DNA from: Marinitenerispora sediminis
GTDB lineage: Bacteria > Actinomycetota > Actinomycetes > Streptosporangiales > Streptosporangiaceae
DNA: 38,035 nucleotides
Direction of reading: 5' to 3'
Assembly (NCBI RefSeq): GCF_003336425.1
Contig: NZ_QEIO01000043.1
Location: 1-38,035 of the forward strand
A program made the position numbers and the translations under genes. Each line of letters opens with the position of its first letter. Positions within the stretch are counted from its first letter, which is position 1. Below are positions 1 through 38,035 of this stretch, piece after piece. Under the pieces are notes generated by a model. The model saw only the letters and a list, made by a program, of their open reading frames with translations. It was not told the DNA's origin and ran no database searches.

Positions 1-1259
1 GGGTGGCTGAGGGTCACCCCCACGTGCGTGGGGCGGGCGTCACGCACCTCGATCAGGAAACCGCCGGGGCAGGGTCACCCCCACGTGCGTGGGGCGGGCA
101 CGATCAGGGGCGCCGTCTCCCTGAGGTACGGCGGGTCACCCCCACGTGCGTGGGGCGGGCACGAGATCCCGAGTGGTGATCCACAACCGGATCGGGTCAC
201 CCCCACGTGCGTGGGGCGGGCAGATGACCGAGGACGAGGCGCGCCGCCGCGGACGGGTCACCCCCACGTGCGTGGGGCGGGCTCCAAGAGTGGGCCCGAA
301 CGGGCGACATGCCCCGGGTCACCCCCACGTGCGTGGGGCGGGCTCCCCCAGGCCCCCCATGAAAATCCCGCACAACGGGTCACCCCCACGTGCGTGGGGC
401 GGGCCACAACGCGGGCAACAACTTGCAGCAGTTGACCGGGTCACCCCCACGTGCGTGGGGCGGGCCTGCCGGGCGGCGTAGCCGCGCCGGGTCGTGCCGG
501 GTCACCCCCACGTGCGTGGGGCGGGCCCAACGCTGACTGGAGCGCTGACGTGAGAGACCGGGTCACCCCCACGTGCGTGGGGCGGGCTACACGGGGTCGG
601 CGACGTCGTCGTAGCGCTCCGGGTCACCCCCACGTGCGTGGGGCGGGCGACGCCAAGGCGTCGGGCGCGCCCATGCCCGACGGGTCACCCCCACGTGCGT
701 GGGGCGGGCAACTCGCCCGCCTATTCGGGCGCGGGAGCAAGCGGGTCACCCCCACGTGCGTGGGGCGGGCGGCTACATCCACCACGACCACTACCCCGAC
801 TACGGGTCACCCCCACGTGCGTGGGGCGGGCCGCGAGCTCCGCCGTCACGGCCACGGTGTGTCCGGGTCACCCCCACGTGCGTGGGGCGGGCGGAGGCGC
901 ACATGCTCGCCCGCCACGCCGGCGACGGGTCACCCCCACGTGCGTGGGGCGGGCCAGATCGAGGAAGCCCTGCAGGAGACGTAGGACGGGTCACCCCCAC
1001 GTGCGTGGGGCGGGCAGCTGCTCGTTGCTGCGCGGGGCGGTGCGGCGCGGGTCACCCCCACGTGCGTGGGGCGGGCCAGACCCTCGCCATGAGCGTGCTG
1101 CTCCCGATCGGGTCACCCCCACGTGCGTGGGGCGGGCCAGACGGACACCCAGGACGCCGAGGTCATCCGCGGGTCACCCCCACGTGCGTGGGGCGGGCTG
1201 GCGACGTAGAAGGCCGCGCTGCGTCATCGCCGGGTCACCCCCACGTGCGTGGGGCGGGC
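1..1259 (-). CRISPR. Type I-E-like CRISPR array, 21 repeats, open at the left edge
   Basis: Identical 28-nt repeats begin at 11, 72, 133, 194, 255, 316, 377, 438, 499, 560, 621, 682, 743, 804, 865, 927, 988, 1049, 1110, 1171 and 1232. The period is 61 nt, except for one 62-nt step (865 to 927). Each repeat contains a CCCCAC-GTGC-GTGGGG stem-loop. On the minus strand the repeat ends in GGTGACCC, which fits the 8-nt 5' handle of I-E crRNAs, so the array should be transcribed leftward. In 19 of 21 copies the base before the repeat on the plus strand is C (G after the repeat on the minus strand). This makes the functional unit a 29-nt repeat with 32-nt spacers, as in E. coli I-E, where the last repeat base comes from the PAM. 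The two leftmost copies carry A instead. The 10 bases before the first repeat are the end of another spacer, so the array continues outside the window. No cas gene is visible. Open frames across the array are artefacts of the repeats. Confidence 0.97.
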
Positions 1260-1499
1260 ACTTTGTGACCTGGGGCGACGTGGCGCGTTATCATTTCTTT
1301 ACCTGTTTTCCGTCCGCGCGAGAGATTTGCGTAACGATCCGCTCACAGAACGTGATCGCACGCCGTACCATCGCCAGCTATGGCGGCCGCCGGTCCGTGG
1401 CAACCACAGGTCACACGGTCCCTCCCTCGGTGGCCAGTGTGGGACGGCGCTGACGGGACACCTCGCAAGCGTGGCGGTGACCGCGATCGCCGCCCCTAT
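1260..1499 (-). promoter_or_regulatory. Probable CRISPR leader
   Basis: The stretch right of the last repeat has no convincing gene and is less GC-rich than its surroundings, especially about 1288-1330, which holds A/T runs such as atcatttctttacc. It lies upstream of the array in the orientation predicted from the repeat, where new spacers would be inserted. I see no clear -10 box, so the leader call rests on position and base composition. Confidence 0.65.
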
Positions 1500-1940
1500 C
1501 TAAGCAACCGCCACCCCCTCCGCCAACCCGTCGAGGATGTCGTCCAGGACCCGGGCCCGGTCGTCTCGGGGGAGGTCTGCGAGGGTCTCAAGAACGTGTT
1601 CGCTCTCCACTCGGTTGCCGTGGCGCCCGCGGACCACGCATACCGTGAGGCACTCTCGGGTTCCTGCGTTGAGGTAGTGCTGCTCGTCGGGGGTGATGAG
1701 CTCCGAGGCGACCGCCGGGTAGGACGGCGGGTGGCGCTTGTCGCGGCAGCGGCGGACGGTCTGGCGGACCCACTCCTGCCACAAGGAGTCGAACATGCCG
1801 CCGGCGTCGAGGTCGGCCAGGGCCTCCTGTTCGCCCTCGTCCGTGCACTCCCGGCAGTACGCCAACTCGGCGCGCAGCAGCCATCGGGCGCGCGGGTGGC
1901 GCATCTCGATGTCGAGCTTGGTGGGGTGCCTGTGTCCCAT
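1500..1940 (-). CDS. Hypothetical protein next to the CRISPR leader (146 aa)
   Basis: I do not recognise this protein. It is predicted soluble, with a W/R/E-rich amphipathic N-terminal half containing Y-C-R-E-C (about residues 27-31), then an acidic helix-like stretch and the end ...LDDILDGLAEGVAVA. Its composition looks like a real protein, unlike the proline/arginine-rich frames around it. The start is uncertain: ATG at 1940 is where protein-like sequence begins, but no good Shine-Dalgarno is seen and the frame stays open upstream to 2525. It is transcribed toward the CRISPR array and ends at the leader. It does not resemble Cas1, Cas2 or any Cascade subunit I know (Cas2 of I-E is shorter and begins differently). 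A link to CRISPR would be inferred from position only. Confidence 0.6.
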   Translation of the reverse strand: MGHRHPTKLDIEMRHPRARWLLRAELAYCRECTDEGEQEALADLDAGGMFDSLWQEWVRQTVRRCRDKRHPPSYPAVASELITPDEQHYLNAGTRECLTVCVVRGRHGNRVESEHVLETLADLPRDDRARVLDDILDGLAEGVAVA

Positions 1941-2544
1941 GCGCTTCAGCGTAAGTGCCCTGGTGGCCGCCGTGCAGGGCGATGGCCGCAACGGGGCCGG
2001 GTCCGGCCACCTGGTGGTCCGCCCGGGAGCGGTGGCGGGTGGGGCGGTGGGGCCGGGGTGGACGCGGCCGGGGAACGCCGCCCCCGGCCGCGCCGAGGGC
2101 CCCGGCGGGGCCGTGGTCGCGCGGCGCGCGGCCGCCGCACGCGCCGTGGCGCCCAGGCCGCCGAAGGCGCGGGCCCAGCCGTCGAACGCGCTGCTCCGGG
2201 CCCGGACGGGCGCGCGGGCGGTCCGGGTGGCGGGGTGGTAATCGATGAGTAACCCCGGCGCGACGGCGATGTCACACCGATGTGCCGGACTTGGGCATGC
2301 GCGTCGGGTGGCGCGGCGCGCATGGTGGTGGGTCCGGGCGCTGGTGCGATGGCGGAGACGGCAGTAGCGCACAACCAGTGCGCGCCTGTTCGGCAGGTGT
2401 CGCCAGTGAAGCGCGCTCCGGTCGCTCCTTAAGGTGTGCCCCATCCTGTGAGGCGGGTCACGCTCTCGTGCGATCGGCAACCGCCGGCCGGGTCCACCAC
2501 CGGGGAGTACCCAGTCGCGCCACACGCGATCTTCGGGAGGCCGA
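1941..2544. other. Intergenic region with one promoter candidate
   Basis: About 600 bp between the minus-strand hypothetical gene and the plus-strand permease. The part 1980-2230 is extremely GC-rich, and the open frames across it have low-complexity Arg/Pro/Ala/Gly translations, so I see no gene there. From about 2240 the composition is more balanced. A TAAGGT box at 2430-2435 could be the -10 of the permease operon promoter (transcript start near 2442, 5' UTR about 100 nt). I cannot find a good -35. Confidence 0.4.
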
Positions 2545-3996
2545 ATGAAGCCGGTGCTGGGCTGGAAGCTCTACGGGGACGGCAGCGCTCCGCCGCCCGG
2601 CGAGGTGGTGCGGCCCGACGAGCGGCTGTCCTGGGGGCGGACCGTCGGCCTGGGCGCCCAGCACGTGGTGGCGATGTTCGGCGCCACCTTCGTGTTCCCC
2701 GTGGTCATGGGGCTCGACCCCAACCTCGCCATCATGATGTCCGGCGTCGCCACGATCCTGTTCCTGCTGATCGTCAACGGCCGGGTGCCCAGCTACCTCG
2801 GAACGAGTGCGTCCTTCGTCGGCGCCGTGGCGGCCATCCGGGCCTCCGGCGGGGACACCGCCACCGTCACCGGCGCGATCCTGGTCGCGGGCCTGGTGCT
2901 GGCGGCCAGCGGCCTGGTCATCCACCTGGTGGGCGCGCAGGTGGTCGTGCGGGTGTTCCCGCCGGCGGTCACCGGCGCGGTGGTGATGCTGATCGGCTTC
3001 AACCTGGCGCCCGTGGTCGCGAACAACTACTGGCCCCACGACCAGTGGGTCGGCCTGCTGACCATGGTGTTCGTCGTCCTGGCGACCGTGCTGCTCCGCG
3101 GCTTCCTCGGCCGGCTGGCCGTGCTGCTCGGGCTCGCCTTCGGGTTCGCGCTGTCCTGGGTGCTCGACGCGGTCGCCGGGCCGACGTCCGTTCCGGGGCC
3201 GGAGGCGGGCACGACGGTCTCCGCGCTCCGGGTGGACCTGTCCGCCGTGACCGAGGCGCCGTGGATCGGGCTGCCGGCCTTCCACGCCCCGGAGTTCTCC
3301 ACGTCGGCGATCCTCGTCGCGCTGCCGGCGGTCATCGCGCTCATCGCGGAGAACGCCGGCCACGTCAAGGCCGTCGAGGAGATGACCCGCGAACCCCTCG
3401 ACCCCTACATGGGGCGGGCGATCCTCGCCGACGGCGTGGCGACCGCGATGTCCAGCGCGGTCGGCGGCGCGCCCACCACGACCTACGCGGAGAACATCGG
3501 CGTGATGGCCGCCACCCGGGTCTACTCCACGGCCGCCTACTATGTGGCCGCGATCGTGGCCATCCTCTTCGGGTTTTCCCCGAAGTTCGGCGCGCTCATC
3601 GCCGCGACGCCCGAGGGCGTGTTGGGCGGGATCAGCCTCGTGCTCTACGGGATGATCGGGCTGCTGGGGGCGAAGATCTGGCTGGAGAACCGGGTCGACC
3701 TCGCCAATCCGGTGGTGCTCGTCCCGGTGTCGGCCGGGCTGGTCGCGGGTATCGGCGGCGTACGGCTGGCGATCACCGAGGACTTCGCGATCGAGGGGAT
3801 CGCGCTGGGCACGCTCATCGTCATCGCCGGCTACCACGCCCTGCACCGGCTCGCGCCCGAGCAGCTGCGTCCGCGGGCGACCCCGCCGCCCGCGGCGGGC
3901 GCCGGCCCGGGAGGCACCCCGGTCGGGCGCGCCGAGCCCGGCACGCCCGAGCGGTCCCAGGGCACGGGGGAGGAGGGGCGTCCGCAGTCGACCTGA
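2545..3996 (+). CDS. NCS2 family uracil/xanthine permease
   Basis: A 483-residue polytopic membrane protein of the nucleobase:cation symporter-2 family (UraA/PyrP/XanQ), which imports uracil or xanthine with a proton. It shows the family start GAQHVVAMFGATFVFP (about residues 37-52), the TM8 motif E-N-A-G-H (269-273; Glu and His are the substrate/proton residues in UraA) and T-T-Y-A-E-N-I-G (312-319), which resembles uracil permeases more than xanthine permeases. About 12-14 membrane segments are expected. The last 45 residues are a Gly/Pro/Ala-rich cytoplasmic tail. ATG at 2545 has GGGAGG just upstream. It is the first gene of the operon, 49 nt before the Mo-hydroxylase FAD subunit. That context fits uptake of the pyrimidine or purine the enzyme oxidises. 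The family is secure; uracil as substrate is inferred from motif and context. Confidence 0.93.
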   Translation: MKPVLGWKLYGDGSAPPPGEVVRPDERLSWGRTVGLGAQHVVAMFGATFVFPVVMGLDPNLAIMMSGVATILFLLIVNGRVPSYLGTSASFVGAVAAIRASGGDTATVTGAILVAGLVLAASGLVIHLVGAQVVVRVFPPAVTGAVVMLIGFNLAPVVANNYWPHDQWVGLLTMVFVVLATVLLRGFLGRLAVLLGLAFGFALSWVLDAVAGPTSVPGPEAGTTVSALRVDLSAVTEAPWIGLPAFHAPEFSTSAILVALPAVIALIAENAGHVKAVEEMTREPLDPYMGRAILADGVATAMSSAVGGAPTTTYAENIGVMAATRVYSTAAYYVAAIVAILFGFSPKFGALIAATPEGVLGGISLVLYGMIGLLGAKIWLENRVDLANPVVLVPVSAGLVAGIGGVRLAITEDFAIEGIALGTLIVIAGYHALHRLAPEQLRPRATPPPAAGAGPGGTPVGRAEPGTPERSQGTGEEGRPQST

Positions 3997-4045
3997 CCAC
4001 GGCAGCGGCCGAGCCGGCCCGCCGCCCGCCAGCACGAGGAGCCAT

Positions 4046-4957
4046 GTGAAACCACCGGCCTTCCGCTACCACGCCCCCGCCTCGCTCGCCGAGACGCTCG
4101 CCACGCTGGCCGAGGTCGGGGCGCGCGGCAAGGTGCTGGCCGGCGGGCAGAGCCTGGTCCCGCTGATGAACATGCGGCTTGCCGCCCCCGAGCACATCGT
4201 GGACATCAACGGGGTCGCCGGGCTGGACGACGTGACTGTCGACGCAGGAGGAGTGCGGATCGGCGCGCTGGTCCGGCACGCCCGCCTGGAGGCCGACGCC
4301 GAGGCGGCGGCCGCCGTCCCGCTGCTCCGCCAGGGGCTGCGGCTGGTCGCGCACCCGGTCATCCGCAACCGCGGGACCACCGTCGGCAGCATCGCGCACG
4401 CCGACCCCTCCGCGGAGATGCCGGCCGCGCTCGCGCTGCTCGGCGGCTCCGTGGAGGCGGCCGGCGCGGCCGGGCGGCGCACCGTGCCGGCCGCCGAGTT
4501 CTTCACCGGCCCCATGGAGAGCTGCCTGCGCCCGGACGAGCTGGCTGTGTCCGCCCACTTCCCGCGGCCGGAGCCCGGCACCGGCAGCGCGTTCACCGAG
4601 GTGGCGCGCCGGCACGGCGACTACGCGCTGTGCGGGGTCGCCGCGCTCGTCACCCTGGACGCCGACCTGCGGATCACCGCCGCCCGCGCCGGCTACCTGT
4701 CGGTCTCCCCGACCCCCGCCGTCCTCGACCTCACCGACGCGGTCGCCGGCCGCACTCCCGACACCGCCGACCTCGCCGCCGCCGGCCGGCTCGCCGTCGG
4801 ACGGCTGGAACCGGAGGACGACATCCACGCCACCGCCGAGTACCGCGCCCACCTCGCCGGCGTGCTCACCGTCCGCGCGCTGCGCGCCGCCGCCGAGGAC
4901 GCCCTCGCCCGCGCGACCCGCGATCCCCGTCCCGCCGGCTCCGGGAGCGGCCGATGA
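4046..4957 (+). CDS. Mo-hydroxylase FAD-binding medium subunit (CoxM-like)
   Basis: 303 residues, typical for the FAD subunit of the xanthine dehydrogenase/CO dehydrogenase superfamily (FAD_binding_5 plus CO_deh_flav_C). Visible FAD motifs are A-G-G-Q-S-L at 32-37 and T-V-G-S-I-A-H-A-D-P near residue 112-121. It passes electrons from the 2Fe-2S subunit to an acceptor. The GTG start at 4046 has a GAGGAG ribosome site. Its stop overlaps the next start (ATGA at 4954-4957), so translation of the two subunits is probably coupled. Gene order M-S-L is that of CO dehydrogenase operons, but the large subunit is not the true CO-oxidising form. Substrate is inferred from the neighbouring permease and the downstream barbiturase to be uracil or thymine; a purine or another N-heterocycle is possible. 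Confidence 0.93.
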   Translation: MKPPAFRYHAPASLAETLATLAEVGARGKVLAGGQSLVPLMNMRLAAPEHIVDINGVAGLDDVTVDAGGVRIGALVRHARLEADAEAAAAVPLLRQGLRLVAHPVIRNRGTTVGSIAHADPSAEMPAALALLGGSVEAAGAAGRRTVPAAEFFTGPMESCLRPDELAVSAHFPRPEPGTGSAFTEVARRHGDYALCGVAALVTLDADLRITAARAGYLSVSPTPAVLDLTDAVAGRTPDTADLAAAGRLAVGRLEPEDDIHATAEYRAHLAGVLTVRALRAAAEDALARATRDPRPAGSGSGR

Positions 4958-5490
4958 CCGAACAGACCCACGAGATCCGGCTGCACGTGAACGGCGTCCC
5001 GCACACCGCCACGGTGCCCGCCCGGCGGCTGCTCTCGGACTGCCTGCGCCACGACCTCGGCCTCACCGGCACGCACGTCGGCTGCGAGCACGGGGTGTGC
5101 GGCGCGTGCACCGTGCGCCTCGACGGCCTGCCGGTGCGGTCCTGCCTGATGTTCGCGGTCAGCGCGCAGGGGCACGAGATCACCACGGTCGAGGGCATGG
5201 CCGCCCCCGACGGCACCCCGCACCCGGTCCAGCGCGCGTTCCGCGAGTGCCACGGGCTGCAGTGCGGGTTCTGCACTCCCGGCTTCCTCGCCGTCGTGGC
5301 CGCGTTCCTGGAGGAGAACCCCGACCCCACGGAGGAGCAGGCCCGCGAGGCCGTCGGCGGCAACCTGTGCCGCTGCACCGGCTACCAGAACATCGTCCGC
5401 TCGGTGCTGCGCGCCGCCGAACTGGCTCGCGAGCACCCGGGGGCGGAGCCGCCCGGCGCCGGTGCGGCCGCCGAGGGAGGCCGAGCGTGA
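4954..5490 (+). CDS. Mo-hydroxylase 2Fe-2S small subunit (CoxS-like)
   Basis: 178 residues with both iron-sulfur sites of this family. The plant-ferredoxin-type cluster is C44-x4-C49-x2-C52 with C64, and the C-terminal helical-bundle cluster is C104-x2-C107 with C139-x-C141. These wire the Mo site of the large subunit to the FAD subunit. The frame is open far upstream, but ATG at 4954, overlapping the previous stop, begins the conserved N-terminus (E-I-R-L-H-V-N-G). The C-terminus has an extra 20-residue Gly/Ala/Glu tail. The stop overlaps the GTG start of the large subunit (GTGA, 5487-5490). Confidence 0.95.
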   Translation: MTEQTHEIRLHVNGVPHTATVPARRLLSDCLRHDLGLTGTHVGCEHGVCGACTVRLDGLPVRSCLMFAVSAQGHEITTVEGMAAPDGTPHPVQRAFRECHGLQCGFCTPGFLAVVAAFLEENPDPTEEQAREAVGGNLCRCTGYQNIVRSVLRAAELAREHPGAEPPGAGAAAEGGRA

Positions 5491-7931
5491 CCGGGAAGAT
5501 GTTCGGCGCGCCGATCCCGCGCACCGAGGACGAGCGGCTCGTCGCGGGCCGCGGCCGCTACCTCGACGACCTCGGCGCCGGAGCCTACGCCGCCGCGTTC
5601 GTCCGCAGCCCGCACGCGCACGCGCGCATCCTCGACATCGACGTCGGGGACGCCCTCGACGTGGACGGGCTCGTCGCGGTCTACACCCACGACGACCTCC
5701 GCGGTCCCATGGCCGAGCCGCTGCCGCTGCTTATCCCGCACCCCGCCATCCGCGACGGCCGCACGCCCCACGCGCTGGCCGCCGAGTACGTGCACCACGT
5801 CGGCGAGCCGGTGGCCATGGTGGTGGCGCGCGACCGCTACGTGGCCGAGGACATCGTGGAACGCGTCCGGGTCGACTACGAGGTGCTGCCCGCGGTGGTC
5901 GGCGTGGCGGCGGCCCGCCGGGCCGACCACGTCGTGCACCCGGGCATGTCCGACAACGTCGCGGCCCGCCTCCTGCAGGAGGTCGGCGACGCCCCGGCCG
6001 CGATCGCCGCCGCGCCGCACACCCTGGAGCTCGACCTGGAGATCGAGCGCTCCGCGAGCACCCCCATGGAGGGGCGCGGCGTGTACGCGCGGTGGGACGC
6101 CGCCGACGCGATGCTGCGGATGTACAGCTCCACCCAGACCGCCTCCGGCGTCCGCGCCGCCGTCGCCGCCAAGCTCGAACTCCAGCTCGGCCAGGTCGAG
6201 GTGGTGGTCCCCGACGTGGGCGGCGGCTTCGGCGTCAAGATCGTGCACCCCTGGCCCGAGGAGGTGATGGTTCCGTGGGCCGCCCGGCTGCTCGGCCACG
6301 ACGTGAAGTGGACGGAGGACCGCCGCGAGCACTTCGTGGCCGCCGCGCACGAGCGGGAGCAGCTCCAGCGGGTGCGGGTCGGCTTCGACGACGAGGGCCG
6401 GCTGCTCGGCCTGGACGTGCGGATCTGGCACGACAACGGCGCCTACCTGCCCTACGGGGTGATCGTCCCGCTCGTGACCTCCACCCAGCTGCTCGGTCCG
6501 TACCGGCCCGGGGCCTACCGGGTGGAGTTCGACAGCCTGTACACGACCACGGTGATCGTGACGCCCTACCGCGGCGCCGGCCGCCCGCAGGGCGTCTTCG
6601 CGATGGAGCGCACCATGGACGCCATCGCCGCGCGGCTCGGCCTGGACCGCGCGCGGGTGCGGTCGGTGAACCTCATCCAGCCGGACGAGATGCCCTACGA
6701 CCAGGGGCTGGTGTTCCAGGACGGCCGGCCGCTCATCTACGACTCCGGCGACTACCCGGCCGCGCTCGCCGCCCTCCTCGACCTCGTCGGCTGGGACGAC
6801 TTCCCCGCCCAGCGGGAGCGCGCCCGCGCCGAGGGCCGCCGGATCGGGATCGGGCTGGCCTGCTACGTGGAGGGCACCGGGCCCGGTCCGTACGAGGGCG
6901 GGCACGTGCAGGTGGAGACCAGCGGCCGGGTGCGGGTCGCGACCGGGCTGACCAGCCAGGGGCAGGGCCACCAGACCATCCTGGCGCAGATCGTCGCGGA
7001 CGAACTCGGCGTCCCGATATCCGACATCTCCGTCACCACCGGCGACACCCGCCGGATGCCCTACTCCGTGGGCACCTACGCCTCGCGCGGCGCGGTGATG
7101 AGCGGCAGCGCGGTCGCCCTGGCCGCGCGCCGGCTGCGGGACAAGGCGCTGCGCATCGCCGGCGACGCCCTGGAGGCCGACCCCGACGACCTGGAGATCG
7201 TCGGGGGCCGGGTGCGGGTCAAGGGCAGCCCGGCCTCCGGCATGGACCTCGGCACGGTCGCCGTCCTCGCCAACCCGCTGCGGTACGCGTTCGACGAGGC
7301 GTCCCGCGCCGCCACCCAGTTCGGCGGGCCGGCCGACTTCGACCGCCCGCCGGTCGCCCCCGACGACGCCCCCGGGCTGGAGGGCACCGACTTCTACTCG
7401 CCGCTGCGCTGCACGTTCGCCAGCGGCATGCACGCCGCGATCGTCGAGACCGACCCCGAGACCGCCGAGATCCGGATCCTGCGGTACTGCGTCGTGCACG
7501 ACTGCGGCCGGCTCGTCAACCCGCTCATCGTCGAGGGGCAGATCCACGGGGGAGTGGCCCAGGGCGTCGCCGGCGCGCTCTACGAGCGCATGGCCTACGA
7601 CTCCGACGGGCAGCTGCTCAACGCCTCCTTCATGGACTTCCTCATGCCCTACGCGAGCGAGGTGCCCGCCGTCGAGATCGACCACCTGGAGACCCCCAGC
7701 CCGCTCAACCCCCTGGGCATCAAGGGCGCCGGGGAGGCGGGCGTCATCCCGGGCGCGGCGGTGCTCGCGGCCGCCGTCGAGGACGCCGAGGGCTTCCCGA
7801 TCACCCGGATGCCCATCTCCCCGTCGGAGCTGTTCCACCTGCGCCGCAGGTTCGCCTCCGGCGAGATCCCGCCCCTGCGCGCCCGGCGTCCCGCCGCGCC
7901 CGCGCCGCGCCCGTCCGGACAGGAGAGCTGA
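5487..7931 (+). CDS. Mo-hydroxylase molybdopterin large subunit (form II CoxL-like)
   Basis: 814 residues, the usual length of the catalytic subunit that binds molybdopterin cytosine dinucleotide and hydroxylates the substrate with water-derived oxygen. V-G-G-G-F-G lies at 244-249, and the catalytic Glu is E750 in G-I-K-G-A-G-E. The active-site loop reads Y-R-G-A-G-R at 361-366. Form I CO dehydrogenases have AYxCSFR there, with the Cu-binding Cys, so this is a form II enzyme and CO oxidation is unlikely. The GTG start at 5487 overlaps the small-subunit stop and gives the normal N-terminus (F-G-A-P-I-P-R-T-E-D). The barbiturase 16 kb downstream and the permease upstream suggest uracil/thymine dehydrogenase (uracil to barbiturate); this is inference. 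No coxDEF/xdhC-type maturation gene is in the window. Confidence 0.94.
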   Translation: MTGKMFGAPIPRTEDERLVAGRGRYLDDLGAGAYAAAFVRSPHAHARILDIDVGDALDVDGLVAVYTHDDLRGPMAEPLPLLIPHPAIRDGRTPHALAAEYVHHVGEPVAMVVARDRYVAEDIVERVRVDYEVLPAVVGVAAARRADHVVHPGMSDNVAARLLQEVGDAPAAIAAAPHTLELDLEIERSASTPMEGRGVYARWDAADAMLRMYSSTQTASGVRAAVAAKLELQLGQVEVVVPDVGGGFGVKIVHPWPEEVMVPWAARLLGHDVKWTEDRREHFVAAAHEREQLQRVRVGFDDEGRLLGLDVRIWHDNGAYLPYGVIVPLVTSTQLLGPYRPGAYRVEFDSLYTTTVIVTPYRGAGRPQGVFAMERTMDAIAARLGLDRARVRSVNLIQPDEMPYDQGLVFQDGRPLIYDSGDYPAALAALLDLVGWDDFPAQRERARAEGRRIGIGLACYVEGTGPGPYEGGHVQVETSGRVRVATGLTSQGQGHQTILAQIVADELGVPISDISVTTGDTRRMPYSVGTYASRGAVMSGSAVALAARRLRDKALRIAGDALEADPDDLEIVGGRVRVKGSPASGMDLGTVAVLANPLRYAFDEASRAATQFGGPADFDRPPVAPDDAPGLEGTDFYSPLRCTFASGMHAAIVETDPETAEIRILRYCVVHDCGRLVNPLIVEGQIHGGVAQGVAGALYERMAYDSDGQLLNASFMDFLMPYASEVPAVEIDHLETPSPLNPLGIKGAGEAGVIPGAAVLAAAVEDAEGFPITRMPISPSELFHLRRRFASGEIPPLRARRPAAPAPRPSGQES

Positions 7932-7935
7932 GCAC

Positions 7936-8595
7936 ATGAAGGTGACCGGTACCGCCACCCTGAACGCACCCCCGGCGAAGGTCTGGGCCGCGCTGCTGGA
8001 CCCCGAGGTGCTGGCCCGCATCATCCCGGGGTGCGAGCGGCTGGAGCGCACCGGCGCGGACCGCTACCGCGGCACCGTCACCGCGGGCGTGGCTTCGATC
8101 AAGGGCACCTTCGTCGGCGACGTCGAACTCACCGACCTGGACCCGCCCGCGGGGCTCGTGCTGCGCGCCTCGGGCGCCGGGGCGCCAGGCACGGTGCGCG
8201 CCGACGTCGCGGTGCGGCTCGCCGACCTCGGCGACGGCCGTACGGAGCTCGGCTACGACGCCGACGCCGTGGTGGGCGGCATGGTCGGCGGGGTCGGGCA
8301 GCGCGTCCTGGTCGGCGTCGCCCGGCGCATGGCGCAGGAGTTCTTCGACCGGCTCGGCTCGGAGCTGGCCGGCGGCGCGCCCGCCGCGGCGGAGCCGCGC
8401 CCGCAGGCCGGTGCGGCCGCGCACCCCGAGGGCGCGGCCGCGGTGTCCGGCCGGCCGGATGCCTTCCCGGGCCGGGCGCCCGCGGCCCCGGCCGGCGGTG
8501 CGGGCGAGTTCGTCCGCGGGGCGGTCTTCGGCGCGGTGGTGGCGCTGGCGGGCGTCGCGGCCGGCGTCCTCGCGGGGCGGCGCCGGTGCGGGTGA
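7936..8595 (+). CDS. CoxG-like SRPBCC protein with C-terminal membrane anchor
   Basis: 219 residues. Residues 1-145 match the CoxG (PF06240) START/SRPBCC fold (M-K-V-T-G-T-A-T-L-N-A-P at the start, then I-I-P-G-C-E around 35-40). A long Ala/Pro/Gly linker follows, and then one hydrophobic helix (about 197-213) ending in Arg residues, so the protein is probably anchored to the inner face of the membrane. In CO dehydrogenase systems CoxG recruits the enzyme to the membrane and has been linked to quinone delivery. Here it would let the Mo enzyme feed electrons to the respiratory chain. It starts 4 nt after the large-subunit stop and is the last gene of the operon. Confidence 0.88.
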   Translation: MKVTGTATLNAPPAKVWAALLDPEVLARIIPGCERLERTGADRYRGTVTAGVASIKGTFVGDVELTDLDPPAGLVLRASGAGAPGTVRADVAVRLADLGDGRTELGYDADAVVGGMVGGVGQRVLVGVARRMAQEFFDRLGSELAGGAPAAAEPRPQAGAAAHPEGAAAVSGRPDAFPGRAPAAPAGGAGEFVRGAVFGAVVALAGVAAGVLAGRRRCG

Positions 8596-8681
8596 CCCGT
8601 GCGGCGGGGCGGTGCGGCGTTCGTCACATCGACGCGTCGCGCTTCCGACCAGTGCTGCTACGGAGCGCATCGCGGCGATGC

Positions 8682-8708
8682 TAGGTTCACTTGGTGGTAA
8701 AGAAGTGA
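8682..8708 (+). promoter_or_regulatory. Promoter with possible 4-codon leaderless ORF before the CvnD gene
   Basis: TAGGTT at 8682-8687 is a good -10 box. Exactly six bases later GTG (8694) opens a frame of only four codons (M-V-K-K, stop at 8706-8708), followed by about 84 nt before the CvnD start. This is the spacing of leaderless actinobacterial transcripts. The tiny ORF may be chance, and the box may simply give a 5' UTR of about 100 nt. Confidence 0.4.
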
Positions 8709-8792
8709 TCTTCCGGCCACACCCCCTTCACAGCGCAGCGCCCGAGGCGGGCGGCCGTGCGTTAGAGCCAGTGTCGCGAGGACTACAGACCA

Positions 8793-9374
8793 GTGAACGA
8801 CTCCCCGAAGCTCTCCACCAAGATCATCGTCGCCGGCGGATTCGGCGTCGGAAAGACGACGTTCGTGGGAGCGGTCTCCGAGATTCCCCCCGTACGCACC
8901 GAGGCCGCGGTGACCGCCGCCAGCGCCGGCATCGACGACCTTTCCAAGACCCCGGACAAGACGAGCACGACCGTGGCCATGGACTTCGGCCGCATTTCGC
9001 TTGACGACGACCTCACCCTCTACCTGTTCGGAACACCGGGCCAGCAGCGCTTCTGGTTCATGTGGGACGACCTGGTGCGCGGTGCGCTCGGTGCCGTGAT
9101 CCTCGTCGACACCCGCCGCCTGGAGGACTCCTTCCAGGCGATCGACTACTTCGAGAAGCAGTACCGGCTGCCGTTCCTGATCGCCGTGAACTCGTTCGCC
9201 GACGAGTACCAGTACTCGGCGGACGAACTGCGCGACGCGCTCGACCTCGGCCCCGAGGTTCCGGTCATGCAGTGCGACGCGCGGCAGCGCGAGTCCGTGG
9301 CGCAGGTCCTGATCCGCCTGGTCAAGCACGCCATCGCGGTCGAGGCCCGCCAGCGCCGCCAACTCGTGCACTGA
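8793..9374 (+). CDS. cvnD: CvnD-type small GTPase (conservon D)
   Basis: 193 residues of the actinobacterial conservon GTPase family (MglA/Ras-like). The P-loop G-G-F-G-V-G-K-T-T is at 15-23, switch II G-T-P-G-Q-Q-R-F near 79-86, and N-S-F-A-D (about 134) replaces the NKxD base-binding motif, as is usual in this family. Conservons normally run cvnA (kinase), cvnB (roadblock), cvnC (DUF742), cvnD. Here A-C are absent, so this is an orphan cvnD paired with the flavoprotein downstream. The GTG start at 8793 has GAGGA about 10 nt upstream. Conservon proteins form a membrane-associated G-protein-like signalling complex in Streptomyces; its partner here is unknown. Confidence 0.9.
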   Translation: MNDSPKLSTKIIVAGGFGVGKTTFVGAVSEIPPVRTEAAVTAASAGIDDLSKTPDKTSTTVAMDFGRISLDDDLTLYLFGTPGQQRFWFMWDDLVRGALGAVILVDTRRLEDSFQAIDYFEKQYRLPFLIAVNSFADEYQYSADELRDALDLGPEVPVMQCDARQRESVAQVLIRLVKHAIAVEARQRRQLVH

Positions 9375-9603
9375 GAACGGACGGCCGGCAGCCCGGCCCG
9401 CCTCGGCCGGCCCGCCGAGTGGGCCCGCTCGGGGCGTCGGGATCGGGCGCCCCGGAGCCGGCGGCGCCCGGCCGCGGTGCCGCCGGTCGTGTCGGCCGCA
9501 CCGCCGTTTCGGAACGGACCATGCCGGGAGGTCCGCCCATCGTGCGGCCGTCCCCGGTTGCCACCGCCGGTGTTCCCCTGCGCCAGTGGAAAGCGGACAA
9601 GTC

Positions 9604-10845
9604 ATGCGAAGAGTCCTGATCGTCGGCAGCGGCCAGTCCGGGCTGCAGCTGGCTCTCGGCCTGCTCGACGACGGCTACGACGTCACGGTCGTCTCGGCCC
9701 GCACGCCCGAGGAGATCCGCTCCGGGCGGATCATGTCCACGCAGTGCATGTTCGACCCCGCCCTCCAGCTGGAGCGGGACCTCGGTCTCAACCTGTGGGA
9801 GGACGACGCCCCGAGGATCGAGGGCCTCGGAGTCTCGATCGCCGATCCCCCCGGAACGCGTGCCGTGGACTGGCTGGCTCCCCTGGACCGCTACGCGCAG
9901 TCGGTCGACCAGCGGGTGAAGATGGCGGACTGGCTGGAGAACGTCGATGACGCCGGCGGCCACATCGTCGTCAGCGGCGCCACCGTGTCCGACCTGGAGG
10001 GGTTCACCCGGCTCTACGACCTCGTGGTCGTCGCCGCCGGCAAGGGCGAACTGGCCGAGCTGTTCGACCTCGACCCCGCGCGGACCGTGTTCCACACCCC
10101 GCAGCGCTCCCTCGCCGCCAGCTACGTGCACGGCGTGGGCCCGCGCCCGGAGCACCCGGGCACGGCGGCCGTCCGATGCAACCTGGTCCCTGACGCCGGC
10201 GAGATCTTCGTGATGCCGTCCTACACGTCGAGTGGGCCGTGCGACACCCTGCTCATCGAGGCCGTCCCCGGCGGCCCGCTCGACGTGTTCGACGGGATCC
10301 GGTCGGCGCAGGAGCACCTGGAGCGCTCGCTGGACCTCATGCGCCGCCACACGCCATGGGAGTACGAGCGCTGCCGGGACGCCGAGCTGACCGACGGGCG
10401 CGCCGTGCTCGCCGGGCGGTTCACCCCCGCCGTGCGCGAGCCGGTCGGCCGGCTGCCCGGCGGCGGTCTCGTCCTCGGCATGGCCGACGTCGTGGTCACC
10501 AACGACCCGGTCACCGGGCAGGGCGCCAACTGCGCCGCCAAGTGCGCCGACATCTACCGCCGGGCCATCGTCGCCCACGGAGACCAGCCGTTCGACGAGG
10601 CGTTCATGCGCGCGGTGTTCGAGGAGTACTGGGACGGCGTCGCGCGGCACGTCACCGCGTGGACCACGGCGATGCTCCGCCCGCCCGAGCCGCACGTCCT
10701 GCGGCTGCTGACGGCGGCGGAGAAGCACCCCGAGATCGCGCACCGGTTCGGCAACGGCTTCGCCGCGCCCGAGGACTTCGCCTCCTGGCTGCTCGACCCC
10801 GCCGCCGCCGACGCCTACCTGGCCGAGGTCGGCCGCCGCGGCTAG
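9604..10845 (+). CDS. StyA-like FAD-dependent monooxygenase/oxidoreductase
   Basis: 413 residues. The N-terminal Rossmann FAD motif is G-S-G-Q-S-G at 8-13, and F-D-P-A-L-Q-L-E-R-D-L-G-L-N (about 50-63) and the later G-M-A-D-V-V-V-T-N-D-P-V-T-G-Q-G segment are typical of styrene monooxygenase StyA-like flavoproteins. StyA proper is a two-component epoxidase that gets FADH2 from a reductase (StyB). No reductase is adjacent, so the substrate is unknown. Start chosen at ATG 9604, which begins the Rossmann strand; a GTG at 9586 would add six residues. It follows the CvnD gene by 229 bp on the same strand. Genes of this type are often seen near conservons in actinomycetes (from general knowledge, not checked). 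Confidence 0.82.
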   Translation: MRRVLIVGSGQSGLQLALGLLDDGYDVTVVSARTPEEIRSGRIMSTQCMFDPALQLERDLGLNLWEDDAPRIEGLGVSIADPPGTRAVDWLAPLDRYAQSVDQRVKMADWLENVDDAGGHIVVSGATVSDLEGFTRLYDLVVVAAGKGELAELFDLDPARTVFHTPQRSLAASYVHGVGPRPEHPGTAAVRCNLVPDAGEIFVMPSYTSSGPCDTLLIEAVPGGPLDVFDGIRSAQEHLERSLDLMRRHTPWEYERCRDAELTDGRAVLAGRFTPAVREPVGRLPGGGLVLGMADVVVTNDPVTGQGANCAAKCADIYRRAIVAHGDQPFDEAFMRAVFEEYWDGVARHVTAWTTAMLRPPEPHVLRLLTAAEKHPEIAHRFGNGFAAPEDFASWLLDPAAADAYLAEVGRRG

Positions 10846-10874
10846 CGGCCCGGCGCGGACCGGTACGGGCGGCG

Positions 10875-10896
10875 GCGCAGGGGATCGCGCCTGCGC
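10875..10896 (+). terminator. Hairpin after the StyA-like gene
   Basis: A 7-bp inverted repeat (GCGCAGG ... CCTGCGC, 8-nt loop) lies 29 nt past the stop. There is no U-tract, as is common in actinomycetes. It is a weak candidate in very GC-rich sequence, where chance hairpins are frequent. Confidence 0.35.
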
Positions 10897-10991
10897 GGAC
10901 GGCCGGCCGGCGCCCGGCGGTCCGCGCGCCCGGGGCACGTCGTGCCCCGAATCGTGACGGTCCGGCGGAACCGCCGGCGGCCGGCCGGCGT

Positions 10992-11003
10992 TACCCTGGC
11001 GTG
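10992..11003 (+). promoter_or_regulatory. Leaderless promoter of secA2
   Basis: TACCCT at 10992-10997 is followed by exactly six bases and then GTG at 11004. This TANNNT-N6-GTG layout is the classic signal for a leaderless actinobacterial transcript. It decides the secA2 start, since no Shine-Dalgarno is present. Confidence 0.65.
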
Positions 11004-13313
11004 GTGTTCGGACGAATGGCCGAGAGTGTCCGCCGAGTCCTCGGGAAACCCGGCTCGGTGGACGTGCGGCCCTATACGAAGCTGCTGAAGGCGATCGACG
11101 AGCGGGAGCCGGCGCTGCGTGAGCTGAGCGACGCCGAGCTCACCGAGCGGGCGGCCGAGCTCGGCAACGCCGAGGGCCCCTACGACCGCGCCGACCTCGC
11201 CGAACTGTGCGCGGTCGGCCGGGAGGCCGCGCGGCGGGCGCTCGGCGAGCGCCCGTTCGACGTGCAGCTCGTCGGCGTCATGGCGCTGCTGGACGGCCAC
11301 GTGGCGGAGATGGCCACCGGCGAGGGCAAGACCCTCGCCGGCGCGCTCGCCGCCGCCGGGTTCGCGCTGCGCGGTCGGCGGGTGCACGTGCTCAGCGTCA
11401 ACGACTACCTCGCGCGGCGCGACGCCGAGTGGATGCGCCCCCTCTACGACCTCCTCGGCGTGGCCGTGGCCTGGATCGGCCAGGAGTCCACCCGCGAGGA
11501 GCGCTCCGTCGCCTACAGCGCCGACATCACCTACGCCTCGGTCAGCGAGCTCGGCTTCGACGTGCTGCGCGACCGCCTGGTGACCGACGTCGCCGACCGG
11601 GTGGTGCCCGAGCCCGACGTGGCGCTGATCGACGAGGCCGACTCCGTGCTCGTCGACGAGGCCCGTGTGCCGCTGGTGCTCGCCGGCGCGGCGGAGGCCG
11701 CCGAGGCGGACCTGGAGATGGCCGAGCTCGTCCGGAGCCTGCGCCCCAGGATCCACTACGAGGTCGACGGCGAGGGCCGCAACGTCCAGCTCACCGAGAG
11801 CGGCATCGACCTCGTCGAACGCGAGCTCGGCGGCATCGACCTCTACTCCGAGGACGACACCTCCGTCCTCCCGAGGGTCAACCTCGCGCTGCACGCGCAC
11901 GCCCTGCTGCAGCGCGACGTGCACTACGTCGTGCGCGACGGCGAGGTCCGGCTGATCAACGAGTCGCGCGGCCGCATCGCCCTCCTCCAGCGCTGGCCGG
12001 ACGGCCTCCAGGCGGCGGTCGAGGCCAAGGAGAAGGTCGCGGTCAGCGAGACCGGCGAGATCCTCGACTCCATCACCGTGCAGGCGCTCGTGCTGCGCTA
12101 CCCCACCCGCTGCGGCATGACCGGTACCGCCATGGCGGTCGCCGAGCAGCTGCGCGAGTTCTACGAGCTCGAGGTCGCCGTCGTCCCGCCGAACAAGCCG
12201 TGCGTCCGGGTCGACGAGGCCGACCGGCTGTACGCCACGCCGGAGGACAAGGAGGACGCGCTGATCGAGGAGGTCGCGACCGTGCACGCCACGGGCCGGC
12301 CGATCCTCATCGGTACCCAGGACGTCGCCGAGTCCGAGCGGCTCGCCAAGCGGCTCGCCGACGCCGGCCTGGAGTGCGTCGTCCTCAACGCCAAGAACGA
12401 CGCCGACGAGGCCGCCGTGATCGCCGAGGCGGGCACCTACGGCGCCATCACCGTGTCCACCCAGATGGCCGGGCGCGGCACCGACATCCGGCTCGGCGGC
12501 AGCGACATGGCCGACCGCGAGCGCGTCGTGGAGACCGGCGGGCTCTACGTCATGGGGTACGGCCGCTATCCGAGCAGCCGGCTGGACGACCAGCTGCGCG
12601 GCCGGGCCGGCCGCCAGGGCGACCCCGGCAGCTCGATCTTCTTCGTCAGCGTCGAGGACGACCTGATCGCGGCCAACGCCCCCGAGGCGCGCGGCGCCGA
12701 CGTCACGGCCGACGGTGAGATCACCGACCCCGCCTGGCGCTCCACCGTGAACCACGCCCAGCGGGTGGCCGAGGGTCAGCTGCTGGAGCTGCACCGCAAC
12801 ACCTGGCGCTACAACCAGCTCATCGACGTGCAGCGCGGCGTGGTGCTGGAGCACCGCCAGGCCGTGCTCGCGGAGGGGCTGGGCGACCGGCAGCTCGCCG
12901 TGGACTGCGCCGGGACCCACGCCGACCTGGTCGAGGAGGTCGGTGAGGAGGAGGTCGCACGCGCGGCCAAGCTCATCACGCTCTACCACCTGGACCGCGG
13001 CTGGACCGACCACAACGCCTTCCTCGCCGACCTGCGCGAGGGCATCCACCTGCGCTTCCTCGGCCGCCGCAACCCGCTGGACGAGTTCCACCGCGACGCC
13101 GTTCCGGCCTTCAAGGGCTTCCTGGACGAGGCCCGTGCCCGCGCCGCCGAGACCTTCGAGGCGCTGGAGCCGGTGGACGGCCGGCTGGACGTCGCGGTGG
13201 CCGGCGTGAAGCGCCCGCACACCACGTGGACCTACATGGTCCACGAGCACCCGTTCAGTACCGAGTTCGAGACCGTCGTCGGCCGGGTGCGGGGAGCGCT
13301 GAGCAGGGGTTAG
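11004..13313 (+). CDS. secA2: Accessory preprotein translocase ATPase SecA2
   Basis: 769 residues. The SecA motor motifs are present: Walker A A-T-G-E-G-K-T at 104-110, the DEAD-box-like D-E-A-D at 210-213, the motif Q-M-A-G-R-G-T-D-I near 486-494 and G-R-A-G-R-Q-G-D-P-G-S-S near 533-544. It is shorter than housekeeping SecA1 (about 900-950 aa) and lacks the C-terminal zinc-binding tail, which marks it as SecA2. SecA2 exports a small set of proteins, often without classical signal peptides, with the SecYEG channel. Start chosen at GTG 11004 from the leaderless promoter; GTG 11001 and ATG 11016 are alternatives. The frame is open far upstream, but that part overlaps the flavoprotein gene. No adjacent substrate gene is recognised. 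Confidence 0.93.
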   Translation: MFGRMAESVRRVLGKPGSVDVRPYTKLLKAIDEREPALRELSDAELTERAAELGNAEGPYDRADLAELCAVGREAARRALGERPFDVQLVGVMALLDGHVAEMATGEGKTLAGALAAAGFALRGRRVHVLSVNDYLARRDAEWMRPLYDLLGVAVAWIGQESTREERSVAYSADITYASVSELGFDVLRDRLVTDVADRVVPEPDVALIDEADSVLVDEARVPLVLAGAAEAAEADLEMAELVRSLRPRIHYEVDGEGRNVQLTESGIDLVERELGGIDLYSEDDTSVLPRVNLALHAHALLQRDVHYVVRDGEVRLINESRGRIALLQRWPDGLQAAVEAKEKVAVSETGEILDSITVQALVLRYPTRCGMTGTAMAVAEQLREFYELEVAVVPPNKPCVRVDEADRLYATPEDKEDALIEEVATVHATGRPILIGTQDVAESERLAKRLADAGLECVVLNAKNDADEAAVIAEAGTYGAITVSTQMAGRGTDIRLGGSDMADRERVVETGGLYVMGYGRYPSSRLDDQLRGRAGRQGDPGSSIFFVSVEDDLIAANAPEARGADVTADGEITDPAWRSTVNHAQRVAEGQLLELHRNTWRYNQLIDVQRGVVLEHRQAVLAEGLGDRQLAVDCAGTHADLVEEVGEEEVARAAKLITLYHLDRGWTDHNAFLADLREGIHLRFLGRRNPLDEFHRDAVPAFKGFLDEARARAAETFEALEPVDGRLDVAVAGVKRPHTTWTYMVHEHPFSTEFETVVGRVRGALSRG

Positions 13314-13320
13314 CCCGTGG

Positions 13321-13341
13321 AGGGCGCTGTCGGCGCGCCCT
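13321..13341 (+). terminator. Hairpin after secA2
   Basis: AGGGCGC (13321-13327) pairs with GCGCCCT (13335-13341) around a 7-nt loop, beginning 8 nt after the secA2 stop. Position supports a terminator; there is no U-tract. Confidence 0.45.
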
Positions 13342-14202
13342 GGTCAGTGGCCGACGCGGTTCTCGACCGCCTGACCGGGGCGCCGCCAGCCGGGCCCGCC
13401 GGATCGCGGCGTCGAGCGCCGGCATCCGTTCGGCCCATGACCTCTCGCTCGTGTACGCGGCACGACGCTCCGGCCCGAACCGGCTTTCAACGTCCCGACA
13501 GCGGCCGCGATCCACTGGCCCGGCCAGGGGTGACACCGCGCGGTCCGAGCAGGTCCGGGAACACGGCCACGGCTCCCTCAGCGGCCCTGCGGCCGGTCGG
13601 GGTCGGCCACCCAGCATCGTGCGCGGGGCGGAGCCGTGCCCTGCGTGGCCCACACCGGAGCCCGGGAGGTCCTATCCTCCTCGCTCACCGGGGACGTCAT
13701 CGGCGCTTGCCGCCGGTCCGCGGCGGGCCCGGTCCGCCGCGCCGGGGCCGGCGCCGGTTCTCCGAGTGCGGTGGCGCCGTTGGGCCGCCGATCGGCCCTG
13801 CCGCGCTCCACACCTGGGCGCCGTGCGGCTGGCCGGTGGTGGGCGGCGGAGTCGGCCGGGACCCGGCAGCCGGCGCTGGGAACGTCCGGCCTGACACGGC
13901 CGGCGCGGGCGGCCGTCGTCGACCCTCCACCTTGTCCGGATGCGCGGGGAGCCGCGGGCGTGCCGACGCGGTGGTGGGGGCCGCCGGACCGCACCGGCCG
14001 CGTGCGGGCGGGGACGATGACGGCCTGCGCCGGCCGCGGCGCCGGAGGGCACGCGGCCGTCCACGACACGGACCCGCGGGAGCACCGCGAGGCCTGCGCC
14101 CGGATCCGGCCCACGGCCGGACGGCGCGCGGGGCCGCGCCCGAGGCGCGGGGCCGGCCGGTTCCCCACCGCCGTGCCCGGCCGCCCCTCCGTCGGACCGC
14201 TC
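13342..14202. other. Long intergenic region without a recognisable gene
   Basis: About 860 bp between secA2 and the kinase promoter region. Open frames exist on both strands, but their translations are Arg/Pro/Gly/Ala low-complexity sequence with no family motif, no ribosome site and no consistent codon bias. I see no tRNA cloverleaf. It could hold a decayed gene or an undetected small RNA, but nothing in the sequence shows it. Confidence 0.5.
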
Positions 14203-14226
14203 CGGGGTAGCCCCAGCCCTACCCCG
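14203..14226. promoter_or_regulatory. Inverted repeat upstream of the first NarL-type kinase
   Basis: CGGGGTAG (14203-14210) and CTACCCCG (14219-14226) form a perfect 8-bp inverted repeat with an 8-bp spacer, centred about 67 bp upstream of the predicted transcript start. The size, symmetry and position suit an operator for the LuxR-type regulator of the same operon (autoregulation, inferred). Confidence 0.5.
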
Positions 14227-14268
14227 CCCACGGTGGACAGGCCGCTGGCCGGAGCACCGCCGTCGGCA

Positions 14269-14281
14269 TAGCGTGACCGAC
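14269..14281 (+). promoter_or_regulatory. Leaderless promoter of the kinase/regulator pair
   Basis: TAGCGT at 14269-14274 is followed by seven bases and GTG at 14282. An earlier in-frame GTG at 14273 overlaps this box and so would not lie on a transcript started from it, which favours 14282 as the start. Confidence 0.5.
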
Positions 14282-15676
14282 GTGTCCACCTTCACCCCCT
14301 CCACGCCGGGCCGGGCGGTCCGGCACGGCCGCTTCCTGGTCTCTGCCTGGCCGTGGCGGTCCCTCGGCTACCTGCTGTCCACGCTGGCGGTCGCCGGGAT
14401 CACCGCCGGGCCGCTCGCGCTCCTCGGCCTGCCCTGGGTCCTGCTGCTGGTGATGCTCGCCGAGCGCGGGCCCTTCCAGCCGGGCCTGGCCGGGCTGCTG
14501 CTCGCGTGCGGCACGCTCGCGCTGGCCGCCGGCGGGCCGCTGCTCGCGCTCCCCGTGGCGGCGCTGGAGCGGCTCCGGCTCCGCATGGTCGACCGCGATC
14601 CGCCGCGCGGCGGCCACCGGACCCCGGACGCGCCGGGGCTGTGGGCGTGGCTGCGGACCCGCTACACCGAGGGCGCCACCTGGCGGGCGCTCGGCTACCT
14701 GCTGCTCCTCGTCCTGCTCATCGCGCCCCTCGCACTGCTGCTGATCTTCGGAGTCGGTGGGCTCCTGCTCATCGCGGCCTACTCCCCGGTCCTGCTGGTC
14801 GGCGACTCCGGACCGATCTCCCTGGCGGTCGATGAGATCGACACGCCCGGCCAGGCCGCTCCCTACGCCGTCGCCGCGCTGCTTGTCCTCGCCGGGGTCT
14901 TCCCCCACGCCCTGGCGCTGCTCGCCGAGGGCCAGCGGGCGCTGGCCCGGCTGCTGCTCGGCGGACCGCGGCCCGAGGACCTGCGCGCGGAGCTGGTGGA
15001 GGTCACCCGCTCGCGGGCGCGCCTGGTCGACGCCTTCGAGGCGGAGCGGCGCCGGATCGAGCGGGACCTGCACGACGGCGCCCAGCAGCGGCTGGTGGCG
15101 CTCACCATGCAGCTCGGCCTCGCGCGGCTCGACCTCCCCGACGGAGCGCCGGCCGCCGCGGTCGCCGCCGCGCACGACCAGGCGAAGCAGCTCATGGCGG
15201 AGCTGCGGGAGCTCATCCGGGGCATCCGGCCGCAGATCCTCACCGACCGCGGCCTGGCAGCGGCGCTACCGGAACTGGCGGACCGCGCCGCCCTGCCGGT
15301 GACGGTGCACACCGACCTGCCGGGGCGTCCGCCCGAGCACGTCGAGGGCACCGCCTACTTCGTGGTCGCCGAGGCCCTGACGAACGTGGCCAAGCACAGC
15401 GGTGCCACGGTGGCGGCGGTGACCGCCGAGCTGCGCGGCGGCCTGCTGGTCGTGGAGGTGGCCGACAACGGACGCGGCGGCGCCGACCCCGGACAGGGGA
15501 GCGGACTGATCGGCCTCGCGGACCGCGTCGCGGTGACGGGCGGCAGAATGCTGCTGTCCAGCCCGACAGGCGGGCCGACCCTGCTACGTGTGGAGCTTCC
15601 GTGCGACGAGAGCCGACCAGTGGCGCCGCCGGCGCCGGAGGACCCGCAGACCCGCCCGCAGGCGCCCTCAGCGTAG
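14282..15676 (+). CDS. NarL-family sensor histidine kinase
   Basis: 464 residues. The N-terminal membrane sensor has four or five hydrophobic segments (about 17-75, 130-165, 195-215) and resembles the actinobacterial PF13796 sensor. It is followed by a HisKA_3 dimerisation/phosphoacceptor domain with H264 in E-R-D-L-H-D-G-A-Q-Q-R. The HATPase domain shows E-A-L-T-N-V-A-K-H-S (N box) and D-N-G-R-G-G (G1). The tail after the ATPase domain (P-P-A-P-E-D-P) overlaps the regulator gene by 76 bp in another frame. It autophosphorylates and passes phosphate to the regulator encoded next. The signal is unknown. Start: GTG 14282 from the leaderless promoter, GTG 14273 as alternative. Confidence 0.9.
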   Translation: MSTFTPSTPGRAVRHGRFLVSAWPWRSLGYLLSTLAVAGITAGPLALLGLPWVLLLVMLAERGPFQPGLAGLLLACGTLALAAGGPLLALPVAALERLRLRMVDRDPPRGGHRTPDAPGLWAWLRTRYTEGATWRALGYLLLLVLLIAPLALLLIFGVGGLLLIAAYSPVLLVGDSGPISLAVDEIDTPGQAAPYAVAALLVLAGVFPHALALLAEGQRALARLLLGGPRPEDLRAELVEVTRSRARLVDAFEAERRRIERDLHDGAQQRLVALTMQLGLARLDLPDGAPAAAVAAAHDQAKQLMAELRELIRGIRPQILTDRGLAAALPELADRAALPVTVHTDLPGRPPEHVEGTAYFVVAEALTNVAKHSGATVAAVTAELRGGLLVVEVADNGRGGADPGQGSGLIGLADRVAVTGGRMLLSSPTGGPTLLRVELPCDESRPVAPPAPEDPQTRPQAPSA

Positions 15677-16317
15677 TCCTCGCCGAGGACGGCGTCCTGC
15701 TGCGGGAGGGGCTGGCCGGACTGCTCGGGCGCTTCGGCTTCGAGGTGGCGGCCGCCGTCGGGGACCACGACGCGCTGCTCGCCGCGGCGGCCGAGCACCG
15801 CCCGGACCTCGTGGTGACCGACATCCGGATGCCGCCCGGTTTCACCGACGAGGGCCTGCGGGCCGCCGTCGCCCTGCGCCGGGACCGGCCGGAGCTGGCG
15901 GTGGTAGCGCTGAGCCAGTACGTCGAGCAGAGCTACGCCTCGGAGCTGCTCGACTCGGGCGACGGGCGGCGGGTGGGTTACCTGCTCAAGGACCGCGTGG
16001 TGGACGTCGCGGACTTCGCGGCGACCCTGCGCCAGGTCGTGGACGGGGGCACCGTGGTCGACCCGCAGGTGGTGCGGCAGCTGCTCCGCCGCCGCCGCGA
16101 TCCGCTGTCCCGCCTCTCGGACCGGGAACGGGAGGTGCTCGCGCTCATCGCCGAGGGCCACTCCAACGGTGCCATCGCCCGCAGGTTGTTCGTGAGCGAG
16201 GCGGCCGTGGGAAAGCACATCGGCAACATCCTGGCCAAGCTCGACCTGCCTCCGGACGACGACGTCAACCGGCGGGTGCTCGCGGTGCTCGCCTACCTGC
16301 GCGGGGCGGGGTCGTGA
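15601..16317 (+). CDS. NarL/LuxR-family response regulator
   Basis: 238 residues. The receiver domain (about 24-145) has the phosphoacceptor D74 in V-V-T-D-I-R-M-P and the conserved Lys in Y-L-L-K-D (about 130). The LuxR-type helix-turn-helix follows (about 175-235; L-S-D-R-E-R-E-V-L-A-L-I-A-E-G ... V-G-K-H-I-G-N-I-L-A-K-L). GTG 15601 lies inside the end of the kinase gene with GGAG five bases upstream, so the two are translationally linked. The 23-residue Gly/Ala/Pro extension before the receiver is unusual. Confidence 0.92.
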   Translation: MRREPTSGAAGAGGPADPPAGALSVVLAEDGVLLREGLAGLLGRFGFEVAAAVGDHDALLAAAAEHRPDLVVTDIRMPPGFTDEGLRAAVALRRDRPELAVVALSQYVEQSYASELLDSGDGRRVGYLLKDRVVDVADFAATLRQVVDGGTVVDPQVVRQLLRRRRDPLSRLSDREREVLALIAEGHSNGAIARRLFVSEAAVGKHIGNILAKLDLPPDDDVNRRVLAVLAYLRGAGS

Positions 16318-16336
16318 CCGCGGCCGGAGCGGCGGC

Positions 16337-16756
16337 ATGACCGCCCCGCTGGACGCCGAGTACCGGCTGCGGCGCTTCGTCGGCGGCGTCTGCGGTTTCG
16401 CGGTGGTGCGGGTCCGGGTCGCGGCGGTGGCTGGTGGCGGCGGCCGGGTGGTGACGGCGGTGGATCCGGCCCGGGGCGCCAGCGCCCCGCCGGAGAGTTA
16501 CGGCGACTGGTTCGCGGGTGCGGAACAGGGCTGCCGGGAGGCGCTGGCCTTGGCGGGGGAGTCGTCGTGGACGGTCCGGGTGACCGGGGTGGTGGGGACG
16601 GAGGTCGACTCCTCGCCTGCGGCGATGCGGGCGGCCGGGGCGATGGCGGTGCTGACGGCGCTGGGTGCGGCGGACGGATACGAGGTCGTCCACGACGGCG
16701 ACTGGCGGGTGCGCCGTCGCGCGTCGGCCGTCGCGGACGACGGCGGCCGCCCGTGA
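16337..16756 (+). CDS. Hypothetical protein (139 aa) after the response regulator
   Basis: Not recognised. 139 residues, starting ATG 16337, 19 nt after the regulator stop and so probably in the same operon. The sequence mixes beta-strand-like valine-rich stretches (V-V-R-V-R-V-A-A-V) with an Ala-rich helix (M-R-A-A-G-A-M-A-V-L-T-A-L-G-A), has no membrane segment, and contains aromatic residues in plausible places (Y-G-D-W-F, D-G-D-W-R-V). It may be a ligand-binding or ribosomal-fold-like small protein; I assign no function. Confidence 0.65.
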   Translation: MTAPLDAEYRLRRFVGGVCGFAVVRVRVAAVAGGGGRVVTAVDPARGASAPPESYGDWFAGAEQGCREALALAGESSWTVRVTGVVGTEVDSSPAAMRAAGAMAVLTALGAADGYEVVHDGDWRVRRRASAVADDGGRP

Positions 16757-16886
16757 CCGGGCGCGGACCGCGCCCGGTCGGTGAGAGCTCCGCTCGGCGG
16801 CGCCGTCCGGCATAGTGGGCACTGGTCGCGTGGCCGGAGAGGGGCGTCCGGACCCCTCGCAGCCCGCCGCCGAGGAGGAGCACAGC

Positions 16887-17336
16887 ATGCAGCCGCCGAT
16901 CTCCCCGCAGGGCCGCTCCGTCCGCCCTGTCCGCCCTGTCCGCCCCGTCCGTTCCGTCCGCTCCACCCGGGCCGGACGGAGCAGGGCCGCGCGGATCGCC
17001 TCGGTCGCCAGCGGCGGATTCCTCGTCCTCGCGAACCTGCTCACGGCCTTCATGGCGGCACTCGCCGTTCTGACGAGGCCGGAGGGCCCGTGGGACCACC
17101 ATGGTCTGCAGGGCATCACGACGATGGGCGTACTCGCCGCCGCCATGGCGCTCCTCGTGCTCCTGCTCACGCTCGTCCCGGTGCTGCTGCGCTGGCTGCA
17201 CCCGTTCTGGCTGTTCGTGCCGGCGGTCCTCCTCGTCGCCGCACTGGCGCGGCTGGAGTACGTGGACGCGACCTGGCCGGAGGACGACGCCTACCAGTAC
17301 GGGTCGGCGGAGCCGGCGCCCGCCCCGATGGGCTGA
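16887..17336 (+). CDS. Small membrane protein with three predicted helices
   Basis: 149 residues, unknown family. After a basic N-terminus come three hydrophobic segments (about 38-63, 75-100 and 108-124) and a short acidic tail (W-P-E-D-D-A-Y-Q-Y). ATG 16887 is chosen because GAGGAGG sits just upstream; the frame is open to GTG 16815, but that part is low complexity. The N-terminal region R-P-V-R-P-V-R-P-V-R-S-V-R-S is encoded by a 9-bp tandem repeat (about 16920-16965) and may vary in copy number between strains. CATAGT at 16811-16816 could be its -10 box. Confidence 0.72.
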   Translation: MQPPISPQGRSVRPVRPVRPVRSVRSTRAGRSRAARIASVASGGFLVLANLLTAFMAALAVLTRPEGPWDHHGLQGITTMGVLAAAMALLVLLLTLVPVLLRWLHPFWLFVPAVLLVAALARLEYVDATWPEDDAYQYGSAEPAPAPMG

Positions 17337-17513
17337 GCCGGGTACGGCGGTCCGGTGGCCCGGGCCGCGCCGGCAGCCACCCGCCGTGCCAGGGGTCTTC
17401 GAGGATCACCAGCGTTCGCCGGCACGGTTGGCAGATGTTGCCGGTTCCCCGTCGGCGCCGCCGAAGTTGAATCCCTAGCAGTCACACCACGCGTCGCGGG
17501 TAGGGAGCCGGGC
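17337..17513. promoter_or_regulatory. Upstream region of the hyuA cluster
   Basis: 177 bp with no gene. The last 60 bp are less GC-rich (gttgaatccctagcagtcac around 17465-17484) and probably contain the promoter of the second catabolic block. I cannot place -35 and -10 boxes with confidence. GGTAGGGAG just upstream of hyuA serves as the ribosome site. Confidence 0.4.
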
Positions 17514-17515
17514 TG

Positions 17516-19654
17516 ATGACGGGACGACGGCGGGTCCGGATCGGGATCGACACCGGTGGGACGTTCACCGACGCCGTCGCGGTGGACGAGGCGACCGGGG
17601 AGACGGTCGCCACCAAGACGCCGTCCACGCCCGCCGATCCGGCCGAGGGGTTCATGACGGCGATCACCCGGATCCTGGAACGGCTCGGCGGCGGCGCCGA
17701 GGTCACCGCCGTCGCGCACGGCACCACCGTGGCCACCAACCAGCTGCTGGAGGACCGGATCGACCGGCTCGGGTTCATCACGACCGAGGGGTACGAGTTC
17801 GTCCTGGAGATCGCCCGCCAGTCCGTACCCGACGGATACGGCAACTCCTACTTCTGGGTGAAACCGGACCGCATCGTCCCGGTCGACCTCGTGCGCACCG
17901 TCGGCGGGCGGCTCGACCACACCGGGGCGGAGATCCGGCCGCTGGACGAGGAGCAGGCGGCCGAGGCGGCACGGTGGTTCCGCGACCGCGGGATCGACAC
18001 CATCGGCGTGTGCCTGCTGCACTCCTACGCCGACCCCCGCCACGAGCGCAGGGTGCGCGACATCCTGCTCGCCGAGCACCCGGCCGCGACCGTGTCCATC
18101 AGCTCCGACGTGCTGCGCGAGTACCGCGAGTACGAGCGCTCCATGACCACGCTGGTCGACGCCGCCGTCAAGCCCCGCGTCGCCCGCTACGTCGCCGGCA
18201 TCCGGACCCGCCTCGACGCCGCCCGGCTCGCCGGCGACGGCCGCCGGGTGCCGTTCCACATCATGAAGTCCAACGGCGGCGTCCTCTCCGCCGAGGAGGT
18301 CGTGCACCAGCCGATCAGCACCGTGCTGTCCGGTCCGGCGGCCGGCGCGCTCGGCGCCGCGCTGATCGCCCGGCGCGCGGGCTTCGACCGGGTGCTGACC
18401 CTCGACGGCGGCGGCACCTCGACCGACGTCTCGGTGGTGCTCGGCGGCGAGCCGGGGCTCACCACCGAGGGCAGCATCGGGCGCTTCCCCTCCAAGATCC
18501 CGATGATCGACATCGTGACCGTCGGCGCGGGCGGCGGCTCGGTCGCCTGGATCTCACCCGAGAACACCCTCAAGGTCGGGCCGCGCTCCGCCGGAGCCGA
18601 CCCCGGCCCCCTCTGCTACGGGACCGGCGGGACGGAGCCCACCGTCACCGACGCCCACCTCGTGCTCGGCCGCATCCCGCCGCACCTGCTCGGCGGCCGG
18701 ATCCCGCTGGACGCCGCGGCGGCGCGCGAGGGGATCGCCAAGATCGGCGGCCAGCTCGGCCTCGGCGTCGAGCAGGCGGCGGCCGGCATCCTGGAGATCT
18801 CGGCCTGGAACCAGGCGAACGCGCTCCGGCAGGTCACCGTCCAGCGCGGGCTGGACGTGCGCGACTTCCACATGGCGGCGTTCGGGGGCTCGGGGGCGCT
18901 GCTGCTCTGCCGGCTCATCGACATCCTGGGGCTCGCCGGGGTCATCGTGCCCCGCGACCCCGGCAACGTCTCGGCGTTCGGCCTGCTCACCGTGGACGTG
19001 CGCAACGACTACGTGCGCACGGCCGTCAGCCCGCACGCCGACCTCGACCTGGACCGGGTCGCCGCGATCTACGCCGAGCTGACCGGCCAGGCCGCCCGCG
19101 CCCTCGACGCGGAGGGCTTCGACCGGGCGGTGCAGCGCCACGACCGCAGTGCGGACCTCCGCTACGCCGGCCAGGCCTACGAGGTGCGCGTGCCGCTGCC
19201 GGACGGCCCGGTCGACCGGGCGCTCACCGAGCGCGTCGCGGCCGCCTTCCACGACGCGCACCGCGGCATGTACGGCTACGACTTCCGCGACGACCCGGCC
19301 CAGCACGTCGAGTGGGTGAACCTGCGGGTGTCCGGAGTGGGGCCGATCCGGCGCCCCGAACCCGTCCGCGAACCGCCCGGCGACGGTGATCCGTCCCGCG
19401 CGCGGACCGGGACCCGCCGAGTGTACTTCGGAGCGGGCGCCGGCGCGGACGCCACCGGCATCGACACCCCCGTCTACCTGCGGCCGCACCTCGCCCCGGG
19501 CGACCGCGTCCCCGGCCCCGCCGTCATCGAGGAGTTCGGCTCCACCATCCCGATCCACCCGGGCTTCACCGCGGTGGTCGACCGGTTCGGCAACGTGCTC
19601 GTCGCGCCCGGGGACCGGCCCGCAGCCCCGACCGGCCAGGAGAGCCGCCCATGA
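17516..19654 (+). CDS. hyuA: Hydantoinase/oxoprolinase subunit A (ATP-dependent)
   Basis: 712 residues, normal for HyuA (Hydant_A_N plus Hydantoinase_A). ASKHA-type phosphate-binding motifs are clear: I-G-I-D-T-G-G-T-F-T-D at 9-19 and L-D-G-G-G-T-S-T-D-V near 296-305. H-G-T-T-V-A-T-N-Q-L-L-E (about 69-80) is the family signature. This subunit binds ATP and phosphorylates a cyclic or linear amide carbonyl, which HyuB then helps hydrolyse. Known relatives act on hydantoins, N-methylhydantoin, 5-oxoproline and caprolactam. ATG at 17516 follows GGGAGCCGGGCTG. It overlaps hyuB by ATGA (19651-19654). Substrate is unknown; the cluster suggests a pyrimidine-derived ureide. Confidence 0.93.
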   Translation: MTGRRRVRIGIDTGGTFTDAVAVDEATGETVATKTPSTPADPAEGFMTAITRILERLGGGAEVTAVAHGTTVATNQLLEDRIDRLGFITTEGYEFVLEIARQSVPDGYGNSYFWVKPDRIVPVDLVRTVGGRLDHTGAEIRPLDEEQAAEAARWFRDRGIDTIGVCLLHSYADPRHERRVRDILLAEHPAATVSISSDVLREYREYERSMTTLVDAAVKPRVARYVAGIRTRLDAARLAGDGRRVPFHIMKSNGGVLSAEEVVHQPISTVLSGPAAGALGAALIARRAGFDRVLTLDGGGTSTDVSVVLGGEPGLTTEGSIGRFPSKIPMIDIVTVGAGGGSVAWISPENTLKVGPRSAGADPGPLCYGTGGTEPTVTDAHLVLGRIPPHLLGGRIPLDAAAAREGIAKIGGQLGLGVEQAAAGILEISAWNQANALRQVTVQRGLDVRDFHMAAFGGSGALLLCRLIDILGLAGVIVPRDPGNVSAFGLLTVDVRNDYVRTAVSPHADLDLDRVAAIYAELTGQAARALDAEGFDRAVQRHDRSADLRYAGQAYEVRVPLPDGPVDRALTERVAAAFHDAHRGMYGYDFRDDPAQHVEWVNLRVSGVGPIRRPEPVREPPGDGDPSRARTGTRRVYFGAGAGADATGIDTPVYLRPHLAPGDRVPGPAVIEEFGSTIPIHPGFTAVVDRFGNVLVAPGDRPAAPTGQESRP

Positions 19655-21537
19655 GCACCGCACCCGTCCCGAGCAGCGTCCGCGACGCCGGCCCCGTCGT
19701 GCTGGAGATCGTGGAAGGGACCCTCGCCTCGGTGGAGCGCGAGGTCGAGACCGCCATCGCCCGCACCTCCCGCTCGCCCATGATCCGCGACGCCCACGAC
19801 TTCCGGGCGGGCATCCACGACCGGCGGCTGCGCAAGCTCACCGGCCGCTCCTACTCCGCGCTGGTGCACCCGGTCGCGCGCGACTTCCCGCTGGAGACCA
19901 TGCGGCCCGGCGACGTGTTCTTCCACAACGACGTCTACGAGTCGGAGGGCGGTATCGGCCACCTGCCCGACCTGTGCGTCACCGTCCCGGTGTTCCACGA
20001 CGACGGGGACGGCCGCGGGCCGCGGGTGGTGGCGTTCGTGCAGGCGTTCGGCCACCACGACGACATCGGCGGGGCCTGCCCCGGGTCGATGCCCTCCGGC
20101 GCCACCTCCGTCTTCGAGGAGGGGCTGATGGTGCCGCCGATCCGGCTGTGGGACCAGGGCGTGCCCAACCGGGCGGCGCTGCGCATCATGACGCGCAACT
20201 CGCGCATGCCGGAGTCGCTGGCGGCCGACCTCGACGCCGAGTGCTCCGCCTGCCTCATGGGCGCCCGGCGGCTGGCGGACCTGTTCCGGCGCTACGGCCG
20301 CGCGACCGTCGAGGCGTGCTTCGACGCGATCCTCGACAAGACGACCGAGACCTACCGGCGCGAGATCCTGGCCAAGATCCCGGACGGCAGCTACGTGTGG
20401 GAGGACTACGCCGAGCACGACGGGGTCGACCCGCCCCGGCTGCACACCCAGCGCATCACCCTCACGAAGCCCCCGGACCGGATCGTCATCGACTTCACCG
20501 GGACCTCGCCGCAGGCCCGCGGGCCGATCAACCACTGCGGCGACTACGCCGACGGCAACTTCCTGAAGAAATGGCTCGCCCCCGTCCTGCGCAACCCCGC
20601 CGACACCCCGGAGCGGATGGCGGAGCTCGACGTCAACGAGGGCGTGGTGCCGCTGATCGAGATGCGGTTCCCCCCCAAGGGCACGCTGCTCACCCCCGTG
20701 TTCCCGGCTCCCACCAACGCCCGCACCTTCGTCATCCTGCGGCTGCTCGGGGTGCTGGCCGGGGTGCTCGCCAAGGCCGTGGACGGCCGGATGCCCGCCG
20801 ACCAGGAGACCATCCGCTACACGGGCGTGCACGGCACGGACGCCGCCGGCGTCCCGTACCTGATGCGCGAGGTGCTCGGCGGCGGGTCGGGCGGCCGGCC
20901 GCACGCGGACGGCGAGGACACCGTCCACATCGTGCCGGACTCCCGCAACCTGCCCACTGAGTTCACCGAGTCGCGGTTCCCGTTCCTCGTGGAGCGGCTC
21001 GGGCTGGCGGTCGACTCGGGCGGACCGGGCCTGCACCGCGGCGGCCTCGGCTACGAGAAGCACATCCGCATGCTGCGCGACGCCCGCTTCATGTCCGTCG
21101 CCGACCGCTCCATCCTCGCCTGCTGGGGCGTGAGGGGCGGCCGGGCCGGCCGGCCGTTCCAGGTCACCATCGACCCCGGCGGTCCGAACGAGCGCGAGAT
21201 GGCGGGACTGGTGGACGGCGAGCCGGTGCGCGCCGGCGAGGTGATCCGCATCCGCACCACCGGAGGCGGCGGCTGGGGAGACCCGCTGGACCGCGACGTC
21301 GAGGCCGTGGTCCGCGACGTGCGTTGCGGCAAAGTGTCCCGGGCAGCCGCGTTTTCGGATTACGGTGTGGTGATCAACGGCCCGACCGACGCCCCCCGGC
21401 ATGATCCCGCCGCCACCGAACGGCAGCGCGCCCGTCTGCGAGCCGAGCGCCCCGCCGACCGCCCCTTCTTCGACCGGGGCCCCGGCTACGCGACGCTGTC
21501 CGGGGGCGCGGCACACGCGGAGGTGGATCGACTGTGA
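19651..21537 (+). CDS. hyuB: Hydantoinase/oxoprolinase subunit B
   Basis: 628 residues of the Hydantoinase_B family, partner of HyuA. The family signatures are F-F-H-N-D-V-Y (about 90-96), F-G-H-H-D-D-I-G-G (about 131-139; His/Asp metal-ligand positions in relatives) and the Gly-rich end R-T-T-G-G-G-G-W-G-D-P (about 537-547). The length is within the usual range of 520-650. Its start overlaps hyuA and its stop overlaps the GTG start of the NmrA-like gene (GTGA at 21534-21537), so three genes are translationally coupled. Confidence 0.93.
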   Translation: MSTAPVPSSVRDAGPVVLEIVEGTLASVEREVETAIARTSRSPMIRDAHDFRAGIHDRRLRKLTGRSYSALVHPVARDFPLETMRPGDVFFHNDVYESEGGIGHLPDLCVTVPVFHDDGDGRGPRVVAFVQAFGHHDDIGGACPGSMPSGATSVFEEGLMVPPIRLWDQGVPNRAALRIMTRNSRMPESLAADLDAECSACLMGARRLADLFRRYGRATVEACFDAILDKTTETYRREILAKIPDGSYVWEDYAEHDGVDPPRLHTQRITLTKPPDRIVIDFTGTSPQARGPINHCGDYADGNFLKKWLAPVLRNPADTPERMAELDVNEGVVPLIEMRFPPKGTLLTPVFPAPTNARTFVILRLLGVLAGVLAKAVDGRMPADQETIRYTGVHGTDAAGVPYLMREVLGGGSGGRPHADGEDTVHIVPDSRNLPTEFTESRFPFLVERLGLAVDSGGPGLHRGGLGYEKHIRMLRDARFMSVADRSILACWGVRGGRAGRPFQVTIDPGGPNEREMAGLVDGEPVRAGEVIRIRTTGGGGWGDPLDRDVEAVVRDVRCGKVSRAAAFSDYGVVINGPTDAPRHDPAATERQRARLRAERPADRPFFDRGPGYATLSGGAAHAEVDRL

Positions 21538-22487
21538 CGGAAGCACGTGTCCTGGTGACGGGCGCCGCGGGCAAGACCGGGCGCGCGGTCATCAGCGCGC
21601 TGCGGCACTCGGGGGTGCCGACCCGCGCGCTGGTGCACCGGCCCGGACAGGTGCGGGTGGCGCGCTCACACGGCGCCGGCGAGGTGGTGGTCGGCGACAT
21701 GCGCGACCGCGCGGTGCTCAAGGAGGCGGCCGACGGCGCCAGCGCCGTGTACCACATCGCCCCCAACATGAGCCCGGACGAGGTGGAGATCGGCGAGACC
21801 CTGATCTCGGCGGCGCGCGCCGCCGGGGTGTGGCGGGTGGTGTACCACTCCGTGCTGCGCCCGCAGGCCGAGGCGATGCCGCACCACCGCGCCAAGCTCA
21901 GGGTCGAGGAGGCGCTGTTCCGCTCCGGCCTGGGCGTCACCGTGCTGCAGCCGGGGCCCTACATGCAGAACTTGCTCCAGCAGGTCGCCGCCGTCCGGGA
22001 CACCGGCCGGCTGGCCGTCCCCTACTCCATCGACGTGCGGTTCGGCATGGTCGACCTGTGGGACGTCGCGGCGGTCGCGGTGCGCTGCGTCACCGAACCG
22101 GGCCCGGCCCGGCGGGGGACCGCGGCCGCCGGCGGCCTCGCCGCGGTGGAGGACCGGGGCGGCGACGACGACCACTCGTTCGCGGTGTACGAACTCGTGG
22201 GGCCGGCCAACGTCTCGGTGCGCCACGCCGCCGGCGCCCTCACCGAGGCGCTCGACCGCCCGGTCCGCCCCGTGGCCGTGCCCCTGGACGACTGGCGCCG
22301 CGACGTGCGGGCCGCCGGCCTGGCCGAGCACATGGTCGACGGCCTGTCGGCGATGTTCGACTACTACGACGTCTACGGACTGCCCGGCAACGGCCGCACC
22401 CTGCGCGGCCTGCTGCGCCGCCCGGGCACCGCCCTGCGCGAGTGCGTCCGCCGGGAGGTGCGCGACCTCGACCCGGTGCTGCGCTGA
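21534..22487 (+). CDS. NmrA-like NAD(P)-binding protein
   Basis: 317 residues, atypical short-chain dehydrogenase fold. The N-terminal V-L-V-T-G-A-A-G-K-T-G motif (about 5-15) binds NAD(P); V-V-Y-H-S-V-L-R (about 104-111) and L-Q-P-G-P-Y-M-Q-N (about 139-147) are usual in NmrA/TMR-like proteins. The Y-x3-K catalytic pair of classical SDRs is not evident, so it may sense redox state or reduce a small substrate. It is coupled to hyuB by a 4-bp overlap. The stop codon lies within a 16-bp tandem duplication (22470-22501). Its role in ureide breakdown is not predictable from sequence. Confidence 0.85.
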   Translation: MTEARVLVTGAAGKTGRAVISALRHSGVPTRALVHRPGQVRVARSHGAGEVVVGDMRDRAVLKEAADGASAVYHIAPNMSPDEVEIGETLISAARAAGVWRVVYHSVLRPQAEAMPHHRAKLRVEEALFRSGLGVTVLQPGPYMQNLLQQVAAVRDTGRLAVPYSIDVRFGMVDLWDVAAVAVRCVTEPGPARRGTAAAGGLAAVEDRGGDDDHSFAVYELVGPANVSVRHAAGALTEALDRPVRPVAVPLDDWRRDVRAAGLAEHMVDGLSAMFDYYDVYGLPGNGRTLRGLLRRPGTALRECVRREVRDLDPVLR

Positions 22488-22511
22488 CCCGGTGCTGCGC
22501 TGACCCGGTGC
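22470..22511. repeat. 16-bp tandem duplication spanning a stop codon
   Basis: The unit GACCCGGTGCTGCGCT occurs at 22470-22485 and 22486-22501, with a 10-base partial third copy at 22502-22511. The last bases of the NmrA-like gene and its TGA stop lie in the array. Change of copy number would not alter the protein, because the first stop remains. Confidence 0.9.
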
Positions 22512-22641
22512 GGCCGGTGCCTCCGGCGGCCGGCCGGTCCACCGGGGCTGGGCGCGCCCGCCCCGCCTGTTCGGCAAGAAGCGGTGAGAACCCGCCGGGC
22601 GTTGGGCAACTGTCGCCCAGGAGGTGTGCGGCGCCGTTCTC

Positions 22642-22647
22642 TACAGT
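22642..22647 (+). promoter_or_regulatory. Possible -10 box before carbamate kinase
   Basis: TACAGT lies in the 236-bp gap between the NmrA-like gene and the carbamate kinase gene. Start of transcription would be near 22654, giving a 5' UTR of about 70 nt. No good -35 is seen. Just upstream, GGGCG ... CGCCC (about 22597-22619) makes a short inverted repeat. This suggests arcC and the ring-opening enzyme can be transcribed separately from hyuAB. Confidence 0.4.
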
Positions 22648-22723
22648 CGGCACCGTCCGCCCGTGCTCACCCGCCCGGCGGCGGCCACCGCGTCCCCCCG
22701 GCCTGGGACGAGAGGAGGGGCGC

Positions 22724-23686
22724 ATGCCCGAGACGCGCCGCGTCCTCGTCGCGCTGGGCGGCAACGCCATGGCCGCCCCCGACGGCAGCGCCCGGCCGGA
22801 GGACCAGCGCGCCGCGATCGAAACCGCCATGGAGCACGTGGCGGACCTGGTCGCCGGCGGCACCGAGGTCGTGCTCACGCATGGCAACGGCCCGCAGGTC
22901 GGCAACCTGCTGGTCAAGAACGAGCTGGCCGCGCACGTCGTTCCGCCGGTGCCCCTGGACTGGTGCGGGGCCCAGACGCAGGGCACCATCGGGTTCACCA
23001 TGGCCGGCGCGCTGGAGGCGGCGCTGCGCCGGCGCGGAGTGGCCCGCCCGGTGGCGGCGGTGGTGACCCGCACGCTGGTCGACCCCGGCGATCCGGCGTT
23101 CGCCGCGCCCAGCAAGCCGGTCGGCCGCTACCTCGACGCCGACCAGGCCGCCCGGTTCATCGCCCTCGGGCAGAACTGGGTGGACCAGGGCGAGCGCGGC
23201 TGGCGGCGCGTCGTGCCCTCGCCGCAGCCCCGGGAGATCCTGGACGCCGCGGCCATCGGTACGCTCGTCGCGGCCGGGGTGACGACCATCGCCGCCGGGG
23301 GCGGCGGGATCCCCGTCGTCCGGGACGCGGCCGGGGCGCTGCGCGGCGTCGAGGCCGTACTGGACAAGGACCGCACGTCCGTGCTGCTCGCCCGCGTGGT
23401 GCGGGCCGACACGCTGCTCATCGCCACCGACGTCCCCAACGCCGTCGTCGGGTTCGGCACCCCCGAGGCGCGGCCGCTCGGCCGGGTGGACGCGGCCGAA
23501 CTCGGCGCGTACCACGCGGCCGGCCACTTCGGCCGGGGCAGTATGGGGCCGAAGGTCGAGGCGGCGCTGAGGTTCGTGGCCGGGGGCGGCGAACGCGCCG
23601 TCATCACCGCGCTGGACCGGATGGCGGCCGGCCTGGCGGGGGAGGCCGGGACGATCGTGGCGAGGAGCGGCCCCGCCATGCGCTGA
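22724..23686 (+). CDS. arcC: Carbamate kinase
   Basis: 320 residues of the amino-acid-kinase fold. Family motifs: V-A-L-G-G-N-A-M at 8-15, [10 protein letters not shown] about 50-59, A-G-G-G-G-I-P-V-V about 190-198, D-K-D about 212 and [10 protein letters not shown] about 272-281. It interconverts carbamoyl phosphate + ADP with carbamate + ATP; in catabolism it makes ATP, with carbamate decaying to CO2 and ammonia. ATG 22724 has GAGGAGGGG upstream. No carbamoyltransferase gene (arcB, allantoin or oxamate type) is nearby, so the carbamoyl phosphate source is unexplained. Between HyuAB and the ring-opening enzyme it points to a carbamoyl-yielding step in ureide breakdown. Confidence 0.93.
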
Positions 23687-23798
23687 CACCGTCCGGCCGC
23701 TGGCCGGCGCGACCGAGTGGACCGGACCGAACGACCCGACGAACCTGACACGGCGCGGGGTTCCCGCGGCGCGACCCGGACGAGAGAGGTGGCGGCAG

Positions 23799-24908
23799 AT
23801 GGCCAGACCGGTTGAGGTCCACAAGGTGGCGATCGAGAGCGTGACGGACGCTTCGGGGCTCGCCCGGCTGATTGACGACGGCGTGTTCGCGGCCGACGAC
23901 GTCCTCGCGGTGATCGGTAAGACCGAGGGCAACGGCGGCGTCAACGACTACACCCGGATCCTCGCCGACCGCGCGTTCCGCGAGGTACTGCTGGAGAGGG
24001 GCAGCCGGGACGCCGCGCAGGTGGCCCAGGTGCCACTGGTGTGGTCGGGAGGTACCGACGGCGTCCTCTCCCCGCACGCGACCGTCTTCGCCCACGCCCC
24101 CGAGGGGCGGTACCGGCCGAGCGACGAGCCGCGCGTGACGGTCGGCGTCGCGATGAGCGAGACCATCCTGCCCGAGGACATCGGCCGCCCGGCGATGGTC
24201 CGCAAGGTCGCCGACGGCGTCCGCAAGGCCATGGAGATCGCGGGGATCAGCGAGGCGGCTGATGTCCACTACGTGCAGACCAAGACCCCGCTGCTGGTGC
24301 TGGAGACCATCAACGACGCGAAGTCGCGCGGGCACGACGTGTTCACCGAGGACACGCTGAAGTCCATGGACGTCTCCAACTCCACGACGGCGCTGGGGAT
24401 CGCCACCGCGCTCGGGGAGATCGAGGAGCCGGCCGCCGAGCAGATCCACGCCGACCTCTCGCTCTACTCCTCGGTGGCCTCGTGCTCGTCGGGCGTCGAG
24501 CTCGATCGGGCGCAGATCGTGGTCGTCGGCAACGCGCGCGGTGTGGGCGGCCGGTTCCGGGTCGGCCACGGGGTCATGCGCGACGCCCTCGACGCCGACG
24601 GCATCTGGGACGCCATCCGGTCGGCGGGCCTTCCGCTCCCCGAGCGCCCGCGCAGCGAGGACCTGGGGCAGCGGCTGGTCAACGTGTTCCTCAAGTGCGA
24701 GGCCGACCCCACCGGACGCGTGCGCGGCCGGCGCAACATCATGCTCGATGACTCCGATGTGCACTGGCACCGCCAGATCAAGGCGACGGTCGGCGGTGTC
24801 ACAGCGGCGGTCACCGGCGACCCCGCGGTGTTCGTCTCGGTCGCGGCGGTGCACCAGGGCCCCTCGGGCGGGGGGCCGGTGGCGGCCATCGTCGACCTCG
24901 GGGACTGA
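23799..24908 (+). CDS. Barbiturase / cyanuric acid amidohydrolase family ring-opening enzyme
   Basis: 369 residues, the standard length of the AtzD/TrzD/barbiturase family (PF09663), whose fold has three similar domains each giving a Lys-Ser pair. All are visible: K41 (G-K-T-E-G-N-G) with S83 (W-S-G-G-T-D-G), K162 (V-Q-T-K-T-P-L-L) with S230/S231 (C-S-S-G-V-E-L), and K299 (L-K-C-E-A-D) with S347 ([10 protein letters not shown]). It hydrolyses barbiturate to ureidomalonate or cyanuric acid to carboxybiuret. The permease and Mo hydroxylase upstream favour barbiturase, but sequence alone does not settle this. Start ATG 23799, last gene of the cluster, 112 nt after arcC. The stop lies in an 18-bp duplication and a hairpin follows. 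Confidence 0.92.
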
Positions 24909-24926
24909 GTCGACCTCGGGGACTGA
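24891..24926. repeat. 18-bp perfect tandem duplication spanning the barbiturase stop
   Basis: Positions 24891-24908 (the last five codons and TGA) are repeated exactly at 24909-24926. The result is two in-frame TGA stops with the second unit outside the gene. It is a recent-looking slippage duplication. Confidence 0.95.
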
Positions 24927-24956
24927 GCACCCGCGGGCGAGCGGCCGGTGCGGCGG

Positions 24957-24982
24957 CGGCCCCGGACTCCGGTCCGGGGCCG
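24957..24982 (+). terminator. Strong hairpin ending the barbiturase transcript
   Basis: A perfect 11-bp GC stem (CGGCCCCGGAC with GTCCGGGGCCG) and a TCCG loop, 49 nt after the barbiturase stop. It is the best terminator of the second catabolic block; there is no U-tract. Confidence 0.7.
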
Positions 24983-25342
24983 TCGCGCCGTTGCGGGCCG
25001 GTCGCGGTCGTGGTGGGCGTGTTCTTCGGGTGGCCGCGTCCGCGCCGTTGCGCGCCGGCGCGATGGTGCGGCGCCCATCGGGACGGCCGCCGTTGTGGCG
25101 TCACGCACACAACGAAGATGTAGCGGAAAGTGACGCGGGGAACGGGGACCGCAATCGGCGCATGTCGAAGGCCGGAATGGCGTGCAGTCCTGACCGAAAC
25201 GCAGGTAACTCCCAGGTATGCAATTTCATGCGCGCGAGGTAAAGTTCGGGGAATCCGCGCAGGAAATCAATGCTCAGGAATGGCGGGCATTGCCGTACTA
25301 CGATGACTGAGGCTCATCCAATTGGCAGGGAAAGAGTCCAAC
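24983..25342. other. Intergenic region upstream of the small hypothetical gene
   Basis: About 360 bp. The first part is GC-rich without a gene. From about 25110 the composition drops in GC, which marks an upstream control region. TACGAT at 25299-25304 is a -10 candidate for the following gene. No RNA gene is recognised. Confidence 0.4.
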
Positions 25343-25612
25343 GTGGCCCACGAAGTCGGCGCACAAGAGAAGATCACCTATGGCCGGAATGACCGGTTCG
25401 AAGGCGGTCCGGTGGGAGGAGGCCGGTTCTGGGTGGACGAGCAGGGACGGCCGGTCGCGAAGATCGGCGGCCCGCGGGACTGGCGGCCCAACGTCATGAT
25501 CGATGTCCACGTCGGTGACACGTTCACGGTCGGCGGGCAGACATGGAAGGTGACGGAGATCGTTGACGCCGACAGTCCGGACGCCTATCTGCTGACCACC
25601 CGGGTCAGCTGA
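25343..25612 (+). CDS. Small hypothetical protein (89 aa), beta-rich
   Basis: Not recognised by name. The protein is rich in Gly and beta-strand patterns (F-W-V-D-E-Q-G-R-P-V-A-K-I-G-G, V-M-I-D-V-H-V-G-D-T-F-T-V-G-G-Q-T-W-K-V-T-E-I), like small actinomycete proteins with an SH3-like or tail-hub fold. It is soluble, with no Cys. GTG 25343 is preferred, with GGGAAAGAG upstream; TTG 25322 in the same frame would add seven residues. It stands alone between two long intergenic regions. Confidence 0.7.
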   Translation: MAHEVGAQEKITYGRNDRFEGGPVGGGRFWVDEQGRPVAKIGGPRDWRPNVMIDVHVGDTFTVGGQTWKVTEIVDADSPDAYLLTTRVS

Positions 25613-26561
25613 CGGGACCCCGCCGGCGCGGCCCGGACGTCACGCCGGTGATGCATCGACGAAGGAGAGCGACGTTCGGGCCGCGCCGCGGTTCCGCCGC
25701 TCCCGCGCCCGGCGGTCCGGGGAGTGCCCCGCCCGGTCGAGCGCCCGCGCCGCGGCGATTGCGGACCGGCGCGCACCGCTCCCGGCCTCGTCCGCCATCG
25801 ACCGGGGCATTCCCGGATCGTGCGGAGCCCTGGTTCGCGCCTTTTCCGCCCCGGCTCCGAGCCGTTTCCCCCGCGCCGGCCGCGCACCCCGCCTGGCCTC
25901 GGTCGAGCTGCCCGGCCGGTACCCGAGCGCACGTCCCACCGGCCGCGCCGAGCGGGTCAGGCGGACGGGCGGCCCAGCGCTGCGGGAAAGGCGAACGGGC
26001 GAGCTGTACACAGTCCACCATTGTCGAAAAGCGCCGCTCGTAATTGACTCTACTCCAATGTGTTGACTTTCTGTGAAATGCCAGACATTTTGCACATATG
26101 GCAACGCGTGGAGGCGCCATGCCGCAGCCGCCACTCAATTGCGAGGTCGCAGGCCGCCGGTCAGCCGCGTGGCAGCCCGCCGCCGCGCACCAGTGCAGGT
26201 CACTGACCGAATCCCCGGTCAGCTGGTGCTCCGGCCCACGGTCCACCGCTGCACTGCCGGACCGAAACCCCGACCATCCCGCCGCTTCCGCTTCCGCTTC
26301 CGCAGTGCTGGGCCGGGGCCGCCCGCGCGCCCGGCTCTGGGACGAGGCGGGGCCGCTCGGGCCCGTGCCCCGCGGCTCCCACCCGTGGCGACGCGGAGAC
26401 GAGCCGGTGGCGACCGCGGTTCCCCTGGCCGGAGTTCCCGCTCCGACGTCCCTGTACCTTCGTGTCCCACGGACGCGCGGGACACGGACGCGCGGGACAC
26501 GGACGCGCGCGGCCGGACCGGCGGGCAACCCCGTGCCGCGGCGTCGGCGCGGCCGCCCGCG
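25613..26561. other. Long intergenic region with a low-GC island and simple repeats
   Basis: About 950 bp without a convincing gene; open frames on both strands are Arg/Pro/Ala-rich. At 26038-26105 there is a striking AT-rich island containing two TTGACT boxes (26044-26049, 26063-26068) and an AAATG-CCAGA-CATTT inverted repeat (26076-26090), which looks like a regulated promoter with nothing recognisable downstream. CTTCCG-type hexamers repeat near 26283-26300, and a 15-bp tandem repeat lies at 26468-26510. A decayed gene or a small RNA is possible. Confidence 0.45.
26468..26510. repeat. 15-bp tandem repeat, 2.8 copies
   Basis: The unit CACGGACGCGCGGGA is at 26468-26482 and 26483-26497, with 12-13 bases of a third copy to 26510. 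It sits about 50 bp past the end of the minus-strand hydrolase gene. Confidence 0.9.
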
Positions 26562-27743
26562 TCAGTCCAGGCTGTCGTACACCGCCTTGACCAGGCGCAT
26601 CGCCCGCGTCCCGCCGGAGAGTTCGGTCCCGGTGCGGTTCATCACGTAGGCGATCGCGACGCCGTGCTCCACGTCGGCCAGCCCGATCGACCCGCCGGAA
26701 CCGGTGTGCCCGAAGGCGCCCGGCCACGCGGCGCGCGGTACCGCGAAGACCAGCGACGGCCGCATGAACCCGAGTCCGAAGGAGCTGTCTAGCACCATGA
26801 CGCGGTCCGGCCCGGTCACCCGCGGCGTGATGGCGTCGCGCAGCGTGCCGGGGGAGACGATCCGGCCCGCGAGCAGGTCGCGGTAGAAGCCGGCGAGCGC
26901 GGCGGCCGAGGTGAGCACGCCCGCCGCCGGCCATCCGGCGGCCAGCACCTCCCGGCTGTTGAAGCGCCCGGGGAGGGCGTCGACGTCCGGCGCGGCCAGG
27001 CTGCGGGACAGCAGGCTGCCGGGGTCGCGTGCGGCGCGGGCCAGGGCCGCGACCGGGCCTCCGGCGGGGGCCTGCGCGGGAGCGCCGCCGCGGCCGGGGC
27101 CCGCCGTCAACCGCGCCGCGCGGTCGATCACGTCGTCCGGTGCGCCGATCCACAAGTCGAGCCCGAGCGGACCGGCGATCTCCTCGGCCACGTACGCGCC
27201 GACGGAGCGCCCGTCCAGCCGGCGGACGATCTCGCCGGCGAGCCAGCCGTAGCTGAAGGTGTGGTAGCCGTGCGCGGTACCCGGCTCCCATCGGGGGCGC
27301 TGCGCGGCGAGCAGGTCCGCCATGGCCGCCGGGTCCGCGGCCTCCGCGACCGACACCGGGCGGTCGAACACCGGCAGTCCGGCCTGGTGGGAGAGCAGGT
27401 GCTCGCCGGTGGTCCGCTCCTTGCCGGCTGTCCCGAACTCCGGCCACCAGGAGGCCACCGGGGCGCTCAGGTCGTGTCCGCCCCGCTCGGCCACCCGCAG
27501 CGCCGCGGCCGCGGTGAGCGCCTTGGTGCAGGAGAAGGCGAGGCAGGGGGTGTCGCGTTCCCAGGCCCGGCCCGTGCGGTGGTCGGCGAGCCCGCCCCAG
27601 AGGTCCACCACCGGCTCGTCGCCGACGTAGACGCTGATCGCCGCGCCGGTCTCCAGGTCACGGGCGAAGTTGTTCTCGAAGACCCGGCGGACCCGCGCGA
27701 ACGCGGGGTCGCAGTCGCCGTGGATCTTCGGCCCTCCGGTCAT
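26562..27743 (-). CDS. Serine hydrolase, class C beta-lactamase/family VIII esterase-like
   Basis: 393 residues (PF00144). The nucleophile motif S-C-T-K is at 71-74, the second catalytic Tyr is probably Y160 in H-G-Y-H-T-F-S-Y-G-W, and F-G-H-T-G-S-G-G-S near 350 replaces the KTG box. This pattern is common in carboxylesterases such as EstB. No signal peptide is seen, so it is probably cytoplasmic and more likely an esterase or lactone/amide hydrolase than a resistance enzyme. ATG 27743 is chosen for its GAGAGAGG ribosome site; the frame is open 20 codons further, but that part is Ala/Arg-rich. It is encoded alone on the minus strand. Confidence 0.88.
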   Translation of the reverse strand: MTGGPKIHGDCDPAFARVRRVFENNFARDLETGAAISVYVGDEPVVDLWGGLADHRTGRAWERDTPCLAFSCTKALTAAAALRVAERGGHDLSAPVASWWPEFGTAGKERTTGEHLLSHQAGLPVFDRPVSVAEAADPAAMADLLAAQRPRWEPGTAHGYHTFSYGWLAGEIVRRLDGRSVGAYVAEEIAGPLGLDLWIGAPDDVIDRAARLTAGPGRGGAPAQAPAGGPVAALARAARDPGSLLSRSLAAPDVDALPGRFNSREVLAAGWPAAGVLTSAAALAGFYRDLLAGRIVSPGTLRDAITPRVTGPDRVMVLDSSFGLGFMRPSLVFAVPRAAWPGAFGHTGSGGSIGLADVEHGVAIAYVMNRTGTELSGGTRAMRLVKAVYDSLD

Positions 27744-27916
27744 CCCGGCCCTCTCTCCCCGTCGTGCTCCACGCCGCGGCGGCGCCGCTGCCGCGGCCGC
27801 CACCCGCCAGAGCGACCCTAGACCCGGGGCCGCCGGCGGCCGAGAGCGGGGCCGTCGGCGCCGGCACCGGCCCGGAGCGGCGGAACTGGGGTGTCCGCCG
27901 TCCGCGCAGGGTGGAA

Positions 27917-27928
27917 TAGGTTTTTCGC
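27917..27928 (+). promoter_or_regulatory. Leaderless promoter of the Dabb gene
   Basis: TAGGTT at 27917-27922, six bases, then ATG at 27929: an exact leaderless layout with no Shine-Dalgarno in between. Confidence 0.65.
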
Positions 27929-28231
27929 ATGGGTATTCGGCACATCGCGCTGTTCCGTTGGATCACGGGCACCACGCCCGAGCAGGTGGAGGAGGTCGAG
28001 GAGGCCCTGTCGCGGCTGCCCGGGCTGATCCCGCAGCTCCGGGGATACGCCTACGGTGCCGACCTCGGCATCGGGTCCGGCAACTACCACTTCGCGGTCG
28101 TCGCCGACGTCGCAAGCGAGGCGGACTTCCTCGCCTACCGGGACCACCCGGAGCACCAGGCCGCGCTCCGCGTCATCCGGCCGCTGCTCGCCGACCGCGC
28201 CGCGGTGCAGTTCAACACCCTGGAGGGGTAG
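27929..28231 (+). CDS. Dabb (stress-responsive A/B barrel) family protein
   Basis: 100 residues, full length for PF07876. I-R-H-I-A-L-F-R-W at the start, E-A-L-S-R-L-P-G-L-I in the helix and N-Y-H-F-A-V-V-A-D-V with Y-R-D-H-P-E-H-Q are typical. These small dimeric ferredoxin-like barrels include stress proteins and polyketide cyclases such as olivetolic acid cyclase. No function can be set here. It is monocistronic, transcribed from a leaderless promoter and followed 15 nt later by a strong hairpin. Confidence 0.9.
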   Translation: MGIRHIALFRWITGTTPEQVEEVEEALSRLPGLIPQLRGYAYGADLGIGSGNYHFAVVADVASEADFLAYRDHPEHQAALRVIRPLLADRAAVQFNTLEG

Positions 28232-28246
28232 CTGGAGCACGTTCTC

Positions 28247-28281
28247 GCGGCGGGGCGCCGAGCCGCTCGGCGCCCCGCCGC
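28247..28281 (+). terminator. Strong hairpin after the Dabb gene
   Basis: A perfect 16-bp GC stem (28247-28262 with 28266-28281) and a 3-nt loop, 15 nt after the stop. There is no U-tract. Confidence 0.75.
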
Positions 28282-28838
28282 CGTCCCGGCCGCACCGCGC
28301 CCGCGGTCCCGGCCGGCGGGGACGGAGCACTCCGGCCGGACGACGAGCCCGCCGCCGTGGTCCCGGCTCCACTCCGTGCGGCTGGCAGGGGGTCCCGATG
28401 GCCGGAGCAGCGCCGCGGCCCGCGTGCGCGCGTTCGTCCGGCGGGACCCGCACGTCCCGAGCCCGCCCGGTGCCCGCCGGTCCCCGAGGCGGAGCGCGGC
28501 GGCGAGCGGCGGATACCACGCCCCCGGCGGCCGGCGGCCGGCGGTCGGCGTCGCCGGGGCCGCCGGTAACCGGGCTGTGGCGCCGCCCGCCCTTGCGTTA
28601 GAACGCGTTCCAGTTATAGCGTCCGGGGCGGGACCGGACGTGCCGCCGGGTCCGCGAGGCACTCGCGGACGGTCCGGCGGCCGTGCCCGGCCGCGTCACC
28701 CGCCGGAGACATGGATCGCGCCCCGTTCCCGGCGGGTGGCGCCCCCGTCCCGCGCCGCGCCGGCCGGGCGCCGGGGCCCCGTCCACGGAAATCGGCCGCG
28801 ACCCGCGACCGTGCCGCACACTCCGCGCGCCCGGCCGT
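28282..28838. other. Intergenic region with a LacI-like palindrome
   Basis: About 560 bp without a gene. The only distinct element is GAACGCGTTC at 28601-28610, a 10-bp palindrome with the CG centre usual for LacI-family operators. It is flanked by TTGCGT (28593-28598) and TTATAG (28614-28619), which could be -35 and -10 with a short 15-bp spacer. It would read toward the methyltransferase gene. The rest is GC-rich filler with low-complexity open frames. Confidence 0.4.
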
Positions 28839-28850
28839 TACGCTGGGTGG
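28839..28850 (+). promoter_or_regulatory. Leaderless promoter upstream of the FkbM gene
   Basis: TACGCT at 28839-28844, six bases, then ATG at 28851, which opens an 11-codon ORF overlapping the methyltransferase start. Confidence 0.6.
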
Positions 28851-28886
28851 ATGTCAGGGCGACAGCGCGCCACAGGGGGGCGATGA
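28851..28886 (+). CDS. Possible leaderless upstream ORF (11 aa) coupled to the FkbM gene
   Basis: Translation M-S-G-R-Q-R-A-T-G-G-R. The ORF starts exactly at the expected transcript start, and its TGA (28884-28886) overlaps the ATGATG start of the methyltransferase gene, as in stop-start coupling. The peptide is very basic and has no known relatives that I recognise. It is supported only by position; the alternative is a plain 5' UTR with the GGGGGG ribosome site at 28875-28880. Confidence 0.4.
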   Translation: MSGRQRATGGR

Positions 28887-29929
28887 TGGGGCAGCGGACG
28901 ACCACGCGCGGCGGCCGGCTCGGGGAGGACGCCTCCGGCACCGACCCCACCGGCACGCCGGCGCTCCCCGGGGCCGCCGCGGCCGGCGTCGACTACCGCC
29001 GCACCGCCGTCGGGCGGCGGCGCAGCTGGTACGGAGCCAAACGGCACGTCAAGCGGGTCCTCGGCTGGCGGTTGCCGAACCTTGCCATGCGCGGCGCGGT
29101 GCGGGTCGCCGCCCCCCGGCTGCGCGCGACCGGCCGGCTCCCGGTCCCGGCAGCGGTCCCCGAGGTCGTGGGCCGGGTGGACGGCGCCGAGTACGCCATG
29201 CTGAGCCCCGCACGCTGCGTGGTCGCCAAGGAGCTGTACTGGGGGGACGGCCGACGCCCCCACCCGGCCGACGACCTCGCGGTCCAGCTGTTCGCACGGG
29301 CCGCCCGCTCCGCCGGCGCGATGTTCGACATCGGGGCCTACACCGGGCTGTTCACCCTGGTGGGCACGGCGGTCAACCCCGACCTGCGGGCGCACGCTTT
29401 CGAGATCGTCCCGGAGGTCTTCCACACGCTGTTCGACAACTGCGTGCGCAACCGCGTCCTGCACCGCACCACGCTGCACCACGTCGGTGTGGGCGACCCC
29501 GACACCCTCGTCCGGATGCCCGCGCGCTCCGGGGACTCCGCGCTGCCGTGCTTCTACTCCAGCGCGCTCACGTTCGCCGACGGCGTGCCGGTGGGGGTCG
29601 TCGCGCTGGACGACTTCACGGACCACGTGGCCCGCGGCACCCGCGTGCTGCTCAAGGTCGACGTCGAGGGCACCGAGGACGCCGTCTTCGCGCACGGCCA
29701 GGACTTCCTCGCCGCGCACCGGCCGGACATCCTCTGCGAGGTGCTGCCCGAGGCGGACGGCCGCCGCCTGCGTGCCCTGCTGGAGCCGCTGGGGTACCGC
29801 TTCCACCTGGTCGGCGAGCGCGCGCTGGCTCCCGCGGGCCAGCTCGACCCGCACGCGCGGTTCCGCGACTGGTTCTTCACCACCCGCGACACCGGAGAGC
29901 TGGAGCTGCTGGGCATCCCGGTGTCCTGA
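28883..29929 (+). CDS. FkbM family SAM-dependent methyltransferase
   Basis: 348 residues. The SAM-binding motif A-M-F-D-I-G-A-Y-T-G-L-F-T-L begins at about residue 146, and L-L-K-V-D-V-E-G-T-E-D-A-V-F (about 254-267) is the signature of FkbM-type O-methyltransferases (PF05050). The N-terminal 90 residues are an Arg-rich region before the catalytic domain. Such enzymes methylate sugars, lipids or natural products; no sugar or polyketide gene is close by. ATG 28883 and ATG 28886 are both possible starts behind a GGGGGG ribosome site. Confidence 0.9.
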   Translation: MMGQRTTTRGGRLGEDASGTDPTGTPALPGAAAAGVDYRRTAVGRRRSWYGAKRHVKRVLGWRLPNLAMRGAVRVAAPRLRATGRLPVPAAVPEVVGRVDGAEYAMLSPARCVVAKELYWGDGRRPHPADDLAVQLFARAARSAGAMFDIGAYTGLFTLVGTAVNPDLRAHAFEIVPEVFHTLFDNCVRNRVLHRTTLHHVGVGDPDTLVRMPARSGDSALPCFYSSALTFADGVPVGVVALDDFTDHVARGTRVLLKVDVEGTEDAVFAHGQDFLAAHRPDILCEVLPEADGRRLRALLEPLGYRFHLVGERALAPAGQLDPHARFRDWFFTTRDTGELELLGIPVS

Positions 29930-29940
29930 CGGCCCCCTGC

Positions 29941-29946
29941 TAGCGT
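29941..29946 (+). promoter_or_regulatory. -10 box of the VOC gene
   Basis: TAGCGT, 12 nt after the methyltransferase stop; transcript start expected near 29953, with a 5' UTR of about 60 nt. Confidence 0.5.
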
Positions 29947-30014
29947 CGGCTCCGACGGCCGGGGCGTGAGCCGCCCTGGCCCAAGCGCTGGCCGACACCC
30001 GCTGGGAGCCGCAG

Positions 30015-30362
30015 ATGTCCGTCCGCCGGGCCATGCCCGATATCCGGTCCGACGCCATGGAGGAGAGCCGCGACTTCTACGGCCTCCTGGGGTTCGAGGA
30101 GGTCATGAACCTCGGCTGGGTCATGACGGTGGCGTCGTCCAGCAATCCCACGGCCCAGGTCACCTTCGTGAGCCGCGACCCCACCGCACCGGTCTGCCCC
30201 GACATGAGCGTGGAGGTCACCGACGTGGACGCCGTCTACCAGGCGGTGCTGGACAGCGGCGCGGAGATCCTGCGTCCGCCGGCGGACGAGGAGTGGGGCG
30301 TGCGCCGGTTCTTCGTCCGGGACCCGAACGGCCGAGTGATCAACGTGGTGAGCCATCGGTGA
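30015..30362 (+). CDS. VOC family (glyoxalase/bleomycin-resistance fold) protein
   Basis: 115 residues, a single VOC domain of two beta-alpha-beta-beta-beta modules: S-R-D-F-Y-G-L-L-G-F-E (about 18-28) and V-R-R-F-F-V-R-D-P-N-G-R-V-I-N-V near the C-terminus are diagnostic. Members are metal-dependent lyases or dioxygenases, or drug-binding proteins; this one cannot be assigned. ATG 30015 follows GGGAGC. It ends 45 bp before a convergent minus-strand gene. Confidence 0.88.
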   Translation: MSVRRAMPDIRSDAMEESRDFYGLLGFEEVMNLGWVMTVASSSNPTAQVTFVSRDPTAPVCPDMSVEVTDVDAVYQAVLDSGAEILRPPADEEWGVRRFFVRDPNGRVINVVSHR

Positions 30363-30407
30363 CCGGTGCGCCAGGGGCGCCGCCGGCACCCCGCCGCGCC
30401 GGGGCGG

Positions 30408-30773
30408 CTACTTCAGCAGGTGCGACATCTCGCGGATCGTCGGGCACGGCCAGCGCAGCATGCAGCAGTTGCAGCGCTGGGCGGCGGCCGTCGACCCGCT
30501 GCTGAGCCCGCCGCCGTCACGTGGCCGGTGCAGGTCGAGCAGTGAGAGGCAGAGGTCGGCGAAGGCCGCGATCTCGGTGCGGGCGTTGGCGTAGAACGCC
30601 GCGTCGTTGATCCGCAGGAGCGCGCTCCCGGTCGGCTGCGCGGGCACGCCCACGGTGTCCGGTCCCCAGGGAGCCGCCTGCGCGGCGCGTTCGCGGACGC
30701 CCTCGACGTACAGTCGAAGGCGCTCGTGGTCGTCGAGCTGTCCCGCCGCGGATGCGAACATGTCAATGGACAT
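30408..30773 (-). CDS. Small hypothetical protein with a Cys-containing C-terminus (121 aa)
   Basis: A helical protein (about residues 8-85) ending in R-C-N-C-C-M-L-R-W-P-C-P-T-I-R-E-M, four Cys within about 12 residues. Small actinomycete proteins with a C...W-P-C-P-T-x-R ending occur near regulators, but I know of no established function; the Cys group might bind metal. ATG 30773 has GGGGGA at good spacing; ATG 30782 in the same frame sits too close to it. The gene is preceded by about 140 nt of leader, a TACGCT -10 box and a pair of related inverted repeats (30852-30867, 30905-30922), so it looks tightly regulated. Confidence 0.75.
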   Translation of the reverse strand: MSIDMFASAAGQLDDHERLRLYVEGVRERAAQAAPWGPDTVGVPAQPTGSALLRINDAAFYANARTEIAAFADLCLSLLDLHRPRDGGGLSSGSTAAAQRCNCCMLRWPCPTIREMSHLLK

Positions 30774-30851
30774 CAGGCTCATCCCCCCGGCTGAAGTGAC
30801 ACCGCCCCGGCTCCGTCGCGCCGTGACACCGAGTGGGGCGAGCGTCACGCA

Positions 30852-30926
30852 TTGTCGCATTCGACAAAGCCGAAAAGCACCCTGACGCACCGGAAATCCA
30901 GCATGTCGGATGTCGACAAAGCGTAG
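30852..30926 (-). promoter_or_regulatory. Promoter with two related operators upstream of the Cys-tailed protein
   Basis: On the minus strand a TACGCT box (30926-30921) is followed by GCTTTGTCGA (30923-30914), and the same 10-mer recurs 53 bp downstream (30870-30861). Each starts an inverted repeat: TGTCG-N5-CGACA in the first and TTGTCG-AATG-CGACAA in the second. The 53-bp offset is close to five helical turns, so both sites face the same side. The first overlaps the predicted transcript start, which fits repression, possibly with looping. Confidence 0.6.
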
Positions 30927-31008
30927 TGGAGAAGCGACCCCGCGCGTGACGGCTGAACGGCCCCGATCGGATCCGCACGGCCCGGGACGGGGACGCGCGG
31001 AACGGCGC

Positions 31009-31037
31009 GGGACGTCCCAGGGGGCGTGGGACGTCCC
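31009..31037. repeat. Two copies of the palindrome GGGACGTCCC, 19 bp apart
   Basis: The 10-bp palindrome occurs at 31009-31018 and 31028-31037. It is downstream of the Cys-rich peptide gene on the minus strand and upstream of the promoter above. The two copies can also pair with each other into a bulged long stem. This could be a terminator for the peptide mRNA or an operator pair. Confidence 0.5.
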
Positions 31038-31105
31038 CCGCCTGAGCGGCGGAGAGGGGGCCGGCCGCCGCCCGGAACCGAGCCGCCGGGCCCGGCTCGG
31101 CGGCG

Positions 31106-31216
31106 CTAACCGCAGCTGCCTCCGCAGCTGCACGAACCGCCGTTCTGGCAGCCGCAGCTGCAACCGGGGCCGCAGCTGCAGCCGGGGGGCGGGGGAGACG
31201 CGGTGGACCGGTGCAT
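31106..31216 (-). CDS. 36-residue Cys-rich peptide, metallothionein-like or RiPP precursor
   Basis: The peptide starts M-H-R-S-T-A-S-P-P-P-P and ends in a Gly/Ser/Cys segment with 8 Cys (13, 15, 19, 21, 23, 29, 31, 35). The segment has three C-S-C units and one C-G-C. ATG 31216 has a strong GGAGGG ribosome site with 6-nt spacing, good evidence that it is translated. C-x-C spacing is characteristic of metallothioneins; the sequence does not look like MymT. A leader-like N-terminus plus a Cys/Ser/Gly core would also fit a modified peptide, but no modifying enzyme is adjacent. It lies upstream, on the same strand, of the Cys-tailed small protein. Confidence 0.7.
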   Translation of the reverse strand: MHRSTASPPPPGCSCGPGCSCGCQNGGSCSCGGSCG

Positions 31217-31507
31217 AGTCCCTCCTGGATGTCGCTGGCGGGTACGGACGGGCACCGGCAGCGTTCGTGCGGTGCCGCCGGCGGCGCGCCCGTCACCTCT
31301 CGTGACATGCCCGATACGCGAGATCGCCAACCCCGGTGGCCGATACCGGAAACCGCGCCGCGCACGGGTTTGCCGCCCCGATCCCCGCAGCCGGCCCGGC
31401 AGGGCGGCGGGGTGGGCGACCGCGGTGCTGCGCCCGGTTGCGGCCCGGATGGAAACGCCGGTGGCAGTATCCGTAAAACGCGGACAGCGGTCAGGGGGCG
31501 GACGGGG

Positions 31508-32173
31508 TCACTCCAGCCATCCCGGGGTGACCAGCCCGCTCTCGTAGGCGACCACCACCAGCTGCGCGCGGTCCCGCACCCCCAGCTTGACCATCGCCCG
31601 GCTCACGTGCGTCTTCGCCGTCGCCGGGCTCAGCACCAGCCGGCGCGCGATCTCCTGGTTGGACAGCCCGGCCCCGACCAGGGCCACCACCTCGCGCTCG
31701 CGCTCGGTCAGCGGGTCCAGCTGGTCGGCCCGTGCCGGGCGGCGCGGCCGGCGGGCGAAGTCGGCGATCAGCCTCCGGGTGACGTTCGGCGACAGCAGCG
31801 CGTCGCCGCGCGCCACCACCCGCACGCCCTGGAGCAGGTCCGCGGGCTCGGTGTCCTTGACCAGGAACCCGCTGGCTCCCATCCGCAGCGTCTCGAAGAT
31901 GTACTCGTCGAGGTCGAACGTGGTGAGGATGACGATCCGCGTCGCGGCCAGCGCGGGATCGGCGAGGATCCGCTCCGTCGCGACCAACCCGTCCACACCG
32001 GGCATCCGGATGTCCATGAGCACCACGTCCGGCCGCTCCGCGCGCGCCAGGCGCACGGCCTCGGCGCCGTCGCCCGCCTCGGCCACCACGGTGATGTCGG
32101 GTGCGCTGTCCAGCAGCGCGCGGAACCCGGCCCGCACCAGGGCCTGGTCGTCGGCGAGCAGCACCCGGATCAC
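31508..32173 (-). CDS. NarL/LuxR-family response regulator (second pair)
   Basis: 221 residues. The receiver domain (1-120) has D54 in V-V-L-M-D-I-R-M-P and K in F-L-V-K-D (about 107), followed by a LuxR HTH (about 150-210; L-T-E-R-E-R-E-V-V-A-L-V-G-A-G-L-S-N-Q-E-I-A). The GTG start at 32173 overlaps the kinase stop (GTGA), so the pair is translationally coupled. The target genes are unknown; neighbours are an EamA exporter and small Cys proteins. Confidence 0.93.
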   Translation of the reverse strand: MIRVLLADDQALVRAGFRALLDSAPDITVVAEAGDGAEAVRLARAERPDVVLMDIRMPGVDGLVATERILADPALAATRIVILTTFDLDEYIFETLRMGASGFLVKDTEPADLLQGVRVVARGDALLSPNVTRRLIADFARRPRRPARADQLDPLTEREREVVALVGAGLSNQEIARRLVLSPATAKTHVSRAMVKLGVRDRAQLVVVAYESGLVTPGWLE

Positions 32174-33336
32174 GCGGCGCCTCCCGCCACCGCGGCGGGG
32201 GCGGGCAGCCACGCCGCCACCTCGAAGCCGCCGTCCGCGCGGTTCCCGGCCGTCAGGACGCCGCCGACCGCCGAGGCCCGCTCCCGCATCCCCGTGATGC
32301 CGTTGCCCGGTGCCCAGTCGGCGGGGGCCCCGCGCCCGTCGTCGGCCACCCGCAGCCGGACGCCGTCCGGCTTGACGGCCACCTCGACCACGACGGCCGT
32401 CGCCGCGGCGTGCCGCACCGCGTTGGTCAGCGCCTCCTGCACGATCCGGTACGCCGCGGAGTCCGCGCCCGCCGACAGCGCGCGCGGCACTCCGCTCCAC
32501 CGGTCCGTGACCGCCACGCCGGCCGCTCGGGCCCGCTCGACCAGCTCCGGTACGCCGGCCAGCCCCGGTGCGGGCGCGCGCGGCGCGGGCTCGTCCACGG
32601 CGCGCAGCACCCCGAGCGTCGCGCGGAGCTCCCGGAGCGTCTCCCGGCTGGTCTCCTTGATCGTGGCCAGGGCCTCGGCGGCCCGCTGCGGTTCGGAGTC
32701 GATGAGGTACAGCGCGGTACCGGCCTGGACGTTGATCAGCGAGATGTTGTGCGCCACCACGTCGTGCACCTCCCTGGCCAGCCGCAGCCGCTCGTCGGCC
32801 GCCCGGCGCAGCAGCTCCTCCTCGCGGGACTGCTTGGCCGCCGCCTCCCGCTCCCGCCGGGCCTGCTCGAACTGCCCGTGCTTGCGCGCCACCTCCCCGG
32901 AGATCAGCGTCAGCAGGACCCACTCCAGGTTGGCCAGCGGGCGCCAGAACGGGCTGAAACCGAGGACCGTGACCTCCCACAGGAAGAACGCCGTGTAGAA
33001 GCCGAGCCCGAAGCCCCAGCCCTGCCACCGCCGCCCGCGCGCCACCGCCGTGAACAGGGCCACCATGGAGGTGAGGACGATCAGCCCGTCGGGGAAGCCC
33101 GCGACGTAGTATCCCATCGCCGTCACCGAGGCCACCACGCCCACGGCCCCCGGGTACCGGTTGCGCCACAGCAGGCTCGCGCAGGAGAGCAGGATCAGCG
33201 CCAGCCCCCACGGCAGCAGCGGGCGCGACTCCTGCGCGGCGAACACGCTGGTGACTAGCACGAGGCCGAGGACCGCCGGCACGAGCTTGAGGTTGCTCCG
33301 GTCCTGGTCGGGGAGGAGGGAGAGGACGCGCATCAT
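32170..33336 (-). CDS. NarL-family sensor histidine kinase (second pair)
   Basis: 388 residues. Four to six membrane segments lie in the first 145 residues, then a coiled-coil-like Arg/Glu/Ala stretch (about 150-185), HisKA_3 with H191 in R-E-V-H-D-V-V-A-H-N, and a HATPase domain with E-A-L-T-N-A-V-R-H and D-D-G-R-G-A. The first ATG (33336) lies eight bases after a TAGGGT box (33350-33345), so the transcript is nearly leaderless. Confidence 0.93.
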   Translation of the reverse strand: MMRVLSLLPDQDRSNLKLVPAVLGLVLVTSVFAAQESRPLLPWGLALILLSCASLLWRNRYPGAVGVVASVTAMGYYVAGFPDGLIVLTSMVALFTAVARGRRWQGWGFGLGFYTAFFLWEVTVLGFSPFWRPLANLEWVLLTLISGEVARKHGQFEQARREREAAAKQSREEELLRRAADERLRLAREVHDVVAHNISLINVQAGTALYLIDSEPQRAAEALATIKETSRETLRELRATLGVLRAVDEPAPRAPAPGLAGVPELVERARAAGVAVTDRWSGVPRALSAGADSAAYRIVQEALTNAVRHAAATAVVVEVAVKPDGVRLRVADDGRGAPADWAPGNGITGMRERASAVGGVLTAGNRADGGFEVAAWLPAPAAVAGGAA

Positions 33337-33344
33337 GTGCTCCG

Positions 33345-33350
33345 ACCCTA
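33345..33350 (-). promoter_or_regulatory. -10 box of the second kinase/regulator operon
   Basis: TAGGGT on the minus strand, eight bases before the kinase ATG at 33336, giving a 5' UTR of only one or two bases. Confidence 0.55.
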
Positions 33351-33395
33351 CGCGGGAGGGGTGGCCGCCGCGCGTCGTCCCCGGGAGGTGTCCCC

Positions 33396-33431
33396 GGCGG
33401 GCGGCTACTCCGCGGGGAGTAGCCGCCCGCC
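33396..33431. terminator. 16-bp perfect inverted repeat between EamA gene and second kinase
   Basis: Arms 33396-33411 and 33416-33431 with a GCGG loop. It begins 4 nt past the stop of the minus-strand EamA gene, ideal for a terminator. It also lies about 76 bp upstream of the second kinase's transcript start and contains CTACTCC/GGAGTAG, so it could also be the regulator's operator. Confidence 0.7.
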
Positions 33432-33435
33432 CCCA

Positions 33436-34368
33436 TCAGCGCCGGCGCGGGCCCGCGTACTCGGCCAGCATCGCCAGCACCAGCAGCGCGGTGCCGACCG
33501 CGCCCGGCACCGTCATCCGCTCGCCCAGGAGCGCCATGGACAGCAGCGCCGCGGTCAGCGGCTCGGTGATGGTGGCCATCGCCGTGGCCCCGTCGGAGGA
33601 GCTGCGCAGCCCGCCGAAGTAGGCCGCGTAGGCCAGTGCGGTGGGCACCAGCCCCAGGAACGCCAGCAGGGCGAGGTCCCCGGGCCGCGCCGGAAGCGGC
33701 ATGCCGACCCACAGCCCGGCCGGAGTCAGCAGCAGCCCCCCGACCAGGCAGCCCAGGCCCACGTTGACCAGCGGGTCGAGCCCGGCGACCGGCCGCCGGT
33801 TCACCAGCGTCATCACGGAGAACACCAGGCCGGCACCGAGCGCGCACGCCAGGCCGGCGGCCAGCCGCCCCGGTGCGGCGTCCGCGCTCGGAAACCCGGC
33901 GAGCAGCGCCAGCCCGAGCACGGCCGTCGCCACCGCGCCGCCGAGCCGCGCACCGGGCGGCCGCCGCGTCGCCAGGCAGATCCCGACCGTGACGAACACC
34001 GGCACGCTGCCGATCTTCACCAGGGTGGCCAGCCCCACCGGGACGAGCGCGAGCGAGGCGAAGTACAGGCCCTGGAACACGGCGTGCAGCACGCCGTTGA
34101 CCAGGATCCGGCGGACCAGCGCGCCGGAGCGGGCGACCCGGTGCAGCCGCCCGGAGGCGGCGAGGAGGACGGAGATCAGCAGGCCGCCGAGCAGCAGCCG
34201 GTAGGCGGCCACGGCGAGCGGGTGCAGACCGGCCGAGCTCTGCAGCAGGTGGCCGGCGAGGCCCCCGGTGCCCCACAGCACACCGGCGGCGACGAGCAGC
34301 AGGAAACCGCGGCGGGCGGCGGAACGGTCAGACCCGGCCGCGACGGCCGTGGTGGAGGAAGCGGACAC
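33436..34368 (-). CDS. EamA/DMT-family metabolite exporter
   Basis: 310 residues, ten predicted membrane helices in two EamA (PF00892) repeats. The first opens with F-L-L-L-V-A-A-G-V-L-W-G-T-G-G-L-A and the second near A-A-G-L-A-C-A-L-G-A-G-L-V-F-S-V-M-T-L. The final repeat has T-A-L-A-Y-A-A-Y-F-G-G-L and G-A-T-A-M-A-T-I-T-E-P-L, both typical. Members export amino acids, nucleobases or drugs; the substrate is unknown. The GTG start at 34368 has GGAG about nine bases upstream. About 100 nt upstream is a small leaderless ORF with a hairpin at its stop. Confidence 0.9.
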   Translation of the reverse strand: MSASSTTAVAAGSDRSAARRGFLLLVAAGVLWGTGGLAGHLLQSSAGLHPLAVAAYRLLLGGLLISVLLAASGRLHRVARSGALVRRILVNGVLHAVFQGLYFASLALVPVGLATLVKIGSVPVFVTVGICLATRRPPGARLGGAVATAVLGLALLAGFPSADAAPGRLAAGLACALGAGLVFSVMTLVNRRPVAGLDPLVNVGLGCLVGGLLLTPAGLWVGMPLPARPGDLALLAFLGLVPTALAYAAYFGGLRSSSDGATAMATITEPLTAALLSMALLGERMTVPGAVGTALLVLAMLAEYAGPRRR

Positions 34369-34458
34369 AGACGTGCTCCAACGTCGACGAGGGTGAACGG
34401 GAACCGTCGGCGTGGGGCGTCACGATGATGCGGTTGTGCGGCGCGCGTGGCGCCGGGA

Positions 34459-34511
34459 CGCCCCGGTCAGATCCGGGGCGGCGAGATGACGAGGCGTCTG
34501 CACTGGTGCAT
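34459..34511 (-). CDS. Possible leaderless leader peptide (14 aa) with stop-codon hairpin, upstream of EamA
   Basis: On the minus strand ATG (34511-34509) lies seven bases after a TACAGT box (34524-34519). It opens M-H-Q-C-R-R-L-V-I-S-P-P-R-I and stops at 34469-34467. The stop lies in the loop of a perfect 8-bp hairpin (34459-34466 with 34473-34480). The EamA start is about 100 nt further on. This is the layout of a translation-dependent attenuator, but the link is inferred. Confidence 0.4.
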
Positions 34512-34683
34512 GGCCCCGACTGTAGCCCCCCGGCGCGGCGTCGCGCGGGCCGGGTCCGGTGTCCGCGCTCGGGCCGTGCGCCCCGGGGAACGCGACCACC
34601 GGGCGCGGCGTCGGAGAATGGACCACGTCCCGACCGGCCGCCGCCGGGCGCGCCGCACCCGTCCCGAGGAGCAGCAGACACCG

Positions 34684-35370
34684 ATGAACGTCCCGTACAG
34701 GGGCCCGCACAACGGACCGAGCCACGACATCCACGCCCGGCTGCTGACCGAGCCCTTCCAGAACGCCGCCCCCTACCTGCGGGTCGTCCTCACCGGCGAC
34801 CCCACCGCGCTCGGCGGCGACAAGCTGGCGTACTCGGTCAACCCCCTGCTGACCGCCCTGCTGTGCTTCCGGCTCAACCCCAGCAGCTACGAGGCGGCCA
34901 TCCTCGACCGGCGGCACGCCGAGGCGTGGGGGCTGACCAAGCAGGACCTGTGGTTCACCGCGCTCGGCAATATGGCGCACGACCAGTACGACCTGCAGAG
35001 CTTCCCGACCAACGCGGATACCGCCGTGAACGTCGTGCACGGCATCACCTGGCCCGGCAGCGCGCACGTGATGCGGCTGGTGGAGATCATGCGCGAGCCG
35101 GCGCCGTTCGGGGCCGTCGTCATGCTGCCCAGCCCCAACACCATGCTCTACGCGGTACTGCACAGCAAGCGCTCGCGGCCGATCATCCCGTTCATCTACC
35201 AGACCTTCCAGAGCCTGGTCGAGGACGGCGACCCGCTCACCGACCAGCTCATCTGGTGGCGCAACGGCCAGGTCACCGGGATGGCGACCCGGCCGGGCGA
35301 GGGAGGCAGCGTGCAGGTGAGCCAGAACCGCGAGTTCTCGTTCCTGCTGGACCACGAGCTCCCGGACTGA
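34684..35370 (+). CDS. Hypothetical protein (228 aa)
   Basis: Not recognised with certainty. It is a soluble globular sequence, without signal peptide or membrane helix. The segment E-A-W-G-L-T-K-Q-D-L-W-F-T-A-L-G-N-M (about 79-96) recalls the helix of DUF1444-like proteins (L-x-x-E-E-L-W-x-x-A-x-x-N), and the later V-M-L-P-S-P-N-T-M-L-Y-A-V also fits loosely, but this is weak. ATG 34684 follows CCGAGGAGCAGCAG. It is divergent from the EamA gene (315-bp gap) and convergent with the spermidine-synthase-like gene, with a shared hairpin. Confidence 0.7.
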   Translation: MNVPYRGPHNGPSHDIHARLLTEPFQNAAPYLRVVLTGDPTALGGDKLAYSVNPLLTALLCFRLNPSSYEAAILDRRHAEAWGLTKQDLWFTALGNMAHDQYDLQSFPTNADTAVNVVHGITWPGSAHVMRLVEIMREPAPFGAVVMLPSPNTMLYAVLHSKRSRPIIPFIYQTFQSLVEDGDPLTDQLIWWRNGQVTGMATRPGEGGSVQVSQNREFSFLLDHELPD

Positions 35371-35374
35371 CCGC

Positions 35375-35396
35375 CCGGCGGCGGACCCGCCGCCGG
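35375..35396. terminator. Bidirectional hairpin between convergent genes
   Basis: Perfect 10-bp stem (CCGGCGGCGG with CCGCCGCCGG) and a 2-nt loop, in the 29-bp gap between two convergent stops (35370 and 35400). Confidence 0.65.
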
Positions 35397-35399
35397 CCC

Positions 35400-36245
35400 T
35401 CACCGGGTGAAGGCGTCCGGCGGCGGCGCCGGAGACGGCCGGGCGTCGGCGTCGTGTACGGGCGCAGCCCCGGACGCGAAGCGCACCAGTTCGGAACCGC
35501 CGATGAGCCGCGCCATGTCCGGATCGCGGTGCGCGCGCCGCGCCAGCTCCTCCTCGGGAAGCGCCCGCGCCGCCGCCACCAGCACGAGGTTGCCGAACCG
35601 CCGGCCGCGCAGCACGGCTGGCTCGGCGACGAGCGCCACCTCCGGGAACACCGCGCGGGCCGTGGCGACTTGGGCGCGGGTGTGCCGCAGGGTACCGCCG
35701 TCGCCGATGTTGGCCGCGTACACGCCGTCCGGACGCAGCGCCCGCGCGGCCTCCCGCAGGAACTCCACCGACGTCAGGTGCGCCGGAGTGCGGGCGCCCG
35801 AGAACACGTCGGCGACCACGAGGTCGGCGGCGGCGTCCCGCCGCCCGGCCAGCCACGCGCGGGCGTCCCCGATGCCGACGCGGATGCCGGCGCGCCGGTC
35901 CCACGGGAGCTCGCGGCGGACCCGGTCGACCATGGCGGCGTCGACGTCCACCGCGCGCTGGCGGGAGCCCGGGCGGGTGGCGGCCACGTACCGGGCCAGT
36001 GTCAGCGCGCCGGCCCCCAGGTGGAGGGCGTCGATCGCGGACCCCGGCGGTGCCAGCAGGTCCACCACGTGCCCGAGCCGCCGCACGTACTCGAAGTCGA
36101 GGTACGTGGGGTCGGCGAGGTCGACGTGCGACTGCGGGGTGCCGTCCACCACCAGCATCCACGAATCCGGCCGGTCGGCGTCGCGCAGCACCTCGACCTC
36201 CCGCGCCGCCGACCGCTCCGGCGCCTCGGCCCCGCGCCCGCCCAT
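35400..36245 (-). CDS. Spermidine synthase-like SAM-fold protein
   Basis: 281 residues. The Rossmann region A-L-H-L-G-A-G-A-L-T-L-A-R-Y (about 92-105), D-V-D-A-A-M-V-D (about 116-123) and the acidic A-D-L-V-V-A-D-V-F-S-G-A (about 153-164) match spermidine synthase/methyltransferase-like proteins common in actinomycetes. In true spermidine synthases the active-site Asp is followed by a conserved S-x-D-P; here it is D-V-F-S-G-A, so aminopropyl transfer is uncertain. ATG 36245 is the likely start. No speD or other polyamine gene is adjacent. Confidence 0.85.
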   Translation of the reverse strand: MGGRGAEAPERSAAREVEVLRDADRPDSWMLVVDGTPQSHVDLADPTYLDFEYVRRLGHVVDLLAPPGSAIDALHLGAGALTLARYVAATRPGSRQRAVDVDAAMVDRVRRELPWDRRAGIRVGIGDARAWLAGRRDAAADLVVADVFSGARTPAHLTSVEFLREAARALRPDGVYAANIGDGGTLRHTRAQVATARAVFPEVALVAEPAVLRGRRFGNLVLVAAARALPEEELARRAHRDPDMARLIGGSELVRFASGAAPVHDADARPSPAPPPDAFTR

Positions 36246-36386
36246 GGCTGCCACCCGTCGATCCCCGTCCGCTCCTCGGGCCGGCCGGCCCGCCTCCACG
36301 CTAGACGGTCGCGGGCGGCCTCCGGGCCGGGCCGGAGCGCGGTACGGCCGCGCGGCGGTGCTGTTGTGATCGTTCCCCGGTGTGGC

Positions 36387-36392
36387 TACTGT
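36387..36392 (+). promoter_or_regulatory. -10 box of the lipoprotein gene
   Basis: TACTGT with expected transcript start near 36399, about 60 nt upstream of the chosen ATG. Confidence 0.45.
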
Positions 36393-36460
36393 TCCGCCAT
36401 CTGGTGGACCGTCGCGTGCAGGGAGCCGGCATGGCCGAAGCGGAGAGCAGGAGCAGGCAG

Positions 36461-37060
36461 ATGATGTCACGGAGGCAGCGCATGGGGCTGAGCGCGGCGG
36501 CCGGGGTCGCGACCGCGGTCGCCGCCGTCGCGGGGTGCTCGCAGCAGGCCCAGCCGCCGGGGGAGGGGCAGACGCCGAGTGCCCGCCCGACCACGAGCGC
36601 CCCCCGGCAGGCCGAGGTGCGCCTCACCGAACTCCAGGAGTGCCAGTTCGTTCCGCCGACCGCCACCGGCGAGCCGCAGGAGTCGGTGAACTACCCGGGC
36701 CGGATGGAGCCGCGCGCGAACGGCGACGTCTGCTTCTTCAACAACGAGGAGCTGCGGGGCGCCCGGCACGCCGACATCAACGGGGACGACGGCTACTTCA
36801 AGGGGCTGCAGAACTACCCCGTCGGCCGGGAGAACGCGCAGAACCTCGGCACCGGTCAGGACACCCAGGAGACGGTGGCCATCACCAACTCCACCGGCCT
36901 CGACATCTGCGCCTACGACCTCCCCTACGGGCAGGGGCGAAGCGTCGAGGTTCCGAGCAGCCCCGCGTCCAAGGGGTCCCTGGAGCACGCGCGGGTGACC
37001 CGGGTCGAGCCCGCCATGACGGTGGGGTCGGTCGCGGTCAAATCCGGTCCGACCTGCTGA
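36461..37060 (+). CDS. Secreted lipoprotein, DUF3558-like
   Basis: 199 residues. The basic N-terminus M-M-S-R-R-Q-R-M and a hydrophobic stretch lead to the lipobox A-V-A-G-C, with C26 as lipidation site. A Pro/Ser/Thr-rich linker (27-50) follows, then a globular domain with paired Cys residues (E-C-Q-F-V-P, D-V-C-F-F-N, D-I-C-A-Y-D, final C). Size and Cys spacing resemble DUF3558 lipoproteins of actinomycetes; function unknown. ATG 36461 is chosen for AGGAG about 8 nt upstream; ATG 36431 and GTG 36380 are in frame. A long hairpin follows. Confidence 0.78.
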   Translation: MMSRRQRMGLSAAAGVATAVAAVAGCSQQAQPPGEGQTPSARPTTSAPRQAEVRLTELQECQFVPPTATGEPQESVNYPGRMEPRANGDVCFFNNEELRGARHADINGDDGYFKGLQNYPVGRENAQNLGTGQDTQETVAITNSTGLDICAYDLPYGQGRSVEVPSSPASKGSLEHARVTRVEPAMTVGSVAVKSGPTC

Positions 37061-37144
37061 GCGCCTGACCCCTCGCCGTGTTCCGCCGAGCCTCCGCGGG
37101 CCCGCGCCGAGTGCGCCCCGGCCCTCCCGCGCGCCCGAGATCCC

Positions 37145-37209
37145 GCGCCGCGGCGGCTGCCCGCCGCCTCCTCCCGCACCCCGGAGCCGGCGGGCAGCCG
37201 CCGCGGCGC
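37145..37209 (+). terminator. Long perfect hairpin after the lipoprotein gene
   Basis: 22-bp perfect arms (37145-37166 and 37188-37209) around a 21-nt loop, 84 nt after the stop and before the proS promoter. The stem is unusually long for a terminator; it would isolate proS from the upstream transcript. Confidence 0.7.
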
Positions 37210-37245
37210 TCCCCCGTCCCGGCTGCGTGCGCCCCGCCGGGCCGC

Positions 37246-37251
37246 TAGCCT
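37246..37251 (+). promoter_or_regulatory. -10 box of proS
   Basis: TAGCCT with transcript start near 37258 and a 5' UTR of about 46 nt ending in the AAGGAG ribosome site (37293-37298). Confidence 0.55.
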
Positions 37252-37303
37252 GGAACTCCTCTCTCACCTTTCGAGTTCTCTCGCATGTCTCCAAGGAGTG
37301 GCC

Positions 37304-38035
37304 GTGCTGCTGCGGATGTCGACCCTGTTCCTGCGCACCCTGCGTGAGGACCCGGCGGACGCTGAGGTGCCGAGCCACAAGCTGCTCGTCCGCGGCGGGT
37401 TCGTGCGCCGCGCCGCGCCCGGCGTGTACTCGTGGCTGCCGCTCGGCAAGATCGTGCTGGAGAACGTCGCCGCCGTCGTGCGCGAGGAGATGAACCGCAT
37501 CGGCGGCCAGGAGGTGCTGCTGCCGGCGCTGCTGCCCCGCGAGTACTACGAGGCCAGCAACCGATGGACCGAGTACGGCGACAACGTGTTCCGGGTCGCC
37601 GACCGCAAGGGCGCCGAGTACCTGCTCGGCCCCACCCACGAGGAGGTGTTCACCCTCCTGGTCAAGGGCGAGTACTCCTCCTACAAGGACTTCCCGGTCG
37701 TCCTGTACCAGATCCAGGAGAAGTTCCGCGACGAGGCCCGGCCCCGCGCCGGCATCCTGCGCGGCCGGGAGTTCCACATGAAGGACTCCTACTCCTTCGA
37801 CATCGACGACGAGGGGCTGGCCCGCTCCTACGGGCTGCACCGCAACGCCTACATCCGCATCTTCGACCGGCTCGGCCTCGACTACGTGATCGTCTCCGCC
37901 GTGTCCGGCGCCATGGGCGGTTCGGCCTCCGAGGAGTTCCTGGCCGAGACCCCCACCGGCGAGGACACCTTCGTGCGTAGCACCGCGTCGGACTACGCGG
38001 CCAATGTCGAGGCGGTGCTACGCACGAAGGTGTCC
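37304..38035 (+). CDS. proS: Prolyl-tRNA synthetase, 5' part (cut by window end)
   Basis: First 244 codons of class II prolyl-tRNA synthetase, which charges tRNA-Pro. S[15 protein letters not shown] near the start, L-L-G-P-T-H-E-E (motif 2 region, about 108-115), F-R-D-E[13 protein letters not shown] and M-G-G-S-A-S-E-E-F are all diagnostic of bacterial ProS. The GTG start at 37304 sits five bases after GGAG; ATG 37316 is too far. The last residues after A-N-V-E-A-V (L-R-T-K-V-S) include a rare CTA Leu codon and lie in the second arm of a 24-bp inverted repeat, so they may not be the true sequence. Confidence 0.95.
37963..38035. repeat. 24-bp perfect inverted repeat inside proS ending at the last base
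   Basis: Positions 37963-37986 are the exact reverse complement of 38012-38035, with a 25-bp spacer. Pairing may continue beyond the window. It lies in a conserved coding region, where such a repeat is unexpected. Confidence 0.9.

Follow-up and report, generated by a model that had tools for sequence, protein, structure and literature searches.

A gene locus conserved in actinomycetes probably serves oxidative pyrimidine breakdown, with barbiturase joined to an AllFGH-type carbamoyltransferase and a carbamate kinase

Excerpts of PMC4051656 and PMC3758960 cite an oxidative pyrimidine pathway of Rhodococcus that runs through uracil/thymine dehydrogenase, barbiturase and ureidomalonase. The 38,035-nucleotide stretch of Marinitenerispora sediminis DNA analyzed here (the window) carries candidates for the first two steps in separate gene blocks, which raises the questions of whether the blocks form one locus and which enzymes would act on the product of the barbiturase. 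Profile matches (Table 1) confirmed the permease, form II Mo hydroxylase with CoxG, HyuAB, NmrA, carbamate kinase (CK) and barbiturase of the initial annotation, all on the plus strand, and its estimate of ∼9 kb between the blocks agrees with a measured CoxG-HyuA gap of 8.9 kb.

Table 1. Genes and blocks of the window, with the profile matches and remarks that apply to each
Feature	Position	Strand	Evidence or remark
NCS2 nucleobase permease	2545-3996	+	PF00860, 257.5 bits
CoxM-type FAD subunit of Mo hydroxylase	4046-4957	+	PF00941, PF03450
CoxS-type [2Fe-2S] subunit	4954-5490	+	PF01799, PF00111
CoxL-type molybdopterin subunit, candidate uracil dehydrogenase catalytic subunit	5487-7931	+	Form II loop TPYRGAGRPQ
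CoxG: SRPBCC-type domain, Pro/Ala linker, C-terminal hydrophobic stretch	7936-8595	+	PF06240, 93.6 bits
Interrupting block, outside pathway	8793-17336	+	Between CoxG and HyuA
GTPase-like ORF	8793-9374	+	In interrupting block
StyA-like flavoprotein	9586-10845	+	In interrupting block
SecA2	Frame to 13313	+	TIGR04221, 1077 bits (cut-off 725)
Sensor histidine kinase	14273-15676	+	In interrupting block
Response regulator	15601-16317	+	In interrupting block
HyuA, hydantoinase/oxoprolinase family	17516-19654	+	
HyuB, hydantoinase/oxoprolinase family	19651-21537	+	
NmrA-like NAD(P)-binding protein	21534-22487	+	
Carbamate kinase (CK), barbiturase-linked clade	About 22724-23686, start codon uncertain	+	
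Barbiturase, ring-opening amidohydrolase	23799-24908	+	PF09663, 493 bits

We compared the window with 150 genomes of the family, 93 of which encode a barbiturase. A CoxL orthologue was present in 92 of the 93 barbiturase genomes and 0 of the 57 others (G102, at 46% identity, was dropped from the CoxL set), and HyuB in 88/93 versus 0/57; Fisher values on these co-occurrence counts ignore shared ancestry, and because the genome searches scored only the best candidates from a first look, absences are not proof. Since both CoxL and HyuB track barbiturase across the family, the linkage of the Cox and Hyu blocks is not due to chance, and the two blocks co-occurred in related actinomycetes almost without exception rather than being carried singly at random. 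The number of barbiturase genomes in the family contrasts with an excerpt of PMC3758960, in which a survey of all genomes available at the time led to the pathway being described as rare.

Similar gene sets were present in 10 genomes from five other families, and outside the family both halves were contiguous in 9 genomes. These 10 genomes and the 18 spans from within the family were selected for having the key genes on a shared contig, so that gene order there is not a random sample (the partial CoxL row of G049 was dropped from the distance count). CvnD-like and SecA2 genes between CoxG and HyuA were also found in G023, G010, G062, G146, L005 and G007. The "split locus" of the initial annotation stands as two blocks of one locus, and the split itself is a lineage-specific interruption by the SecA2 block. 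A Rhodococcus plasmid carries PucR, NCS2, Cox, HyuAB and NmrA genes in this order, with barbiturase and CK absent from the 41.9 kb examined. In Actinomadura macra, the neighboring genes encode AllG, a cytosine-deaminase-like protein, NCS2, an amidase, a CoA transferase, a carboxyl transferase, CK and barbiturase; no Cox genes lie within 10 kb, which counts against our main reading. The window probably contains the greater part of a single locus that is conserved in actinomycetes and serves to break down pyrimidines oxidatively.

The ring-opening enzyme scored 568 bits against the solved barbiturase 5hwe versus at most 321 bits against solved cyanuric acid hydrolases. It has barbiturase-type residues and matches the Bar signature (Asn, His, Lys, Val, Ser/Ala) given in an excerpt of PMC3758960; by column count, Asn194 was present in 80/80 relatives and the cyanuric-acid-hydrolase motif SGGxExQGPxGGGP (from an excerpt of PMC9118981) in 0/80. 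Barbiturases are described in part of PMC4051656 as having Gln at Arg188, in the numbering of that paper. The window enzyme also passed the NCBIfam AtzD equivalog, and that model consequently does not separate barbiturase from cyanuric acid hydrolase. An ordinary cyanuric acid hydrolase is ruled out by the specificity residues and bit scores, and the assignment to the barbiturase family in the initial annotation can be sharpened: judged by these residues and scores, the enzyme is a true barbiturase, group VI of the AtzD/Bar family.

The FAD, [2Fe-2S] and MoCo domains of CoxM, CoxS and CoxL, together with a YRGAGR-type loop, identify a form II Mo hydroxylase. Form I CO dehydrogenase, by comparison, has a CSFR active-site loop with a Cu-binding Cys. 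The YRGAGR loop was found in 22 of 24 CoxL matches, which are all 22 barbiturase-linked copies that cover the loop, and the CSFR loop and Cys of true CO dehydrogenase were absent from these 22 copies; the other two matches are cut second copies (G010 and G039) that end before the loop. The Mo enzyme might instead be a CO dehydrogenase, or act on another heterocycle or a purine, in a neighborhood that is a general nucleobase cluster. NCBIfam model NF040766, named for aerobic CO dehydrogenase, does match CoxL with 1489 bits (cut-off 950), and solved CO dehydrogenases come next among its relatives at 378 bits and below, but its top two solved relatives are enzymes that act on N-heterocycles, namely 6-hydroxypseudooxynicotine dehydrogenase (455 bits) and quinoline 2-oxidoreductase (448 bits), and CO dehydrogenase is ruled out for CoxL by the active-site loop. 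The cytosine-deaminase-like gene and NCS2 permease of A. macra, lying beside AllG, CK and barbiturase, also argue against this alternative, which we regard as very unlikely. CoxM-S-L is the candidate uracil dehydrogenase of the locus. Reading the sequence by eye, we found that the C terminus of CoxG consists of a linker followed by a hydrophobic helix, an arrangement compatible with a tail anchor; the coupling of uracil oxidation to the membrane quinone pool proposed in the initial annotation would be a further prediction. For the permease, the best curated models were RutG (382 bits) and uracil permease (278 bits), against 163 bits for xanthine permease PbuX, with scores below all equivalog cut-offs.

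No amidase-family protein was found among the window proteins scanned, and thus no ureidomalonase candidate was recognized there; this agrees with the initial annotation, which saw no separate ureidomalonase. None was recognized in the 9 kb gap, which is the SecA2 block. That annotation had missed an AllFGH-type carbamoyltransferase: relatives carry AllF-AllG-AllH near the permease, and in the source genome AllF, AllG and AllH lie together at one place on a separate contig, in the order PucR, AllH, FdrA, AllG. FdrA scored 376 bits there, below its cut-off of 433, and AllG (316 bits) and AllH (89 bits) were above theirs. The separate contig counts against our main reading, as does the gene flanking PucR, which is not NCS2. 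In E. coli, AllFGH is a carbamoyltransferase encoded by three genes that takes part in breaking down allantoin. It acts on oxalurate, according to PMC11326118. Ureidomalonate is oxalurate with one extra CH2.

The classical route would have ureidomalonase, the step described in part of PMC3758960, release malonate and urea for urease, with AllFGH and CK serving purine-derived oxalurate, the E. coli substrate, as merely co-regulated neighbors. Urease is encoded in the source genome, which leaves room for a urea route via ureidomalonase; the idea that a urease-negative genome might support the carbamoyl route failed for the same reason. The distribution of the genes argues against the classical route. 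FdrA was found in 88/93 barbiturase genomes versus 6/57 others, and in five of those six no copy exceeded 52% identity. Class-wide, AllG was present in 61/63 barbiturase genomes versus 11/233 others when four low scorers (PF09663 at 290 to 439 bits), chosen after the scores were known, were dropped, and in 61/67 versus 11/229 with nothing dropped; the four have no AllG, their PF09663 enzymes are typed by score alone, and the kept set includes a fragment (G171, 29 bits) and a gene split in two pieces (G342). Among 34 named barbiturase genomes, a hand-picked subset of 80 loci, AllG was missing in two, one of which, Halopolyspora, retains Cox, HyuAB and barbiturase. The barbiturase-linked CK clade was present in 74/93 barbiturase genomes versus 1/57 others and adjoins barbiturase in all 74; of the 19 lacking it, 14 encode no CK above 49% identity to it and five had none at the cut-off. 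These missing CKs, like the two genomes without AllG, count against our main reading. In the window, CK scored 347 bits with TIGR00746 (arcC; cut-off 358) and 307 bits with the subfamily model NF009007 (cut-off 266). The barbiturase-linked CK clade has support of 100/99 in a tree with 18 of the 22 barbiturase-linked rows, and barbiturase-linked FdrA and AllG likewise form clades, with one nested barbiturase-less genome; all three are apart from E. coli and from the other actinomycete copies compared. With these trees, the 150 family genomes and 296 class-wide genomes, we rejected AllFGH as a chance neighbor. We consider the classical route unlikely; an AllFGH-type carbamoyltransferase and the adjacent CK probably take the place of ureidomalonase.

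HyuAB belongs to the locus, as judged from its linkage. It is among the most conserved locus proteins, yet it has no needed step in the scheme proposed below, which counts against that scheme. Members of the HyuAB family are ATP-using openers of lactams and hydantoins, and among solved proteins N-methylhydantoinase is the one closest to HyuA (472 bits). Tentatively, HyuAB could handle part of the flux at a ring or an amide, either opening thymine-derived 5-methylbarbiturate or hydrolyzing malonamate. The family-wide HyuB counts and its presence in 32 of the 34 named barbiturase genomes would fit such a role, but two genomes that encode barbiturase, CoxL and FdrA, G004 and G100, yielded no HyuB at the cut-off applied, and the Rhodococcus plasmid has HyuAB without barbiturase or CK in the stretch examined; we hold it to be possible rather than probable. 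A step of this kind would supplement the main reading and does not oppose it.

In the proposed pathway, NCS2 would import uracil, and CoxM-S-L, tied to the membrane by CoxG, would hydroxylate it to barbiturate, whose ring barbiturase would open to ureidomalonate. AllF-AllG-AllH would then transfer the carbamoyl group of ureidomalonate onto phosphate, which would leave malonamate and form carbamoyl phosphate, from which CK would make ATP, ammonia and CO2; malonamate could be converted to malonate and malonyl-CoA by an amidase and by CoA-linked enzymes, which some relatives encode. A single oxidative pyrimidine locus in which ureidomalonate is cut via carbamoyl phosphate to ATP is, we believe, the likely explanation. 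Genes, families, order, linkage, co-occurrence and phylogeny come from sequence, and from them we infer every substrate, above all that of AllFGH. It also seems, on balance, probable that a barbiturase-dedicated AllFGH clade splits ureidomalonate to malonamate and carbamoyl phosphate widely among actinomycetes, with a dedicated CK harvesting ATP. Oxalurate would then be only one of two substrates of the AllFGH transcarbamylase, which was solved recently; the scheme also predicts an ATP gain from the release of pyrimidine nitrogen and would need neither ureidomalonase nor urea. Our analysis supplies candidate genes that cover the entire oxidative uracil route. For two parts of it, the Mo dehydrogenase and the post-barbiturase step, no gene is named in the open-licence literature searched.

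The Rhodococcus pathway, reportedly worked out by Soong et al., shares its barbiturase group with the window, and its earlier steps are compatible with the Mo hydroxylase and the permease found here; the partners in this locus are instead AllFGH and, mostly, CK, with no ureidomalonase candidate among the scanned window proteins. The E. coli Rut pathway uses flavin-dependent ring cleavage, and while RutG is the top-scoring model for the window permease, none of the Rut enzymes was found in the scan of window proteins. Cyanuric acid hydrolase pathways (AtzD/TrzD) employ the same family, PF09663, but their product is biuret and the specificity residues of the window barbiturase differ. In E. coli, allFGHK encodes oxamic transcarbamylase and a catabolic carbamate kinase, according to excerpts of PMC11326118 and PMC9843812. 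The same four families occur together in one genome here and would follow the same logic of turning carbamoyl phosphate into ATP, but identities are 39% for AllF, 44% for AllG and 41% for CK, in separate clades, and the actinomycete set is joined to barbiturase and a Mo hydroxylase, whereas that of E. coli is joined to allantoin genes.

Gene order and gene content indicate that the two halves of the pyrimidine locus, the permease/Mo hydroxylase/CoxG block and the HyuAB/NmrA/carbamate kinase (CK)/barbiturase block, are one predicted locus. In the 6.01-Mb genome of Marinitenerispora sediminis, all genes of both halves lie on one strand of the window (bases 1-38035 of C354), as the initial annotation had it, and the distance of about 9 kb noted between them corresponds to an 8.9-kb block. 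The interruption by a GTPase and SecA2 was also found in five comparison genomes (G023, G010, G062, G146, and G007) and in Streptomonospora. In the window, a StyA-like flavoprotein is encoded between these two.

Features of the window and of contig C399, another contig of the same genome, with a further barbiturase locus
Feature	Location	Strand	Remarks
NCS2, CoxM, CoxS, CoxL, CoxG, 8.9-kb block, HyuA, HyuB, NmrA, CK, barbiturase	Window (C354)	+	In this order
Small GTPase-like protein and mycobacterial-type SecA2	Window, 8793-13313		Inside the pyrimidine locus, likewise in near relatives; TIGR04221, 1077 bits (SecA2)
Beta-lactamase-family protein	Window, 26562-27803	-	PF00144, 236 bits; downstream of barbiturase
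PucR	C399, 2674-4302	-	
AllH	C399, about 4475-5476		PF11392, 89 bits
FdrA	C399, ending 9168		NF004760, 376 bits, under cut-off 433
AllG	C399, 10216-11643		PF06545, 316 bits
Second kind of barbiturase locus	Nocardioides sp. T2.26MG-1, 4846-11116		

Among 150 genomes of the same family, 93 carry barbiturase and 57 yielded none. The proposed co-occurrence of both blocks was borne out: a CoxL orthologue was present in 92/93 barbiturase genomes versus 0/57 others (a 46% identical match in one genome, G102, being left out of the count), and HyuB in 88/93 versus 0/57. The Fisher values of 5e-41 and 5e-36, respectively, overstate the case because related genomes lack independence. Where barbiturase and CoxL could both be placed (91 genomes), they shared a contig in 63 and were at most 60 kb apart in 57. 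NCS2, CoxM, CoxL, CoxG, HyuAB (merged in one cluster), and barbiturase were called in all 18 family spans compared, CoxS and PucR in 17 each, and CK in 16; gene order was the same throughout, with other genes in between, although these spans were picked for linkage and are not a random sample of gene order. Ten genomes from five other families, likewise picked for linkage and with G195 taken in two pieces and its middle left out, all had PucR, CoxM, CoxS, CoxL, CoxG, FdrA, AllG, and barbiturase. HyuA and HyuB were present in 9/9 and CK in 9; NCS2 occupied its customary position in 7, while AllH was detected in 7 and NmrA in 4. PucR to barbiturase spans ∼16 kb in one genome (G336). The full gene list of this comparison is present, rearranged, on an Embleya plasmid, and Halopolyspora has the permease, Cox, HyuAB, NmrA, and barbiturase genes rearranged within ∼16 kb.

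The first half plus HyuAB can apparently travel alone. Plasmid pRZP2 of Rhodococcus sp. ZPP carries XdhC/CoxI-PucR-NCS2-CoxMSL-CoxG-HyuAB-NmrA and also encodes an amidase and a CoA transferase, but neither barbiturase nor CK was found in the 41.9 kb examined, nor AllG plasmid-wide. The Nocardioides locus has NCS2, but its Mo hydroxylase is not the same one (31% identity for CoxL); HyuAB, CK, and AllFGH were not found in the 21 kb examined, and AllG and HyuB lie together on another contig.

The ring-opening enzyme of the window is a predicted barbiturase and groups apart from cyanuric acid hydrolase. Its best solved relative is 5hwe, a named barbiturase (568 bits, versus 321 bits for the top cyanuric acid hydrolase), and its closest barbiturases include those of Nocardiopsis ansamitocini (89%), Murinocardiopsis (88%), Halopolyspora (87%), and Streptomonospora (86%). 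Asn194, invariant in 80/80 relatives, stands where aligned cyanuric acid hydrolases have Arg. An excerpt of PMC4051656 reports barbiturases with Gln at Arg188 in its numbering. The residues scored here, Asn, His and Lys (in DVHWHRQIK), and Val-Ala (in an 11-residue segment), match the barbiturase signature as excerpted from PMC3758960, and the cyanuric acid hydrolase motif, as excerpted from PMC9118981, is absent from the window enzyme and found in 0/80 relatives. On these scores and residues, cyanuric acid hydrolase was rejected. The window enzyme also passes the cut-off of the NCBIfam AtzD equivalog, so a label taken from that model by itself would mislead.

The Mo enzyme is assigned to form II, in agreement with the annotation, by the CoxL loop TPYRGAGRPQ, which occurs in all 22 barbiturase-linked copies spanning it (two further matches are cut second copies, with the loop region outside them). 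NCBIfam labels CoxL an aerobic CO dehydrogenase (1489 bits); true CO dehydrogenases have an active-site loop with cysteine, and its absence here counters that identity. Among solved relatives, 6-hydroxypseudooxynicotine dehydrogenase scores highest (455 bits), ahead of quinoline 2-oxidoreductase (448 bits), and CO dehydrogenases come next at no more than 378 bits. From the company of its gene, we infer uracil as the substrate of this candidate enzyme. A CoxG domain was detected, and a Pro/Ala linker and hydrophobic C-terminal stretch were seen by eye.

In relatives, the regulator PucR lies upstream of the permease, and FdrA (AllF), AllG, and often AllH are divergent from it. The gene past PucR on C399 was read by eye as hemC, not NCS2; this organism may thus have a split locus, or the assembly may conceal the connection. 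FdrA was found in 88/93 barbiturase genomes of the family versus 6/57 others; five of these six hold only a copy of at most 52% identity, and the sixth, G139, one of 68%. Class-wide, AllG was present in 61/63 barbiturase genomes versus 11/233 others, leaving out four low-scoring PF09663 genomes without AllG (61/67 versus 11/229 if retained), and outside the family in 48/49. AllG and HyuB each occur in 32/34 named barbiturase genomes, AllG missing from Halopolyspora algeriensis and Marinactinospora thermotolerans and HyuB from Marinactinospora and Sinosporangium album. M. thermotolerans, which kept barbiturase and in whose genome neither AllG nor HyuB was found, is a natural knock-out for the fate of ureidomalonate.

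A CK clade (at least 61% identity) was represented in 74/93 barbiturase genomes versus 1/57 others and adjoins barbiturase in 74/74 genomes carrying both; the next-nearest copies are at most 49% identical. Of the other 19 barbiturase genomes, 14 have no CK closer than these distant copies, and 5 gave no match at the cut-off. The 18 barbiturase-linked CK rows form one clade (support 100/99), and the 22 barbiturase-linked FdrA and AllG rows form their own with the same support; barbiturase-less G139 sits in both of the latter, beside a barbiturase-linked row. The seven other actinomycete FdrA copies examined, G139 aside, also lie beside or near a CK, of another clade.

The simplest reading, by analogy, is that barbiturase-linked AllFGH would convert ureidomalonate to malonamate and carbamoyl phosphate, from which CK would make ATP. 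A route from ureidomalonate to urea is possible, since the genome encodes urease. The carbamoyl phosphate scheme gives HyuAB no needed step; that it opens 5-methylbarbiturate (from thymine) or cleaves malonamate is a guess. The gene content of Rhodococcus plasmid pRZP2 likewise counts against the scheme. Actinomadura macra has AllG, NCS2, a nitrilase-family amidase, a CoA transferase, a carboxyl transferase, and CK before barbiturase, with a cytosine-deaminase-like gene on the other strand (229 bits, below the model cut-off) and no Cox genes within 10 kb; this set fits cytosine/uracil input and malonate to malonyl-CoA output. The Halopolyspora locus also has carboxyl transferase and CoA transferase genes. 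We found no open-access paper joining barbiturase with carbamate kinase or carbamoyl phosphate; none of the 14 papers mentioning barbiturase was among the 20 listed of 74 that combine at least two of the terms barbiturase, carbamate kinase, FdrA, DUF1116, and transcarbamylase, and text searches of PMC12625717 and PMC11326118 for barbiturase and barbitur- were empty. Novelty in print is not certain because the search covered few subscription journals, and the first studies on Rhodococcus were outside it.

Ureidomalonate is oxalurate extended by one CH2. In Escherichia coli, AllFGH turns oxalurate into oxamate plus carbamoyl phosphate, and the same operon encodes the CK, AllK (excerpt of PMC11326118; see also PMC9843812). 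E. coli AllF, AllG, and AllK fall outside the barbiturase-linked clades on long branches, at 39, 44, and 41% identity, respectively.
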